Below, one piece after another: positions 1-64,000 of a DNA stretch of 64,000 nt (its first letter is position 1; the number at the start of each line of letters is the position of its first letter). The position numbers and the translations under genes are program-made. The stretch spans positions 1-64,000 of the forward strand of contig NZ_JASITA010000037.1 of the NCBI RefSeq assembly GCF_030063415.1, given 5' to 3'. Source of the stretch: Streptomyces sp. H27-C3. Lineage in GTDB: Bacteria; Actinomycetota; Actinomycetes; Streptomycetales; Streptomycetaceae. A model generated the notes under the pieces. It did not search any database, was not told the DNA's origin, and worked only from the letters and a program-made list of their open reading frames with translations.

Positions 1-63
1 GGCCGCGAGCAGGGCGAGGCAGGTGAGCAGGACCAGCGGGTACAGGGCGTGCGGGCGGGTCAT
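1..63 (-). CDS. Start of a membrane or exported protein, cut by the window edge
   Basis: Only the first 21 codons are present. The ATG at 63 overlaps the TGA of the upstream spherulin-4 gene as ATGA, which indicates translational coupling at the end of the polysaccharide operon. The visible peptide begins MTRPHALYPLVLLTCLALL, a short basic start followed by a hydrophobic run, so it is a signal peptide or first membrane helix. The product cannot be named. Its position suggests another exported or membrane component of the exopolysaccharide pathway, which is an inference from context only. Confidence 0.6.
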   Translation of the reverse strand, partial: MTRPHALYPLVLLTCLALLAA

Positions 64-776
64 GGGACCTTCCGGTGCAGGACGGGCGGCAGGAGCGACC
101 AGGGGTTGGGGCCGTGGCCCGGGACCGCGCAGTGCACGGCGGCGCGGCGCAGCGCAGCCGTGCGGGCGGCGAGACCGCAGAGGCCCGGCGGTACGCCGTG
201 GATCAGATGGCAGAAACGCTCCGGCGGGTGGGAGGCGGTCCAGGGGGGTGCGGCGGGCGCGGCGGAGTAGGCGGTCCAGTCGCCTTCGAAGGTGACAAGG
301 AGGTCGGCGAACGCCGCGTAGCCCGGCGCCGGATGGGTCCCCGGGTTGAGGACGACGGTTCGGCCACCCCGGGAGCGCGCGGCCCGGGTGATGCGCCGGT
401 AGCGGCGTACCGCGGCCGGTTCGGACGCGACCTGGTCCAGGAAGAAGCCGTCGGTGGCGTACCAGTCTCGGTAGCGGTCGAAGTCGGCGGTGATGGACCG
501 CAGCGGCCGGCGGCCGTAGTCGGTGTCGGCGTATCCGAGGAGACGCACCCCCGCCGCCCGCAGAGCGCGGGTGGCGGCGGTGAACGACGGCTCGGGCGCG
601 GCGCCAGGACCGTCGGCGATGTTGAGCACCACGCCGTACAGCAGGGGTGCGGACTCGACGAGCGTCCACCATGCGTCGGGGTCGACGGCAGGGTGGACGT
701 ACATGGGGACGAGGAGCTTGGTCGGCGGCCCCGGGTGTGCTTGCGGCCCTGGGGCTGTCTGCGGCTCCGCGCTCAC
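60..776 (-). CDS. Spherulin-4 family protein (Sph3/GH135-like)
   Basis: About 238 residues. The GTG at 776 overlaps the stop of the upstream epimerase (GTGA), and the stop overlaps the next ATG, so it sits inside a coupled operon. The fold family is recognised from LLVPMYVHPA near the start, the DGFFLDQVASEP segment in the middle, and the conserved later segment with VLNPGTHP and VTFEGDW. In fungi the relative Sph3 (GH135) cuts galactosaminogalactan and is needed for its synthesis. Here the central acidic pair of the family appears as Asp-Gln rather than Asp-Glu, so activity is uncertain. No signal peptide is visible with this start. The longer reading frame upstream overlaps the epimerase and was rejected as the start. 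Confidence 0.75.
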   Translation of the reverse strand: MSAEPQTAPGPQAHPGPPTKLLVPMYVHPAVDPDAWWTLVESAPLLYGVVLNIADGPGAAPEPSFTAATRALRAAGVRLLGYADTDYGRRPLRSITADFDRYRDWYATDGFFLDQVASEPAAVRRYRRITRAARSRGGRTVVLNPGTHPAPGYAAFADLLVTFEGDWTAYSAAPAAPPWTASHPPERFCHLIHGVPPGLCGLAARTAALRRAAVHCAVPGHGPNPWSLLPPVLHRKVP

Positions 777-1675
777 CGGGCTGCCGGGACAGCGACCGGG
801 GGCAGCGACTGCCACAGGTCGGACAGCGACTGCGCGAGCGTGTGCCGCGGCTGCCAGCCCAGCGCGGACCGGGCGGCCACGATGTCCGCACACTGCCAGG
901 AGACGGCGGACGAACGGTCCGAGCCGCCACCCGACTCCTCGATGGTGCCGTCGAACCCGGCGGCCCCGACCAGTCCGGCGGCGAGGTCGCGGACCACGGT
1001 GGCCTGTCCGCTGCCGATGTTGAGTACCGGCGGCAGTGGTCCGGGAGCGGTCGCGGCGAGGGTCGCCGCGTGCGCCACGTCCCGTACGTCGACGAAGTCC
1101 CGGTACGCCGAGAGGTCACCGACCCGTACGGTCCCCGACGTGCCGGCCCGGCGCAGCTCACCGGCGAGCCGTCCGGGCAGTCCGGCGGCGGGCGCACCCG
1201 GGCCCACCGGGTTGAAGACGCGCAGCACGACCGCGTCGAGCCCGGAGGCGTTGACGGCGGCGGTGCCGGCGAGTTTGGTGGCGCCGTACGGGCCCTGGGG
1301 GCGCGTCGCGGCGTCCTCGGCGACGGTTTCGCCGGGCCGGGTCGGCCCGTACTCGGCGGCCGAGCCGAGGTGGACGAGGCGGGCGGTGGGCGCGGCTGTC
1401 CGAAGCGCTTCGCACAGCGCGGCGGGCCCGCGGGCGTTGACGTCGGTGAGCCGGACGGAGCTGCCGGTCACCAGGCCCGCGCAGTTGACGACGACCGTGG
1501 GTGCGACGCCGTGCAGCGCGTCCGCGAGGACGTCGGGGTCGGCGGTCAGATCGAGCGGCACATCGGCGGCCGGGTTACGGCCGCCGATGAGCAGCCGCGC
1601 GCCCGGCAGGGCGCGCAGCTGCTCGGCGATGTGCCCGCCCAGGAATCCGGTGGAGCCCAGGACGAGAATGCGCAT
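773..1675 (-). CDS. NAD-dependent epimerase/dehydratase (SDR)
   Basis: 300 residues of extended short-chain dehydrogenase. The N-terminus has the Rossmann motif GSTGFLGG, and the catalytic YGATK motif lies near residue 150 after a serine-containing segment (LGSAAEYG). Such enzymes epimerise or dehydrate sugar nucleotides using bound NAD. The start lies 7 bases after the stop of the nucleotidyltransferase gene, and its own stop overlaps the spherulin-4 start. By analogy with fungal Uge3 it could supply UDP-Gal/UDP-GalNAc, but substrate specificity cannot be read from sequence. The family call is secure; the substrate is not. Confidence 0.88.
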   Translation of the reverse strand: MRILVLGSTGFLGGHIAEQLRALPGARLLIGGRNPAADVPLDLTADPDVLADALHGVAPTVVVNCAGLVTGSSVRLTDVNARGPAALCEALRTAAPTARLVHLGSAAEYGPTRPGETVAEDAATRPQGPYGATKLAGTAAVNASGLDAVVLRVFNPVGPGAPAAGLPGRLAGELRRAGTSGTVRVGDLSAYRDFVDVRDVAHAATLAATAPGPLPPVLNIGSGQATVVRDLAAGLVGAAGFDGTIEESGGGSDRSSAVSWQCADIVAARSALGWQPRHTLAQSLSDLWQSLPPVAVPAAR

Positions 1676-1682
1676 GACCCGC

Positions 1683-2396
1683 TCACGCCCCCTTGAGCAG
1701 CAGGCCGCGGTGGGTGGTGAACTCCGCGTTGGCCCGGTCGTAGTCGTCCGGTCGCCCTATGTCGAGCCAGTAGCCGTCGAACTCGTAGGCGTGCGGCGGC
1801 GTTTCGGCGGCGAGCAGGTCGAGGACCAGCTCGTCGAAGCCGAGCGGCAGACCCGGGGTGTAGGGGGCGAGGGTGTCGCGGGTGAGTCCGTACACCCCCA
1901 TGGAGACGCGGTAGTCGATGCTCGGCTTCTCCTTGAAGCCCACGACCTTGCCGGACTCGGTCGTCAGGACGCCGAAGTCGATGGCGACCTTCCGAGCGTA
2001 CGTGGAGACGGTCAACGGGGCACCGGAATGCGCGTGTTGCTTGAGTACGTCCCCGTAGTCGAGGTCGGTCAGGATGTCGCCGTTCATCACCAGGAAGTTG
2101 TCGGGCAGCCGGTCCATCATGGTGAGGAGCGGGCCCATGGTACCGAGCGGGCTGTCCTCGGTGGAGTAGCCGACGCGCAGCCCCCACTGCGAGCCGTTGC
2201 CGACGTAGGCGCGGATGATGTGGCCGAGGTGGCCGATGGCGATCGTGCAGGTGGTGAAGCCGCACGAGGCGAGCTGGCGGAGCACGATCTCCAGGATGGC
2301 GTGCTGGTCGCCGATGGGTACGAGCGGCTTGGGCAGCGCGGTCGTGTACGGCCGCAGCCGGACGCCCTTGCCACCGGCGAGGATCACTGCATGCAT
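1683..2396 (-). CDS. Sugar-1-phosphate nucleotidylyltransferase
   Basis: 237 residues, a compact NTP-transferase. The N-terminal signature AVILAGGKGVRLRP with the following LPKPLVPI is the nucleotide and metal-binding loop of the RmlA/GlmU/GDP-mannose pyrophosphorylase superfamily. NGDIL near residue 100 supplies the catalytic aspartate. It joins a sugar-1-phosphate to an NTP to make the activated sugar used by the glycosyltransferase of the cluster. It lacks any C-terminal acyltransferase repeat. It lies between two SDR genes in the same direction. There are 78 bases between the dehydratase stop and this start, so a weak separate signal is possible there. Confidence 0.88.
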   Translation of the reverse strand: MHAVILAGGKGVRLRPYTTALPKPLVPIGDQHAILEIVLRQLASCGFTTCTIAIGHLGHIIRAYVGNGSQWGLRVGYSTEDSPLGTMGPLLTMMDRLPDNFLVMNGDILTDLDYGDVLKQHAHSGAPLTVSTYARKVAIDFGVLTTESGKVVGFKEKPSIDYRVSMGVYGLTRDTLAPYTPGLPLGFDELVLDLLAAETPPHAYEFDGYWLDIGRPDDYDRANAEFTTHRGLLLKGA

Positions 2397-2474
2397 GGAA
2401 GTCCCCTATGCGTCGTGTGCGGGTGCGTCATGTGCCGGTTTTCGTGTCTGCGTACGTCGTGGGTGCCGGCCCGG

Positions 2475-3488
2475 TCAGATGTTGTAGATGCCGGTCTTGT
2501 AGCGCGACAGGTTCGCCGGGTCGCGGAAGAACTCGATGGTGTGCGTCAGCCCCTGCTCCAGGTTGAGTTCGGGCTGCCAGCCGGTGGCGGCGCGCAGCCG
2601 GGACGCGTCGGCGACCAGACGCATCACCTCGGACGCCGCGGGCCTGATGCGCTGTTCGTCCTCACGCACGTCGAGGTCGGTGTCCATCAGCTTGCCGATG
2701 AGGTGGGTGAGGTCTCCCACCGAGATCTCGCCGCCGGTACCGGCGTTGAAGGTACGTCCGACGACGGCGGCGGCGGGCGCGGTGCCGGCCGCGAGGAAGG
2801 CGCGGGCGGTGTCCTTGACGTACAGGAAGTCGCGGGTGGGGCGGAGGTCCCCGAGGGTGATGGTCCGCTCCCCCGCCGCGACCTGGCCGATGACGGTCGG
2901 GATGACCGCCCTCATCGACTGGCGCGGTCCGAAGGTGTTGAAGGGGCGCAGGGTGACGACCGGGGTGGCGAAGCTGGCGTGGTAGCTGTCGGCCAGCCGG
3001 TCGCCGCCTGCCTTCGAAGCGGCGTACGGGGACTGCGTGTTGATGGGGTGGTCCTCGGTGATCGGCACGGTCTGCGCGGTGCCGTACGTCTCGCTGGTCG
3101 AGGTGTGCACCAGGCGGGGCGTCTCGTGTCTGCGTACGGCTTCGAGGACATTGAGGGTGCCCGTGACATTGGTGTCCACGTAGCTGTGCGGGGCCTGGTA
3201 GGAGTACGGGATCGCGATGAGCGCGGCGAGGTGGTAGACAGCCTCGGTGCCTTCGATCAGCTGGTTGACCGAACCGGGGTCGCGGACGTCGCCCAGGACT
3301 ATCTCGACCTGGTCCAGGGTCTGGGCGGAGAGGGTCTCCAGCCAGCCGTAGGACGAGAAGGAGTTGTACTGGGCCATCGCGCGGACCCGGAAGCCGGCGG
3401 CGACCAGGGTCTCGGTGAGGTGGGAGCCGATGAAGCCCTCGGCGCCGGTGACGGCGACGAGCGGGGACGCGGGTGCGGATGCGGTCAC
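2475..3488 (-). CDS. LegB-like NAD-dependent sugar nucleotide 4,6-dehydratase
   Basis: 337 residues. The Rossmann motif VTGAEGFIGSHL is followed by QYNSFSSYGWL, a segment I associate with the LegB group of sugar nucleotide 4,6-dehydratases. TSTSETYGTA and YAASK form the active site. Enzymes of this group act on hexosamine or hexose nucleotides to give 4-keto-6-deoxy intermediates. A good ribosome site (GGAGGAG) stands about 8 bases before the ATG at 3488, 30 bases after the membrane protein stop. It could alternatively be a plain C4-epimerase; the extended N-terminal motif favours the dehydratase reading. Confidence 0.82.
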   Translation of the reverse strand: MTASAPASPLVAVTGAEGFIGSHLTETLVAAGFRVRAMAQYNSFSSYGWLETLSAQTLDQVEIVLGDVRDPGSVNQLIEGTEAVYHLAALIAIPYSYQAPHSYVDTNVTGTLNVLEAVRRHETPRLVHTSTSETYGTAQTVPITEDHPINTQSPYAASKAGGDRLADSYHASFATPVVTLRPFNTFGPRQSMRAVIPTVIGQVAAGERTITLGDLRPTRDFLYVKDTARAFLAAGTAPAAAVVGRTFNAGTGGEISVGDLTHLIGKLMDTDLDVREDEQRIRPAASEVMRLVADASRLRAATGWQPELNLEQGLTHTIEFFRDPANLSRYKTGIYNI

Positions 3489-3518
3489 GGGGTGCTCCTC
3501 CGAATACGGATGCAGGGA

Positions 3519-4880
3519 TCAGCGGTGTGCTGTGGGCCGGCCGAGGAAGCGGCAGGCAAGGGCGAGAAGGGCAACCGCCGCGAGGAAGCGGCAGAGCAGT
3601 TGGACGGGGCCGGTGGGCAGTCCGGCGGCCGCGGCGGCGGCTTCGGCCGCCGCGGCCGTGAGACAGACGGCCGCGGGCGGCCAGGCCACCCCGAACGCCT
3701 GCAGCAGCAAGGCGGTCCAGAGCACGGCGCCCAGACCGAGCAGTGCGGCCGGTGCGGTTCCGGCGAGCAGGGCTCCGACGGCGAGCAGCGCGAGGTAGGC
3801 GGCCAGGCACAGTCCGAGGGCGCGGGCGGCGCGCAGGGCGAAGCCGCGCGGTTCGGTGCTGGCGCGCAGGGCAGCCACCGCGAGGCCGCGGTAGCGGTAG
3901 AGCAGCCATTCGGCGAAGCCCATGCTCAGAGTGAGGAGCAGTATCGCGTGCGGGTCCTCGGTCCCGGTGAGCACGGCCAGCACGCCGGCCGCCAGGCCGA
4001 ACAGTCCGTACGGCAGGGAGCGCCACAGGCCGGGCGCCGGGGCCGTGGGGGCCGGGTCCGAGCGCAGGCCGGCCCGTATTCCGTGGCCGGCCGCCAGCAC
4101 GGTCAGCGTCATGGTGGCGAACAGCAGGACCAGGACCACGGCGGTCGGTGGCTGCCACCACAGGGTGGCGACCGCGCCCGCGGTGATGGGCAACAGGGCG
4201 AGCAGCAGGGCGCGTTCGCGGCCGAGGACCAGGAGTACGGTCGCCGCGCCCAGGTAGCAGGACTGCCCGGCGGCGAAGACCGCTGCCGGTCCCGGGCCGG
4301 CGATGAGCAGCGCGACGGCACTGGCGAGCAGGGCTCCGACCGGGGCGCCGAGGCGCAGGGCGCGGCCCGCGGTGGACGCGCCCCCGGTGCCGAGGCGCAG
4401 GAACGCACGGTGGCTGAGTGCCTGGTTCCAGGCCCAGGCCGCGAGGCCGGCGGCGATGAGCCCGTTGGCTGCGGCCGGTCCGGCCCATAGTCCGGCGCCG
4501 AGCACATAGGCGAGGCCGGGGAGCGCGAAGACGATTCCGCGCAGCGCGCAGCGCAGATGGTCGGGGCGCCAGGGGTCGGCGGTGGGCGGAGGTTCGGGGT
4601 AGTGCCTGGGGACCCGGGCGTAGAGGTCCTCGGCGAGTGTGAACAGGTCGGGGCGTGCGTAGCGGGCGCTGATCCGATCGCCCGTCATACCGTCGGACTC
4701 CAGGAGCGCGGCGACCTCGTACGGGTGGACGGCCGCGGCGACGGGCTCGACCAGACGGTCGGCGAGCTCGTCGATGGGATCCTCGGCCCAGCTGGGCCGG
4801 CCCCTGGTACCTGACCGGGGCCTGGGCAGGACGGGCAGGCTGCCGCCCTCGCCCGGCACCAGGCGCAGCGGGCCGCTCAT
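3519..4880 (-). CDS. Polytopic membrane protein of the exopolysaccharide cluster
   Basis: About 453 residues with the ATG at 4880, which overlaps the PelF-like stop as ATGA; the longer in-frame start would run deep into the upstream gene. The first roughly 110 residues are soluble and contain a conserved-looking stretch (HPYEVAALLESDGMTGDRIS). The remainder is almost continuously hydrophobic, with about ten to twelve predicted membrane helices. It shows no recognisable glycosyltransferase or flippase motif. Its size, topology and tight coupling to pelF put it where PelG (a membrane transporter that partners PelF) stands in Pel systems. That functional equation is inference from position, not from sequence similarity. 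Confidence 0.72.
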   Translation of the reverse strand: MSGPLRLVPGEGGSLPVLPRPRSGTRGRPSWAEDPIDELADRLVEPVAAAVHPYEVAALLESDGMTGDRISARYARPDLFTLAEDLYARVPRHYPEPPPTADPWRPDHLRCALRGIVFALPGLAYVLGAGLWAGPAAANGLIAAGLAAWAWNQALSHRAFLRLGTGGASTAGRALRLGAPVGALLASAVALLIAGPGPAAVFAAGQSCYLGAATVLLVLGRERALLLALLPITAGAVATLWWQPPTAVVLVLLFATMTLTVLAAGHGIRAGLRSDPAPTAPAPGLWRSLPYGLFGLAAGVLAVLTGTEDPHAILLLTLSMGFAEWLLYRYRGLAVAALRASTEPRGFALRAARALGLCLAAYLALLAVGALLAGTAPAALLGLGAVLWTALLLQAFGVAWPPAAVCLTAAAAEAAAAAAGLPTGPVQLLCRFLAAVALLALACRFLGRPTAHR

Positions 4881-6388
4881 CCGATGGCTCCCGCGTGCAG
4901 GTCCTCGCGCCATGCGGTGGCGCCGGTGTCGACGGCGGTGTCCTCGGCGCCCTGTGCGAGTTCGGTGTAGATCGCACGGAAGGTGTCGATGGTCTGGCGG
5001 AGGGTGAACTGCTCGATGACACGCAGCCGCGCGGCTTCGCCCATGGCGGACCGGCGCACCGGGTCCCGGAGCATTTCCAGGGCCGCGCGGGCCATGGCCT
5101 CGGGCTCGCGGGGCGGCACGACGAGACCGGTCTCGCCGACCGCCTCGCGCACTCCGCCGACGTCCGTGGAGACGGTGGCGCGCCCGCAGGACATGGCTTC
5201 TATCAGGGTGAAAGGGAAGCCTTCGCTGATGCTGGAGAGCATCACGACATTGCCCGCCGCGTAGGCGTCACGGATGTCCTCCACCCGCCCCTCGAAGACG
5301 ACGGCGTCCGCGTGCCCGAGCTCCGCTGCGAGCGCCTCACAGCGCTCCCGGTAGGACTCGCCGCCGCGCGGTGTGCCGCCGAAGAGCCGCAGTCGGGCGT
5401 TCGGTATCTCGGCCCTGACCAGGGCGAAGGCCCTGATGAGGGTCTCCAGGTCCTTGATCGGGTCGACGCGGCCTGCCCAGCTGAGCGTGGGGACGTCCGG
5501 TTCGGGCCCGGCGGCCGGGAAGGCCGCCGGGTCGACGCCGTTGTAGACGGTGCGTATCAAGTGCGGTGCGGCGCCGCCCTGTTCCTCCCAGAGCCGGTTG
5601 TAGCGGTTGCCCGGGGTGATCAGGGCCGCGGTACGGTACGTCTCCTCGGCCAGCAACCGGAAGAAGCCGAGCAGCAGCGCCTTGACCGGCCACCGGTAGG
5701 GGCCGGTGCGGTAACCGAGGTAGCGCTCCCGCAGATAGACGCCGTGTTCGGTGAGCAACAGCGGTACGCCGCACAGCTGTTGCCCGATGAGGCCGGGCAG
5801 CACCGCGAGGCCGCCGCTGACCGCGTGCGACACCCCCTGCTCGGGTGGTGCGGCCGCGAGCGGGCGCAGTGCGTGCTCCAGCAGATCGGTGGCGGTCAGG
5901 GCGTCGTGCAGGGACGGCCTGGCGGCGTGCACCGCCAGGTCGGGGCGGTTCCAGACGGCCGCCAGGACGCGGACGGCCTGGTCGGTGCGCAGGGCGGGCG
6001 CGAGCACGCCGGCCCTGGCCGCGTGGGCCAGTTGGTGCAGTGCGGGCCCGAACTGGTCCTCTGCCGCGGGGTCCAGGAGTGCGGTGAGGAAGCGCTCGTA
6101 CGCGGCCATCACTTGCCGCTTGCGCCGGCCGCGCGGCCGGGCGCCGACCGGGTCGGGTCCCCACATGGGGACGGTGACGGGTGGTGCGACATGGCCGGGC
6201 AGCTCCCAGGCGAGCGGCTCCTGTCCCGTTCCGGTCACCGCTATGACTCGGAAGTCGAAGTCGGGCATGCCGTTGACGAGTTGGTCGCACCACACGCTCA
6301 CGCCGCCGTGGCTGTGCGGATAGGTGCCTTCGGTGAGGAGAGTGACCCGGGCCGCGCCGGATGAGAGCGGGCGGAGTAAGTCGGGCAT
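4877..6388 (-). CDS. pelF: PelF-type family 4 glycosyltransferase
   Basis: 503 residues, the usual PelF length. The N-terminal segment THPHSHGGVSVW-like motif (residues 22-33, followed by CDQLV) is the hallmark of the PelF/DUF3492 group. The C-terminal GT-B domain has LSWAGRVDPIKDLETLI (302-318) for nucleotide binding and the retaining E-x7-E pair at E389 and E397 (EGFPFTLIE). There is no signal peptide, so it is cytosolic. PelF polymerises the N-acetylhexosamine backbone of Pel polysaccharide from UDP-sugars. It lies 73 bases after the deacetylase stop and is coupled to the following membrane protein. This is the most diagnostic gene of the cluster. Confidence 0.88.
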   Translation of the reverse strand: MPDLLRPLSSGAARVTLLTEGTYPHSHGGVSVWCDQLVNGMPDFDFRVIAVTGTGQEPLAWELPGHVAPPVTVPMWGPDPVGARPRGRRKRQVMAAYERFLTALLDPAAEDQFGPALHQLAHAARAGVLAPALRTDQAVRVLAAVWNRPDLAVHAARPSLHDALTATDLLEHALRPLAAAPPEQGVSHAVSGGLAVLPGLIGQQLCGVPLLLTEHGVYLRERYLGYRTGPYRWPVKALLLGFFRLLAEETYRTAALITPGNRYNRLWEEQGGAAPHLIRTVYNGVDPAAFPAAGPEPDVPTLSWAGRVDPIKDLETLIRAFALVRAEIPNARLRLFGGTPRGGESYRERCEALAAELGHADAVVFEGRVEDIRDAYAAGNVVMLSSISEGFPFTLIEAMSCGRATVSTDVGGVREAVGETGLVVPPREPEAMARAALEMLRDPVRRSAMGEAARLRVIEQFTLRQTIDTFRAIYTELAQGAEDTAVDTGATAWREDLHAGAIG

Positions 6389-6461
6389 GACGAGCTGGTC
6401 CCCCGGGAGATGCGTGCGGTGACAGAGACGCGGGCGGTGCGCGGTGTGCCGGTGCTGTGGG

Positions 6462-8627
6462 TCAGCCGGTGACGCCGTAGGGGACCCGCTTGAGAACTCC
6501 GGCGGGCACCGGCAGACGGGGGGCGCTGCGCTGCGTCGGCTGCGCCTTGTCCGGCCGGCTCACCCTGTTCACGGAGAGCGGGACCGTGCCGGCGGGCAGC
6601 GTGAGCGTCACCCGGTCCTGGAGCAGCCCAGGGGTGGCCCGCCCGGAGAGCGACCCGGCGTAGGGGGTGCCGAATGCCTGGGTGCCGAGCAGCAGGTTCT
6701 GCCGGGTTCCCGTGGGCAGGGTGGCGATGGCCCGGACGCTGCTGGGGGCCCGCACCGTGACGGCGTTGCCGATCCGGTACGCCGTCACCTGGCCCGCCTT
6801 GACGGCGGTGTCCCAGGCGGCCCGCTCGCGCATTTCCTCGCCGATCTGCTGCTGGCGCAGGTTGATCAGCGGGGTGTTGTCGGCATACAACGCCCGGTAG
6901 TCGTTGATGATGCGGTCGAGCACCGGGTAGGCGATCCGGTCCTCGGCCAGGTTGGACTGGTGGATGAAGTGCGGCCTCGGGTCGTTGGCGAGGACGTGGC
7001 TGAGCCCGATGCTTACTTCCAGGGGCACGATGTAGTCGGCGTAGCCGGTGACCGTGTCGAGGGGCTCGCTCAGGCAGGTGGTGCCCGGCGCGGTCTCGCA
7101 GATGCCGCTGCCGCCCTGGGCCGCACTGGAGTAGATCCAGTTGTACTCGTCGATCTGCTCGGTGGCGCGGCCCGCGTTGTAGAACACGTTCATCGGGTAG
7201 CGGGGCACGGTGAGCGCCGGTCCGACCTGCCGCTGCGCGCGGTCGCGGGAGTTGTCGGAGCCGAGCGAGGTGATGTTGTTGTCGGCGAGCGCGGGCGCGA
7301 GGTTGGGGTTGTCGTCCGGCTGCTGCGGCAGGATCTTCAGCCCCGAGTGCTCACCGGTGATCAACTCGCCGTTCTGCTGCGGGAGTCCGGCGCGCTCGCC
7401 CCAGGCGCGATTGTCGCCGATCTGGGCGGCGATCTCGGCCCGGGTGACGTACTTGGTGCTTCCGTCGGGGTTCTTGGCGCAGATCCACGGGACGACCGTG
7501 ACGTTCTGGACGCAGCCGAGGAAGGGGTGGTTGTAGGTGTGGTTGATCCAGCGGTAGGAGTTCTTGTCCGCGGTCAGCTGCTGCGCCAGCGGGTCGGTGC
7601 CGGCGTGCTCCTCCTTGTAGAGCTCGCTGCCACCGCCGTTGTATGCCATGTCCAGGGTGAATCCCTTGATCGCGGACCACTGCGTCGCGTACTGCGCGTC
7701 CGCCGGCGTCATCCGGATCGGGTCGGGCTCGCCACCCTGGCCGGGGGCGCAGTCCACATCGCCCGGGGTGCAGTTGAGCTCGGTGTCCCAGCGATCGTCG
7801 GCGGCGAACACGTCGTCGACGTGGACCGCGAAGTAGTTGTGGGAGGCGCCGACCCGCACGCCCTGGGTGAGCCAGTCGACGATGCCCCGGGCCAGCAGCC
7901 GGTACTGCTTCTGGTACTGGTTGTAGACAAAGCCGACGACCAGTTCGCGGCGGCCGTCGTGGCGGTACTCACCGACGAGCGAGCCGCGCTCCTGGGTGCC
8001 CGGGATCGGCGCGTCGACGTAGCTGGTGAAGGCCGTCCCCGGCAGGGGCTTGGCGACATGGGCGTAACTCTCGCCCACGGTCGGCGAGTTGTCCTCGAAG
8101 GGAACCGCGCCGTCGAGATAGCCGAAGGGCCCGGCCTTCCCCGCGACGGTCACCTCGGCGGTCGCGCCGTCCAGGGAGCCGCTGTAGCCGCCATTGGCCG
8201 GGTAGTTGAGCCCGACCTCCGGGCGGGCGTACGTGTAGGCATCGACCTGCGGAACGGCGAAGGTCTTCTCGTACGAGACGAGCGCCGCCATCTCCGCGGA
8301 ATCCGCGCCGAACGGATTTTCGTTGGGCAGTACCACTGCCTGGTACTTGGCCCGCGGACGCCCGTCGACGGTGTCGGCGAGGAAGTTCCCGTTGATCACC
8401 GGCCGGTTCTGGCGGGACAGGTCAAGGGTGGTGTACGGCGTCCCCGCGCCGTCGAGTTCGGCGGCGATCGCGGCGGTGGCAGGGCCGCCGTCGCTCACCA
8501 CCAGGACTTTCAGGTCGATACGCGGATCCGGCGCCGCGGCGGCCCCGGTCGCCGGTGCGACGAGTATCAGCACCAGCGTGGCTGCGGAAAGCGCGGACAA
8601 GGCAGCAAGTCTGGCCGTACGGCTCAT
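6462..8627 (-). CDS. Secreted Agd3-like (CE18-type) polysaccharide deacetylase
   Basis: 721 residues. The ATG at 8627 has a GGGGAGGA site 8-9 bases upstream and is followed by a Sec signal peptide ending near residue 32 (ALSAATLVLILVAPATG). Two motifs of NodB-like metal-dependent deacetylases are visible: HVDDVF at 269-274 and H-T-Y-N-H at 363-367, which fits the H-(S/T)-x-x-H metal motif. The large N-terminal domain and overall size resemble fungal Agd3, which removes acetyl groups from GalNAc in galactosaminogalactan. It is the first gene of the minus-strand operon. Substrate is inferred from the PelF and spherulin-4 neighbours. The deacetylase fold is well supported; the exact CE family is less so. 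Confidence 0.78.
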   Translation of the reverse strand: MSRTARLAALSALSAATLVLILVAPATGAAAAPDPRIDLKVLVVSDGGPATAAIAAELDGAGTPYTTLDLSRQNRPVINGNFLADTVDGRPRAKYQAVVLPNENPFGADSAEMAALVSYEKTFAVPQVDAYTYARPEVGLNYPANGGYSGSLDGATAEVTVAGKAGPFGYLDGAVPFEDNSPTVGESYAHVAKPLPGTAFTSYVDAPIPGTQERGSLVGEYRHDGRRELVVGFVYNQYQKQYRLLARGIVDWLTQGVRVGASHNYFAVHVDDVFAADDRWDTELNCTPGDVDCAPGQGGEPDPIRMTPADAQYATQWSAIKGFTLDMAYNGGGSELYKEEHAGTDPLAQQLTADKNSYRWINHTYNHPFLGCVQNVTVVPWICAKNPDGSTKYVTRAEIAAQIGDNRAWGERAGLPQQNGELITGEHSGLKILPQQPDDNPNLAPALADNNITSLGSDNSRDRAQRQVGPALTVPRYPMNVFYNAGRATEQIDEYNWIYSSAAQGGSGICETAPGTTCLSEPLDTVTGYADYIVPLEVSIGLSHVLANDPRPHFIHQSNLAEDRIAYPVLDRIINDYRALYADNTPLINLRQQQIGEEMRERAAWDTAVKAGQVTAYRIGNAVTVRAPSSVRAIATLPTGTRQNLLLGTQAFGTPYAGSLSGRATPGLLQDRVTLTLPAGTVPLSVNRVSRPDKAQPTQRSAPRLPVPAGVLKRVPYGVTG

Positions 8628-9094
8628 GTGTATGGATCCTCCCCGGAAGGGGCAGGCGGGATACACAGCCGGCATGCCCCCACCCCCCAGCGGGATGGAC
8701 GCTCTCGAAGCCGCCCCCCTGTCCCGCTCTGTCGGATCACATACTGAGGGCCGCAATGGAGGTCTTGTGAGGGCATCGTGAAACCTGGCGCGAAACACAC
8801 CTGTCTCACCTAGAACCAAATCCGGCCGATCGACTGCCCCTGCACCCTCGCCCCACGCGCCAACCGAGCGGACACCGGCCCTGCGTCACAGCTCACGACG
8901 CCGAAAGCGTTTACCGCGCCGACTGGCACACTCGCATGGTCTAGACCGCCGAAAGATACCTCGGGACACTCACCGGATTCAGCCAATCACCGACAGTCCC
9001 CGATCCGGCGACCACGGACCGGCCAACGAATCGGCCATCTTCGATCCCGCTTCCCGATCAAGCGCATTCCCGGGTGAATGGCTAGAATTCGGAC
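8628..9094. promoter_or_regulatory. Divergent intergenic region
   Basis: 467 bases separate the deacetylase start (minus) from the FHA-ABC start (plus), so both promoters must lie here. It is less GC-rich than its flanks around 8760-8820 and 8890-9000. I do not see a convincing -35/-10 pair or operator, and no open frame with Streptomyces codon bias. The GGGGAGGA ribosome site of the deacetylase lies at about 8636-8643. Confidence 0.5.
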
Positions 9095-11449
9095 ATGGGA
9101 GAGCGTGCTGTCGCGCCAGGCGCCCCCGAACTCGTCCTCAAAACCGACGCAGGTTCCACGGTGATGAGACCGAGCCGGGACTATCACGTCGGGCGTGATC
9201 CGTTGAGCGACATCGCCATCGACGATGCCCGGGTGTCCTGGCACCACGCGGTGATCCGGGCCGTGGACGACCACTGGACCCTTGAGGACGAGGACAGCAC
9301 CAACGGCACCTACACCGAGGGCCGGCGGATCCACGAGTCCACCGTGGGCCCCGGCAGTGTCGTCCGGTTCGGCAACGCCACCGACGGACCGCGCGCCGTT
9401 CTCCTGGGCCATGCCCCGCCGCCACCCGCGCCACGGCCCCCGGACCGCCCATCCTCCGTCTCCATGCCCTCGGCCACCGGCACCTTCCGGCAGCCGACCA
9501 CGGTGCGGCCGCTGCCGGTCCGCACCGTACGCATCGGCCGCGGCGGCGACAGCGACCTGGTCGTCGACGACCTGACCGTCTCGCGTCGGCACGCCGAACT
9601 GCGAGCACATCCGGACGGTTCGTACGAGATTGTCGACCTCGACAGCCACAACGGCACCTTCCTCAACGGCCGGCCGGTCGCCCGCGCCCCCGTCTTGGCC
9701 GGGGACATCGTCGGCATCGGCCATTCGGCGTTCTGCCTGGCCGGCGACACACTGCAGGAGTTCGTCGACACCGGCGAGGTCTCCCTCGATGTCCAGGACC
9801 TGGCGGTCACGGTCGACAAGGGCCGCAAGACACTCCTCGACCACGTTTCCTTCCCCGTGGGCGAGAAATGCCTGCTCGCCGTCGTGGGTCCCAGCGGCGC
9901 CGGCAAGTCCACCCTCCTCAACGCGCTGACGGGACTGCGCCCCGCGGATCGGGGCACTGTCCTGTACGACGGCCGCGACCTCTACCGCGACTACGCGGAG
10001 CTGCGCCAGCGCATCGGTCTCGTACCGCAGGACGACATCCTGCATTCCCAGCTGACCGTGCGCCGGGCCCTCGGATACGCCGCCGAGCTGCGCTTCCCCC
10101 AGGACACCGCGAAGACCGAACGTCGGGCCCGGGTCGCCGAGGTCATCCGCGAGCTGGGACTGGAGCAGCGGGCCGATCAGCCGATCCACAGCCTGTCGGG
10201 TGGCCAGCGCAAGCGCGTCAGCGTCGCCCTGGAGCTGATGACGAAACCGTCACTCCTCTTCCTCGACGAACCGACCTCCGGGCTCGACCCGGGCATGGAC
10301 CGTTCGGTCATGCACATGCTCCGCGGCCTGGCCGACGACGGCCGCACGGTCGTCGTCGTCACGCACAGCGTGCTCAGCCTGGATGTCTGCGACCGGCTGC
10401 TGATGCTCGCCCCTGGCGGCCGGATCGCGTACTACGGGCCACCCGATGACGCACTCGCCTTCTTCGGATTCGAGCAGTGGCCCGAGGCGTTCGAGGCCTT
10501 CGAGAACGACCACGGCCGCGACTGGGCGGAGCAGTACCGCCGGTCGCCGTTCCACCAGCAGTACATCGCGAACTCCATGGTGCGGCCGACGCTGCCGCAG
10601 GCCCCCGCCCTGGTGTCCGCCGCCCCGCCGAGGACCCGGAGCTGGGGTGCGCAACTCCGGACGCTGGTGCGGCGCTACGCGGCCGCGCTGAGCGCCGACC
10701 GGACCTTCCTGGCCATCATGATCGCCCTGCCGTTCGTCATGGGCGCGATGGCCCGCGCCCTGGCCGGCTCGAAGCTGACCCAGGAAACAGCCCTGAACGC
10801 CCTGCTCATCCTGTCTGTGGGTGGTGTGCTGACGGGCGCTGCCAACGCCGTGCGCGAGTTGGTCAAGGAGCGGGTGATCTACCAGCGGGAGCGTGCCGTC
10901 GGGCTGTCCAGATCCGCGTATCTGATGTCCAAGGTCGTGGTGCTCGGCACCATCACGGTGCTGCAGGCCATTGTCTTGACCCTGGTCGGTCTGGTCGGCG
11001 TCGATCTGAACGCCCCGGGCGGTGAAGGGGTGTTCATACCACCGCTGCCGGAAATTGCCGTCGCCGTGGCGTTGCTGTCCTTCACCGCGATGATGCTCGG
11101 TCTCCTCGTGTCGGCACTGGTGCGCAAGGAGGAGGTCACGATGCCGCTGCTCGTCCTCCTAGCCATCGTCCAAGTCGTTTTTTGCGGAGCGCTGTTGAAG
11201 CTGAACGGGGTGGTGGGGGTCGAGCAGTTGTCGTGGCTCGTTCCCTCCCGGTGGGCCATGGGAGCGATGGCGGGGACGATCGGACTGGGCCGGATCGTCC
11301 CCGGCAAGCTGACGGCGGATCCGCTGTTCGCACACTCCGCAGGAGTGTGGCTGTTCAACATGGGGATGCTGGTGGTGCTCTGCGTCGTCTTCGGATACGT
11401 GGTCGCGAAGCTCCTGCGCCGGCACGAACCCGCGATCATGCGGAAGTAA
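9095..11449 (+). CDS. FHA-FHA-ABC transporter (ATPase plus permease)
   Basis: 784 residues in one chain. FHA domain 1 spans about 10-105 (HVGRDPLSDI and STNGTY). FHA domain 2 spans about 140-222 (RIGRGGDSDLVV, SRRHAEL, SHNGTFLNGR). The ABC ATPase spans about 230-455, with Walker A GPSGAGKST at 265-273, signature LSGGQRKR and Walker B FLDEPTSGLDPG. From about 520 onward is an ABC-2 type membrane domain with six or so helices. FHA domains bind phosphothreonine peptides, so transport is probably gated by the Ser/Thr kinase encoded two genes downstream. The exported substrate is unknown. This ABCG-like half transporter presumably dimerises in the membrane. Confidence 0.92.
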   Translation: MGERAVAPGAPELVLKTDAGSTVMRPSRDYHVGRDPLSDIAIDDARVSWHHAVIRAVDDHWTLEDEDSTNGTYTEGRRIHESTVGPGSVVRFGNATDGPRAVLLGHAPPPPAPRPPDRPSSVSMPSATGTFRQPTTVRPLPVRTVRIGRGGDSDLVVDDLTVSRRHAELRAHPDGSYEIVDLDSHNGTFLNGRPVARAPVLAGDIVGIGHSAFCLAGDTLQEFVDTGEVSLDVQDLAVTVDKGRKTLLDHVSFPVGEKCLLAVVGPSGAGKSTLLNALTGLRPADRGTVLYDGRDLYRDYAELRQRIGLVPQDDILHSQLTVRRALGYAAELRFPQDTAKTERRARVAEVIRELGLEQRADQPIHSLSGGQRKRVSVALELMTKPSLLFLDEPTSGLDPGMDRSVMHMLRGLADDGRTVVVVTHSVLSLDVCDRLLMLAPGGRIAYYGPPDDALAFFGFEQWPEAFEAFENDHGRDWAEQYRRSPFHQQYIANSMVRPTLPQAPALVSAAPPRTRSWGAQLRTLVRRYAAALSADRTFLAIMIALPFVMGAMARALAGSKLTQETALNALLILSVGGVLTGAANAVRELVKERVIYQRERAVGLSRSAYLMSKVVVLGTITVLQAIVLTLVGLVGVDLNAPGGEGVFIPPLPEIAVAVALLSFTAMMLGLLVSALVRKEEVTMPLLVLLAIVQVVFCGALLKLNGVVGVEQLSWLVPSRWAMGAMAGTIGLGRIVPGKLTADPLFAHSAGVWLFNMGMLVVLCVVFGYVVAKLLRRHEPAIMRK

Positions 11450-11460
11450 GGGCGGGCCCC

Positions 11461-12228
11461 ATGGCGACCCCGGAGTTCCACCCGACGCATGTGGTCCCCC
11501 AGGGCGGTCTGCCCGCCTGGGAGGCACCGGAGGTGTCCCGGCCCACCGACCCGCTCGACCCGCTGCTTCCCGTCCAGTTGCTCGACCGGCGCGGCGACTG
11601 GGGGCAGATCGTGTGCGCCAACGGCTGGTCCGCCTGGGTCGACGGCAGGCTGCTGGTCTCCGTGCCCCAGGGGCCACCATCGGCCGGCCAGCCGCTCGCC
11701 CGCACGGCGGACCCTCGGCCACTGCTGGCCCGCGTCGAGGAGTCCCTCGGCCAATACCGTCGCGCGGCGCAGGACTTGGCCGCCGGGCGCAGCGACGAGG
11801 AGAGCTTCCGCCGCCGTACCCAGGGACTGCGGGTCGGGATGGTCGTCGAAGGCGAGTCGGTGTGGCTGTACGACGCCGAGCACGAGCGCTGGGTGTTCTG
11901 CGACGGGACGCGGCTCACCACGTACGCGGCCTCGGGGGGACCCGGCTCGGCCAGCGCGCGCCCACACAGCAGGGCGGACGCTCCGGAACCTTCGCGCGCG
12001 GCGGGGCCGGAGGCGGCCCGGGTGGTCGTGCGGGAGGCGGCGGACCAAGCCCCGGTGGGCGCGGCGGGCCCGGAGCCCACGCAGGTCGTGGACCCGGCCC
12101 GGGTGGCCGAACACGGCCCGGCCGATGCGGCCGGCAACGGTGCGACGCGCCTGGTGAAGCCCCTCGACGGCACCGGCGGCGCCCATGGGCAGGACGGACA
12201 TCCGCCCACCAGGGCCGGTGACCGCTGA
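11461..12228 (+). CDS. SH3-like domain protein of the FHA-ABC operon
   Basis: 255 residues with the ATG at 11461, 11 bases after the transporter stop. Its TGA overlaps the kinase ATG at 12228 (TGATG), so all three genes are one operon. Residues 35-68 contain a small SH3-like core (DWGQIVCANGWSAWVDGRLLV split around two tryptophans). Residues 85-155 look helical and then form a second compact segment (GESVWLYDAEHERWVF). The last 90 residues are Ala/Pro/Gly-rich and likely disordered, with several threonines that could serve as kinase sites. No membrane helix. It may link kinase and transporter; that is inferred from gene order only. Confidence 0.75.
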   Translation: MATPEFHPTHVVPQGGLPAWEAPEVSRPTDPLDPLLPVQLLDRRGDWGQIVCANGWSAWVDGRLLVSVPQGPPSAGQPLARTADPRPLLARVEESLGQYRRAAQDLAAGRSDEESFRRRTQGLRVGMVVEGESVWLYDAEHERWVFCDGTRLTTYAASGGPGSASARPHSRADAPEPSRAAGPEAARVVVREAADQAPVGAAGPEPTQVVDPARVAEHGPADAAGNGATRLVKPLDGTGGAHGQDGHPPTRAGDR

Positions 12229-13244
12229 TGGGCCGTTCCCCGCACGAACCGGACCTGCCCGCCGGCACTGGGTCCGGCCTGCTCGGGAAACAGATCGCGA
12301 GCTACCTGGTGGAGTGCGAGATCGGCCGTGGCGGCATGGCGGTCGTCTACCGTGCCAGGGACCTGCGGCTGGACCGTACGGTCGCCCTCAAGCTGCTCGC
12401 CCCCGAACTCGCCCGCAATGACACTTTCCGCCGGCGGTTCACCCACGAGTCGCGGGTGGCCGCCGCGATCGACCATCCGCACATCGTCCCGGTCTTCGAG
12501 GCCGGCGAGACCGACGGCGTTCTCTACATCGCGATGCGCTACGTCGCCGGACAGGATCTGCGCGCCCTGCTGGACCGACAGGGGCCGCTGCCGATCGGAG
12601 CGGCGACACGCATCGCCGCGCAGGTGGCGTCGGCACTCGATGCCGCCCACGACCACGATCTGGTGCACCGGGACGTCAAACCCGGCAACATCCTGGTCGC
12701 GGAGGGCACCGACAGCGATCACCCGGAGCATGTGTATCTCACGGACTTCGGGCTGACGAAGAAGTCGCTTTCGCTGACCGGGTTCACCAGCGTGGGCCAG
12801 TTCGTCGGCACGCTCGACTATGTGGCGCCGGAGCAGATTTCCGGACGCCCGGTGGACGGCAGGTGCGATGTCTACAGCCTGGCCTGCGTCGTCCACGAAA
12901 CCATGGCCGGGGCCCCGCCCTTTCAGCGCGACGACGACATGGCGCTGCTGTGGGCCCATCAGTTCGACCCGCCGCCGGCCCTGACCGGGCTGCGTCCCGA
13001 TCTTCCGGCCGGCGTCGACGGCGTACTGGCGAAGGCCCTCGCCAAGAGCCCGGACGACCGGTACGACTCCTGCCTTCAGTTCGTGGCCGCGCTGCGCACC
13101 GCCGCCGCGGGCGGCGGTTCCGCGACTGTGGGGCACGCGCCGACGCAGGTGGACCTGCCCATCGGTGCCCTGCCGCCGGTGGCCGGACCTCCGCCCGCGC
13201 CGCCCCGCTGGGCGCGGCCGGTCTTCCCCGGCCTCCTGACGTAA
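12228..13244 (+). CDS. Soluble eukaryotic-type Ser/Thr protein kinase
   Basis: 338 residues. The kinase domain runs from about 26 to 290, with glycine loop IGRGGMAVVY (32-41), ATP-binding Lys55 (VALKLL), catalytic HRDVKPGN with Asp149, DFG at 173-175 and APEQ. The activation segment has several Thr/Ser residues for autophosphorylation. Unlike the PASTA-type Pkn kinases it has no transmembrane helix or extracellular domain; a proline-rich tail of about 40 residues ends the protein. The likely targets are the FHA transporter and SH3-like protein made from the same transcript. It converges on the next gene with a 13-base gap. Confidence 0.92.
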   Translation: MGRSPHEPDLPAGTGSGLLGKQIASYLVECEIGRGGMAVVYRARDLRLDRTVALKLLAPELARNDTFRRRFTHESRVAAAIDHPHIVPVFEAGETDGVLYIAMRYVAGQDLRALLDRQGPLPIGAATRIAAQVASALDAAHDHDLVHRDVKPGNILVAEGTDSDHPEHVYLTDFGLTKKSLSLTGFTSVGQFVGTLDYVAPEQISGRPVDGRCDVYSLACVVHETMAGAPPFQRDDDMALLWAHQFDPPPALTGLRPDLPAGVDGVLAKALAKSPDDRYDSCLQFVAALRTAAAGGGSATVGHAPTQVDLPIGALPPVAGPPPAPPRWARPVFPGLLT

Positions 13245-13257
13245 ACGTCGGCGGGCT

Positions 13258-14538
13258 TCAGCGCGCCGACGGCTCCACCTCGCCCCGGCGACGCACCCGC
13301 GACGCGAGCAGGCCGCCGATGAAGCCGGTGACCAGCCCCCAGGCCACTGCCACACCGAGCGCCGCCCACAGGCGCGGCCGGAGCGCCACCTCTCCGCCGA
13401 GGCCGCCGCCGAGGTCTCCGATGCCCAGCAGCGACAGGCCGTAGTGCGCCGAGATCCGGGCGACCAGGCAGACGGTCAGCACCGTGAGGGTGAGTGCCAC
13501 CGCCATGTGTACGGCGTGCTGCCACGGCCGCACCCGGGCGGGCGAGCGGACGGCCATGAGGAACGCGGCGGCCAGAAGGGCGACACCGGCGACGGCCACC
13601 AGCCACCAGACGCGTCCGTCGTAGTCGGCGAGCGCACGGAGATTCAAGGGGGCATTCTCCGGCGTACGGAGTACGGAGTCCAACGCCTGCGGCATCGGCA
13701 GCCCGAAGGGGCCGTCCACCTTTCCCTCCCAAGAGGCGCCGAGACCGAGCGTGAGGGCGAGCCAGACGAGGTTCGGAAGTCCGAGAAGGATCACTGCGGC
13801 CGTCTCGGCGGGGTGACCGCGCGTCACCACGACGACGAGTCCGACGACCAGCCCCAGAGCGACGTACCAGAGGAGCAGCACCACCATGGCGTGGGCGGCG
13901 GGTCGCACCGGCTCCTGGAAGCGCACCAGGCGGGCGGGGAGCGGGGCCCTGCGTGACACCAGGAGGGCGAGAGTGAGGACGCCCACGAGCCACAGCAGGC
14001 CGAAGACAAGGGTGCTGGGGATGTCGACCTCGAACCCGACCTCGGGAGAATCGTCCAGTACATCGCCGATGACGCCGCCCGTCGGGTCCTCGACCGGGAC
14101 CGTGAAGCTGTGGCGGGCCAGGGCCGAGAGGCCGATGAGCACCAGCACCCACAGCGCCGCGGGCCGGGCGGCCCGGCCCGCGAGTTCGCGGGTACCGGCC
14201 ACGGCTCGGTGACGCAGTGGCCGCAGGAACCCCGCGGCGATGGCCAGGGCCCCGGCGAGCGTCACCGAGAGAGGCATCACCGTGAGGCTCGCGCTCGTCT
14301 CCGCGATCGCCCCGGCATCTCCCGAAAGCCCGACGGAACCGCCGGCCGCCATGACGACAACGGCCGCGACCACCGCCGGGAACGCGCCGCCGGGCAGACC
14401 GGTGGCACCGGCGGCCCACAGGCCGAGGGCTGCCGTGACCACCATGGCCGCCAGCCCGGCGAGCACCGCCGCCAGGGCATCACGCCAGAGCTGTGGACGC
14501 GGCGCACCGCTTCCCGCTACGGATTTCTGTTGGCTCAC
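13258..14538 (-). CDS. Streptophobe-like integral membrane protein
   Basis: 426 residues with about ten to twelve hydrophobic helices and short loops, ending in a basic tail (ASRVRRRGEVEPSAR). The pattern of LGLWAAGA, GAFPAVVAA, LTVMPLSV and ARISAHYGLSLLGIGDLGGGLGG matches my memory of the Streptomyces streptophobe family, whose function is unknown. No transporter signature motif is visible. It is transcribed towards the kinase gene and away from the DUF6777 gene, with a 142-base divergent region shared with the latter. The family assignment is from memory and moderately certain; the membrane nature is clear. Confidence 0.78.
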   Translation of the reverse strand: MSQQKSVAGSGAPRPQLWRDALAAVLAGLAAMVVTAALGLWAAGATGLPGGAFPAVVAAVVVMAAGGSVGLSGDAGAIAETSASLTVMPLSVTLAGALAIAAGFLRPLRHRAVAGTRELAGRAARPAALWVLVLIGLSALARHSFTVPVEDPTGGVIGDVLDDSPEVGFEVDIPSTLVFGLLWLVGVLTLALLVSRRAPLPARLVRFQEPVRPAAHAMVVLLLWYVALGLVVGLVVVVTRGHPAETAAVILLGLPNLVWLALTLGLGASWEGKVDGPFGLPMPQALDSVLRTPENAPLNLRALADYDGRVWWLVAVAGVALLAAAFLMAVRSPARVRPWQHAVHMAVALTLTVLTVCLVARISAHYGLSLLGIGDLGGGLGGEVALRPRLWAALGVAVAWGLVTGFIGGLLASRVRRRGEVEPSAR

Positions 14539-14680
14539 GCTGCCACGCTAGGCAAGGGTTGGGCTCCGCGCCCGTTGAGCGGCCGACCGCGTCAGCTTGC
14601 GGATTCCCCGGGTAGGCAGCACAGAATAGGGACTGTACGTATGAAACTGGGATGAATCCCTACGTTGGGAAGCAGAGCCC

Positions 14681-15952
14681 GTGAGTACCCCACCGCCTTC
14701 GTCAGGCCGCCCCACAGGGCCCCCGTCCGGCCCCCTCTCGGGCCCTTCGCAGCCGGGTCCGACGCAACAAGTGCCCACGCCGCCACCCGGTCCTCCCGCC
14801 GAACCACCGAGCGGCGGAGGCTCCGGTGGTTCTGGCGGTCCGCGCGGCGCGTCGAAGGGGCCCGGGGAGGAACCCGGCCGTCCCTGGTGGCGGTCCGCGC
14901 CCCGAGTGGCGGCGATCGCCGGCGCTCTGGTGGCTGCGGTCGTCCTCACCGTCGTCCTCACCCGGCCCGACGGCGGACCGGTCGCGGGCGGCGAGGTCCT
15001 CCTCCAGGCCGCGGGCTCGTCCGGGCCCGATCCGTACACCGGATCGACCGCGCGCAAGAGCTCCCCCACGACATCGCCGCCGAGCGCGTCCGCCTCCACG
15101 CCTCAGTCGGAGTCGACGTCCCAGGCCACCGTCACCCGCGGCGTGCGAGGGTCCGCACCCGGTCTGTACGGCGGAACGCGCAACACCGCCACCTGCGATG
15201 TGGAGAAGCAGATCACCGCGCTCACCGCCGAACCGGCCAAGAGCAAGGCATTCGCCTCCGTCCTGAGCATCGAGCCCTCCGGCGTCCCCGCGTATCTGCG
15301 GAAACTGACGCCCGTCCAGCTGCGCATGGACACCCGGGTCACCAACCACGGCTACCGCGGCGGCTCACCCACCAGCTATCAGGCCGTGCTGCAGGCGGGC
15401 ACAGCCGTCCTCGTCGACAACCGCGGTGTGCCACGGGTGCGCTGCGCCTGTGGAAATCCGCTGCTGCCGCCGGTCGCCGTGCAGGGCACGCCCCGGCGGA
15501 CGGGTGACAACTGGCCCGCCTACCAGCCGTCGAAGGTCGTGGCGGTGGCGCCCGCGGTCCAGGTGGTGAACGTGTTCATCATGTTCGATCCGCGGAACGA
15601 GGAATGGTTCTCCCGCGACGCGGGCGACACGGGCGGCGGCGACAAGAAGACCCCGCCGCCGGTGACCGACCCGTCGCCGCCCACGTCCCCCTGCCCGTCG
15701 CCGCCCGTCAGCGGGTCCAGGTCTCCGGACGCCGGCGGGTCCGCAGATACCTGTCCCCCGTCCTCGGCGTCACCGTTCTCGCCGCCCCCGTTCTCGCCGC
15801 CCCCGTCCTCGCCACCCCCGTCCTCACCGTCCGCACCGCCGCCGTCCTCCGAACCGCCGACGTCACAGCCGCCCCCCGAGTCCCCGGCAGAGGATTCCCC
15901 GGCGCCGCCTTCACCGCAGTCCGGCTCGGCGGCCCCCGGGGGCGGCTCCTAG
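14681..15952 (+). CDS. DUF6777 protein, membrane-anchored and proline-rich
   Basis: 423 residues starting with GTG at 14681. Residues 1-70 are Pro/Gly/Ser-rich and cytosolic, a single membrane helix spans about 74-94 ([18 protein letters not shown]), and residues 145-310 form the conserved extracytoplasmic domain. That domain begins [18 protein letters not shown] and contains [10 protein letters not shown]; both are typical of DUF6777. The last 100 residues are an extreme Pro/Ser repeat (SPPPSSPP-type), probably passing through or binding the cell wall. The gene ends at 15952, immediately beside the broken-gene region, so this stop marks the left edge of the accessory island. Function unknown; neighbours suggest a link to the kinase/FHA block. 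Confidence 0.85.
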
Positions 15953-16088
15953 CCTAGGAGGGCGCGTACGCCGGCCTTGCCGCACTCCTCGGCGGTGGCC
16001 GGGACCGCGGCGGCGGGCACGCGACCGCGAGGTCGGGGGTCTGGGGCAGGGAGCTGACCGACGGGTAGGAGGGCACTCCGAGTATCGA
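15953..16088 (-). pseudogene. Remnant of a CoA-binding acyl-CoA synthetase/acetyltransferase
   Basis: The minus strand encodes [22 protein letters not shown] and, after a one-base shift, [17 protein letters not shown] and VRALL. Together these match the CoA-binding (succinyl-CoA-ligase-like) domain of the large GNAT/ADP-forming acyl-CoA synthetase proteins of actinobacteria. Only about 45 codons remain. The piece is cut on the left at a CCTAGG sequence beside the DUF6777 stop and on the right where PPK2 sequence starts. It cannot be functional. Confidence 0.65.
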
Positions 16089-16095
16089 GGTGGCG

Positions 16096-16212
16096 CCGGC
16101 TGGCATCCTGCTGCGCGAGCACTGGTTCTCGGTGAGTGACGCGGTGCAAGAGGAGCGGTTCCGGCGCCGGCTGACGGATCCGACGCGGCGCTGGAAGCTC
16201 TCGCCGATGGAC
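16096..16212 (+). pseudogene. ppk2: Inverted internal piece of a PPK2 gene
   Basis: The plus strand reads [20 protein letters not shown] and then [17 protein letters not shown]. These are consecutive conserved segments from the second half of polyphosphate kinase 2 (the FSVSD and RWKLSPMD motifs). The preceding half of the same protein is on the opposite strand directly to the right. The piece therefore looks like a fragment of a single PPK2 gene flipped in place. It lacks the C-terminal segment after the SPMD motif. Confidence 0.75.
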
Positions 16213-16214
16213 GC

Positions 16215-16527
16215 ACCGGCGCAGGAACAGCTGGTGCTCCTCCTTCGTACAGAAGCCCATGACGTGCTCGACTCCGGCGCGGCCCGCCGCGGAGCGGCTC
16301 ATGGGAAGCAGCCCAGCTGCGGTCGAACAGCACGATCTCCCCGGCGGCCGGCAGCTGCTCGGCGTACCGCTGGAAGTACCACTGGGTGCGCTCCCGCTCG
16401 GTCGGCTTGGGCAGCGCCACGGTTCGATCCACCCGCGGGTTGAGGTGCTCAGCGACCCGCTTGATCGTGCCGCCCTTGCCGGCCGCGTCCCGTCCCTCGA
16501 ACACGATGACCAGGCCGCAGCGGACCC
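16215..16527 (-). pseudogene. ppk2: N-terminal half of a broken PPK2 (polyphosphate kinase 2)
   Basis: The minus strand encodes [19 protein letters not shown] (Walker A), [35 protein letters not shown] and VLFDRSW, all hallmark PPK2 motifs. About 30 foreign bases and a frame change follow, then [20 protein letters not shown]. The N-terminal 60 or so residues and everything after LFLRRC are missing from this strand; the next part lies inverted to the left. PPK2 uses polyphosphate to phosphorylate nucleotides. This copy is clearly dead. Confidence 0.82.
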
Positions 16528-16529
16528 CG

Positions 16530-16899
16530 ACGTGCCGTCGGCGGTCAGCGGCAGCCAGCCGTTGTCGCGGACGACCGGCAGGCGCGCCCAGGCCCTGCCC
16601 AGGCCCCACGTGGCGCCGGCGCCCACGGCCGTGAGGACGATCAGGACGACGGCGTAGATGACGTGGTAGTCGGTGAAAGGGTTGGGGGACATGCTCGGCG
16701 AGCCGTCGGACAGGTGCTTGGCGGGCGGCCACTCGGCGATCCACATCAGCGCCATCATCACGGTGCCGGCGACGGCGGCCAGTCGCAGCGCGATGCCGCT
16801 GATCAGGGCGAGGCCGACGGCGAGCAGGCCGAGCATGAACAGCCAGTCGGCCCAGCCGACCCCGGCCCAGTCGTGGAACGAGTTCAGGCGCAGGACTCG
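16530..16899 (-). pseudogene. C-terminal part of a DoxX-like membrane protein
   Basis: The minus strand encodes [59 protein letters not shown] and [14 protein letters not shown]. This is the second half of a DoxX-family quinone-linked membrane protein, with two remaining helices. The N-terminal half is absent; upstream the sequence passes directly into a pflA fragment in another frame. Downstream it runs without a stop into PPK2 sequence, so no normal protein can be made. Confidence 0.75.
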
Positions 16900-17102
16900 G
16901 GGCATCGCGCAGCGGGAAGGGGATGCCGAGGGCTTCGTACTTCGCGGCGCCGAGTTTGTAGAAGGGCGACCCGTTCCACGCTGCCCAGGTTGACGACGAA
17001 TCGGGCCAGAGCGTCGAAGTCGTCGGTCCAGCCGGGGACCAGGACGTACCGGAAGGAGGTGCGGGTGACCAGCGGACGGCCGTCCGGTATCCCGCTGTCA
17101 CC
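16880..17102 (-). pseudogene. pflA: C-terminal fragment of a pyruvate formate-lyase activating enzyme-like radical SAM protein
   Basis: The minus strand encodes [40 protein letters not shown] and ERV, and after a frame change [20 protein letters not shown]. This order (VPGWTDD, then LGNVERV, then F[15 protein letters not shown]) is typical of the end of PflA. The catalytic CxxxCxxC region is gone and a small deletion shifts the frame. Anaerobic activating enzymes fit the hypoxia theme of the island. Confidence 0.7.
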
Positions 17103-17230
17103 GTTGCAGTCATCGCCGATCCTCTCTCGCGCCGCATGCCTTGTGTCCCACGCTCTTGACCGTTGCCGTCCGCATTCGTCGCCGGGAGTGCCGAACAGTG
17201 CCCGCCTGCGATCCGTCCGACCCCGGTCAC

Positions 17231-17244
17231 GGGCCGTTCGGCCC
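17231..17244. promoter_or_regulatory. Candidate OsdR box GGGCCG-TT-CGGCCC
   Basis: A perfect 14-bp palindrome lies between the arcC remnant stop and the pflA remnant. It matches the consensus GGGCCG-NN-CGGCCC drawn from the other sites in this island. It probably once controlled the now broken pflA-side genes. The regulator assignment is inference. Confidence 0.55.
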
Positions 17245-17251
17245 CAGCACG

Positions 17252-17505
17252 TCAGTCGATGATCGGACCGGGGCGGACGAGCGTGCCCGACCTTCCGTGG
17301 ACGATCTCGTACGCCTCGTCGAGGGCGCCGATCGCGGCCAGGCCTCCGGTGCGTTCGACGAACCGGGCGGCGGCCTCGGCCTTGTGCCCCATCGAACCGT
17401 CGGGGAAACCGCCCCGGCGCAGCTCTGCGGAGGTGGCGCCGAGGACGGGCCGCTGGTCGGGGGTGCCGTAGTCGGCGTAGACGCAGGGGAAGTCGCAGGT
17501 GGGCC
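17252..17505 (-). pseudogene. arcC: C-terminal fragment of carbamate kinase
   Basis: The minus strand encodes VYADYGTPDQRPVLGATSAE, LRRGGFPDGSMGHKAEAAA, RFVERTGGLAAIGALDEAY and EIVHGRSGTLVRPG, then a proper stop at 17252. F-P-x-GSM-G-x-K-x-EAA-x-RFVE and AAIG-x-L are the C-terminal signature of carbamate kinase, which makes ATP from carbamoyl phosphate. About 80 codons remain of roughly 310, and the 5' part is replaced by a sensor-kinase fragment on the other strand. Confidence 0.78.
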
Positions 17506-17514
17506 GGGCTCGGC

Positions 17515-18110
17515 CCGGTGGTCGCGGTCCCTCTCGGCGCGGGAGGCAAGGCCCGTGGTGTGCTCCTGCTGGGGCGCGTGACGGGCCGCACGCCGTTCGT
17601 CGACGCCGACACCGGCCCCCTGCTCGGTTTCGCTGGGCAGGCGGCGCTGGAGCTGGAGCTGGCCGAGCGGCGCCGTGACGCGGACCAGATCGTCCTGCTC
17701 CAGGACCGTGACCGGATCGCGCGCGATCTGCACGACCTGGCGATCCAGCGGCTCTTCGCGGCCGGTATGACCCTGCAGAGCACCCAGCGCTTCGTGGATC
17801 ACCCCAAGGCTGTGGAACGGCTGTCGCGGACCGTCGACGACCTGGACGACACCATCAAGATCATTCGGTCGACCATCTTCGGTCTGCGTACGCACGCCGG
17901 CGGGGCGAAGGGAGACAGCGGTCTGCGTGGTCGGGTGTCCGAGGTGATGAAGGCCTCGGCCGCCTCGTTCGGCTTCGCGCCCGCGCTGCGGATCGAGGGT
18001 CTCGCCGACACCGAGGTCGACGATGACATCGCCGACCACGCGCTCGCGGTGCTGGGCGAGGCGCTCAGCAATACGGCCCGGCACTCCGGGGCGCGGTCCG
18101 TGGACGTCCC
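17515..18110 (+). pseudogene. Truncated OsdK/DevS-like sensor kinase
   Basis: The frame carries the end of a GAF domain (VAVPLGAGGKARGVLLLGR), then the HisKA_3 region RDRIARDLHDLAIQRLFAAG with its phospho-accepting His. After TVDDLDDTIKIIRSTIFGL it reaches the start of the ATPase domain (LGEALSNTARHSGA). It stops matching at about 18110, where an inverted universal-stress-protein start begins, so the N, G1 and G2 boxes of the ATPase are missing. The N-terminal GAF domains are also gone. It is closely similar to the intact kinase at 31012-32766. Confidence 0.85.
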
Positions 18111-18197
18111 CCGGCGCATCGCCTCGTGCGCCGCCCAATCCGCAGCGGCGAGGGCGTGATCTGTTCCATCCAGTCCTACGGTGATCGTCCCAGGCAT
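18108..18197 (-). pseudogene. 5' fragment of a universal stress protein gene
   Basis: The minus strand from the ATG at 18197 encodes MPGTITVGLDGTDHALAAAD, WAAHEAMRRG: the start of a UspA-type domain (G-x-DGS/T and AAxWAAxEA). It ends after about 30 codons exactly where the truncated sensor kinase from the other strand stops. It looks like a recombination joint of two genes. Confidence 0.7.
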
Positions 18198-18497
18198 GTC
18201 GCCTCCAAGTGGTGCCGTCGCGGTGAGCATGTGCGACGGACTTACGACCTCACCCACGATTGGCAGCGGCGTCGCGGCGCCTGGGACTCCGCCTCCGGCC
18301 TGCGGCCAGCTGTACACATCTGCGCGCCCGTCGGACAAGGCCTGTGCCTGCGCCTCACCGGTCGAGGTCGGGGCCATCGACAACTCGCACCAACGAAACA
18401 CGGGCTCGCCTGCTCGCATACGACTCCTCGCGTACCGCGCCCGGTCGCCGAACGGCTGTGAGCGCTTCCCCCGGCGTCCCGAGACAGCCCGCAGCGG

Positions 18498-18671
18498 CCT
18501 GGTGCCCGAGCTGCGGGCCGTCCAGGCCGCCGAGGGCAGTTGCGCGTTCACTTCCGGATGCGCCGGACGGTTCGAGATCGCGGTCTCCGGGTCCGGTCTG
18601 TCGCCGATCGACATAGAACTCACCGACCGTTCGATCTCAGTGAACCCCGGGGAAACATGTCTTCTGCCTCG
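18498..18671 (+). pseudogene. C-terminal fragment of a second GH65 gene
   Basis: The plus strand encodes VHFRM and, after a small shift, GRFEIAVSGSGLSPIDIELT, DRSISVNPGETCLLP. This parallels the end of the GH65 gene at 26820-26930 (GQLEITVPVSDQSPIAIELA, GRTVSVKPGETC). It is therefore the last 50 or so codons of another family 65 glycoside phosphorylase. The 18198-18497 stretch before it shows no recognisable coding sequence. Confidence 0.72.
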
Positions 18672-18837
18672 CCAGGGCACTGGCTTCGGGCACCGTGGTG
18701 CGGGCCACGACTGCGAAACCCACCCGCTCTGTCGCACACCGGCCTCGACAACACGCCGAATGCCGGGATCCGCCGGGATCTGCTTGTCCTCCCAGCCGAT
18801 CCGGGCCGTTCCGGGACCAGCAACGGCATCCAGCCAC

Positions 18838-18878
18838 CGGCCGAACGGCCCGCAGCTCACATCCGGGCCGTTCGGACC
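18838..18878. promoter_or_regulatory. Pair of candidate OsdR boxes before the universal stress protein gene
   Basis: CGGCCGAACGGCCC at 18838-18851 and GGGCCGTTCGGACC at 18865-18878 are centred 27 bp apart, about 100 bp before the ATG of the universal stress protein gene. A degenerate third copy lies at 18803-18818. Clustering of like palindromes ahead of a stress gene is what a DevR/OsdR-controlled promoter would show. The regulator is inferred. Confidence 0.55.
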
Positions 18879-18969
18879 GTAGAAGGGCCCTGGCGGCCCC
18901 TGGCCCATTCGCCTGGCGCAAGTGAGTGTGTTGGCCAGGAAGACAAGCGACCAAGCAGGAGGTACCCCC

Positions 18970-19869
18970 ATGGCTCGTGCCGTGACCGTTGGGATCGACG
19001 GCTCTCCCGAGAGCCTGGCTGCCGCGCGCTGGGCGGCGACAGAGTCCGTGCTCCGCAGCGTTCCGCTCCATCTCGTGCACGCTTGGGAATGGTCTCCGGC
19101 CCCCTCCGCTTCCGTCCCGACCACCGAGACGCAGCGCCATTGGGCGGGGCGCATCCTGCGTGCGGCCGTGGAGCAGCTCGGCAAGAGCAACCCGGAGCTT
19201 CAGCCGACCAGCGAGCAGATCTCCGAGTCACCCGTCGCCGCCCTCCTGGCAGCGTCCGAGAATTCCGAGATACTCGTCCTCGGATCCCGCGGCTTGAGTG
19301 CAATGAGCGGATTCGTGACTGGCTCGGTAGCCCTGCGAGTGGTCGCCCAAGCTCCGCGGCCGGTCGGACTCGTACGATCCGAGGGGCGTACCGCCGTGCA
19401 CTCCCCTCCCCGCGCACTCCGGCCGACCGGCGCTTCGGGCAGCTCCGACGTCGTGGTCGGTGTCGACCTCGCCCATTCCTGCGACGAGGTGATGGGATTC
19501 GCCTTCGAAGCTGCCCGTGTGCGCGGCGTGGGGCTGCACGTCGTGCACGGCTACACACTGCCGTCGTCCTACGCGATCGCCGCAGGCGCGGGCACGGTGA
19601 TCGACGATTCCTGGTTGGCCAGGGAACGCGAGTACGCGCTGAGCACGGCCGTGGATCCGTGGCGCGACAAGAACCCTGACGTGGCTGTCCGCGCAAGCAG
19701 TGTTCTGGGTCAGCCCGTCGCCCATCTGGTCGAAGAGTCAGTTGGTGCGCCGATGCTGGTCATCGGCCGACGCGAGCGAACCTCTCCGCTCGGAATGCAC
19801 CTGGGATCTGTGGCTCACGGCGTGATGCATCATGCCGCCTGCCCAGTGGCTGTCGTGCCCCACAGCTAA
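18970..19869 (+). CDS. Universal stress protein, tandem UspA domains
   Basis: 299 residues; the ATG at 18970 has AGGAGG seven bases upstream. Two UspA-type alpha/beta domains are present. Domain 1 is about 1-137 (VTVGIDGSPES at the start, then ILVLGSRGLSAMSGFVTGSV as nucleotide loop). Domain 2 is about 155-299 (VVVGVDLAHSCDEVM and VIGRRERTSPLGMHLGSV near the end). The G-x2-G-x9-G-S/T loops suggest ATP binding. Tandem Usp proteins are core members of the DosR/OsdR regulons. It appears intact, in contrast to the two broken copies nearby, and has candidate OsdR boxes upstream. Confidence 0.92.
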   Translation: MARAVTVGIDGSPESLAAARWAATESVLRSVPLHLVHAWEWSPAPSASVPTTETQRHWAGRILRAAVEQLGKSNPELQPTSEQISESPVAALLAASENSEILVLGSRGLSAMSGFVTGSVALRVVAQAPRPVGLVRSEGRTAVHSPPRALRPTGASGSSDVVVGVDLAHSCDEVMGFAFEAARVRGVGLHVVHGYTLPSSYAIAAGAGTVIDDSWLAREREYALSTAVDPWRDKNPDVAVRASSVLGQPVAHLVEESVGAPMLVIGRRERTSPLGMHLGSVAHGVMHHAACPVAVVPHS

Positions 19870-20177
19870 GGCCTCACCCCGGTCCGGGCAACCGCCGAGC
19901 CGTGCCGCAGGCCGGCCCCCGGCGCGGCTGCGGGGCCCGCGCCCGCCCCCACGGCGCCCGTCAGGCCCATCACTCTCCGTTCCGGCATCGAGCGCCCGAC
20001 GCGTGATCCCAGTACTTTCACCGATAGGACCGGTGACCACCACCGGTCGGGGAGCATGCCGGACTCCGCGCGCTCGCCGACCGGGCCAGGTCACTCCATG
20101 GCATGACCGACAGGGCCGGCAGAGCCGGTCTCGGGCCTCTCCCCCACCGCGGTCGTCAAGGAAAGGACGTGCTTCTC
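19870..20177. other. Intergenic stretch before the XRE-oxidase fusion gene
   Basis: 308 bases with no convincing gene. An ACCGGT...ACCGGT pair lies near 20030-20050 and a partial GCCGACCGGGCC, resembling half of the island palindrome, near 20080. The promoter of the downstream gene should be here. Confidence 0.4.
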
Positions 20178-20903
20178 ATGTCGGAGAATCCACTGCGAGG
20201 CGATGCTGATCCCGGGCCGCCTTTCACAGGCAGCGACATCGGCCGAAGGGTGGCCGCCCGGCGTGAGCAGCTCGGGCTTACCCGTGAGGAGGTGGCGGAG
20301 CGCGCGGGATCAGCACCCGGATATCTCCAGTACTTGGAGGAACGGTCGGCCAACCCAGGCATCGGGTTCCTCCTGAGGCTGGCCAATGCGCTGCAGACGA
20401 CGGTCGCCGAACTGAGCGGCGAAACCGTTGATCTGCCGCCCGGCACCGGTCGCGCCGCCTACCACCCCGAACTGCTGGAGCTGAGCCGCGACGAATGCCG
20501 CGCCCTGCTGGGAACCCACGGCGTGGGCAGGGTTGCGGTGACCACATCGGAAGGCCCCGCCGTCGTTCCTGTCAACTACCTTGTCACCGACGATGACGTG
20601 GCTTTCCGAACGGCCCCCGGCGCAGCCCCGGCGGCCGCGGCCGGCAACGAAGTCGCGTTCGAGGTGGATCACATCGACGATGCGCTGAGTCAGGGCTGGA
20701 GTGTCCTGGTGGTCGGTGAGGCGCGTGCGGTCACGGACCCCGTTGCTGCCCAGGTTCTGGATGAGATGGCACGCAGCACACCGTGGGCCGGCGGAGACCG
20801 AGCTCTGTGGATCACTATCACGCCCGTCCGTGTCACCGGGCGCAGGATCGCTGTGCGGCAGACCCACGTCACGCCCGAAGCCGGACGCCTCGGGGACGAA
20901 TGA
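20178..20903 (+). CDS. XRE-family HTH fused to a pyridoxamine 5'-phosphate oxidase-like domain
   Basis: 241 residues; the ATG at 20178 has GGAAAGGA about 10 bases upstream. Residues 20-78 form an XRE helix-turn-helix (IGRRVAARREQLGLTREEVA, then ANPGIGFLLRLANAL). Residues 95-230 form a split-barrel flavin-binding domain (LGTHGVGRVAVTTSEGPAVV, PVNYLV, GWSVLVVGEARAV). Such fusions occur in actinobacterial dormancy regulons; the barrel may sense a flavin, F420 or haem cofactor and the HTH would bind DNA. It stands directly before the response regulator gene and may be co-regulated with it, but the 126-base gap holds a candidate OsdR box. Confidence 0.9.
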   Translation: MSENPLRGDADPGPPFTGSDIGRRVAARREQLGLTREEVAERAGSAPGYLQYLEERSANPGIGFLLRLANALQTTVAELSGETVDLPPGTGRAAYHPELLELSRDECRALLGTHGVGRVAVTTSEGPAVVPVNYLVTDDDVAFRTAPGAAPAAAAGNEVAFEVDHIDDALSQGWSVLVVGEARAVTDPVAAQVLDEMARSTPWAGGDRALWITITPVRVTGRRIAVRQTHVTPEAGRLGDE

Positions 20904-20943
20904 CAGCCGCCGCGGCGGACGAGAGTCACCCTGCATTCCACGG

Positions 20944-20957
20944 GGCCCATCCGGCCC
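20944..20957. promoter_or_regulatory. Candidate OsdR box in the leader of the first response regulator
   Basis: GGCCCA-TC-CGGCCC, with one half-site exact, lies 72 bp before the ATG at 21030. The same 14 bases and the following CTGGTGCGG recur at 28846 before the second response regulator, so the motif was duplicated with the gene. It may mediate autoregulation. Confidence 0.5.
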
Positions 20958-21029
20958 TGGTGCGGCCCAGGGCAACGGGCAAGGATGGAACCACAGGGCA
21001 GGGTGCTCGTCACACTGCGGAGGACGCCC

Positions 21030-21725
21030 ATGACCGAGGACACGGAAGTTTCACCGCGGAAGCCGATTCGTGTGTTCCTGCTCGACGACCACGAGATCGT
21101 CCGGCGCGGGGTGAGTGACCTGCTCGACGCGGAGCCCGACATCGAAGTCGTCGGCGAGGCGGGGACGACAGAGCAGGCACTCGTCAGAGGACCGGCCCTG
21201 CGTCCTGATGTCGCGGTGTTGGATGCACGGCTGCCCAAGGGCGACGGGATCACGGTCTGCCGAGAGCTTCGGTCGAGGATGCCGGACCTGGCTTGCCTGA
21301 TATTGACGTCTTTCGACGACGACGACGCGCTCCTCGACGCAATCATGGCGGGGGCCGCAGGCTATGTGCTGAAGGAGATCAAAGGGTCCGCGCTGGTGAC
21401 CGCCGTCCGCGAAGTCGCCTCCGGCCAGCCGATGCTCGACCCACCGACCACGCCCCGTCTGATGAGCAGCCTCCGCGGCGACGGCTCTACGCGGCGCACC
21501 GAATCAGGCGCCCTGTCCGGGCTCTCCGTCCGCGAACGGGAGATCCTCGATCTCATCGGAGAGGGACTGGCCAACCCCCAGATCGGCAAACGGCTCTACC
21601 TGTCCGAGAAGACGGTCAAGAACAACGTCTCCCGACTGCTCGCCAAGCTGGGCTTCGGTCACCGCATCCAGACAGCGGTCCTGGCCACCCAGGCTGTTCC
21701 GCAGGCCGGTCAGCAGGGCCGCTGA
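21030..21725 (+). CDS. LuxR/NarL response regulator, OsdR/DevR-like (copy 1)
   Basis: 231 residues; the start ATG at 21030 has CGGAGG six bases upstream. The receiver domain (11-125) shows LLDDHE with the acidic pair and phospho-acceptor Asp65 (VLDARLPKGDG), then TSFDDDD and the conserved Lys in VLKEIKG. The C-terminal LuxR helix-turn-helix spans about 160-225 ([40 protein letters not shown]). It resembles DevR/DosR and OsdR, which control hypoxia and dormancy genes after phosphorylation by a GAF sensor kinase. A near-identical copy lies 8 kb downstream. The only intact cognate kinase is at 31012-32766. Confidence 0.93.
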   Translation: MTEDTEVSPRKPIRVFLLDDHEIVRRGVSDLLDAEPDIEVVGEAGTTEQALVRGPALRPDVAVLDARLPKGDGITVCRELRSRMPDLACLILTSFDDDDALLDAIMAGAAGYVLKEIKGSALVTAVREVASGQPMLDPPTTPRLMSSLRGDGSTRRTESGALSGLSVREREILDLIGEGLANPQIGKRLYLSEKTVKNNVSRLLAKLGFGHRIQTAVLATQAVPQAGQQGR

Positions 21726-21804
21726 AGCGGAGGAGCGTACGCGCGCATCCGGGGCGGACGGAGACTGAGCGATCATGAGTACGTGCAGGATGCCGCGCGG
21801 CGCT

Positions 21805-21872
21805 GTCCGCGATGGGGCAACTGGGCTGAGAGGGGAACCTCCACTCCACGACACTGCCGGTGGGCTGATGGG
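21805..21872 (-). pseudogene. Possible last codons of a sensor kinase
   Basis: The minus strand encodes AHQPTGSVVEWRFP, which closely parallels ANQPTGTVVDWRVP at the very end of the intact kinase at 31012-32766; the bases are alike as well. Only about 15 codons match, so this is a tentative remnant of another DevS/OsdK gene that would have stood beside the response regulator. Confidence 0.4.
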
Positions 21873-21943
21873 CGTGAGGACCCGAGCTCCCCCGAGATCC
21901 TCGGCGCTGGTGTGGAGCATGGCATCCGGTTCATCGACAGTCC

Positions 21944-22462
21944 TCAGGTCACGGCAGGTTGCGTGGCCAAATCACGGCCGACGCCCTGTGCCCAGGACCG
22001 GATCTGCTGGCGGTCGCGGAAATCTCCGTCCCGGCCCTGATCGATCATCATCCGGGCGACCTTGCCTCTTGCCCCCTTGAACAGGCTTCCGCCGAAGGTG
22101 GCATGTCCACGTGCCTCAAGACGACCGGCGACGCGGGCCACCCCTCGAACTGGTGGAATCTCACGCTCCGCGGCGGAGGCATCCAAAGGGCCGCTGCTGA
22201 AGAGCCATACCGGGGTTCCGGCCAGGGCGCGGCGGTGGCGGTGGCGGCGAGCGAAGTGTGCTGCTTGTCGGTCCCAGCGACCCCAGTACAGCGCGCCTCC
22301 GAGCACCACCGCGTCGTACGTGCTGAGGTCGCGGACCTCGGCGCCGGGGTGTGCCTCTGCCTGCAGACCCTGTTCGCACAGGGTATCCGCGATGATCCGG
22401 GCGATCCCTTCGGTAGATCCGTTCTTCGTGCCGTAGGCGACGAGCACTTGTACAGCCATCAC
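21944..22462 (-). CDS. Flavodoxin-domain protein
   Basis: About 171 residues. The frame opens with GTG-ATG (22462/22459), and AAAGGAG lies 11 bases before the GTG. The FMN phosphate loop is AYGTKNGSTEGIA near residue 10; YDAVVLGGALYWGRWDRQA and WLFSSGPLDASA form the flavin-binding loops of the flavodoxin/protoporphyrinogen-oxidase (HemG-like) fold. It would be a soluble electron carrier or quinone/porphyrinogen oxidase. It follows the CBS-BON gene with 17 bases between, so both are probably one transcript controlled from the 23209-23618 region. It appears intact. Confidence 0.88.
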   Translation of the reverse strand: MMAVQVLVAYGTKNGSTEGIARIIADTLCEQGLQAEAHPGAEVRDLSTYDAVVLGGALYWGRWDRQAAHFARRHRHRRALAGTPVWLFSSGPLDASAAEREIPPVRGVARVAGRLEARGHATFGGSLFKGARGKVARMMIDQGRDGDFRDRQQIRSWAQGVGRDLATQPAVT

Positions 22463-22479
22463 CGATCACCTCACTCCTT

Positions 22480-23208
22480 TCACAGCTTTCGCATCCAGTC
22501 TTCGCCGATACTTCGTGAACCCAGCTCGGCCGGCTGCACGTGTGAGTCGTCCAGGCGATAGGTGAGTTGGTCGACGACTGCGACGACACCGTCGATTTGG
22601 CTCGCCATGCGCAGTGCGATCGGCTTCTCGCTCATACGTTCCACCTGGCCCCTCAGCGTGACCACACCGTCCTTCACGTCCACGGCCACCGTCTGAGGAG
22701 CCAGCCACAGCGTGTCGACCATCACCTCGTCGACGACCGCGCGTCTGATCTCCTGGTCGGGACGCAGGAACACCTGGAGAAGATCGCGTCGTGTGACGAT
22801 GCCGACCAGACGGTCTTCCTCGTCCAGCACGGGAAGCCGTTCTATGCGGCGTTGCACCATTGTCCGCGCGGCGTCCCCGATGGTGATGTCGGCGCGGACG
22901 GTGACTGCCGGAGTCGACATCAGGGATCCGGCGCTCCGGGCATGTGCTTTCGCCCTGTCCTTTCGGGCCCCGGGGCGCAGCCGCGTCAGCCACGCATGAG
23001 CGAAACCGTCCGGTTCCGACGCTTCGGCCTGTCGGAGCACGAGGTCGGTCTCGGAGATGACGCCAATGACCTTCTCATCGTCGTCAATCACTGGAAGGCC
23101 GCTGATGCGATGTACAGCTAGCAGCCTGGCGACCTCCTTGAACGGGGTGTCGAACTGGGCCGTGACGACATCGCTCACCATTACAGTTCCGGTCTTTGCG
23201 TGTCGCAT
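22480..23208 (-). CDS. CBS-CBS-BON domain protein
   Basis: 242 residues with the ATG at 23208. Two CBS domains bind adenine nucleotides: about 8-66 (VSDVVTAQFDTPFKEVARLL, HRISGLPVIDDDEKVIGVIS) and about 92-150 (MSTPAVTVRADITIGDAART, IERLPVLDEEDRLVGIVTRRDL). A BON domain spans about 165-232 (VAVDVKDGVVTLRGQVERMS). Proteins of this layout recur in actinobacterial dormancy regulons and are thought to sense energy charge. It heads a two-gene unit with the flavodoxin. A perfect candidate OsdR box lies about 230 bases upstream. A shortened relative is at 38412-38732. Confidence 0.92.
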   Translation of the reverse strand: MRHAKTGTVMVSDVVTAQFDTPFKEVARLLAVHRISGLPVIDDDEKVIGVISETDLVLRQAEASEPDGFAHAWLTRLRPGARKDRAKAHARSAGSLMSTPAVTVRADITIGDAARTMVQRRIERLPVLDEEDRLVGIVTRRDLLQVFLRPDQEIRRAVVDEVMVDTLWLAPQTVAVDVKDGVVTLRGQVERMSEKPIALRMASQIDGVVAVVDQLTYRLDDSHVQPAELGSRSIGEDWMRKL

Positions 23209-23618
23209 GTCGGTGTCTCCGTCCTTCGGCGCAATTGGTCGTCGCTCCACGCCCCTGCATACGCCCGGAATCAGCCGGACATACGCCTCCAGGGCGGTGA
23301 GACCACCGAGCCGTGTCACGGTTGAGGGAGGCAAGTCGCTGCCGATTGAAGCGGATCACTCACCGCGCAGGACCGGGGGTTCGCCACCAGCCTCCGCCCG
23401 CCAGGGGCCCTGCCCCAGGGGCTACCGGGGTACAGGGCGGGGCCGACCGGCCCTCGTCGGCTCCGCAGGGCCGAACGTCCCTCCGCCGGGGCTGGTCCGC
23501 CCCTCCTCCGTTCGCCCCCTAGGTGTAACGATGCCGGCGGGAACCCTTCCCGGGCGATCCATCAAAAGCCAGCTCACTGTCAGGACCTGACTGCACGACC
23601 AAAGGGAGAGTGGACGCA
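23209..23618. promoter_or_regulatory. Divergent regulatory region with a perfect candidate OsdR box
   Basis: 410 bases between the CBS-BON start (minus) and the GAPDH stub (plus). GGGCCG-AC-CGGCCC at 23440-23453 is an exact copy of the island palindrome and sits centrally, so it could serve both directions. AAAGGGAGAG at about 23600-23609 is the ribosome site of the stub. No gene is seen inside the region. Confidence 0.55.
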
Positions 23619-23732
23619 ATGACCGTACAAATAGGAATCAACGGATTCGGCCCCGTCTGCCGCACCTACCTGCGCGACGGGCCTTGCGTCCGGCTACTCG
23701 ATCTCACCACGCTGACGGCTGAACGACAGTGA
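23619..23732 (+). pseudogene. Start of a glyceraldehyde-3-phosphate dehydrogenase gene, 37 codons
   Basis: The peptide begins MTVQIGINGFGPVCRTYL, the NAD-binding start of GAPDH (V-x-IGINGFGRIGR-x-x-R) with two substitutions, then loses similarity and stops at 23732. It keeps a ribosome site, and its TGA overlaps the GTG of the next gene (GTGA). The rest of GAPDH has been deleted. It may survive as an upstream coupling peptide for the phosphatase gene, which is inference. Confidence 0.75.
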
Positions 23733-24532
23733 CCGCCGGTATGCGGCGATCCGGAGCCGCCCGCAGCAGCCTCGTCCCCCGGCTGAGCGCAGTCCGGGCC
23801 GTCGTCCTCGACACTGACGGAGTGATCACCGACTCCGCACGGGTACACGCAGCCGCCTGGAAGAGAGCCTTCGACGCATGCCTGCGCGACCACCCGCCCG
23901 CGGACCGGCGACAGCGCGGGCCGTTCGACGCTCAGGCGGACTATCTGCGATACGTCGACGGCAGGCCCCGGCTGGACGGGGCCACCTCTTTCCTTGTCAG
24001 CCGCGGCGTGGCAGTGCCGGCCGGCACCCGCGCAGACGCACCCGGGACGGGCACAGTCGGCGCGGTGGCCTCCCTGAAGGAACAGTTCTACGTCGAACGG
24101 CTGCGCGGACCGGGCATCGCGGCCTATCCAGGGTCCGTGCGTCTGTTGCGTACCCTGCGTAGCGCGAGCATCCCACTCGCTGCCGCCTCGGCGTCCCACC
24201 ACGCCAGAGAAGTCCTCACGCGTGCCGGGGTCCTGGACCTCTTCGACGAGCTGGTGGACGGTGCCGAAGCCGCTGATCTGGGTCTTCCCGGCAAGCCGGA
24301 CCCTGCCTTGTTCCTCGAAGCCGCCCGGCGGCTGAAGACTCCGGCCGACCGCACAGCAATCGTCGAGGATGCACTGGCAGGTGTGGAGGCCGGCCGGCGT
24401 GGCGGATTCGGCCTGGTCATCGGCGTGGACCGGACCGCCGGCCCGGGCACCGCAGAAGACCTGCTGCGGCACGGCGCAGACATGGTCGTACGCGACTTGG
24501 CAGAGCTACTCGTCCCCCAACCCAAGGGCTGA
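23729..24532 (+). CDS. HAD-family hydrolase, beta-phosphoglucomutase-like
   Basis: 267 residues starting with GTG at 23729. HAD motif I is VVLDTDGVITDSARVHAAAW (about 26-45) with Asp-x-Asp; motif II is the Ser of AAASASHHA; motif III and IV are KPDPALFLEAA and IVEDALAGVEAG. The cap domain between motifs I and II is of the phosphoglucomutase type. Adjacent to a GH65 phosphorylase, it would convert the beta-glucose-1-phosphate released from a disaccharide to glucose-6-phosphate. It is 2 bases from the GH65 ATG, so the pair is coupled. It appears intact even though its partner is interrupted. Confidence 0.9.
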   Translation: MTAGMRRSGAARSSLVPRLSAVRAVVLDTDGVITDSARVHAAAWKRAFDACLRDHPPADRRQRGPFDAQADYLRYVDGRPRLDGATSFLVSRGVAVPAGTRADAPGTGTVGAVASLKEQFYVERLRGPGIAAYPGSVRLLRTLRSASIPLAAASASHHAREVLTRAGVLDLFDELVDGAEAADLGLPGKPDPALFLEAARRLKTPADRTAIVEDALAGVEAGRRGGFGLVIGVDRTAGPGTAEDLLRHGADMVVRDLAELLVPQPKG

Positions 24533-24534
24533 CC

Positions 24535-26934
24535 ATGTCGAACTGGACCTGGGAATACGACGGTTACGACTCCGCCGAAGAGTGTCTTCGAGAGTCGCTG
24601 TGCACCCTCGGCAATGGTTACTTCGCCACTCGCGGCGCCGCTCCGGAATGCACAGCGGATACGACGCACTATCCAGGCACTTACGCCGCCGGCTGTTACA
24701 ACCGGCTGATGTCGGACGTGGCAGGACGGCAGATCGAGAACGAGGACATGGTCAACCTGCCCAATTGGCTGTCCTTCCGCTTCCGAATCCGCGACGACGA
24801 TGACGAAGGCACAGGAGAGTGGTTCACGCCGGACAGCGTCGCGCTGGTGGAGCACCACCAGGCTCTCGACCTGCGCTCGGGCACGCTGGAGCGCACGGCG
24901 ACCTACGCGGACCGGCGGGGGCGTCGACTGTCCGTACGCCAGCTGCGCCTGGTCCATATGACAGACCCCCACCTGGCCGCCCTGCGTACGGAATTCACCG
25001 CTGAGGGATGGTCCGGCGGGCTCGACGTCGAGTCCGCAATCGACGCGGCGGTCACCAACTCCGGCGTCGCCCGCTACCGGCAGCTGAACGGTCAGCACCT
25101 CACCGACATCCGCCCGGGCGGCTCCGGCTTCGACTCTGTGTGGCTGTCCTGCCGCACCAGCACGTCGGACATCCATGTCGCCATGGCGGCCCGCACCACC
25201 GCCGACGTGGTGCTGGGTCCTGCCCGCACCGACCACACGCCGGCGCGTGCCTCTCAAATCCTTCGGCTGACGATCGCTCCGGGGCACACGGTAGTGGTCG
25301 ACAAGACGGTGGCCCTGCACACCTCGCGTGATCCGGCGATCGGTGACGCGCTGAGGGCTGCGATCGACCGGGTGAAGGCGGCTCCGCGATTCGAGGAGCT
25401 GCTGCTGTCCCATCAAAGTGCCTGGCAGCAGCTGTGGCTCAGAGCCGGCACCGAGGTCCCTGGAGAGGCGGGGCACATCTTGCGGCTGCATCAGTTCCAC
25501 GTTCTGCAGACCTTGTCGCCGCACACCGCAGACCTCGACGTCGGTGTCCCGGCGCGGGGCCTGCATGGCGAGGCATACCGCGGCCATGTGTTCTGGGACG
25601 AGCTCTTCGTCCTCCCCTATCTCAACCTCCACTTCCCAGCGGTGTCCCGGGGTCTGCTCACCTATCGCCACCGACGTCTCGACCAAGCCCGCCGCGCGGC
25701 GCGTGAGGCGGGACGGGCCGGCGCCATGTATCCCTGACAGAGCGGCAGCGACGGCCGCGAGGAGACCCAGGAAGTGCATCTCAACCCGCGCTCCGGACGC
25801 TGGCTGCCCGATCATTCCCGGCTGCAGCACCACGTCGGATCCGCCGTCGCGTACAACGTGTGGCAGTACTGTCAGGCGAGCGGTGACTCCGAGTTCCTGC
25901 GCACCAAAGGCGCTGAGATGCTGCTGCAGATCTCGCGTTTCTGGTCGGACGCGGCCACCTACGACGATGCCCTGGGCCGCTATCGGATCCGCGGTGTGGT
26001 GGGACCCGACGAGTACCACGACGCCTATCCCGGCACTGCGGCGGCGGGTCTGGACGACAATACGTACACCAATGTCACCGCTGCCTGGGTGCTCGCTCAC
26101 ACCCTTGACGTCCTGGAGGCACTTCCTCAACCGTGCCGACGCGAGCTGTTCGAGCGCACCGGCCTGGAGGACAGGGAACTCGCCCGGTGGGACGATGTCT
26201 CCCGCCGCCTCCATGTGCCCTTCCACGCGGGTGTCGTCAGTCAATTCGAGGGTTACGGAGACCTCGCTGAACTCGACTGGGACGCCTATCGGGCCCGCTA
26301 CGGGGACATTCGCCGTCTCGACCGGATCCTGGAGGCCGAAGGCGACACGGCCAACCGCTACCAGGCATCAAAACAGGCCGACGTCCTGATGCTCGGGTAC
26401 CTCTTCTCGCCGGGCGAGATGCGCACCCTCTTCCAGCGCCTGGGGTACGACATGGACGACACCCTCTGGCAGCGGACCGTCGACTACTACCTGCGCCGCA
26501 CCAGCCACGGCTCGACACTGAGCGGGCTCGTCCACGGGTGGGTTCTGGCCCGAGTCCGCCCGACTCAGGCATGGGCGTACTGCAAGGAAGCCCTGGAAGG
26601 AGACATCGCCGACCTCCAGGGCGGAACCACCGGCGAAGGGATCCATCTCGGAGCGATGGCCGGCACCCTCGACCTGGTACAACGCGGCCTGTCCGGACTG
26701 CAGACACGTAACGACGGGCTGTATCTCGACCCGGTACCGCTGCCGGAGCTCTCCGCCTACGGTTTCTCCTTGCGCTACAGGGGGCATTGGGGCGTTCAGT
26801 TCCGGATGAGTCCCGGACAGCTTGAGATCACGGTCCCAGTCTCGGACCAGTCTCCGATCGCCATCGAACTCGCAGGTCGGACTGTCTCGGTGAAGCCCGG
26901 AGAAACATGCCGGCTCGTACTTCCGGAGCGCTGA
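24535..26934 (+). pseudogene. GH65 disaccharide phosphorylase interrupted by one TGA codon
   Basis: The full reading frame would give 799 residues, the normal length for trehalose/kojibiose/maltose phosphorylases. The N-terminal domain starts MSNWTWEYDGYDSAEECLRE and TLGNGYFATRG. The (alpha/alpha)6 barrel has HVFWDELFVLPYLNLHFP, and the catalytic Glu lies in VVGPDEYHDAYPGT. At codon 401 (25735-25737) a TGA stands in GAMYP-stop-QSGSDGREETQ, where the family has Trp (YPWQSGSDGREET). No other damage is seen on either side. A GTG at 25774 could restart translation of the catalytic part, but without a clear ribosome site. It is a very recent nonsense mutation or a sequencing difference. Confidence 0.85.
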
Positions 26935-26947
26935 CCAGGGACGGCGT

Positions 26948-27941
26948 CTACGACGGTACGACGGCGAGGGAGCATCTGATGTCGTTCACGACGGCATCCA
27001 CTACCGGGCCGAGTACCGGCCGGCGCCGTCCCACCACGAGCAGCTCCGTCCGGGGCGCTGCCCTGACCAGGGCAGCGGCCGCTGTGAAACGCAGAACGTC
27101 CTCCGGAAGCGCTACCTGCGGGTACCTTTCACGCCACGGGCGCAGGGCGTCGGGCAGCCGTACCTGCTCGTCCTCCCAGATCGCCCGGTCCGCCTCCGGC
27201 ACCTCGTAGGGCATCCGGCCTTCCATCGGGCGTGGCAGCTGCCACGCATTCACCGCATGCAGGCGGACCGACTGGCGTTGTGCCGCTTCGAGCGCGAAGC
27301 GGATGGCATTGTCCGCCGGGCAGAGAGCGTCGATTCCCAGGGTGACCGTCTCAGGACGTACACCGGCGTCTGCTTCTTGCTGCCGACTGCCGGGAACCAG
27401 AACACCGGGCACGACGCCTGTTCGGCAGTCCCTCTGGCCACCGAGCCGAGCGACGAGTCCGTGAACCCGCCGACGCCGCGCACCCCGACCACCAGAGGTT
27501 CGGCCTGTTCGCACTCCTTGGTCAGCACGGGAACGGGGCTGCCGCTCAGCCGTACGGCCTCGGCGGGCATACGTGGATACCGGCGCATCACCCTGGCGAC
27601 AGGACGCCGTAGGAGCGTCACGATAGGGCCACAGCGCCGCCCACCCGGACGGCGAAGCCCAGACCACCGCCGCGCCCAGCCGCGGCGGCATCCTGGTCGG
27701 CCTGGACCTCGCCCATCCCTTTGAGGAAGTGATCGCGTTCGCAGGGGCACAGCCGGCGACGCGCTGAGCGTCGGCCGCCAGTACTGCGGACGCATCGTCG
27801 TGGGTTCGTAGGCCCCACCCAAGACCAGCCGTGGACGATCTCCAGCGGCACCCGGCGCTGTTGCGCCTCAACAGCCGCCTGGATGAGGGCCCTTGCCGCC
27901 GGACCGGAGCCGTCCGTGCCGACGACGACATCGTCCTTGAG
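26948..27941 (-). pseudogene. Broken tandem universal stress protein gene
   Basis: The minus strand starts in mid-sequence (LKDDVVVGTDGSGPAARALI after a TAA) and reads to EIVHGWSWVGPTNP. It is then interrupted by an inverted segment, resumes in another frame (ARVMRRYPRMPAEAVRL, VLTKECEQAEPLVVGVRGVG), and changes frame again. The second Usp domain is intact in sequence (VTLGIDALCPADNAIRFALE to LLVVGRRRPVLGPVVDAVV) to a stop at 26948. There are at least two frame changes, no start codon and one inversion. It converges on the GH65 gene with 13 bases between. Confidence 0.85.
27678..27767 (+). pseudogene. Inverted universal stress protein segment
   Basis: The plus strand encodes SRGGILVGLDLAHPFEEVIA and FAGAQPATR before a stop. 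This matches the start of the second Usp domain of the intact gene (VVVGVDLAHSCDEVMGFA). It lies inside the minus-strand Usp pseudogene exactly where that gene loses similarity, so a segment has been flipped or inserted in reverse. Confidence 0.7.
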
Positions 27942-28082
27942 TTAATCCTGCTGGCGGCTGACAGGTGTCTTTCCTGCGATTCGAGGAGGTTCTGGAGGGC
28001 CCGTTCCAGCCTCAGGACTGGTGCAGGCTCTGCCTGCCCGCGTCCCGCGTCTCAGGTACGGCTGGACGACGGCAGCCACGGC

Positions 28083-28845
28083 TCAGCCGACTATGTCGAG
28101 GATCTCCTGGACCGGTCGCCGCGGAGTCGCGGAGCCGAGGGGGCCGAATCCCAGGCGGAGCACCATCTGTACGTGACCCATTGCCGACTGCGGGTCCCTC
28201 ACCGCCCAACGAAGTTGTGGCCACTCAAGGGCGTGGGAGGTCAGGGATGTGGCCAGTCCCTGGAGCGCGGCCTCGAGCAGTACACGTTCCATCGCCTGCC
28301 CCGCGTCCAGCCAGTCCCGCTCGCCGTCTCTGGGCGTCCCGAGCAGCGCAAGCTGCGGTGACTGCTCGAAGACGGCCGCGCGACGACCGGGCGCGGGGCG
28401 TCCGGCCGCGAAGTCTCGGACCGGGGCGCGGCCGTCCCACCGCCGCGGCCCCAATGCGTAGTCGGAGATCCCTCCGTCCTCAAGGCGCCATCCCCGGCGC
28501 CGCCACGAGTCCAGCGGGCCGTCTCCCGTCGTACGTGAAGGGCCGCCCGCTCTCGATCCTCGGCATCGTCCACCAGGTCCAGAACTGACTGCACATGCCA
28601 CGGGTCAGGGAAGGCCAGCTGTGCACCCTCGGCGGCAGCCGCTCTGCGCAGCTTGTCGCGGACGTCCTCGGGGACGGCTTCGTCCGTGAACGGCACACGG
28701 CTGGTGTGCCGACGGCGGATCGCGGGATACAGCCGCGCAAGACTCTCCTCGGCCCGCTCCGGCTCGACGAGTCGCACATCGGCGAGGAGCTCAGGATCGG
28801 CGGGATCGGGCAGCAAGACCGGCCGATGCCTCCCCGCCTGCGAGG
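28083..28845 (-). pseudogene. Truncated and frameshifted Acg-like nitroreductase
   Basis: The minus strand reads [40 protein letters not shown] and [17 protein letters not shown]. After one frame change near 28500 it reads ISDYALGPRRWDGRAPVRDF, QLALLGTPRDGERDWLDAGQ, AMERVLLEAALQGLATSLTS and AVRDPQSAMGHVQMVLRLGF. This is the Acg/nitroreductase-like family of dormancy regulons (FMN-binding fold). About 100 N-terminal codons are missing. The break falls directly at the leader of the second response regulator. Confidence 0.82.
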
Positions 28846-28859
28846 GGCCCATCCGGCCC
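28846..28859. promoter_or_regulatory. Candidate OsdR box in the leader of the second response regulator
   Basis: The 14-mer GGCCCA-TC-CGGCCC and the following CTGGTGCGG are identical to the copy at 20944. It lies 75 bp before the ATG at 28934, and the nitroreductase remnant begins immediately to its left. Confidence 0.5.
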
Positions 28860-28933
28860 TGGTGCGGTCACGGGCAGACGGGCAAAGATGGGATATCAGG
28901 GCGGAGGCACTTGTGACAGCGTGGAGGATGGCC

Positions 28934-29632
28934 ATGACCGAGGACCGAGGCGCTTCCTCGCAGAAGCCGATTCGAGTATTCCTGCTCGACGATCACGAGG
29001 TCGTTCGGCGCGGGCTGAACGACCTGCTCGATGCGGAGTCCGATATCGATGTCGTCGGTGAGGCGGGTACGGCGGATCAAGCCCTCGCCAGAGGCCCGGC
29101 ACTGCGCCCGGATGTCGCCGTACTGGATGTGCGCCTGCCGGACGGCGACGGGATCACGGTCTGCCGGGAACTGAGGTCGAGAATGCCGGATCTGGCATGT
29201 CTGATGCTGACCTCGTTCGACGACGACGACGCACTCCTCGACGCGATCATGGCCGGGGCTGCGGGCTATGTGCTGAAGGAGATCAAGGGGACTGCGCTTG
29301 TTGCCGCCATCCGCACGGTCGCCTCCGGCCAGTCGATGCTCGACCCGGCAACCACAACCCGCCTGATGAGCAGTCTCCGCTGCGACGCCCGCACGGAGGA
29401 CGCCAACCAAGGTGCCCTGTCAGCGCTCTCCGCTCGCGAGCGAGAGATTCTCGATCTGATCGGAGAGGGACTGACCAACTCCCAGATCGGAAAGCGGCTC
29501 TACCTGTCGGAGAAGACGGTCAAGAACAACATCTCGCGCCTCCTCGCCAAGCTCGGCGTCGAACGGCGTGTTCAGGCCGCGGTCCTGGCCACGCAGGACG
29601 TTTCGTCGGCCCGCGCACAGCGCGACCACTGA
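28934..29632 (+). CDS. LuxR/NarL response regulator, OsdR/DevR-like (copy 2)
   Basis: 232 residues; of two in-frame ATGs the one at 28934 has GGAGG six bases upstream, the same spacing as copy 1, so it is preferred over 28928. The receiver domain has LLDDHE, Asp65 in [11 protein letters not shown] and the Lys of VLKEIKG. The LuxR domain has [20 protein letters not shown] and [13 protein letters not shown]. It differs from copy 1 mainly in the linker and the last 20 residues. Both copies keep every catalytic and DNA-contact position I can judge, so both look functional. Gene duplication included the promoter leader. Confidence 0.93.
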
Positions 29633-29669
29633 AGTGGAGTATCCCGGTCCGCGTAGCGGGAGGATCTTT

Positions 29670-29970
29670 TCAGCCGGGGACTCCCGGCCCTCGCCACACC
29701 GAACGCGTGCCACCCTGCGGGGAGGTGTCGAGCGTCATCGCGCCGCCCACTCTTCGGCTGCCTCTGCGAGATTCTTCGGGCCGCTGCGGCGCCCCTGTCT
29801 GGGACCCCTTCGCCATTGTCGGCGGCCGAGAGAGTGAGCGTGCCGGCCCGCACCACGTGGGAGATGTCGGCCGCGTCGGCGTGCGCGTGCCGCGCGATGT
29901 TGCTACGCGCCTCACCCCGCAGCGCCATAACATGATCACCGACCGCGGACGGCACATCGGTGTCGATCAG
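29670..29970 (-). pseudogene. ATPase-domain fragment of a sensor kinase
   Basis: The minus strand encodes LIDTDVPSAVGDHVM, then EARSNIARHAHADAADIS and LTLSAADNGEGVP (N and G1 boxes of a histidine-kinase ATPase). In another frame GGAMTLDTSPQGGTR-x-VW gives the usual C-terminus. The central G2 region is scrambled by frame changes. It is the third remnant of a DevS/OsdK-type kinase and stands just downstream of response regulator copy 2, where a partner kinase would be expected. Confidence 0.75.
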
Positions 29971-30254
29971 AGTGGGTGACGTGGTCGGTTGCGAGGATGC
30001 GGCGCCCTGTCCACTGCGTGTGGCCTGCCGGTCGCTGAAGGCGCTGCGCAAGGCCCAAGGGGCCTTCTACGCCACGCTCGACCGGGTCACTCTCGATGAC
30101 TTGGTGGCCTCGCCGACCGGACCCGTTCTGCTGGGACTTCAACCGCTTCCCTCCTGAACGGGCGCCGATCTGCTTCGTTCAGCGGCGCGCCCGAATCCAT
30201 GCTCATCACCTCCATCGCCCCTACCCAAAAAGGCGCATTCCGTATACTAGTTTG

Positions 30255-30352
30255 GTGTCCGGTGATGCTGTCGAGAAGTCGGCCAAGACCATCCGCGCCA
30301 CCCTCCCCGCCGTCAACGGCGCGATGGGCGAGATCGCTGCGCTGTTCCGCAC
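30255..30352 (+). pseudogene. Probable N-terminal remnant of a flavohaemoglobin
   Basis: From a GTG at 30255 the frame reads VSGDAVEKSAKTIRATLPAV, NGAMGEIAALF. This resembles the first globin helices of Hmp-type nitric oxide dioxygenases (S-x-x-T-IRATLP-V-x-x-x-x-x-EI-x-x-LF). It then loses similarity, and no haem-ligand or reductase part follows. Upstream, 30220-30254 is AT-rich with TATACT at about 30243, unusual for this genome, so the old promoter may be preserved. Confidence 0.5.
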
Positions 30353-30446
30353 CCATCGGCTACCTGACCCGCCCGTACATCGTCTACCGCAGCCGCGACG
30401 AGCAACTCGGCTCCCGAGCAACCCGCCGCGGATGGGAGCGCACCAG

Positions 30447-30821
30447 ATGACCCCGACACCGCCCGACCCGCACCACACCAACCCCCACCCAGCCGACGAG
30501 GTCGTACCGCTGCACGTCACCGGGGAGACGCTGCTGGCCGAGGCCCGCACCGCGAGCGCCGGACGTGCCGCGCACACCGTCGTCGCCATCCCCGGACTAC
30601 GGAGCACGCTGATCGCGCTGGCTGCCGGGCGTGAACTCGCCGAACACCAGGCCCCCGGCGCCGCCATCCTCACTTGTCTGGCCGGACGCGTCCGGCTGAC
30701 TACCGGCGAACGGGACTGGGCGGCCATGGGCGAAGGGGACATCGTGGCCATCCCCGATCAGAGGCACCGGCTCATGGCCGACACCGACGCCCTCGTCCTC
30801 CTCACAGTCCGCCTCGACTGA
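30447..30821 (+). CDS. Small cupin-domain protein
   Basis: 124 residues; the ATG at 30447 has GGGAG eight bases upstream. Residues 45-120 form a single cupin barrel: LIALAAGRELAEHQAPGAAI, LTCLAGRVRL, GEGDIVAIPDQRHRLMA. The motif-1 histidine pair is reduced to one His (ELAEHQAP), but the second motif has P-x-x-x-H, so metal binding is possible. Proteins of this type are common near nitric-oxide and hypoxia genes. It stands alone after the flavohaemoglobin remnant, with which it may once have been co-transcribed. Function beyond fold is unknown. Confidence 0.8.
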   Translation: MTPTPPDPHHTNPHPADEVVPLHVTGETLLAEARTASAGRAAHTVVAIPGLRSTLIALAAGRELAEHQAPGAAILTCLAGRVRLTTGERDWAAMGEGDIVAIPDQRHRLMADTDALVLLTVRLD

Positions 30822-31011
30822 TCGCATGACCCGGAGCGCAGCCGGACCGGGCCACTGCGGCATTCACCAGTAGCGCGGCAGCGCAGCCTGGTGTAGGTGC
30901 AGGGCTGTCGGCGTACGCGGAAAGCACTCAGCCGCGTACGCCGAATGGGCTCCGGCGCTGGTCTTGTGACGCAGGGGCACACCGATGGCTGGTCGGGCGG
31001 GATCGTAGACG

Positions 31012-32766
31012 TCAGCCGTTGACGGCCGGGAGAGGGACGCGCCAGTCCACGACGGTGCCGGTGGGCTGGTTGGCAGCGAGGGTGAAGGTGCCGCCAAGTT
31101 CCGTGGCACGGGAGTAGAGGTTGGCCAGGCCGCTGCCGTGAGCTCGGGCGGAGCCTGTACCGCAGCCGTTGTCGGCCACCCGTAACCGCAGGTGCGCCGT
31201 GGTGACCTCTGCGGTGACCTCCACCGAGGTGGCGTGGGCGTGCCGAGCGGCATTCGCCAGAGCTTCGCGGAGTACAGCGAGCAGGTGATCGGCCATGGTG
31301 TGGGAGACGAGGGTGTCCAGCAAGCCGGTCGTGCGCAGAGCCGGGGCGAAGCCCAACCCCTCGGCGGCCAGGCCTGACTCGGCCACCAGGCGGGAGCGCA
31401 GGCCGGTGTCCTCGGGGCGGCCCTGCTGCTGCAGGGCGTAGATGGTGGAGCGGATCACCTTGATCGTGTCGTCGAGATCGTCAACGACACGTGCAATGCG
31501 TTCGGAGACCCGCGGGCGGTCGGCTACCTGGCCAAGGGTGGACTGCAGGGACAGACCGCTGGCGAACAGACGCTGGATGGCCAGGTCGTGCAGGTCGCGG
31601 GCGATGCGGTCGCGGTCGGTCAGAACGAGCAGCCGTTCGGCGTCACGGCGGTGCCCGGCAATCTCCAGGGCAAGCGCGGCATGGTTGGCGAATCCTGCGA
31701 TCATGGCAACGGTCGCCTCGGCGAAGGCGGGACATCCCTGGAGGCCAGCGACCTGCAGGACGCCGCGCACATGCTCTGGCGTGCCCAGGGGGACCAGAAA
31801 GGCCGGTCCCAGGGGCGTGCGAGCGGTGTCCTGTTCGGCACGCGGATCGGAGTTCCAGTCCTCGGTGGTGATCGTCTCGCCGGAGGTGTACACCTTCCTC
31901 GCCAAGCCGGCGTCCGACAGCACCAGTCCGCGGGCGTGGTCGGCGTCCTGGCCGGCGGCGGCCTCGATGAGAAGGTTGCCGTTGCGCGACGCGGGCACGG
32001 CGAGGGTGACCGAGTCGGCGCCGGCCATTTCAAGAACGGTGGCGGTGAAGGAATCCAGGACCTCGCCCGGGTCGGTGCCGGACAGCAGAGCACGAGTCAG
32101 TTCGCTGCTGGCCAGCAGCCAGCGTTCACGGCGCTGGACGGCGTCGTACAGGCGGGCATTGTCGACAGCCACCCCGGCCGCCGCCGCCAGCGTGGTCAGC
32201 ACGGCCTCGTCATCGGCGTCGAACTCCGCCCCGCCCCGCTTCTCTGTCAGGTAGAGATTCCCGAACACCTTCTCGCGCACCCGCACGGGGGCGCCGAGAA
32301 AGGTCCGCATGGGCGGATGGCCCGCCGGGAAGCCGGAGGCCTCGGGGTGCTGGCCCAGATCCACCAGCCTCAGCGAGTGCGGCTCACGGATCAGGAGTCC
32401 CAGAATGCCTCCGCCCTGCGGCGAGGGACCGATCTGCGCGATGGTCTCCTCGTCCATCCCGACCGTGATGAACTGACGGAGCCCGCTCTCCTCGCCGATC
32501 ACACCCAGCGCCCCGTACCGGGCATCGACCAGTGTGACCGCGGACTGCACGAGCTGCCGCAGCACCACAGCCAGGTCCAGCTCGCTACCAACGGCCAGAA
32601 CCGCCTCCAGTAGCGCAGGCACCCGGTCCCGCGGCGAGTTCACCTGCGCGACCTGCGACTGCAGGTCCTCCAACAGCTCGTCCAACCGCAGCTGTGACGC
32701 CCCGGCCCCGGTAGTGCCCTCTTCGTCCGAGTCCTCATCAAACCTTGCTCCCCAGACCGCCAACAC
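31012..32766 (-). CDS. GAF-GAF sensor histidine kinase, OsdK/DevS-like
   Basis: 584 residues starting with GTG at 32766 behind AAGGGA. GAF domain A covers about 60-208 and contains AGHPPMRTFLGAPVRVRE with His150; the same motif holds the proximal haem ligand (His149) of mycobacterial DosS/DevS. GAF domain B covers about 225-372. HisKA_3 follows with DRIARDLHDLAIQRLFASG (phospho-acceptor His393) and an ATPase domain with LREALANAARHAHA, VADNGCG and a C-terminal GGTFTLAANQPTGTVV. No membrane helix, so it is a cytosolic sensor, probably of oxygen, NO or redox state. It is the only intact kinase in the island and must serve the two response regulators. Confidence 0.93.
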   Translation of the reverse strand: MLAVWGARFDEDSDEEGTTGAGASQLRLDELLEDLQSQVAQVNSPRDRVPALLEAVLAVGSELDLAVVLRQLVQSAVTLVDARYGALGVIGEESGLRQFITVGMDEETIAQIGPSPQGGGILGLLIREPHSLRLVDLGQHPEASGFPAGHPPMRTFLGAPVRVREKVFGNLYLTEKRGGAEFDADDEAVLTTLAAAAGVAVDNARLYDAVQRRERWLLASSELTRALLSGTDPGEVLDSFTATVLEMAGADSVTLAVPASRNGNLLIEAAAGQDADHARGLVLSDAGLARKVYTSGETITTEDWNSDPRAEQDTARTPLGPAFLVPLGTPEHVRGVLQVAGLQGCPAFAEATVAMIAGFANHAALALEIAGHRRDAERLLVLTDRDRIARDLHDLAIQRLFASGLSLQSTLGQVADRPRVSERIARVVDDLDDTIKVIRSTIYALQQQGRPEDTGLRSRLVAESGLAAEGLGFAPALRTTGLLDTLVSHTMADHLLAVLREALANAARHAHATSVEVTAEVTTAHLRLRVADNGCGTGSARAHGSGLANLYSRATELGGTFTLAANQPTGTVVDWRVPLPAVNG

Positions 32767-33016
32767 AATTCCCTTGCCCCCTCCAGCCTGCCCTGCCTAC
32801 ACGCAACCACGCGCGCACATCGAGGCTGGAGACGCTCGTGCCAGGCCATCGCGCCGGCGCCCTGTACGCGTGTGCTGGATCGCCGCGAAGAACCCGGGAC
32901 TCGACACGCCGGCACCCACGATGACCGGCCTGGACGGCGAGGGCCAAGGGCGGTCCGCCGGCGGGATCAATGTTCGGAAGGCGGGCGCCGACCCGTGACC
33001 TCTTGCCGTCGCACTC

Positions 33017-35623
33017 CTACCGCGCCTGGCGCCGGCCTGGTTCTGCCGCCGCGCCTCGCGGTGCACCCTTGGGGCGCACCCGGCGCTGCAATCGCATCGC
33101 CACATATCCGAGAGCGGACAGCGCACACGCGATCAGCAGTTCGGTGAACCCCAGTGGCTCCGTACCGAGCAGGGCTCGCAGCGGCGGAAGGTACACGCCT
33201 GCGATCTGCAGGCCCATAGCTCCTGCCACGGCGAACAGAAGGAACGGATTGGCCAGGGTGCCGGGACGTACCCGGGAGCCGAGGGCCACGCCGAGCTGGG
33301 TCGCGCCCAGCACCAGGAAGAGCATGGACTGCCATGGTCGGCCGGTCTCGTGGGCCCAGATCGCGGCTACGAGTGCGGTTGTGGCGACGACCACTCCCAT
33401 GGCCAGGATCCGGGGCCACAGGCCGGCCCCCAGCACGCTCTGTTCCGGCGGTCGCGGAGGGCTGCGCATCACGTCGGGATCGACGGGCTCGGCACCGAGT
33501 GCGACACCGGGCAGGCCGTGGGTGAGGAGGTTGATCCACAGGATCTGCGCGGGCAGGAGTGGCAGTGGCATACCCAGGAAGGGACCGATGAGCATGACCA
33601 AGATCTCCGCAGTGCCGCCGGCCAGCGCGTACAGCAGGAACCGGCGCACATTGGCATAGACACGGCGCCCCTCTTCGACAGCTGATACGACGGAGGCCAA
33701 GTCGTCGTCGGCGAGCACCAAGTCAGCTGCCTGCCGCGCGACTTCGGTGCCGCGGCGGCCCATGGCGACGCCAATATCGGCCCGGCTCAGGGCAGGTCCG
33801 TCATTGACGCCGTCCCCCGTCATCGCCACGACGTGCCCGGCCTCGCGCCAGGCCTGAATGATGTCGAGCTTCTGCTCGGGGCTGGTACGCGCGAAGATCC
33901 GCGCACTCGTCAGTTCGCCCGCAGTGCCCTGCCGGATCTGGTCACCGGTGATGACGTCATCGTGGGCGTCGGCGATTCCGAGACGCTCGGCGACCGCAAG
34001 CGCCGTCAGCGGGTGGTCGCCGGTGATGAGTAGAGGGATGATACCGGCGTCACGGCAGGCGGCGACGGCCGCCGCCGCTTGGCTCCGGGGCGGGTCCACG
34101 ATAGCGACGAGGCCAAGCAGCGACAGACCTGTCTCCCAGCTCTCCCGGTTCTCGGGCAACGCATCACGTTCGGCCGTCGCGACGGCCAGCATCCGGTATC
34201 CGCGGCCGGCCAGTGCTTCCGCGCGGGCCGCAGCACGCTCCAGGATTTCCGGGTCGTCGTCCAACAGGGAAGCAACGAGCAGGGTTTCCGGTGCTCCCTT
34301 GCACACCAGACGGATCCCCCCGTCAGACCTCCTGTGTACGGTCGTCATGCGCTTGCGGTCACTGTCGAAGGGGATCTCGTCCACCCGGGGCAGCCGATGG
34401 TCGAGGACGGACCGGTTCAATCCGAGCTTGGCGCCCGCCGCGAGCAGAGCAGCCTCGGTGGGATCACCCAGCGCGAGCCAGGCATCGTCCTCGTCGGTCG
34501 ACTGCCGCACGCTCGCGTCGTTGCACAACATTGCGGCGCTGAGCAGTTTGGTCAGATCAGGCGCACTGTCTGTGACCATGGCCGTGCCATCGCGCACGAT
34601 GCGCCCGTCCGGCGCGTACCCGGTACCTGTGACCACCGCCTCACCCTGAGGTGTCCACAGCTGCTCGACGACCATCCGGCCCTCGGTCAGAGTCCCGGTC
34701 TTGTCCGTGGCTATGACGGTCACCGAACCCAACGTCTCCACCGCGGGCAGCCGCCGGACGATGGCGTGCCGCTCAGCCATCCGCCGGGCCCCAAGGGCCA
34801 GGGCCAGCGTCACGACGGCGGGCAGCGACTCGGGTACAGCGGCGACAGCGAGGCTGATCGCGGCCACCACCATGAGTTCCAGCGGCTGCCCCCGCACGAG
34901 TCCAAGAGCGAGCACCAGGGCACACAAGGCGACGGTGACCGCCGCCAGCATCCGGCCGAAGGACGCAAGACGGTGCTGCAGCGGGGTCAGGCCGGGAGCG
35001 GTGCCGAGCAACGACGCGATGCGGCCCGTCGCGCTGTGTGCCCCGGTGGCAGTGATCAGCACACGACCGCGGCCCCGCACGACAACCGTGCCTGATGCCA
35101 CCGTGCCATGCGCCTCGTCGCCGCCGGTGGTCTTCTCCACCGGCACCGACTCGCCCGTCAGCGAGGACTCATCCACGAGCAGTGCCGCCGCGTCCACCAC
35201 GTTGCCGTCTGCGGGGACGATGTCACCCTCCCCCAACAGCACCAAGTCACCCGGCACCACCTCTGACGACGCGAGGTGTTCCTCTTCACCGTCACGCACC
35301 ACCCGTGCCGCGGGCGCGCTCAGCGCCGTCAGGGCGGCAACCGCCTGCTCCGCCCGCATCTCCTGTGCCACGCCCACGGCAGTGTTCGCGATGATCACGA
35401 CCAGAATGACGACGGCGTCGGGCAGGTCCCCCGTGATGATCGTCAGCGCGGCGGCCACCAAGAGCACCAGGATCAGCGGATCCCGCAACTGTTGAAGCAC
35501 GCGCCGCCACATGGGGGTGCGTGGCTGGGCCGCGACTGCGTTGGGGCCATGCTCGACGAGCCGTCGGGCGGCCTCTCCCCGCGCCAGTCCCGCCGCCGCA
35601 GTCACGATCTGGTCCGTACTCAC
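33017..35623 (-). CDS. P-type cation-transporting ATPase (CtpF/Ca2+-ATPase-like)
   Basis: 868 residues; start GTG at 35623 with GGAGG six bases upstream, preferred over an adjacent TTG. All P-type landmarks are present: actuator LTGES, PESLPA in helix 4 (in place of PEGLP), phosphorylation site ATDKTGTLTEG near residue 308, nucleotide domain KGAPETLL, and MTGDGVNDGPAL. About ten helices, with six in the C-terminal half. The arrangement is that of P2-type (SERCA/PMR1-like) pumps such as CtpF of Mycobacterium, a member of the DosR regulon. The extreme C-terminus is basic. A candidate OsdR box lies 70 bases upstream. Cation specificity cannot be fixed from sequence alone. Confidence 0.93.
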   Translation of the reverse strand: MSTDQIVTAAAGLARGEAARRLVEHGPNAVAAQPRTPMWRRVLQQLRDPLILVLLVAAALTIITGDLPDAVVILVVIIANTAVGVAQEMRAEQAVAALTALSAPAARVVRDGEEEHLASSEVVPGDLVLLGEGDIVPADGNVVDAAALLVDESSLTGESVPVEKTTGGDEAHGTVASGTVVVRGRGRVLITATGAHSATGRIASLLGTAPGLTPLQHRLASFGRMLAAVTVALCALVLALGLVRGQPLELMVVAAISLAVAAVPESLPAVVTLALALGARRMAERHAIVRRLPAVETLGSVTVIATDKTGTLTEGRMVVEQLWTPQGEAVVTGTGYAPDGRIVRDGTAMVTDSAPDLTKLLSAAMLCNDASVRQSTDEDDAWLALGDPTEAALLAAGAKLGLNRSVLDHRLPRVDEIPFDSDRKRMTTVHRRSDGGIRLVCKGAPETLLVASLLDDDPEILERAAARAEALAGRGYRMLAVATAERDALPENRESWETGLSLLGLVAIVDPPRSQAAAAVAACRDAGIIPLLITGDHPLTALAVAERLGIADAHDDVITGDQIRQGTAGELTSARIFARTSPEQKLDIIQAWREAGHVVAMTGDGVNDGPALSRADIGVAMGRRGTEVARQAADLVLADDDLASVVSAVEEGRRVYANVRRFLLYALAGGTAEILVMLIGPFLGMPLPLLPAQILWINLLTHGLPGVALGAEPVDPDVMRSPPRPPEQSVLGAGLWPRILAMGVVVATTALVAAIWAHETGRPWQSMLFLVLGATQLGVALGSRVRPGTLANPFLLFAVAGAMGLQIAGVYLPPLRALLGTEPLGFTELLIACALSALGYVAMRLQRRVRPKGAPRGAAAEPGRRQAR

Positions 35624-35692
35624 CAACAGCCTCCAAGAGCCCCAGCATGGTCGCTCCCTCGCGACGCTACGCAGAGCGTTGGAGGCGTGACA

Positions 35693-35706
35693 GGGCCGAC
35701 CGGGCC
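35693..35706. promoter_or_regulatory. Candidate OsdR box before the P-type ATPase
   Basis: GGGCCG-AC-CGGGCC matches the island palindrome at 13 of 14 positions. It lies 70 bases before the GTG at 35623, in the 196-base gap after the phosphoketolase stop. Confidence 0.5.
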
Positions 35707-35819
35707 ACTCCCTGCCGGAATGCGGCGCTTCGTGTACGTCCCGCAGCTCAACAGGGCCGCGATTGTCGGCGGATGCCGGGGGATCGGCCGGAATCGGCAG
35801 TCACGACGGCGGCGGTCAG

Positions 35820-38243
35820 CTACTGCCTCCAGGTCCATTCGGCGACCTCGGGCAGGTCGACGCCGTGTTCGCGGATCCAGTTGTGGTGGCGGTAGCGGGC
35901 GTCGGCCATGTGCTGGCGCACCGTCGCGGCGCGTACGGCGAGGCCCGGTACCCGGTCGATGACGTCCATGACCAGGCGGTAGCGGTCGAGGTCGTTGCGG
36001 ACGACCATGTCGAAGGGGGTCGTGGTGGTGCCCTCCTCCTTGTAGCCACGCACGTGCAGGTGCGGGTGGTTGCTGCGGCGGTAGGCCAGGCGGTGGATCA
36101 GCCAGGGATAGCCGTGGTACGCGAAGATGACGGGCTTGTCGGGGGTGAACAGAGCGTCGTACTCGCTGTCGGTCATCCCGTGGGGGTGTTCCTCCTGCGG
36201 GAGCAGGCGTGCGATGTCGACGACGTTGACCACCCGTACGGTGAGTTCGGGCAGGTGGTGGCGGAGCAGCGACGCCGCGGCCAGTACTTCCAAGGTGGGA
36301 ACGTCGCCCGCACAGCCGAGGACCACGTCCGGCTCGCGGCGGTCGGACTCGGTTCCGGCCCACTCCCAGATGCCGGCGCCGCGGGCACAGTGCGCGCGGG
36401 CTGCGTCCAGGTCGAGCCAGTCGAAGCAGGGCTGTTTGCCGGCGACGACGACGTTGACGTAGTCGCGGCTGCGCAGCACGTGGTCCGCGACGGCCAGCAG
36501 AGTGTTTGCGTCCGGAGGGTAGTAGACGCGGACGACTTCGGGGCTCTTGTTCAGGACGTGGTCGACGAAGCCCGGGTCCTGGTGGGAGAAGCCGTTGTTG
36601 TCCTGGCGCCAGACATGCGAAGTGAGCAGGTAGTTCAGGGAGGCGATGGGGCGGCGCCAGGGCAGTCGGCGGGAGACGCGCAGCCACTTGATGTGCTGGT
36701 TCGCCATGGAGTCCACGATGTGCACGAACGCCTCGTAGCAGGAGAACAGTCCGTGCCTGCCGGTGAGGAGATAGCCCTCCAGCCAGCCTTGACAGGTGTG
36801 CTCGGACAGGATCTCCATCACCCTGCCGCCGCGTTCCAAGTGCTCATCGGTGTCGAGGACTTCGGCTTCCCACGCCTTGCCGCTGGCGCCGTAGACGGCC
36901 TGCAGGCGATTGGAGGCCGTCTCGTCCGGACCGACCAGACGGAAGTCGCGGCGTTCGCTCGTATCGGCCATCACCTGTTCCAGCAGATCACCGAGGACGC
37001 TTGTGGGTTCGTGCGGTCCGGCGCCGGGCTTGTCGACCGGGACGGCGAACCTCTCCAGTGGCGGGATCGGCAAATCGTGCAGCAACAGCCCGCCGTTGGC
37101 GTGCGCGTTCGCGCCCAGACGGCGATCGCCGCCGGGGATACACGCCAGGACGTCCTCCCGGGGACGCCCCCGTTCGTCGAAGAGCTCCTCGGGTCGGTAG
37201 GACCGCAACCACCGCTCCAACTGGCGCAGGTGTTCAGGGTTTTCACGGACTGCGGGCAGCGGCACCTGGTGAGAGCGCCAAGTGCCCTCCACAGGCAGAC
37301 CGTCGACCTCGGCGGGACCGGTCCAGCCCTTGGGGGTGCGCAGTACGATCACCGGCCATCGGGGCCGTACGGAAGCGCCTTCGCTACGGGCGGCATCCTG
37401 GAAGGCTGCGATACGGTCCAGGGCTTGGTCCATCGCCCGGGCCATCGCCTTGTGGACCTCTTCCGGCTGATCGCCGGTGACGTGGATGGGGTCGTGGCCG
37501 TAACCGCGCAGCAGGTCATCGAGTTCCGCCTCGGGGATACGTGCCAGCACCGTGGGGTTCGCGATCTTGTAGCCGTTCAGATGCAGGATCGGCAGCACGG
37601 CGCCGTCACGTACTGGATCAAGGAACTTGTTGGAGTGCCACGAGGCGGCCAACGGCCCCGTCTCGGCCTCCCCGTCACCGATCACACACGCCACCAGCAG
37701 ACCAGGGTTGTCCAACGCGGCCCCATAGGCGTGAGAGAGGGAGTAGCCCAGCTCGCCGCCCTCGTGGATGGAGCCCGGGGTCTCGGGGGCGACATGACTG
37801 GGGATCCCGCCGGGGAAGGAGAAGTGCCGGAACAGCCGGGCCATGCCGACGCCGTCCCGGGTGATATCGGGGTAGGTCTCGGTGTAGCTCCCCTCCAACC
37901 ACGAGTTGGCGACCACGGCCGGGCCGCCGTGGCCGGGGCCCCAGACGCAGATCGCGTCCAAGTCCCGCGCTTTGATGACACGGTTCAGGTGTGTGTGGAC
38001 CAGATTCAGTCCCGGCGATGTGCCCCAGTGACCCAGCAACCGCGGCTTGACGTGTTCCGGAGAGAGGGGTTCTGCCAGCAGGGGGTTGGCCATCAGGTAG
38101 ATCTGACCAACGGCCAGAAAGTTCGCCGCCCGCCAATGGGCATCCAGCGCCCGCAGCTCCTCCTCGCCGAGCGTCGACGGCGAGGTTTCGGATGGCGTGG
38201 CCGTACGGGGTTGGGTGGGCGTGCTGGATTGGTCCTGGCGCAT
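35820..38243 (-). CDS. Xylulose-5-phosphate/fructose-6-phosphate phosphoketolase
   Basis: 807 residues, the normal family length. Visible motifs include [37 protein letters not shown], the ThDP-binding stretch [20 protein letters not shown] and the C-terminal [13 protein letters not shown] and [19 protein letters not shown]. The enzyme is cytosolic and thiamine diphosphate-dependent. It splits sugar phosphates with phosphate to acetyl phosphate, giving ATP through acetate kinase, which suits oxygen limitation. It is transcribed in the same direction as the CBS and cyclic-nucleotide genes, 168 bases after the former. No damage is seen. Its presence with ATPase, Usp and CBS proteins is typical of the dormancy island. 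Confidence 0.96.
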
Positions 38244-38411
38244 GAAGAGCCCTCTCCGAAGGTCTTTGAGTCGCTCGGTCGATCCATGGTCCGGTGCTTC
38301 GCTGCCCGCAAGTGGTGACGGCCGGTTACGGCGCCCTTGGGGTGATCGGCGTGATCAGCAGCTTTCCGAGTTCGTGACCCACCGGGTCGGCGAGGAGCAG
38401 GCGAAAGCCAC

Positions 38412-38732
38412 TTACGCTGCTCCCGCCAGTTCGTTGCCTTCCTGGCTCGGCGTCCAGTCGACGTCCACGACGCCGGGCACTGCACGGACCAGGCGGGCCG
38501 CGATCGGCAGCAGCCGGGTGTCGGTGAGGTCGCTGTCGCGGAACTCCTCCTTGGGGAGCGGGTCCGCCTCGGATACGACGCCGATGACTCGGCTTTCGGT
38601 GTCGAGGACCGGCAGGGCGCTGACCTTCCACCGGGCCAGGGTCTCGACGATCTCCTCGAACGGTGCGTCCCGAAGTATGGAGACCGCCGGGTGGGACATC
38701 ACGTCGCTGACGAAGCAGGGCGGGCGGTTCAT
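38412..38732 (-). CDS. Shortened CBS-domain protein with a BON-like tail
   Basis: 106 residues; ATG at 38732 with GGAGA about 5 bases upstream. The first 62 residues are one CBS motif set (VSDVMSHPAVSILRDAPFEE, VSALPVLDTESRVIGVVSEA). Where a second CBS domain is expected, the sequence jumps after KEEFRDSDLTD to IAARLVRAVPGVVDVDW, which is the end of a BON domain. Compared with the 242-residue relative at 22480-23208 about 130 residues are missing in frame. The protein may still be made but could not form the usual intramolecular CBS pair. It follows the cyclic-nucleotide-binding gene by 10 bases. Confidence 0.72.
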   Translation of the reverse strand: MNRPPCFVSDVMSHPAVSILRDAPFEEIVETLARWKVSALPVLDTESRVIGVVSEADPLPKEEFRDSDLTDTRLLPIAARLVRAVPGVVDVDWTPSQEGNELAGAA

Positions 38733-38742
38733 CGGTGTCTCC

Positions 38743-39210
38743 TCAGCGCAGATGATGCGTGTTGCCACTGCCGTAGGGTCCGTAAAGGTCAAGCAGTCGC
38801 ACCCGGGTGGCTCGCAGCCGCTGTCCGATCACCTCGGCCACACGGCTGACGAGTGCCTGGCCGAGCTCCGGGTCCTCGGCGCACAGCGCCCGCACCGCCA
38901 TCGCGTCGAATTCAAGCGCCCGCACCTCGGTGGCCGCCTCGGCACCCAGGTGCCAGCTGTACGGAGGAAAGAGCCACGACCAGCCCACCAGGTCTCCCGG
39001 CCCCAGCGACTCGACGACTGCTGCCTGCCGGCCGGGCACGTGCAGGTCCAAATGGACGCTGCCCGTCTGAATGATCCAGAACCGGTCGGCGCGGTGACCC
39101 TCTTCGAAGATCCGTGTGCCTGCCGGGAAAACAGTTTGGCCCGCCAGATCCAGCAGCCGATCGCGGCCTCCGGGCGGCAGAACGTTCAGAATGTCGGTGG
39201 CGCTGATCAT
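38743..39210 (-). CDS. Cyclic nucleotide-binding domain protein (Crp-like sensor without HTH)
   Basis: 155 residues; ATG at 39210 with GGAGG five bases upstream. A single cNMP-binding beta-roll is visible: VFPAGTRIFEEGHRADRFWI, IQTGSVHLDLHVPGRQAAVV and ESLGPGDLVGWSWLFPPYSW. A helix then runs to the end (ELGQALVSRVAEVIGQRLRA). The Crp DNA-binding domain is absent and the end is a natural stop, so it is a sensor or partner subunit and not a classical regulator. It heads an operon with the short CBS gene. A perfect-arm candidate OsdR box lies about 95 bases upstream. Confidence 0.88.
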   Translation of the reverse strand: MISATDILNVLPPGGRDRLLDLAGQTVFPAGTRIFEEGHRADRFWIIQTGSVHLDLHVPGRQAAVVESLGPGDLVGWSWLFPPYSWHLGAEAATEVRALEFDAMAVRALCAEDPELGQALVSRVAEVIGQRLRATRVRLLDLYGPYGSGNTHHLR

Positions 39211-39303
39211 GCTGCCTCCGTTCGCCAGACCACGCCATCCCGCGTGCGGCGCATGGTCTCGCTGTCTCACATTCAACGTAAGCTGCGGCATTTTTCGGCG
39301 GAA

Positions 39304-39319
39304 GGGGCCAAGCGGCCCC
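39304..39319. promoter_or_regulatory. Candidate OsdR box before the cyclic-nucleotide-binding gene
   Basis: GGGGCCAAGCGGCCCC contains GGGCCA-AG-CGGCCC, matching the island palindrome at 13 of 14 positions. It lies between the minus-strand operon start at 39210 and the plus-strand alcohol dehydrogenase remnant, so it could act in either direction. Confidence 0.55.
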
Positions 39320-39379
39320 ACGGCGCGGGCCCGCCGGTCCCCGTTGGGCCGAGCAAGCAGAGTTGGGCCTGAATCCCGA

Positions 39380-39911
39380 CCGATGTCGTCATACGTGTGG
39401 ACACCACCACTGTCTGCGGCACCGACCTGCACATCCTCAAGAGCGACGTGCCCGCAGTGGCCCCGGGGACGGTCCTGGGGCAGGCGGTCGGCGAGGCGGG
39501 TGACCGACCCTGCTCGCCTTGTCGAGGACCCCGCCGAAGGCCTGGGGGCCGATGTGGTGGTCGAGGCGGTCGGTGTGCCGGACAGCTTCGAGCTGTACAC
39601 CCGATTGGTCCGGCCCGGCGGGCGGGTCGCCAATGCGGGCTTCCACGGCAAGCCCGCGACCCTCCATCTGGAAAGATCTGCGGACCAAGAACGTGACCAT
39701 CACCACCGGTCTCGTGGACACCTACTCCATACCGGTGCTGCTGCGCGTGCTGGCCTCCGGCCGGCTACCGGCCACCTCACTCGTGACCCACCGCTTCGAG
39801 CTCGGACAGCTGGAAGAGGCCTACGACGTCTTCTCCCGGTCCGCCCACACCGGAGCCCTGAAGGTCGTCCTCGGAGGGCCGCGGCACGACGCGGTGACAC
39901 TGCCCGCGTGA
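39380..39911 (+). pseudogene. Broken zinc alcohol dehydrogenase
   Basis: The plus strand begins within the gene (VVIRVDTTTVCGTDLHILKS, DVPAVAPGTVLGQAVGE), then jumps with a large internal deletion to LGADVVVEAVGVPDSFELYT and RLVRPGGRVANAGFHGKPAT. After one more frame change it reads LRTKNVTITTGLVDTYSIPV, and ends FELGQLEEAYDVFSRSAHTG, ALKVVL. The catalytic Cys of CGTD remains, but the structural zinc region and Rossmann glycine motif are deleted. Two lesions plus a missing start make it non-functional. It marks the right edge of the island. Confidence 0.85.
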
Positions 39912-40337
39912 CACCCGCGCCGCGGGGCGCGGGACGGAATCCGCCCAGTCACGGAGTACACCTGGGCCTGGGACGGTTGACCGACACTGTGGACCGGCAC
40001 AAGCGGTGCGCGGAGCGCGTCACCCCGAGCGAAGCAGCGGACGGGGACGTCGGGGACGTCCACTCTCCGTCAAGGATGTCCACCGCGATACGTGGAGGGC
40101 CCAACACGCGATGACAGCGAAGACTCCTCCGCCTCGGACAACCAGGCCGATCGGAATCCCGGCCAGGCCGGGTCGGCTCCAGCGCGCCGGTGATCTTGAG
40201 TAACGAGTCCGACACCTACGCCTAGGAGTGCCGGACAGGCGCCATCCGGCATCAACCCAGCAGGGGTGAGCATCGCCCCAGGCTGCTGCCGGGCAACGAG
40301 CTTTTCCGCTCGGCCATTCGGCTGCCTAGAGTGCCCC
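39912..40337. other. Intergenic stretch at the right edge of the island
   Basis: 426 bases. No frame has convincing codon bias or similarity. The S9 peptidase promoter must lie near its right end; I see no clear promoter motif or direct repeat that would mark an attachment site. Confidence 0.45.
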
Positions 40338-42368
40338 ATGGATCTCCACGGCTTCCCGCTCCAGTTCGCCCGCACCCGTCGTTTCTCGCTGGGCGCGCCG
40401 CACAGCTTCACGGTCTCGCCCGACGGCGAGCGGGTGCTTTTCGTCCGTACGGACAGCGGAACGGACGCGGTGAGCAGGCTCTGGCTGTACGAGGCCGGGC
40501 AGGAGCGGGCCCTCACCGGCCCGGACGTCGCGGCGTACGCGACGGACCGCGCGGCGCGCTTCGCCGCATACGCGACCGGTGGTGAGCTCTGGGGCGTGCG
40601 GACGGACGCGAGCGCCCCGCGCCTCATCCCCACGGCGCACCCCGCCCTGGACCCGCGCCCCTCACCGGACGGCACTCTGATCGCGTACGTCGCCGGGGGC
40701 GCCCTGCGCGTCGTACGCGCCGACGGGACGGCTGACCGGCCGCTGACGGAGCCGGAGGGCCCGGATGTGACCTACGGCCTGCCGGATCATGTCGCGGCCG
40801 AATCCATCGGCAGGTCACGCGGCTACTGGTGGTCCCCCGAGAGCGACGCGCTGCTCGTCAGCCGTGTCGATACGTCGATGGTCTGCCGCTGGTACATCGC
40901 CGACCCGGCGAACCCGGCGACAGCGCCCCGCGCGGTCCGCTATCCGGCGGCGGGCACGGCCAACGCGGAGACCTCGCTGCACCTCGTCACGGTCGAGGGC
41001 TCGCGCACTCCCGTCCTCCTGCCGCACGCGGCGCCCCGGGAGGAGGCCCCGCCCGGCGTCTGGAACGACCCCGCCTTCGAGTACGTCGTCGCGGCCTCCT
41101 GGGAGGGCCGCGATCCCGTCGCCAGCCTCCAGAGCCGGGACCAGCGCACGGCCTGGACGGGCAGCGTCGACCCGGTGACCGGCGCCTTCGAGCCGCTGTC
41201 GCGACTGACCGACCCCGAATGGGTGGAGTTCCAGCCGGGCACACCCCTGCACACCGCGTCGGGACTGCGGGTGGAGCCCTCGCCGCGTGGTGACGCCCGG
41301 GGAATCCGGATCGGCGGCGCCCACAGCCCGACCGGACTCCAGGTCCGCGAGGTGCTCGGCGCGGTGCACGAGCGGGTGTGGTTCACCGCGAGCGAGGAGC
41401 CGACCGAGGTCCATGTCTGGTCGCACGATCCGCGCAGCGGCTTCGTCAGGCTGACGGACGAACCGGGGGTGCACACGGCCGCAGCCGGGGGCGACACGGT
41501 CGTGGTCGACAGCAGGACGCCCGAAGGCCAGAAAGTGACCGTCCTGCGCGGCGGCGCCGCCGTCGGCCGGATCACGGTGCTCACCGAGGAACCGCTGGTC
41601 GTACCCCGCCCGCTCCACCTGACTCTCGGCGAACGGGAACTGCGCGGCCGGCTCCACCTGCCGTCCTGGTACGAAACGGGTTCGGGCCGGCTGCCGGTGC
41701 TGCTCAGCCCGTACGCCGGCCCCGGCATGCAGGTGGTGACCAGGGCCAGGACGTGGCACACGGCGGTGTGCCAGTGGTACGCCGAGCAGGGCTTCGCCGT
41801 ACTGGTCACGGACGGGCGCGGCACACCGGGGCGCGGCGTGGACTGGCAGCGGACCATCCTGGGCGACCGGCTGGGCCCCGTACTGGACGACCAGATCGAC
41901 GCACTGCACGCGGCGGCCGGGCGCCACGACGCCCTGGACCTGGAGCGGGTGGCCGTCCGTGGCTGGTCGTTCAGCGGCTATCTGGCGGCGGGCGCGGTAC
42001 TGCACCGGCCCGATGTCTTTCACGCCGCGGTCGCGGGCGCCGCGCCGAGCGACCGCCGGCTGTACGACACGTACTGGGAAGAGCGATTCCTGGGGCACCC
42101 GAACGTCCAGCCCGAGAACTACGAGCGCTCCTCACTCCTCCCGTACGCGGACCGGCTGACCCGGCCGCTGATGCTGGTGCACGGGCTCGCGGACGGCAAC
42201 GTGTTTCCCGCGCACACGCTGCGGCTGTCCCGGGCGTTGCTCGCCGCCGGTCGGCCGCACACCGTGCTGCCGCTTTCCGGGACGGGCCATGTGGTCGCCG
42301 GGGAGGGAGTGGCCGACACATTCCTGCTGCTGGAACTCGACTTCCTCAAAAAGTCGCTCGGCGTCTGA
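40338..42368 (+). CDS. S9 family prolyl oligopeptidase (DPP IV-like)
   Basis: 676 residues; start ATG at 40338. The N-terminal two thirds is a beta-propeller of the DPP IV type (DGERVLFVRTDSGTDAVSRL, SRGYWWSPESDALLVSRVDT). The C-terminal alpha/beta hydrolase domain from about 430 has LPVLLSPYAGPGMQ, VTDGRGTPGRG, the nucleophile elbow GWSFSGYLA with Ser544, then LMLVHGLADGNVFPAHT and the final His in TGHVVAG. It has no signal peptide, so it would act in the cytosol on proline-containing oligopeptides. Complete and undamaged. It stands alone, 61 bases before the Rieske gene. Confidence 0.94.
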   Translation: MDLHGFPLQFARTRRFSLGAPHSFTVSPDGERVLFVRTDSGTDAVSRLWLYEAGQERALTGPDVAAYATDRAARFAAYATGGELWGVRTDASAPRLIPTAHPALDPRPSPDGTLIAYVAGGALRVVRADGTADRPLTEPEGPDVTYGLPDHVAAESIGRSRGYWWSPESDALLVSRVDTSMVCRWYIADPANPATAPRAVRYPAAGTANAETSLHLVTVEGSRTPVLLPHAAPREEAPPGVWNDPAFEYVVAASWEGRDPVASLQSRDQRTAWTGSVDPVTGAFEPLSRLTDPEWVEFQPGTPLHTASGLRVEPSPRGDARGIRIGGAHSPTGLQVREVLGAVHERVWFTASEEPTEVHVWSHDPRSGFVRLTDEPGVHTAAAGGDTVVVDSRTPEGQKVTVLRGGAAVGRITVLTEEPLVVPRPLHLTLGERELRGRLHLPSWYETGSGRLPVLLSPYAGPGMQVVTRARTWHTAVCQWYAEQGFAVLVTDGRGTPGRGVDWQRTILGDRLGPVLDDQIDALHAAAGRHDALDLERVAVRGWSFSGYLAAGAVLHRPDVFHAAVAGAAPSDRRLYDTYWEERFLGHPNVQPENYERSSLLPYADRLTRPLMLVHGLADGNVFPAHTLRLSRALLAAGRPHTVLPLSGTGHVVAGEGVADTFLLLELDFLKKSLGV

Positions 42369-42429
42369 ACACAATGCCCTTGGCGCGCGTACAACATCAC
42401 ATAGCCAGCAGCGGAAGGGGAATGCCGAC

Positions 42430-42882
42430 ATGACCGCATCTCAGGAGTCCGGCCGAATGCTCGGGCGGCGCACGATCGTGACCGCGGCGGGCGCAGTTGG
42501 GCTCGCCGCCACACTGACCGCGTGCGGAAAATCGGACAACGGGTCGGACACCGCGGTCGAGAAACCGGTGCCCGGCGAGGACGGCGCCGACGCGGGCGCG
42601 GTGCTCGCCAAGACCGCCGACATCCCCGAGGGGGGCGGGAAGATCTTCGCCGATCAGGGCGTCGTCGTCACACAGCCGACAGCGGGCCAGTTCAAGGCCT
42701 TCTCGTCCAAGTGCACCCATCAGGGCTGCGCCGTGACGACGATCAAGAACGGCATGATCAACTGCCCCTGCCACGGCAGTCAGTTCGCCGTCGCGGACGG
42801 CAGCGTCACACACGACCCGGCCACCAAGCCGCTGCCCTCAGTGCAGATCAAGGTGCAGGGCGACTCGATCACCCTCGCCTGA
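42430..42882 (+). CDS. Tat-exported Rieske [2Fe-2S] lipoprotein
   Basis: 150 residues with ATG at 42430. The N-terminus has twin arginines (LGRRTIVTAAGAVG) followed by a lipobox (LTAC) with Cys near residue 36, so it is a Tat-dependent lipoprotein. The Rieske cluster motifs are C-T-H-x-G-C (CTHQGC) and C-P-C-H-G-S (NCPCHGSQFAVADG), which hold a [2Fe-2S] centre. It is shorter than QcrA of the bc1 complex and lacks transmembrane helices, so it is a stand-alone electron-transfer lipoprotein. It follows the peptidase gene but a functional link is not evident. Confidence 0.94.
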   Translation: MTASQESGRMLGRRTIVTAAGAVGLAATLTACGKSDNGSDTAVEKPVPGEDGADAGAVLAKTADIPEGGGKIFADQGVVVTQPTAGQFKAFSSKCTHQGCAVTTIKNGMINCPCHGSQFAVADGSVTHDPATKPLPSVQIKVQGDSITLA

Positions 42883-42905
42883 CGCGACGGCTCCGAGGAG
42901 CCCGA

Positions 42906-43556
42906 TCAGCCGCTCGCGCCCCTCCTCGGTCCCTTCCAGCAGCCGAGGACCGCGTCCGTCGTGGTGATCGTGGCGACGAGGGCGAGCGTATGGCGGACCA
43001 TCGCGGGGGTGTAGTCCGAAGGGACCCCGGCGATGGCGTCCGACGGCACGACGGCCGTGTAGCCGAGGTTGACCGCGTCGAAGACGGCATTGGGAATGGC
43101 GATATTGGCCGAGACGCCCGTGACCAGCAGGTTCCGGCAGCCGAGGTTGCGCAGCAGGGCGTCGACGTCCGTACCGGCGAGCGGCGAGAGCCCATGGAGC
43201 CGGCGTACGACGAAGTCCTCGTCCCAGACCTCGATCGGCTCCGCGACACGCACCGCCGTGGTCCCGGAGAGCTGCTGAACCGGCAGGCGCGCGGCGGCGC
43301 GGAAGAGCCGCGCGTTGCGATTGGCCCCGCGCCCGTCCGGGCGCCTCTCCGCCACCGCGTGCAGGACCTGCACACCGGTCTCGTGCGCGCCTGCCACCAG
43401 CCGCGCGACATTCTGGAGCGCGCCCGACGACCTGGCCTCCTTGGCGAGTTCGGGCAGCGCGCTGTCCCGGCCCACGACACCTTGCTGACATTCGACGGTG
43501 AGCAACACCGTGGTCGCCGGATCGAGCTGCTCCGCGAGCTGTTCGTTGGACGGCAA
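42906..43556 (-). CDS. Isochorismatase-like protein lacking the usual catalytic Cys
   Basis: 216 residues with the isochorismatase-like alpha/beta fold: TTVLLTVECQQGVVG near the start, ARLVAGAHETGVQVLHAV, and CRNLLVTGVSANIAIPNAVF near 145. In active cysteine hydrolases of the family the last segment has a nucleophilic Cys (T-G-V-x-x-x-x-C-V) and the first an Asp. Here these positions read Ala/Ile and Glu. It may be a non-hydrolytic member or use other residues. A lysine is not obvious in the middle motif. It converges on the Rieske gene. Confidence 0.82.
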   Translation of the reverse strand: MPSNEQLAEQLDPATTVLLTVECQQGVVGRDSALPELAKEARSSGALQNVARLVAGAHETGVQVLHAVAERRPDGRGANRNARLFRAAARLPVQQLSGTTAVRVAEPIEVWDEDFVVRRLHGLSPLAGTDVDALLRNLGCRNLLVTGVSANIAIPNAVFDAVNLGYTAVVPSDAIAGVPSDYTPAMVRHTLALVATITTTDAVLGCWKGPRRGASG

Positions 43557-43637
43557 GGCTCCCCCTCGGGTCGGACCGGACCGGGAGCGTGAGGCTAACC
43601 ACCATTGCGTCGCGAAGGAAGAGACCGCATCCTCTCT

Positions 43638-43652
43638 CTGACATACAGTCAG
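43638..43652. promoter_or_regulatory. Small palindrome CTGAC-N5-GTCAG before an oxidoreductase gene
   Basis: A 5-5-5 inverted repeat (CTGAC ATACA GTCAG) lies 18 bases before the ATG at 43671. Its place next to the ribosome site would allow an operator or leader hairpin function. No regulator is identified. Confidence 0.35.
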
Positions 43653-43670
43653 CTATGGGAGGGACGAAGC

Positions 43671-44138
43671 ATGGTAGCCACACAGCGCCGAGGCCGCCGC
43701 ATCATGATGACCGAGACCGAGCGGGACACCTACCTCGCCGATCAGCGCACCTGCCGGGTGGCCACCGTCTCCGCCGACGGACGGCCGCACATCGGGGCCC
43801 TGTGGTTCGTGTGGGACGGCGGTTCACTGTGGCTCTACTCCATCACCCGCAGCCGCCGCTGGGCTCAGCTGACCCGGGACCCGCGGCTCGCCGTGGTCGT
43901 CGACGACGGTGTGGAGTACGGCGACCTGCGCGGCGTCGAACTCTCCGGCGACGCCGTCTTCGTGGGTGAGGCCCCGCGCACCGGCGAGCCCTGCCCTGAA
44001 CTCGACGTACCCGAGGCCCTGTTCACCCGGAAATACTTCGGGATGGAGGTCATGCCGCAGGACGGCCGGCACGCGTGGCTGCGGTTGACTCCGGACGCGA
44101 TCGCCTCGTGGGACTTCCGCAAGCTCGGCGACGCCTGA
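43671..44138 (+). CDS. Split-barrel flavin/F420-binding protein (PPOX family)
   Basis: 155 residues; ATG at 43671 with GGGA upstream, preferred over an upstream frame start without ribosome site. The pyridoxamine-oxidase-like barrel is recognised from RTCRVATVSADGRPHIGALW, FVWDGGSLWLYSITRSRRWA and LTRDPRLAVVVDDGVEYGDL, RGVELSGDAV. These are strongly similar to actinobacterial F420-dependent reductases of the FDOR-B group. It would be a small cytosolic dimer. Cofactor (F420, FMN or haem) cannot be decided by eye. The gene stands alone, followed by a short tandem repeat. Confidence 0.88.
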   Translation: MVATQRRGRRIMMTETERDTYLADQRTCRVATVSADGRPHIGALWFVWDGGSLWLYSITRSRRWAQLTRDPRLAVVVDDGVEYGDLRGVELSGDAVFVGEAPRTGEPCPELDVPEALFTRKYFGMEVMPQDGRHAWLRLTPDAIASWDFRKLGDA

Positions 44139-44140
44139 CG

Positions 44141-44220
44141 GACACGCGGGACGGCAGGCGGACACGCGGGACGGCAGGCGGACACGCGGGACGGCAGGCG
44201 GACACGCGGGACGGCAGGCG
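44141..44220. repeat. Four perfect 20-bp tandem repeats
   Basis: GACACGCGGGACGGCAGGCG is repeated four times without change (44141-44160, 44161-44180, 44181-44200, 44201-44220). Shorter degenerate units (GGTGGAACGGCAGGCG) follow to about 44250. It lies in the convergent gap between the PPOX gene and the LysR gene, is non-coding and probably varies in copy number. Confidence 0.95.
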
Positions 44221-44294
44221 GGTGGAACGGCAGGCGGGTGGAACGGCGGACAGAGCGGCGGCGGGCCGGCCGCGAGCTTGCGGGTCGGCGGCGC

Positions 44295-45200
44295 TCAGCC
44301 GGAGAGCGTCGCCGCGGCCTCCCCCAGTGCGTCCACCGCCGCACGGATCGACGGCCGCCGGTCGGCGTCGGCGCGCCAGACGGCGTACACATGCCGACTC
44401 ATCGCGTGCCGCACGGGCACGACCCGCACCCCGTGCGGCACCGGGCCACGCCCCATCCTCGGCGTCACGGACACCCCCAACCCACCACCGATCAGGGCCA
44501 GCTGAGTGGCGTGCTCCTCGGCGACATGCGCGATGCGGGGCTCGATCCCCTTCCCGCGCAGGGTGAACAGCAGCCAGTCGCAGCAGAACTCCCCGTCGGG
44601 CCAGGTGATCCACTCGTCGGCTGCGAAATCTTCGAGGTCCACCTCGGCGCGGCCCGCGAGAGGGTGCCCCGCGGGCATGGCTACATCGGCGGGGTCGTCG
44701 AGGAGGGCCCGCTTGGCGAGGCCTTCGGGCATGGGCAGCGGCTTGTTGTACCAGTCGAGCACAACCGCCAGGTCGAGGTCTCCGCGCACGACGCGGCGCA
44801 CCGCCTCCGCGGGCTCCATCTCCCGCGATCTGACGTGCAGTTGCGGGTGACCGGCACGCAGAGCGGCGAGCGCCGCGGGGAAGAGCCCGCGGGCGGCCGT
44901 GGGGAACGCGCCGATCTGGAGCTCACCGACGGCCCGGCCGCGCTGGGCCTCGATGTCCGACTGGGCCAGTTCGACCTGAGAGAGGATGCGTTCGGCATGG
45001 TCGGCGAGCAGCCGCCCGGCGTCGGTGAGCCGGACGCCGCGGCCATTCCTGGCCAGCAGCGGCTGGCCGACCTCGCGCTCCAGCTTCGCCATCTGCTGGG
45101 AAACGGCGGACGTCGTCACATGCAGCCCCTCGGCCGCTCCGCTGACCGAGCCGTGGCGGGCCAGGGCGTCCAGGGTGCGCAGGCGCTCCAGATTCAACAT
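44295..45200 (-). CDS. LysR-family transcriptional regulator
   Basis: 301 residues with ATG at 45200. The N-terminal winged helix is typical (LRTLDALARHGSVSGAAEGL, HVTTSAVSQQMAKLEREVGQ, PLLARNGRGVRLTDAG). The effector domain spans about 90-300. It is transcribed divergently from an EamA exporter 74 bases away, the usual layout for a LysR regulator and its target. The N-terminal motif HVTTSAVSQQ resembles the ArgP/LysG-like amino-acid group in type, but the ligand is unknown. Confidence 0.93.
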   Translation of the reverse strand: MLNLERLRTLDALARHGSVSGAAEGLHVTTSAVSQQMAKLEREVGQPLLARNGRGVRLTDAGRLLADHAERILSQVELAQSDIEAQRGRAVGELQIGAFPTAARGLFPAALAALRAGHPQLHVRSREMEPAEAVRRVVRGDLDLAVVLDWYNKPLPMPEGLAKRALLDDPADVAMPAGHPLAGRAEVDLEDFAADEWITWPDGEFCCDWLLFTLRGKGIEPRIAHVAEEHATQLALIGGGLGVSVTPRMGRGPVPHGVRVVPVRHAMSRHVYAVWRADADRRPSIRAAVDALGEAAATLSG

Positions 45201-45274
45201 GTAAGTAATGCTAAGCGATGCACGCAAATTAATCTTGCTTGTGCTAAGAGATGGTCCGCGCGAAGGTTGACCCC
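45201..45274. promoter_or_regulatory. Divergent LysR/EamA control region
   Basis: This 74-base region is strikingly AT-rich for the genome. It carries two direct TGCTAAG copies (about 45208 and 45241) and AATTAATC in the middle. Both promoters and the LysR operator must lie here. The exact site is not resolved. Confidence 0.55.
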
Positions 45275-46294
45275 ATGAGCTCCGCGACCCCGCCCAGAAC
45301 CCAGCCGGACGCCTCCGCTCCCGCCCCCGCCTCCCCCACCCGGCGCCCGGCGGTGGACTGGCGCATTCGTTTCGGGGTGCTCTCGCTGGTCTGGGGCTTC
45401 AGCTTCCTGCTCATCAAAGTCGGCACCGAGGCGTTCGCGCCCTTCCAGGTCACGCTCGGACGGCTGGTGTTCGGTACGGCGGTGCTCGCCGTGGCGATGG
45501 CCGTGAAGCGGGAGCGGCTGCCACGCTCCGCCCGCACCTGGGGCCATCTCACCGTGGCCGCGTTCTTCCTCAACGCCCTGCCGTTCTCGCTGTTCGCCTA
45601 CTCCGAGCTGACGATTCCCTCGACCCTGGCGGGCATCTGCAACGCCACCTCGCCGCTGTGGGGCATGGCCCTGTCGATGGTCGCCCTGTCCGAGGACCGG
45701 CCGACCCGCCGCCGCGTCGCGGGTCTCGGACTCGGGTTCATCGGCGTCCTGACGGTCCTGGGAGCCTGGCAGGGCTTCTCCGGGCTGGACTTCGGCGGCA
45801 CGGCGATGGCGCTGCTCGCCTCTCTCAGCTATCCGGTCGGCTGGATCTATGTGCGCCGCACCCTGGCGGGCAGCAAGGACTCCCACCTCTCGATGACCGG
45901 TGCGCAGCTCTTCATCGCCACGGTCCAACTGGCTCTGGTGACACCGCTGTTCACCACCCTGCCCACCTCGTTCCCGCTGGTTCCGCTGCTGGCCGTACTG
46001 GCTCTCGGCGCCCTGGGGACCGGCCTCGCGGTGCTTCTCCAGTACGGCCTGGTCGCCGAGATCGGCCCGACGACCGCACAGATGGTCACGTACTTCATCC
46101 CGGTCATCGCCACGGTCGCGGGCGTCGCGGTCCTCGGCGAACACCTGGGGTGGAACACCCCCGTCGGAGCCGCCATCGTGCTGGCGGGCGCCGCCCTCAC
46201 CCAGAGCCGGGGCCGACCGCGCGACCGTGATCTCCCGACGACCGCCAGCCATGGCGAGCTTGCGCCAGTCGCACCCGGCGCCCGTCAGTCGTAG
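45275..46294 (+). CDS. EamA/DMT-family exporter under LysR control
   Basis: 339 residues; ATG at 45275 with GAAGG eight bases upstream, preferred to 45251. Ten hydrophobic helices arranged as two EamA repeats: FGVLSLVWGFSFLLIKVGTE at the start and LLASLSYPVGWIYVRRTLAG at the start of the second. IVLAGAALTQ ends the last helix. Drug/metabolite transporters of this type export amino acids or related small molecules. The divergent LysR gene is the probable regulator. The last 10 bases overlap the 3' end of the convergent MocR gene. Confidence 0.9.
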   Translation: MSSATPPRTQPDASAPAPASPTRRPAVDWRIRFGVLSLVWGFSFLLIKVGTEAFAPFQVTLGRLVFGTAVLAVAMAVKRERLPRSARTWGHLTVAAFFLNALPFSLFAYSELTIPSTLAGICNATSPLWGMALSMVALSEDRPTRRRVAGLGLGFIGVLTVLGAWQGFSGLDFGGTAMALLASLSYPVGWIYVRRTLAGSKDSHLSMTGAQLFIATVQLALVTPLFTTLPTSFPLVPLLAVLALGALGTGLAVLLQYGLVAEIGPTTAQMVTYFIPVIATVAGVAVLGEHLGWNTPVGAAIVLAGAALTQSRGRPRDRDLPTTASHGELAPVAPGARQS

Positions 46295-47619
46295 CGCCGG
46301 CCGCGCGGCGCGGGGCCGGTCGCCGAAGCCACCGCGTCCGCGACCGGGCCGATGTCCTCCGGGGCCAGCGTCGATACCGTGAGGCGTACGCCAGGGGGCG
46401 CGGCCATCCGGAAACGCGCCCCCGGCGCGACGGCCCATCCTGCGTGCAGGAGGCGCGCAACCGCCCCCGTCTCGTCCGGCACGGGCACCCACACATTCAT
46501 GCCGCTGCGCCCGTACGCCTCGACCCCGCGCTCCGCCAGGGCCGCCACCAGGGCGTCGCGCCGCAGCCCGTACGCACGCGCGACCGCCGCCGCATCCACC
46601 GCCCCGGACGTCCACAGGTGTACGACGGTCCGCTGCAGCAGCCTGCTGACCCAGCCGGGACCGAGTCGCTGGCGGCCCATCACCCGGTCCAGGGTGACCG
46701 CGTCCCCGGTCAGCATGGCGATCCGCAGATCGGGCCCGTACGCCTTGGCCACGGAGCGCACGAACACCCAACTGTCCATCACCCCGGCGAGCGGACTCAG
46801 CGGCTCGTCGACGATGCCGTGCCCGTGGTCGTCCTCGATCAGCAGCACCCCGGGATGCGCGGCCAGCACGGCGCGCAGTTCGGCGGCGCGCGCGGCGCCC
46901 ACCACGGCGCCGGTCGGGTTCTGCGCCCGGTCGGTGACCACGACCGCCTTCGCTCCCGCGCGCAGCGCCCGCTCGACCTCACCGGGCAGTGGCCCGTCGT
47001 CGTCGAGCGCGACCGGGACGGCTCGCAGCCCCAGGGCCGGGATGAGGTCGAGCAGGCTGCCCCACCCGGGATCCTCCACGGCGACCGCGTCACCCGGCTT
47101 CAGGTGCGCGGCCAGTACGCGCTCGATGGCGTCCAGGGCTCCCGAGGTGACGGCGACAGGGCCGTCCGGCACTCTGTCGGCGTCGAACGCGGCCCGCGCG
47201 AGCCGGGCAAACTCCGGATCGACGGGCTCCTGTCCGTACAGACCGGGCCGATCCTCGCTGTGCCGGGCCGCGGCCGCGAGCGCGTCGCGCAGAAGCGGCA
47301 GCAGGGCGGGGTCCGGGTTGCCCTTGCCCAGGTCACGCACCCCCGGCGGGACATCGACCCGGATGGATTCACGGGCCGTGCTCGCGGGCCGGAGGCGGAC
47401 CCGGCTGCCCCGGCGGCCCGAGGTCTCGATCACCCCGCGCTCGCGCAGAGTGCGGTAGGCGGCCGCGACCGTATTGGGGTTGACCCCCAGATCGCCGGCC
47501 AACTCCCTCATGGGCGGCAGCGATTGGCCGGGCGAAAGCTCCCCCGCACCTACCGCGCGCTCCACACTCGCGGCAATCTCCGATGCACGCCGCCCGCTGA
47601 TCCTATATTCTCCTAGCAC
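46285..47619 (-). CDS. MocR-type regulator (GntR HTH plus aminotransferase domain)
   Basis: About 444 residues. The start is GTG at 47619 or TTG at 47625; neither has a ribosome site, so a leaderless transcript is likely. GntR winged helix covers about 1-70 (SLPPMRELAGDLGVNPNTVA, AYRTLRERGVIETSGRRG). Fold-type I aminotransferase domain covers 90-440, with VEDPGWGSLLDLIPALG, DRAQNPTGAVV and the PLP Lys in VFVRSVAKAYGPDLR. MocR/PdxR proteins bind PLP or amino-acid aldimines and usually control the divergent gene. Here that is a split-barrel PPOX-type protein, consistent with a B6 vitamer theme. Ten bases overlap the EamA 3' end. Confidence 0.92.
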   Translation of the reverse strand: MLGEYRISGRRASEIAASVERAVGAGELSPGQSLPPMRELAGDLGVNPNTVAAAYRTLRERGVIETSGRRGSRVRLRPASTARESIRVDVPPGVRDLGKGNPDPALLPLLRDALAAAARHSEDRPGLYGQEPVDPEFARLARAAFDADRVPDGPVAVTSGALDAIERVLAAHLKPGDAVAVEDPGWGSLLDLIPALGLRAVPVALDDDGPLPGEVERALRAGAKAVVVTDRAQNPTGAVVGAARAAELRAVLAAHPGVLLIEDDHGHGIVDEPLSPLAGVMDSWVFVRSVAKAYGPDLRIAMLTGDAVTLDRVMGRQRLGPGWVSRLLQRTVVHLWTSGAVDAAAVARAYGLRRDALVAALAERGVEAYGRSGMNVWVPVPDETGAVARLLHAGWAVAPGARFRMAAPPGVRLTVSTLAPEDIGPVADAVASATGPAPRGRRYD

Positions 47620-47644
47620 AATCAATATTATGTACTAGTGCAAT
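47613..47644. promoter_or_regulatory. Two 10-bp direct repeats, probable MocR operator
   Basis: CTAGCACAAT (47613-47622) and CTAGTGCAAT (47635-47644) are direct repeats 22 bp apart centre to centre, two helical turns. AT-rich sequence between them (ATTATG, possible -10) lies between the divergent starts. Direct repeats on one face of the helix are typical of MocR operators. One repeat overlaps the regulator start codon region, implying autoregulation. Confidence 0.65.
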
Positions 47645-47654
47645 GGAGAACGCA

Positions 47655-48317
47655 ATGTCGGAAACCACCTCCTACGCGCCGACCGGGCGTACCGCACCGA
47701 CCCGGGCCAAGGAGCGCGCGTCGTACGACCAGGACCTGGTGCACGCGATACTCGACGAGGGCTACGTCTGCCATCTCGGCTTCGTCCGAGGCGGCGCGCC
47801 CGTGGTCCTGCCCACGCTCTACGGCCGGGTCGGTGAGCGCCTCTACGTGCACGGCTCCAGCGGCTCGCGTCCGCTCCGCATGGCCGGCCAGGCCGATCCC
47901 GGTCTCGCCGTCTGCCTCACCGTCACCCATGTCGACGGCCTGGTGCTGGCCCGTTCCGCCTTCCACCACTCCATCAACTACCGCTCCGTCGTGGTCCACG
48001 GCATCGCCCACCAGGTACGGGACGAGGAGGAGCGGCGTACCGCTCTCGACGCTCTCGTCGACCACGTCGTCCCCGGCCGCTCCCACGACTCGCGCCCCGC
48101 CAACGCCAAGGAACTGGCGGCCACCGCCGTGCTCTCCCTGGACCTGAACGAGGTCTCCGCCAAGGTGCGCAGCGGCGGACCCGACGACGAGCCCGAGGAC
48201 ACGTCGCTCCCGTACTGGACGGGCGTCGTCCCGCTGACCCGTGGTTACGGTGCGCCGGTTCCCGCCGACGATCTCGACCCGGCGGTCCAACTGCCCGACT
48301 ACCTGACCACCCTGTGA
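47655..48317 (+). CDS. Split-barrel PPOX-family protein
   Basis: 220 residues; ATG at 47655 with GGAG six bases upstream, preferred to 47643. Motifs of the pyridoxamine 5'-phosphate oxidase-related flavin proteins are seen: ILDEGYVCHLGFVRGGAPVV, LPTLYGRVGERLYVHGSSGS, AVCLTVTHVDGLVLARSAFH and NYRSVVVHGIAHQV. This group (Nitroreductase/NimA-like) is frequently adjacent to MocR regulators. It probably binds FMN and acts on a B6-like or nitro compound. The PaiB-like gene follows after 9 bases in the same operon. Confidence 0.9.
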   Translation: MSETTSYAPTGRTAPTRAKERASYDQDLVHAILDEGYVCHLGFVRGGAPVVLPTLYGRVGERLYVHGSSGSRPLRMAGQADPGLAVCLTVTHVDGLVLARSAFHHSINYRSVVVHGIAHQVRDEEERRTALDALVDHVVPGRSHDSRPANAKELAATAVLSLDLNEVSAKVRSGGPDDEPEDTSLPYWTGVVPLTRGYGAPVPADDLDPAVQLPDYLTTL

Positions 48318-48326
48318 GGAGTCGAC

Positions 48327-48980
48327 GTGCTGATACACCCGTGGGACACACCGCTCGACGACGAGTGGCAGCAGTGGCTCGCCACCCACGACTTCGGCCA
48401 ACTGGCCGTCAACGGGCTCCCGGGCGAAGCGCCGTACGTCCAGCCGATGCACTTCGTCTACGACCCGGAGCCGGGTACGCACGGTGAGATCATCGCCCAC
48501 CTCGCCCGCCCGAACCCGCTGTGGAAGGCCGTCGAGGCCGATCCGCACGTCCTACTGAGCGTCATGGACGACTACGCCTTCGTCCCCGGCCCCTGGCAGG
48601 CGCCGACGGACACGCCGACCGAACACGGCGTGCCCACCAGCTTCTACGCCGCCGTCCAACTGCACTGCACCGCCCACCTCGTGGACGACCCGGCGCGGAA
48701 GGCCGATCTGCTGAACGTCCAGGTCGGCCACTTCCAGCCGGAGGGCGGGTCGGCCCCGGCGGCCGTCGGAGCGGCGCCCTACGGCCGGATGCTGTCGGGC
48801 ATCCGCGGGCTGCGCCTCGAAGTGACCGAGGTGCGGGCCAAGTTCAAGTACGGCAGCCACAAACCGCAGGACGTCCAGGAGCGGACGGCCGCCGGCCTGG
48901 CCGAGCGAGCGGGGGCGCACGATACGGCGGCGTACGCCCATCATCTGCGCCGCCGCACCCCGGGCCCCACGCGCGCGTAG
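48327..48980 (+). CDS. PaiB-like FMN-binding protein
   Basis: 217 residues from GTG at 48327 with GAGGAG about 5 bases upstream. It begins HPWDTPLDDEWQQWLATHDF and has QPMHFVYDPEPGTHGEIIAH, LARPNPLWKAVEADPHVLLS. NVQVGHFQ and ISG-like/KFKYGSHKPQDV mark the C-terminal part. These are features of the FMN_bind_2 (PaiB) family, split-barrel flavoproteins annotated as negative regulators of sporulation or protease genes. It is in one operon with the preceding PPOX gene under the MocR regulator. Regulatory function in this host is unproven. Confidence 0.85.
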   Translation: MLIHPWDTPLDDEWQQWLATHDFGQLAVNGLPGEAPYVQPMHFVYDPEPGTHGEIIAHLARPNPLWKAVEADPHVLLSVMDDYAFVPGPWQAPTDTPTEHGVPTSFYAAVQLHCTAHLVDDPARKADLLNVQVGHFQPEGGSAPAAVGAAPYGRMLSGIRGLRLEVTEVRAKFKYGSHKPQDVQERTAAGLAERAGAHDTAAYAHHLRRRTPGPTRA

Positions 48981-48993
48981 CGCCCGAAGATCC

Positions 48994-49021
48994 GGCAGAC
49001 GGCAGACGGCAGACGGCAGAC
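48994..49021. repeat. Four 7-bp tandem repeats GGCAGAC
   Basis: GGCAGAC occurs four times in a row in the short convergent gap between the PaiB-like and EamA genes. It is a simple sequence tract without evident function. Confidence 0.85.
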
Positions 49022-49033
49022 CGGCGCGGACCG

Positions 49034-50041
49034 TCAGATTTTGAGGTCGGTTCCGGAGACCCGGACGAGGACCGCGGCCCGACGTGTCGCGGCGGCGGTC
49101 CTCGCCTCCGCGACCGCGAGCCCCGCCACCGCAGAGAGCAGCAGCAGCGTTCCCACCACGGTGGCCACCGTCAGCTGCTCCCCCAGCAGGGCGACCGCGA
49201 TCACGGCCGCGCTCACCGGTTCGAGGAGCATGATCACCGAGACGGTGGCGGACCGTACGACGGCCGCTCCGGCGAAGTACAGGACGTACGCGAGGGCTGT
49301 CGGCACCGCGGCGACGTACGCCATCAGCCACACCACCCGCGCGAGTTCGGCGCCGTGCGGCAGCAGGCCCTCCACCGACGCGAGCGGCAACAGGGCGAGC
49401 GACCCGATCGCGAAGGCCCAGGCGGTCGTCACGACCGGGTCGGCCCCGCCCCCGTCGCGCCCGAGCCGACGCGTCAGCAGCGTGATGGCCGCGTACCCGG
49501 CGGCAGACAGCACAGCCAGGGCCACACCCACCGGACGCACCGTGCCGCCGTCGTTGCCCAGGACCAGCACGGCGAGCCCGACGAGCGCGCCCATGACCGT
49601 GGCGATCCCGCCGCGCCCCAGTCGCTCCCCCAGGGTCAGCCAGGCACCCAGCGCGATCAGCACGGGTCCCGCGCCCAGGGTGACGACGGTGCCGACCGCC
49701 AGGCCGGTCGCCTGTACGGCGGCGAAGTAGGCGCTCTGGAACACCGTGAGCCCTAGTCCGGTGACGAGGATGCGCGTCAATCGGCGCCCGCGCGGCTCGG
49801 CGTGCGCGGTTGTGCTGCGCGCTCGGGAGCGCAGCAGGCAGGCGGGCAGCAGAAGCAGCAGGCCGCCGACGCAGCGCCAGAAGGTCAGGGCGAGTGGCCC
49901 GAGGTCGCTGAGGAGGAAGACCAGGGAGGCGGCTGCCCCCGCGGTGCCCCAGGCGACACCGGCGAAGATCAGGTAGAGCAGGCCGCGCCCGGTGGGCAGA
50001 CCTGTGGGCAGACCCGTGGGCAGGGAGGAAGAGCTGGGCAT
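49034..50041 (-). CDS. EamA/DMT-family transporter
   Basis: 335 residues; ATG at 50041 with GGAGAAG about six bases upstream. The N-terminus carries a short [11 protein letters not shown] repeat (three copies of a three-residue unit) before the first helix ([20 protein letters not shown]). Ten helices in two EamA repeats, the second from about 170 ([20 protein letters not shown]). Substrate unknown. It is followed by nothing on its strand and preceded by another EamA gene in the same direction, 160 bases away. These two may be an ancient duplication, but their sequences are quite different. Confidence 0.9.
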
Positions 50042-50201
50042 GTGACTTCTCCGTGTGAAGACGGGACTGGTGGTCGCTCGGCTCCGCACGCGGGCAGCGA
50101 CGAACCGCTCGGGGACTGCCCGAGCCCGGTCTTCGTCAGGGGAGAGCCGCCCGCGTTACGCGGCGGGAGGCGGAAGTGCTGTCAGCAGCATGATCGACAC
50201 C

Positions 50202-51203
50202 CTAGGGCGCGGTGCGTCCGGCGGACAACTGCTTGTCCGCATCGTGGAGACGGGTGTCCGGTGCTCCGCCCGCCACGGGCCCGGTCGGCGCCTTGGGCGT
50301 CGAGGACTGGGCGATGAAGGCGCCGACCAGCACCACGGCTCCGCCGATGATCTGCGGAGCGGACAGGTGCTCCCGCAGCAGCACCCAGGCCAGCACAGTC
50401 GCGATGACCGCCTCCAGGCACGCGACCACGCCCGCGACCTGCGGCGACAATTTGCGCACCGAGAGCACACCGGTGACGTACGCGACGACGGTGGCGAGCA
50501 GCACGATCCAGCCGAGCAGCAGCACGGCGGGCACCCGGGTCCCGCCCATGTCCGCGCTGCCCGCGAGCAGTGACCAGTCCATGCCCCAGGGCCGTGCGAC
50601 AACGGTCAGCACCGCCGTGCCGATGAGCAGGCCGTACGCGATGACACCGAGCGGGTCGGCGGCGTCGTCACCGGTGCTCCCCTGGTCGGACAGGATGAAG
50701 TAGCCGACCTGGCAGCAGGCCGCGCCGAGCGCGAACAGCAGGCCGAGGGCGTCGAATCTCAGTCCGGCCCAGATCTCCACGACGCAGGCGAGGCCGCCCA
50801 CGGCCAGGACGACACCGACAGCGGCGGCGCGCGTCACCGGCCTGCGCTGCACGAAGCGGACCCAGCCGAGGACCAGCGCGGGGGCCAGGTATTCGACGAG
50901 CAGCGCGACACCGACGGGGATACGGGAGAGCGAGGCGAAGTAGAAGGCCTGCACCCCGGCGACCGCGAGCAGGCCGAACCCGGCGAGGAGCGCGGGACGG
51001 CGCAGGACCAGCGCCCGGTGGCGCCAGGCCACGGGCAGCATGATCAGGGCGGCGCCCGCCACCCGCAGCCACACCACATGCAGCGGGTCGAGCCCCGCTT
51101 CGATCAGCGGCTTGGCCGCGACACCTGAACCACCGAATGCGAACGCCGATACCAGGGCTAGTCCCAGGCCGACGCTCCTCCCCTGAGACGCGTGCATCGG
51201 CAC
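50202..51203 (-). CDS. EamA/DMT-family transporter
   Basis: 333 residues from GTG at 51203, or 331 from ATG at 51197; no strong ribosome site for either. Ten hydrophobic helices with the EamA repeats (LGLALVSAFAFGGSGVAAKP; LGLLFALGAACCQVGYFILS). The LRVAGAALIMLP and EYLAPALVLGWVR segments are conserved in the family. The hydrophilic tail of about 35 residues is cytosolic. It could export amino acids, purines or related metabolites; nothing nearby indicates which. The gene is intact. Confidence 0.9.
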   Translation of the reverse strand: MPMHASQGRSVGLGLALVSAFAFGGSGVAAKPLIEAGLDPLHVVWLRVAGAALIMLPVAWRHRALVLRRPALLAGFGLLAVAGVQAFYFASLSRIPVGVALLVEYLAPALVLGWVRFVQRRPVTRAAAVGVVLAVGGLACVVEIWAGLRFDALGLLFALGAACCQVGYFILSDQGSTGDDAADPLGVIAYGLLIGTAVLTVVARPWGMDWSLLAGSADMGGTRVPAVLLLGWIVLLATVVAYVTGVLSVRKLSPQVAGVVACLEAVIATVLAWVLLREHLSAPQIIGGAVVLVGAFIAQSSTPKAPTGPVAGGAPDTRLHDADKQLSAGRTAP

Positions 51204-51206
51204 ATC

Positions 51207-51389
51207 ATGTCAGCTGACGTCAGGAGCGTCATCCCTGTTACACCTGTCACATCCGACGGAAGTCCTCACGGAGCCGCCCGGCCGGCGCATCGGTCGGACG
51301 TGTTCTGGGCGGCCTTCCACTGCCACGACGAGGGCCCGCACCCGCGGGCTTCCGACGCCTTCGACTCGGCCGAGATCTGGCGGTTCTGA
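51207..51389 (+). CDS. Possible small protein of 60 residues
   Basis: ATG at 51207 to TGA at 51387-51389. The second half (SDVFWAAFHCHDEGPHPRAS, DAFDSAEIWRF) uses nearly only G/C third positions, as real genes here do. It has a conserved-looking Trp/His/Cys-containing segment ending in a positioned aromatic. No ribosome site is clear. It starts 4 bases from the divergent EamA gene. No family is recognised. Confidence 0.45.
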   Translation: MSADVRSVIPVTPVTSDGSPHGAARPAHRSDVFWAAFHCHDEGPHPRASDAFDSAEIWRF

Positions 51390-51516
51390 CGCGATTCCCC
51401 GGCGCCGGGCACTTCGGTCGCGCCGCGCAGCCATTTCTGACAGTTCATCAGTATTGAATGTTCTGCCTCGCACAGCTACGTTCCGCGACACGGAGCCGAC
51501 GAGAAGGGGTGGTCGC

Positions 51517-51945
51517 ATGGCCGAAGCCGGCGCGGAGGCACGCATCGAGGCACCGGCCGAGAAGATCTGGGCGCAGCTGACGGACTTCACGTCGTAGGAC
51601 CGGTGGAACGCGACCCACACCGACTTCCCCAAGGGCGGCCCTGAGGTGCTTGAGGTCTCGGCGACGTACGCGGAGAACCTGAAGCTCATGGGCTTCCCCG
51701 CCGAGGTGACCTGGACGGTCGAGGAGCTGGAGCCGGCCCGGCTGCTGGTGACCACGGGAAAGGGGCCCATGGGCGTCAACCTCGCCATGCGCTACTCGCT
51801 CACACCCGAGGGCGACGCCACTGTCGTCCGCATCGAGGGCGAGTTCACCGGAGCCGCGGTCTCCATGATGGCGGGCAAACTCAAGGACTCGGCGGGCGCG
51901 GCACTGAGCGAGTCGCTGCGCAAGCTCGACGGCCTCGTCACCTGA
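51517..51945 (+). pseudogene. SRPBCC-fold protein with an in-frame TAG
   Basis: Read through, the frame gives 142 residues of the START-like SRPBCC fold: RIEAPAEKIWAQLTDFTS, then WNATHTDFPKGGPEVLEVSA, VTWTVEELEPARLLVTTGKG and LRKLDGLVT at the end. AAGGGG precedes the ATG at 51517. At 51595-51597 a TAG stands in DFTS-stop-DRWN, where such proteins have Tyr (SYDRWN). The rest of the frame is undamaged. Restart inside is possible (ATG at 51688) but would lose the first strands. It is either a fresh nonsense mutation or a base-call difference. Confidence 0.8.
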
Positions 51946-52078
51946 CGACGCTCCGCCCGACGGCCCCCGCCACGCAACAGCCCCACCACCCGGCAGCCCA
52001 GCACCCGAACAGTCCGGCGAAATGACGGCGGCGCCCTGCGGATGACCGCGCGGCGCCGCCGTGCGCGGCCGGGACCTG

Positions 52079-52687
52079 TCAGTCCTGGTCGGCGAGGATC
52101 AGATAGAGCTTCTTGCGGGACTCGTTGATGACTGCCACAGCCTTCTGCCGCTGATCGGCGGAGCCGGTCTTCCAGACCTGACTGAACGCCTCCATCAGAC
52201 CGAAGCCGGCCTGCCGGATCTCGTTCATCGTCTCCCAGTCGACGCCGCGTCCCGCTTCCTCCCACGGGGCCTGCGGCCCCGCTTCGGCCTCGGTCCGACC
52301 CGCGTCGGTGAGCGTGAACAGCTTCTTGCCGCCCTCGCTCTCACTGGTGATCAGGCCTTCGTCCTCGAGCAGCTGGAGAGTCGGATAGACCGAGCCGGGA
52401 CTGGGCCGCCAGGCCCCGCCACTGCGCTCGCCGATCTCCTGAATCATCTCGTAGCCGTGCGTCGGCCGGTCCACCAGCAGCGCCAGGATCGACGCGCGGA
52501 CGTCGCCGCGCCGCGCCCTGCCGCGGGGTCCGCCCCTACCGCCAGGACCACCCCTGCCGCCCGGTCCGCCGCCGCCCCACGGTCCGCCGAAAGGCGGCCC
52601 GAAGGGGCCGAAAGCGGCACGTCGGCCCTCGGAGTCACCCCGACCGTGATGACCGGGTCCCCACTCTCCATTTCCATGCGAACGCAT
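52079..52687 (-). CDS. PadR-family regulator with Gly-rich N-terminus
   Basis: 202 residues; ATG at 52687 with AAAGGAG about eight bases upstream. The first 60 residues are His/Gly/Arg-rich and disordered (GGPGGRGGPGGRGGP). Residues 60-140 hold the PadR winged helix (RGDVRASILALLVDRPTHGY, GSVYPTLQLLEDEGLITSES, GKKLFTLTDAGR). The C-terminal helices serve dimerisation (QVWKTGSADQRQKAVAVINE). This layout (Gly/His-rich head plus PadR) is typical of autoregulated repressors in Streptomyces. A perfect palindrome lies 42-51 bases upstream. Confidence 0.93.
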   Translation of the reverse strand: MRSHGNGEWGPGHHGRGDSEGRRAAFGPFGPPFGGPWGGGGPGGRGGPGGRGGPRGRARRGDVRASILALLVDRPTHGYEMIQEIGERSGGAWRPSPGSVYPTLQLLEDEGLITSESEGGKKLFTLTDAGRTEAEAGPQAPWEEAGRGVDWETMNEIRQAGFGLMEAFSQVWKTGSADQRQKAVAVINESRKKLYLILADQD

Positions 52688-52706
52688 CACTACGCTCCTT
52701 TCGTCG

Positions 52707-52738
52707 TTGATCTGTCGCGATGTGTCAACGATATATCG
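52707..52738. promoter_or_regulatory. Promoter-like pair with palindrome CGATATATCG
   Basis: On the plus strand TTGATC (52707-52712), 17 bases and GATATA (52730-52735) resemble a sigma-70-type promoter directed at the PhzF gene. CGATATATCG (52729-52738) is a perfect palindrome overlapping that -10. On the minus strand TTGACA (52723-52728) precedes the PadR gene. A PadR dimer bound at the palindrome would block both directions. The regulator-site link is inferred. Confidence 0.5.
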
Positions 52739-52892
52739 GAATGGGGTGTTCGGCGAGCATGGAACGCACATCCGGCGCACATCCGGCGCACATCGGGCAC
52801 GCACCGGGCCCGCATCCGGCCCGCATGAAAAGGGGCCAGTCACCAGAAATTGGCCGTGGCCTGCGGCTTTGCCCGCCCCTACGTTCGGTGCC

Positions 52893-53714
52893 ATGAGGAT
52901 TCGAATCGTCGACGCCTTCACCGACCGCGCCTTCACCGGCAATCCGGCCGGAGTCCTGCTGCTGGACACCGGCCCCTTCCCCGACGACGACTGGCTCCAG
53001 CAGGTCGCCGCCGAGGTGAACCTCTCCGAGACCGCCTACGCCCACCCGCTCCCGGCGGGCGGCGAGGCCGACTGGGCGCTGCGCTGGTTCACCCCGGCCG
53101 CCGAGGTGGCCATGTGCGGCCATGCCACCCTGGCCACCGCTCACGTCCTGCACACCACGGGCGCCTCGACCGGCACCGTGCGCTTCTCGGCCCGCTGCGG
53201 CGTCCTCACCGCGACCGCGCACGAGGACGGTTCGCTCACGCTCGACTTCCCGACCGCGCCGCTCACGGAGGTCGCCGTTCCCGACGGTGTCGGCGAGGCG
53301 CTGGGCACGCGAGTCCTCTCGGCCCACGACACGGGTCCGCACACCGGGGATCTGCTGGTGGAACTGGCCAACGAGAAGGCTGTACGGGCCCTCGCACCCG
53401 ACTTCGCCGCGCTCGTGGCTCACTCCCGGCGCGGGATCATCGCCACGGCCGCCGCCGAGGACGCCCAGCGCGGCTACGACTTCGTCTCACGCGGCTTCTT
53501 CCCCCAGGTCGGCATCAACGAGGACCCGGTGACCGGCAGCGCGCACACCGCCCTCGCACCGTTCTGGTCGGCCCGCCTGGGCCGCGACGAACTGACGGGC
53601 CTCCAGGCCTCGGCCCGCTCCGGTCTCGTACGTACATCGCTGCGGGGCGAGCGCACCCTGCTGACCGGGCGGGCCGTCACCGTCATCGACGGCGAAATGC
53701 TGACCTCCCCCTGA
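52893..53714 (+). CDS. PhzF-family isomerase/epimerase
   Basis: 273 residues with ATG at 52893. Typical PhzF landmarks: IVDAFTDRAFTGNPAGVLLL at the start, NLSETAY with the catalytic Glu46, RWFTPAAEVAMCGHATLATA (72-83) and the C-terminal GINEDPVTGSAHTALAPFWS. The two half-domains of the diaminopimelate epimerase-like fold are complete. Members isomerise or hydrolyse small acids; the substrate here is unknown. Transcription probably starts in the shared region with the PadR gene, so PadR may control it. A hairpin terminator follows 34 bases after the stop. Confidence 0.92.
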   Translation: MRIRIVDAFTDRAFTGNPAGVLLLDTGPFPDDDWLQQVAAEVNLSETAYAHPLPAGGEADWALRWFTPAAEVAMCGHATLATAHVLHTTGASTGTVRFSARCGVLTATAHEDGSLTLDFPTAPLTEVAVPDGVGEALGTRVLSAHDTGPHTGDLLVELANEKAVRALAPDFAALVAHSRRGIIATAAAEDAQRGYDFVSRGFFPQVGINEDPVTGSAHTALAPFWSARLGRDELTGLQASARSGLVRTSLRGERTLLTGRAVTVIDGEMLTSP

Positions 53715-53747
53715 GGGCCCGACCCCCGGTCGGCGGAAGAACACGCA

Positions 53748-53781
53748 AAGGGGGCGTACGGACAAACCCGTACGCCCCCTT
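53748..53781. terminator. Strong bidirectional hairpin
   Basis: AAGGGGGCGTACGG pairs perfectly with CCGTACGCCCCCTT across a six-base loop. It lies between the convergent PhzF and CPBP genes, ending 10 bases before the CPBP stop codon, and can terminate both. Confidence 0.85.
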
Positions 53782-53790
53782 CATGCGCGC

Positions 53791-54591
53791 TCAAGCCGTC
53801 GGCAGCCACCCCACGTTGCCCGCCAGCAGCGCGTATCCGACGAACGCCCCGATGTCGAGCAGCGCATGGGCCACGACAAGCGGCCCGATCCGCCCCCAGC
53901 GCCGGTACAGCAGCACGAAGACGGCGCCCATGACCATGTTGCCGACGAAGCCGCCGATCCCTTGGTAGAGGTGGTACGAACCGCGCAGCACCGAACTCGC
54001 CACCAGGGCCGCCATCGGCGTCCACCCCAACTGCCCGAGTCTGCGCAGCAGAAACCCGACGACGACGACCTCTTCCAGTACGGAGTTCTGCACCGCGGAG
54101 AGAATCAGTACGGGGAACTTCCACCAGACCTCGGGCAACGACTCCGGCACCACGGTGAGGTTGAACCCCGCCTCGATGGCGACCAGATAGAAGGCGAGTC
54201 CGGCGCTGCCGATGCCCGCGGCGACCAGCGCCCCCCGCCCCAGGTCCGGCCATGGCTTCGTCCGGTCGAAGCCGATCACGCGCAGCCCCGTCCCCTCCCG
54301 CATCAGCAGGTACGCCACCAGCGCGACAGGCACCAGCGAAGAGGTGATGCCGAACAACTGCCAGGCCAGATCCAGCCACGGCCGCCCCGGTGCCTGCGAC
54401 CCGTTCAGGTTCGCTGCCTGGTCCTTGAGACCGCCGGGTTTCGTCAGCGCCCCGATGAATCTGATCAGGGAGGACACTCCGCTCGCGCCGAGCGAGATCG
54501 CGAGCACAATCAGGACTTCGGTCCGGAAAATCCGTCGTGTCACCCCGTGTCCGAGATGAGAATCGGCCACCTGTCCCGCCTCCGCCTGCAC
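53791..54591 (-). CDS. CPBP (Abi) family intramembrane metalloprotease
   Basis: 266 residues with GTG at 54591. Seven to eight hydrophobic helices. The protease motifs are SVLEEVVVVGFLLRRLG (double Glu, motif 1), SYHLYQGIGGFVGNMVMGAV (motif 2 His) and PLVVAHALLDIGAFVG (motif 3 His). Motif 1 lacks the usual Arg right after E-E-x-x-x. Family members cleave CAAX-like or bacteriocin-related substrates, or are non-catalytic scaffolds. It is convergent with the PhzF gene and stands alone. Confidence 0.88.
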   Translation of the reverse strand: MQAEAGQVADSHLGHGVTRRIFRTEVLIVLAISLGASGVSSLIRFIGALTKPGGLKDQAANLNGSQAPGRPWLDLAWQLFGITSSLVPVALVAYLLMREGTGLRVIGFDRTKPWPDLGRGALVAAGIGSAGLAFYLVAIEAGFNLTVVPESLPEVWWKFPVLILSAVQNSVLEEVVVVGFLLRRLGQLGWTPMAALVASSVLRGSYHLYQGIGGFVGNMVMGAVFVLLYRRWGRIGPLVVAHALLDIGAFVGYALLAGNVGWLPTA

Positions 54592-54755
54592 ACCTGCCTC
54601 CAGTTCATCAATCCCGCCTCATCCCCAACTCCACCCCGCTAGGGTCTCGAATGCAGGTGCGAAGATCGCACGCGACAGGCCGGGGGACGAGCGCCATTGC
54701 GGTGGCGGAGTCCCCCTTTTTCCTTGTTCACGATTCAAGGAGGGGCTCTACCGCC

Positions 54756-56528
54756 ATGGGACGTCACAGCTTGCCCGACGAGGACGCGAGGGACGACGCC
54801 AGGTCCCGCTCACCGGTACGCCGTCGTACGGTCGCCATCGCCACTGTGCTCGTCCTGGGAGTGGCCGGGGGCGCCGCGGTCGCGGTGGAGGGGGGCTTTC
54901 TGTCCTTCGCGGGCTCGTGCGCCGACTCCGCCGTCCATCTGGAGGTGGTCGCGTCCCCCGATGTCGCCCCCGCTGTCCGCGAGGTCGCCGCTCTGGCTCG
55001 CGACAAGCAGGTCACTTCCGACGGACAGTGCCTCGACGTGGACGTCGTCGCCCGTGACGCGTACAAGGTCGCCGACACGCTCAGCGCGGGCAAGGCCGAG
55101 CCCGACTACCAGGTCTGGATCCCCGACTCCGACCTGTGGGTCCAGCGGGCCCAGAGTTCCGGCGACGGTGTCCGGCTCACCCCGGTCGGCAATATCGCCT
55201 CCTCCCCGGTCGCCCTGGCCACGGTCCCCTCAGCCGCCAAGTCGCTCGGCTGGCCCGAGAAGACGTACACCTGGGCCCAGCTCTCCGAGGCCGCGACCGA
55301 GAAGGGCACGCTGCGCCTCGGCGCGGCGGACCCCGCCCGCAGCGCCACCGGACTGCTCGGGCTCACCAGCATCGCCGGTTCCACGTACAGCGAGGGTCCC
55401 GACGCCGACACCAAGGTCGCGGCCGCCGCGAAGCTGCTCTCGCAGCGCATATCGGACAGCGACCAGCAGGTGTCGCAGACCCTCGCGCAAGACGAATCCG
55501 GCACGGAGAAGGGCAACCCCCGCCGGAATCAGGCCGTGCTCCTCTCCGAGCAGGCAGCCTTCGCGCACAACACCGAGGACGGCACGCAGGGGCTCGAACT
55601 CTTCTACCCGACGGACGGCACCACGCAGCTCGACTACCCGTACGCCCTGGTCGACGAGGGCAGGCTGTCGACCGACGAGAGCCGCGCGGCCCTGCGCTTC
55701 ATGACCCTGCTCGGCGAGCGGGAGAGCCGGAATATCCTGGCCGGGCGCGGCTTCCGTACGCCCGACAAGCCCGCCTCCCCGGCCGTCGTACGGGCGGCGG
55801 GCGGCCGGGCGCCCCAGCCCTACGCGTCGGCCCCCGGGAAGGCGCCCTCCCAGAAGGACATCCAGCAAACGCTCGGCATGTGGACCATCACCGTGCAGAG
55901 CGCCCGGCTGACGACGGTCGTCGACGCCTCGGGCTCGATGGCCACCCTGGTGCCGGGGCGCGGCGACCAGACCCGCATGGATGTCACCAAGGCCTCACTG
56001 ATCCAGGCCCTCGCGCAATTCACCCCGGACGACGAGGTCGGCCTGTGGGACTTCGCGACGAACCTGGACGGCCCGCTCGACTACCGCAGGAAGGTGGCGA
56101 CCACCCGACTCGGCGACCCCGCGCCGGGCGGCCGCACCCACCGCGATAAGCTCTCCGCGGCGTTCTCCGCCCTCTCCCCGGTACCCGATGGGGCGACGGG
56201 GCTGTACGACACCACGCTGGCGGCCTACAAGGACGCGCAGGCCGACTACGCGAGCGGCAGGTTCAACGCCGTCGTCATCCTCACTGACGGCTCGAACCAG
56301 GACACCGATGGCATCTCCCGCAGCGGCCTGATCACCGAACTGAGGCAGCTCGTGGACCCCGAGCGGCCGGTCCCGCTGATCGCCATCGCGGTCGGCCCGG
56401 ACGCCGACAGCGAGGAGGTCGAGCAGATCGCCTCAGTCACCGGCGGCGGGGGGTACCAGGTGACCGACCCGGCCGATATCCACGCCGTCATCCTCAAGGC
56501 GATCATGGAGGCGGGCCAGGGCGCCTGA
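54756..56528 (+). CDS. Membrane-anchored substrate-binding plus VWA domain protein
   Basis: 590 residues; ATG at 54756 with AAGGAGG about 13 bases upstream. A basic head (PVRRRTVAIA) is followed by one membrane helix (26-46). The exported part begins with a periplasmic-binding-protein-like domain (about 55-360; VHLEVVASPDVAPAVREVAA, WVQRAQSSGDGVRLTPVGNI). A von Willebrand A domain spans about 380-590. Its MIDAS metal motif is DASGS at 390-394, followed by the T in VILTDGSNQDTDG. The protein probably acts at the membrane surface in binding or export of a ligand. No transporter genes are adjacent. Confidence 0.9.
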   Translation: MGRHSLPDEDARDDARSRSPVRRRTVAIATVLVLGVAGGAAVAVEGGFLSFAGSCADSAVHLEVVASPDVAPAVREVAALARDKQVTSDGQCLDVDVVARDAYKVADTLSAGKAEPDYQVWIPDSDLWVQRAQSSGDGVRLTPVGNIASSPVALATVPSAAKSLGWPEKTYTWAQLSEAATEKGTLRLGAADPARSATGLLGLTSIAGSTYSEGPDADTKVAAAAKLLSQRISDSDQQVSQTLAQDESGTEKGNPRRNQAVLLSEQAAFAHNTEDGTQGLELFYPTDGTTQLDYPYALVDEGRLSTDESRAALRFMTLLGERESRNILAGRGFRTPDKPASPAVVRAAGGRAPQPYASAPGKAPSQKDIQQTLGMWTITVQSARLTTVVDASGSMATLVPGRGDQTRMDVTKASLIQALAQFTPDDEVGLWDFATNLDGPLDYRRKVATTRLGDPAPGGRTHRDKLSAAFSALSPVPDGATGLYDTTLAAYKDAQADYASGRFNAVVILTDGSNQDTDGISRSGLITELRQLVDPERPVPLIAIAVGPDADSEEVEQIASVTGGGGYQVTDPADIHAVILKAIMEAGQGA

Positions 56529-56776
56529 CACCACGACCGGCCTCCGGCACCTGAGCACAACGGCCGACGCCAACACCACCGCACCACCGCACCACCGCAC
56601 CTGAGCAGCACCGCACGGGCGGCACCAGGCACACCCCAGCGACCCCGCCGACCCCACCGGCACGAGCCGCCCCCACCGACACCGGCCACCACACCGGTAC
56701 TAGCCACCCCGGCCACCCCGGCCACCACGTCGGCACGCCGCCACCGACCAGGCAACGCGGGCCTCCTGGGGGCGCC

Positions 56777-58285
56777 TCACGCAGGCGCCGGGAAGCCCGC
56801 CTGCCAGGTGTGCACCGGCTCGCCCTCGTGCATCAGCTCGCTGTAGCGGCGCGTGGTGGCGGACAGCGCGGCCTCGCGCTCAAGACCGGCCTCCAGGGCG
56901 CGGTGGAAGGTGTCCACCTGCCAGGAGGCTCCGTTGACGCGCAGCTTGCACCGCTGCTCGATGACACCCAGGTAGAAGTCACGGTCGGCGGGCTCGACGC
57001 CCCAGGCGTCGAGCCCTGCCGCGGCCAGGGGCAGCAGCTCGTCGAGCACGAGCGAGACGCCCGGCACCCGCGCCGTGCCGGCCGCGCGGCCCGGCGTCGG
57101 CCAGATCAGCTCGGCGTCGATGCCCTGGCGGCACGCGACATCGAAGTTCTCTGCCGCCGCCTCGAAGGGCAGCCTCTTCCACACGGGCCGCGTGTCCTCG
57201 GCCAGCGCCCTGACCAGCCCGTAGTAGAAGGCGGCGTTGGCGATCACGTCCGTCACCGTGGGGCCGGCCGGCAGCACCCTGTTCTCCACCCGCAGATGCG
57301 GCACCCCGTCGGCCAGCCCGTAGACGGGCCGGTTCCAGCGGTACACCGTCCCGTTGTGCAGCACCAGTTCCTGGAGCCGCGGCACCCCGCCGTCGGCGAG
57401 CACGAGCAGCGGGTCCTCCTCGTCGCAGATCGGCAGGAGGGCGGGGAAAAAGCGCAGGTTCTCCTCGAAGAGCTCGTACGCCGAGTCGATCCACTTCTCA
57501 CCGAACCACGTTCTCGGCCGCACGCCCTGGGCCTGCAGCTCGGGCGGCCGGGTGTCGGTGGCCTGCAGAAACAGTGGCGGCCTGGATTCGCGCCACAGCT
57601 CACGGCCGAAGAGGAACGGCGAGTTGGCACCCACCACGATCTGCACGGCGGCCACGGACTGCGCGGCGTTCCACACATCCGCGAAGCGGGCCGGCGTGAC
57701 CTGGAGATGCAACTGCACGGACGTACAGGCCGCTTCGGGCGTAATGGAGGCGGAGGTACAGGTGAGGCGCTCCACCCCCTCGATGTCGAGCTCGAAGTCC
57801 TCCCCGCGCGCCGCGACGATCTGATCGTTGAGCATGACGTAACGGTCCACGTCGGAGAGATTCGCCGACACCAGATCCGCACGCCCGAGCGTCGGCAGAA
57901 TTCCGATCATCACGATCCCCGCGTCGACCTCCACCGCTTTTCGGTGGGCGTACGCGAGGCCGGTGCGCAGTTCTTCCGAGAGCTGATCGAATACCCGGCC
58001 CTCCAGCCGGTGCGGAACAATATTCACTTCCAGATTGAACATTCCCAGCTCGGTCTGGAAATCATGGCTGGAGATCCGCTCCAAAACCTCCGCGTTCATC
58101 ATCCTCGGCATACCGTCGGCCCCGGCGAGATTGAGCTCGATCTCGACCCCCATGAGGTTCTTGGGACGGTCGAAGCGCTTCTCGGCCAACAGCTGATCGA
58201 GCCCTTGGAGGCACAGCTGGAGTTTGCGCCGGTACTTCTGCCGATCGGACAGATCGAACCCGCCGGCCACCACCTTCTCCCCCAT
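56777..58285 (-). CDS. Glutamate-cysteine ligase family (GCS2) protein
   Basis: 502 residues; ATG at 58285 preceded by AAGGATGC. The early motif LMGVEIELNLAGADGMPRMM resembles the glutamate-binding start of GCS2/YbdK ligases. FNLEVNIVPHRLEGRVFDQL, LTCTSASITPEAACTSVQLH, VGANSPFLFGRELWRESRPP and NRPVYGLADG-x-PHLRVENR follow in the family order. Such enzymes join glutamate to an amine with ATP; EgtA and mycothiol-related ligases are related. The exact substrate is unknown. It is intact and separated from its neighbours by 249 and 487 bases. Confidence 0.85.
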   Translation of the reverse strand: MGEKVVAGGFDLSDRQKYRRKLQLCLQGLDQLLAEKRFDRPKNLMGVEIELNLAGADGMPRMMNAEVLERISSHDFQTELGMFNLEVNIVPHRLEGRVFDQLSEELRTGLAYAHRKAVEVDAGIVMIGILPTLGRADLVSANLSDVDRYVMLNDQIVAARGEDFELDIEGVERLTCTSASITPEAACTSVQLHLQVTPARFADVWNAAQSVAAVQIVVGANSPFLFGRELWRESRPPLFLQATDTRPPELQAQGVRPRTWFGEKWIDSAYELFEENLRFFPALLPICDEEDPLLVLADGGVPRLQELVLHNGTVYRWNRPVYGLADGVPHLRVENRVLPAGPTVTDVIANAAFYYGLVRALAEDTRPVWKRLPFEAAAENFDVACRQGIDAELIWPTPGRAAGTARVPGVSLVLDELLPLAAAGLDAWGVEPADRDFYLGVIEQRCKLRVNGASWQVDTFHRALEAGLEREAALSATTRRYSELMHEGEPVHTWQAGFPAPA

Positions 58286-58772
58286 CGCAGCATCCTTCCT
58301 CGAGTGGGCGTCCCGCAGCACGGGGCGCTCGCGTCACGATCGATGATGCCCAGAGAGTCTGATCCATAACGCCCCGCGCCCACCCGCTCGGCGAGTACCC
58401 TCGATGCAGGCTCCCAGTGGCACATTCACTCGGCATGCAGCAGAAAGTAGTTCCGGGCCCGCGACTGCTGGTGAAAAAAGCCGACGATTTTCGGCCTACC
58501 GCTTCTGCGGGATAATTCGAGGCCACAGCCCTGCGCTCCCGAAGAAACGGGAGATTCTCCGCAGAAGAAGAGCCGAATACCGCCTTGCCCGTAATGCCCG
58601 CGGCGGCTAGCAGAAACACTACGTGAACGCACGTCGTATAAACTCCGCAAACGAGGCAGAGAGTTGGCGTCCGGCCATCATCCCACGGCCCCCTCTGGCC
58701 CCGCACGCAGACAGCGCCGTCCGCACTGCCCACGCATCACCGTGTCTCCCAAGTGAGAGGCGACCCACCATC
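58286..58772. other. AT-richer divergent intergenic region
   Basis: 487 bases between the GCS2 start (minus) and the next plus-strand gene. GC content falls visibly between 58400 and 58650. I see no frame with codon bias. Both promoters must be here; no confident boxes are recognised. Confidence 0.45.
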
Positions 58773-59360
58773 ATGCCGCTGCTTGTCCCCCCGGCTCCCG
58801 CGCCGGCTCTGCGCAGTGTCCTCGCGGCCCTCGGTTCTCCCACCGCAGTACGCGAGGCCCGTACCCCGGCTCTCCGTTCCGCCCAAGGACCGCTGAGCCC
58901 CGAACTCGCCCTGCCCCTCCACGTACTGGACCGCATGGTCCCGACCGGCCGGCCTCCGCGCACGCGGCTCACGGGCTGGCGATTCCTCATCCGCAGCGGC
59001 GACCGCACGGTGGCCGCCGCCGACACCATGCTCACCCCCGACGGCTGGGCCTTCTCGCACTTCTGCGAGGGCCCCTACATCGCCTCCAGCGAGCGAGCCC
59101 TGCGGCAGGCCGAGGCCATGAAGGGCCGCTACCAGCCGAGGCTCCTGTCCGTGCCCGAGCTCTACATGCTCAATCTGTGGCTGCACGGTGAGCCGGAGGC
59201 GGACGCCTCCGACGACATGCCCCTCCCGACCGATGTGCTGGTGCCCCTCGCGCCGGCCCCGCCCGGCATCGCGTCGCACCATCCGCACCGGGTCGCCGAT
59301 CTGCTGACCGTACTGACCAACCGGCTGACCCCCGCCCCTCTCCTCGGCCAGCCCGCCTGA
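58773..59360 (+). CDS. Conserved hypothetical protein
   Basis: 195 residues with ATG at 58773. No family is recognised. The frame is well biased throughout and begins MPLLVPPAPAPALRSVLAAL; the core has GWRFLIRSGDRTVAAADTML, GWAFSHFCEGPYIASSERAL and YQPRLLSVPELYMLNLWLHG. It lacks a signal peptide and membrane helices. The core has a beta-rich start and a helical end. A strong hairpin lies 20 bases after the stop, so it is transcribed alone. Confidence 0.75.
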   Translation: MPLLVPPAPAPALRSVLAALGSPTAVREARTPALRSAQGPLSPELALPLHVLDRMVPTGRPPRTRLTGWRFLIRSGDRTVAAADTMLTPDGWAFSHFCEGPYIASSERALRQAEAMKGRYQPRLLSVPELYMLNLWLHGEPEADASDDMPLPTDVLVPLAPAPPGIASHHPHRVADLLTVLTNRLTPAPLLGQPA

Positions 59361-59380
59361 CGGCGGCGCCCGGTCCCTTC

Positions 59381-59412
59381 GTGCCCCGTGACCGGTACTG
59401 GTCACGGGGCAC
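59381..59412. terminator. Strong hairpin terminator
   Basis: GTGCCCCGTGACC pairs perfectly with GGTCACGGGGCAC across GGTACT. It follows the hypothetical gene ending at 59360. Confidence 0.85.
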
Positions 59413-59658
59413 AGTCCTGCCCCGAACGGAGTAGCCCGTATCGGCCCCCCCCCGAACCACCCAAAGAGGCACCCCAGTTGAGCTGAACCGTCCGCACGAG
59501 TGATGCGTCATCAATCAGTAAGAAGAGCTGCCGTGAAATCCCTGCGGAAAGACGTCCGTAGGGCAACACTGGGAACGGACCGATTGATACGGGGGGCGGT
59601 TATGAACACCGCATCGAGCCACAGGACACTCACTACAACGCAGCGAAAGAACCCTTCC

Positions 59659-59856
59659 ATGTGTCAGCACCAGCCAGCCTGCCCATCAGCCGAATCCGCC
59701 GATCGGGAGGCCGCCCATCTCACGGCGCACCACCCTGAGCAGGGCTGGAGCCTGCTGTGCAACGGAGTCCTCCTGTTCGAGGACACCGGTGAGCTGCTGC
59801 CGGACGGGCAGATCATCGCTCCGCACCGCCCGCTGGACGTGGTGACCGCCGCGTAG
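59659..59856 (+). CDS. DUF5999 small protein
   Basis: 65 residues starting MCQHQPACPSAESADREAAH with the family-typical Cys-x-His and Cys; the end is WSLLCNGVLLFEDTGELLPD and GQIIAPHRPL. The CxH...C arrangement could bind metal. An in-frame ATG at 59602 with a G-rich site could add 19 residues, but the family usually begins MCQHQ. The upstream region has TGATG-CGT-CATCA (about 59504-59516), a possible operator. A terminator follows. Function unknown; the family is common across Streptomyces. Confidence 0.85.
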   Translation: MCQHQPACPSAESADREAAHLTAHHPEQGWSLLCNGVLLFEDTGELLPDGQIIAPHRPLDVVTAA

Positions 59857-59874
59857 CACCGGGCAGTACAACGA

Positions 59875-59907
59875 GGGGCCGGTCCGGAGAATCCTCCGAA
59901 CCGGCCC
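59875..59907. terminator. Hairpin between DUF5999 and gcvP
   Basis: GGGGCCGGTCCGGAG pairs with CTCCGAACCGGCCCC with one internal mismatch. It lies in the convergent gap and can end both transcripts. Confidence 0.75.
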
Positions 59908-59955
59908 CGACGCGTGTCCGCGTCCGTCCCCTGCGGCCGAGTGGCCGCGAGCACG

Positions 59956-62841
<2,886 letters not shown>

Positions 62842-62904
62842 CTGCGGAAGGCCTCCTGGTCTGACGCGACCTGCGAGGGGCACCACTGCGGGTACCCGGA
62901 CGGC

Positions 62905-63152
62905 CTCCCCCTCTGTCATCTCAACCTGAGAGCTTCACCGGGGCGCGAACAACACGCTCCGACTTTCACCGTCGGTGAGGGAAGGCTCCGTCCGGGCAGT
63001 GCTCTGTGCAGAGACACGCCCGTGCGACTCCCACCCTGCTTTCCAGAGTGACCTCGTCCATGCGGTACGGGGGCCTGAGAGATTCCGGGGAGGATTTGCT
63101 CCTTCGGCGCCACCGGCACGTTCATGTTCGCCGGAGGACTCTCCCGCACGGG
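62905..63152 (-). promoter_or_regulatory. Tandem glycine riboswitch of gcvP
   Basis: Two glycine aptamers are read on the minus strand. Aptamer 1 (about 63061-63152) has CGTGCGGGAGAG, GGCGCCGAAGGAGCAA and CTCTCAGG. Aptamer 2 (about 62905-63058) has AGCAGGGTGG, CACCGACGGTGAAAG and GCTCTCAGG, followed by TTGAGATGACAGAGGGGGAG. The arrangement is the usual cooperative pair in which glycine turns on the cleavage system. The final 60 bases to the ATG act as expression platform. Confidence 0.93.
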
Positions 63153-63270
63153 GTCAGCAGCCGTTTGCCAGCCTACCAGCGAGCCCCGTCAGCCATCCCT
63201 CGAGTGGCCGCAGTCCCCGATGTGCACTTTCGTAGTGTTTACGGAGCAGTTGCGATCAGTTGGAGGGACC

Positions 63271-63636
63271 GTGCAGACCGACATCGATCCGCGCAGCCTG
63301 ATCGGCCGCAAGGCGTACGACCGCAATGGCACCAAGATCGGAACGGTGGACGAGGTATATCTCGACGACGCCACGGGAGTCCCAGAATGGGCGGCCGTAC
63401 GCACCGGGCTCTTCAGCCGCGACGCCTTCGTGCCCCTGGAGCCGAGCGAGGTCGTGGACGATTCGCTGCGCGTCCCCTTCGAGCGGGCGCTCATCAGGGA
63501 CGCCCCGGACTTCGGCGTGGGCCGCCACCTCTCCCCGGAACAGGAGCTGCAGCTCTACCACCACTACGGGCTCGAAATCTCGCCGCCCCCGCCCGACCGG
63601 GACTTCGGCCGGCTGGCGGGCGAGGACACCACCTGA
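63271..63636 (+). CDS. PRC-barrel domain protein
   Basis: 121 residues; GTG at 63271 with GGAGGG four bases upstream. One PRC-barrel covers about 5-85 (DPRSLIGRKAYDRNGTKIGT, VDEVYLDDATGVPEWAAVRT, GLFSRDAFVPLEPSEV). The rest is helical with LSPEQELQLYHHYGLEI. Streptomyces encode several such small cytosolic proteins whose role is unknown. It is divergent from gcvP, with its promoter in the 118 bases right of the riboswitch. The last 73 bases overlap the 3' end of dinB on the other strand. Confidence 0.88.
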   Translation: MQTDIDPRSLIGRKAYDRNGTKIGTVDEVYLDDATGVPEWAAVRTGLFSRDAFVPLEPSEVVDDSLRVPFERALIRDAPDFGVGRHLSPEQELQLYHHYGLEISPPPPDRDFGRLAGEDTT

Positions 63637-64000
63637 TCCCCTCGGCCCGCTGATTCCCCCGGCTCCGCAGGCTCGTCCGCCGCCCGTACCAGCGGGAGCG
63701 GATCGGAAGGCTCCAGATCCGGATCGTCCACCTTGAAGGTCCGTACCCATCCGGGCCTGGAGGTCGGCTCCTCGAAACGCACCGTGACCCGCCCCAGGCC
63801 ACTGCCCTGCACCCAGCCCGCCCCGTGCTCGGCATGGCGCACATCGTGTCCCGCGTGCCACCGCCGCTCCGGCAGCGCCTCCGGTGCCCGCTCCACCGCC
63901 GCTCCGCCCCCGTACGGCTCTCCCTCCCCAGCTTTTCCTGCCTCGGCCCCCGCCCCTACGTCTTCCGCCTCACCTTCCGCCGCCTTCTCGGACGCCGCCT
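63564..64000 (-). CDS. dinB: C-terminal part of DNA polymerase IV
   Basis: Open to the window edge, 144 codons plus stop. The segment RWHAGHDVRHAEHGAGWVQG, SGLGRVTVRFEEPTSRPGWV and RTFKVDDPDLEPSDPLPLV is the little-finger tail typical of actinobacterial DinB, a low-fidelity Y-family polymerase. The preceding Ala/Glu/Gly-rich linker is also typical. The last 40 or so residues are Ser/Pro/Gly-rich and overlap the PRC gene in antisense, so the natural stop may be a recent extension. The catalytic palm lies beyond the window. Confidence 0.82.
   Translation of the reverse strand, partial: AASEKAAEGEAEDVGAGAEAGKAGEGEPYGGGAAVERAPEALPERRWHAGHDVRHAEHGAGWVQGSGLGRVTVRFEEPTSRPGWVRTFKVDDPDLEPSDPLPLVRAADEPAEPGESAGRGDQVVSSPASRPKSRSGGGGEISSP

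Follow-up and report, generated by a model that had tools for sequence, protein, structure and literature searches.

OsdR (SCO0204) of Streptomyces coelicolor, a regulator of the low-oxygen and dormancy response related to the tuberculosis dormancy regulator DevR, has a published box consensus, 5′-AGGGCCGATCGGCCCT (Urem et al. 2016, PMC5069765); the main text of that paper backs the consensus with gel shifts and promoter tests, and describes three S. coelicolor promoters that lose activity in an osdR mutant. For DevR of Mycobacterium tuberculosis, passages of two papers (PMC3029386, PMC5360333) describe a proximal site that overlaps the −35 element, several sites per promoter and cooperative binding, and ATGATC and AACGAT are two of the seven putative −10 elements that they list.

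Our analysis of a 64-kb window of the Streptomyces sp. H27-C3 genome (‘the window’ being the whole stretch of DNA analysed) concerns palindromes of the form GGGCCG-NN-CGGCCC that recur in an island at 14.5–40.3 kb. We read them as OsdR/DevR boxes, putative activator sites for one or both of the island's response regulators, RR1 and RR2, and put the probability of this reading at about 0.85. As described in the main text on S. coelicolor OsdR, the box is a 16-bp palindrome with GGGCC/GGCCC half-sites, and boxes precede usp, regulator, CRP-like and other stress genes and cluster at a regulator gene. Unlike that system, the H27-C3 island has two regulator genes with a divergent GGGCCCATCCGGCCCT box, and its kinase, unlike that of osdR–osdK, is in no operon with either regulator; gene remnants are its neighbours. 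The motif and regulon are already known, H27-C3 being a further case; the addition made here is the promoter geometry. In the main text of PMC5069765 we found neither paired spacing nor −35/−10 geometry (‘tandem’, ‘hexamer’ and ‘transcription start’ are absent, and ‘cooperativ’ occurs once). The island also resembles the M. tuberculosis DevR promoters, as far as those passages describe them, in its proximal site at −35 and its similar −10 elements, such as AACGAT at 23527.

Boxes and genes of the island

Genes were called with a GC-frame heuristic and Pfam, and boxes are given with their matrix scores in brackets.

17230..17245, − strand: strong OsdR-box-like site (17.0), upstream of a run of gene remnants
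Downstream of the 17230 box, − strand: remnants of genes that on visual inspection look like PflA-like, membrane protein and PPK2 genes
18837..18852, + strand: weak box (11.45) upstream of Usp
18864..18879, + strand: weak box (11.65) upstream of Usp, 27 bp from 18837
18970..19869, + strand: universal stress protein (Pfam Usp)
20943..20958, + strand: RR1 promoter box (10.9), same 16-mer as that of RR2
20981..20986, + strand: RR1 −10-like AAGGAT, 38 bases past the box start
21030..21725, + strand: RR1, DevR/OsdR-like response regulator (Pfam, structure-relative search)
22480..23208, − strand: CBS-BON protein (Pfam), divergent from the 23.4-kb box cluster
23439..23454, strand unassigned: strong box (19.0)
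23467..23482, strand unassigned: highest-scoring box (20.5)
23488..23503, + strand: weak proximal box (9.2), 21 bp after 23467
23527..23532, + strand: −10-like AACGAT, 39 after the proximal box 23488 and 60 after 23467
23729..24532, + strand: HAD-family hydrolase gene (Pfam), downstream of the 23.4-kb cluster
28845..28860, + strand: RR2 promoter box (10.9), identical to that of RR1
28884..28889, + strand: RR2 −10-like AAAGAT, 39 past the box start
28934..29632, + strand: RR2, DevR/OsdR-like response regulator (Pfam, structure-relative search)
31012..32766, − strand: DevS/DosT-like GAF-GAF-HisKA_3 kinase, candidate partner
33017..35623, − strand: P-type cation ATPase; probable start GTG, six bases after GGAGG
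35664..35669, − strand: ATPase gene −10-like TAGCGT, 38 past the box start
35692..35707, − strand: ATPase promoter box (13.7)
38743..39210, − strand: cyclic-nucleotide-binding-domain (cNMP) protein; start inferred, ATG 39210 after GGAGG
39275..39280, − strand: cNMP gene −10-like TACGTT, 39 past the box start
39304..39319, − strand: cNMP promoter proximal box (8.9)
39326..39341, − strand: weak distal partner box (6.7), 22 bp from 39304

The boxes precede stress genes and genes for DevR-like regulators, the position characteristic of OsdR/DevR boxes. Several of the genes downstream of boxes are remnants. The original prediction listed eight places with exact or near-exact copies of GGGCCG-NN-CGGCCC, of which two (17231 and 23440) are exact. 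The rest are near-exact: 18838, 18865, 35693 and 39304 have one mismatch (the last once re-registered to 39305), and 20944 and 28846, mutually identical, have two. A third exact copy, absent from that list, lies at 14161 inside a predicted gene (13258–14466). The listed distances of 70–230 bases to start codons agree with our measurements from the box edge: 72 for RR1, 74 for RR2, 69 for the ATPase, 94 for the cNMP gene and 231 for CBS-BON.

Sites were scored with a matrix built on 25 published OsdR sites, which are predicted S. coelicolor sites (Table 1) and not footprints. The top score in the window, 20.5, belongs to a site that had been missed before, 23467 (AGGGCCGAACGTCCCT), followed by 23439 (19.0), 17230 (17.0), 35692 (13.7), 18864 (11.65), 18837 (11.45), 20943 and 28845 (10.9 each), 23488 (9.2; also new) and 39304 (8.9). 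These ten sites, the eight listed earlier plus 23467 and 23488, form the window set used below, from which 24013 (9.3, within the HAD gene) was omitted. The published sites themselves score 11.6–19.0: 23467, 23439, 17230 and 35692 (13.7–20.5) lie within or above this range and 18864 at its foot, while 18837, 20943, 28845, 39304 and 23488 fall below it and do not match the consensus AGGGCCGATCGGCCCT by score alone. The sub-range scores of the RR1, RR2, 39304 and 23488 sites count against the OsdR-box reading, as do the downstream remnants and the separation of the kinase from the regulator operons.

The earlier statement that no copies were noted after 40 kb is true of exact ones, but 47158 (16.2) and 48742 (14.9) score well; they are the sites above 14 outside the island, and both are within predicted genes. 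A pattern search of the window also returned GGGCC-N4-GGCCC at 52403. The mycobacterial DevR half-site is GGGAC, unlike the mostly GGGCC half-sites of H27-C3, and GGGAC-N4-GTCCC, to which the palindrome had been likened, has no copy in the window.

Regulators and kinase

RR1 and RR2 are 79% identical, and both have the receiver and GerE domains (Pfam) of DevR/OsdR response regulators. The closest solved relative of both is M. tuberculosis DevR (3c3w; E 9.5e-75 and 3.8e-71). In DevR, D54 is the phospho-Asp, and K179, K182 and N183 are DNA contacts; these residues align with positions 65, 194, 197 and 198 in both proteins, where D65, K194, K197 and N198 are present and the EKTVKN segment is conserved. 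The kinase has the domain order of DevS, DosT and OsdK, namely a DevS/DosT-type GAF-A, a second GAF, HisKA_3 and HATPase. It matches the GAF domain chain 2vzw with E 4.9e-49 and DevS chains with E 4e-47 and weaker, and, with regard to putative haem binding, an HPPM segment aligns.

A third DevR-like gene lies elsewhere in the genome (C117:82622) and is 60% identical to RR2. NarL-family sites can resemble one another, and the boxes might be read by this or another NarL-family regulator instead of RR1 and RR2. We consider this unlikely: no site above 12 was found within about 10 kb of the C117 gene, which favours RR1 and RR2 as the acting regulators, and the boxes cluster round RR1 and RR2, their own promoters included. 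Consensus matches, recurrence before DevR-like genes, and DevR-like regulators with a kinase in the same island together bear out the original call of a likely OsdR site.

Enrichment in the island and in the genome

A genome-wide count of the motif, the check proposed earlier, gave no overall excess, but an excess confined to the island. In the 8.02-Mb genome (128 contigs), exact GGGCCG-NN-CGGCCC occurs at 29 sites versus 28 for a reversed control, and is thus not enriched. The 16-base form gives 405 versus 441 for the control across 61 genomes of the genus, with no genus-wide excess, and 6 versus 3 in the window's own genome alone; in each of the genome- and genus-wide pattern counts, the summed control reached or almost reached the total for the motif. 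The island at 14.5–40.3 kb holds 8 sites above 10.5, where a 398-kb sample of this genome predicts 1.10 (P = 2e-5); the sample comprises 20 stretches from 8 of the 128 contigs, picked non-randomly as long according to earlier hits. Over the nine thresholds tried, P ranged from 7e-4 to 5.5e-6, and there are three sites above 16 in the island versus none in the 398-kb sample.

Elsewhere in the genome, 20 stretches around high-scoring copies, considered as further targets, were set aside: of their 27 sites above 9, 15 fall within predicted genes and 12 outside. Three of the latter are followed within 400 bp by a predicted gene start. C42:17742 lies 153 bp before an ATP-grasp/CoA-ligase protein, with a −10-like match that faces away; the site in L091 has its predicted gene start 353 bp downstream; and site 2540 of L094 is followed after 178 bp by a short, weak frame and scores 12.1 with the −10 matrix at the distal distance. 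Other non-genic sites include some at convergent gene ends and some next to HNH/recombination-directionality-factor or prim-pol genes.

These counts bear on whether the boxes are simply chance GC-rich palindromes in about 70% GC DNA, the eye being drawn to those before genes. The near-equal genome and genus counts, the exact copy at 14161, within a gene, and the 15 of 27 genic sites elsewhere are in line with chance. Against it stand the island excess, the conservation before DevR-like genes, the fixed −10 distance and the 20–23-bp pairing, and we regard it as a very unlikely account of the boxes as a group. The individual sites 14161, 47158 and 48742, and possibly 18837/18864, may have arisen by chance.

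Conservation in related loci

We compared 80 loci, the best 80 of 543 around the closest relatives of RR1 and RR2. They are almost all from Streptomyces, with a few from Actinacidiphila; S. coelicolor is not among them. The species are related and a few names occur twice, so counts over these loci are not independent events. The loci contain 168 sites above 16, versus a mean of 3.9 (s.d. 10.4, maximum 142) with up to 200 matrices whose columns had been permuted; their maxima are high because some of the permutations nearly equal the real matrix.

Of 84 response-regulator matches, 68 are preceded by a box above 12, versus 7.5% of 5,000 random 380-bp stretches from the same loci. Against this baseline, such boxes are also found upstream of Usp (61/153), CBS-BON (24/92), a second CBS protein (16/85), cNMP (16/65), PPK2 (15/38), the kinase (14/48), HAD (2/4) and an ORF encoding a putative nitroreductase that lacks a Pfam match (12/22). 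They are rare upstream of a second Usp (4/55), an XRE–pyridoxamine oxidase (3/23), phosphoketolase (2/34) and the ATPase (1/12), and absent upstream of flavodoxin (0/8), GH65 (0/8 and 0/9), the kinase remnant (0/48) and ORF39116 (0/18). In this comparison, starts for PPK2, cNMP, the second Usp and ORF39116 were taken from match ends in the relatives; these four, the kinase and its remnant were searched over 480 bp, against the 380-bp random baseline; and a box found upstream may be that of a neighbour transcribed divergently. Seven of the 80 relative loci have no site above 8 in the 300 bp preceding the response regulator.

Promoter geometry

Aligning 74 response-regulator promoters (75 in the 80 loci plus the window, one near-duplicate being dropped) reveals two motifs: TRGTNC, which is −35-like, at +15 to +20, and one resembling A..GAT at about +39 to +43. 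This pattern reads as a putative −35 element abutting the box, followed by a 17-bp spacer and a −10 element. In the 64 response-regulator promoters with a site above 14, a −10-like hexamer starts at offset 38 (40 promoters) or 39 (17 promoters), that is, in 57 of 64; none starts at offsets 20–37.

The same distance appears at other boxes. Of 181 sites above 14 outside response-regulator promoters, 176 remained once near-duplicates and sites too close to a locus end had been removed, and in their 352 orientations the −10 matrix peaks at 38 and 39 (10 and 14 matches, against a mean of about 5 per offset). A second peak, at 59 and 60 (fractions of 0.043 and 0.065, or about 15 and 23), arises because boxes are paired 20–23 bp apart. 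Around 245 sites, partner boxes at 20, 21, 22 and 23 bp number 20, 17, 21 and 8, versus 1.05 per bp at 60–79 bp, two partners that both exceed 14 being entered twice. Where the −10 lies at 58–61, a box above 5 is present at 20–23 bp in 24 of 53 cases, versus 0 of 53 at 45–48 bp; the corresponding figures are 2/33 where the −10 lies at 37–40 and 47/269 in the remainder. Over all spacings there is no helical periodicity, and only 20–23 bp and, weakly, 31–32 bp stand out; the 27–28-bp spacings of the window (18837/18864 and 23439/23467) are outside the preferred range. In 20 non-Streptomyces loci, the −10 count peaks at offsets 38 and 60 (5/26 and 4/26), and 13 sites above 12 are too few to judge pairing.

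Within the window, the ten sites have.A...T at 38/39 in 6 of 20 orientations, all six facing a gene, with 4.3% expected for each (P = 1.4e-4). This value takes all 20 orientations; a hand-chosen set of 13 gave 6 matches and P = 8e-6, and is not relied on. The eight sites listed earlier give 5 of 16 (P = 4e-4), and the eight island sites above 10.5 give 4 of 16 (P = 0.004). The six hexamers are AAGGAT (RR1), AAAGAT (RR2), AACGAT (23.5-kb genes), TAGCGT (ATPase), TACGTT (cNMP) and GACCGT (Usp). RR1 and RR2 have paralogous promoters, so they are not independent cases, and the Usp hexamer, at +38 of 18837, falls inside the neighbouring box 18864, leaving a proximal site at −35 with a downstream −10 doubtful there. 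The hexamers at the expected distance support even the weak sites 39304 and 23488. By contrast, 17230, 18864 and 23439 lack a −10-like hexamer at +38/39 whichever way they are read and are unsupported by geometry, and 23467 has its −10 at the distal distance only.

The geometry also speaks to two further explanations. If the boxes were repressor operators, the misfit to activator spacing of 18864, and of 23439 toward CBS-BON, would be accommodated; a box at −35 followed by a 17–18-bp spacer to −10 in most of the response-regulator promoters examined, and the loss of activity at three promoters of the S. coelicolor osdR mutant, make repression very unlikely. The boxes are inverted repeats and mostly intergenic, as RNA hairpins (terminators or leader structures) would be. 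Their two-base loop, the lack of a T run after them in the sequence contexts inspected, their position upstream of −10-like hexamers and the fixed spacing between copies render a hairpin hardly credible, the least probable of these alternatives. The palindromes had been proposed to be operators; the OsdR-type assignment stands, but ‘activator site’ is the better term because of the fixed −35/−10 geometry and the three S. coelicolor promoters.

Proposed mechanism

From these patterns we infer a model of activation by OsdR/DevR boxes that covers binding, activation in H27-C3, its signal, cooperativity, the acting regulator and start points. Low oxygen or NO would be sensed by the DevS/DosT-like kinase, leading to phosphorylation of the regulator. 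The 16-bp boxes would hold dimers of phosphorylated RR1, RR2 or both. The centre of the proximal box would lie about 42 bp upstream of the start point, with the downstream edge of the box abutting the −35, and the −10-like hexamer would lie one 17–18-bp spacer beyond. A second box, where present, would preferably be 20–23 bp away (two helical turns), placing two dimers side by side. Cooperative filling of the boxes by the phosphorylated regulator would then recruit RNA polymerase, contacted at −35 by the proximal dimer, and so turn on the genes for RR1, RR2, the ATPase and the cNMP-domain protein, those from 23.6 kb and perhaps Usp.

More tentatively, and at slightly less than even odds in our judgement, Streptomyces DevR-type regulons may share a promoter grammar: a box at −35, the hexamer [GCA]A[TCG]GAT as −10 at 38–39 and often a second box at 20–23 bp, sometimes as a strong distal and weak proximal pair (23467/23488). 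Such a pair would need two cooperating dimers and would therefore set a threshold on the concentration of phosphorylated regulator, so that these promoters may act as threshold readers, with the grammar, more than the palindrome, defining the targets.

On this reading, a further Streptomyces-type genome carries a dormancy-type activator regulon, and the regulons of Streptomyces and mycobacteria are linked in promoter design in addition to motif. At this GC content the motif alone is not conspicuous genome-wide; the combination of motif, fixed −10 distance and pairing is informative, and offers a practical rule for predicting OsdR targets. If the proposed grammar is true, it would allow regulon prediction in GC-rich genomes where the motif alone fails.

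Gene remnants in the island

The stretch from 16400 to 18700 of the window is a series of gene remnants, listed here in order.

Within 16400-18700, in differing frames, recognized by eye: carbamate-kinase-like tail, PflA-like piece, membrane-protein piece and PPK2 piece
17518-18159: histidine-kinase remnant (HisKA_3)
Within 16400-18700: GH65-tail-like piece

Around an intact putative OsdR box at 17230, the island appears to have partially decayed. Directly 3′ of the best box cluster (23439, 23467 and 23488) lies a 37-residue reading frame (23619-23732), which on visual inspection looks like the N-terminal start of glyceraldehyde-3-phosphate dehydrogenase and is then truncated. Further along, a GH65 family gene (24535-26934) is divided into two reading frames, an N-terminal part and a catalytic part, possibly by a frameshift or an assembly error.

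Candidate boxes elsewhere in the genome

On another contig of the same genome (C117:109579), a pair of boxes scoring 18.4 and 10.5 is spaced by 22 bp, and the surrounding stretch, which holds HNH and recombination-directionality-factor-like genes, is perhaps a prophage or integrative element. A box scoring 11.3 at position 2540 of locus L094 (contig C57), approximately 178 bp upstream of a weak short frame, is accompanied by a −10-like sequence that scores strongly on the matrix (12.1) and lies in the distal range, 58-61 bases away; this site could be an additional target or a chance match.

Possible divergence of RR1

The response regulator gene RR1 (21030-21725, forward strand) is preceded by a gene (20178-20903) whose product joins a helix-turn-helix domain to a pyridoxamine 5′-phosphate oxidase domain. 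The residues adjoining the phospho-Asp of RR1 are unlike those of both RR2, the island's second DevR/OsdR-like regulator, and DevR of M. tuberculosis, with LDARLPKGDG in RR1 in place of a different ten-residue segment in RR2. As the duplicate, RR1 may be in the course of diverging.
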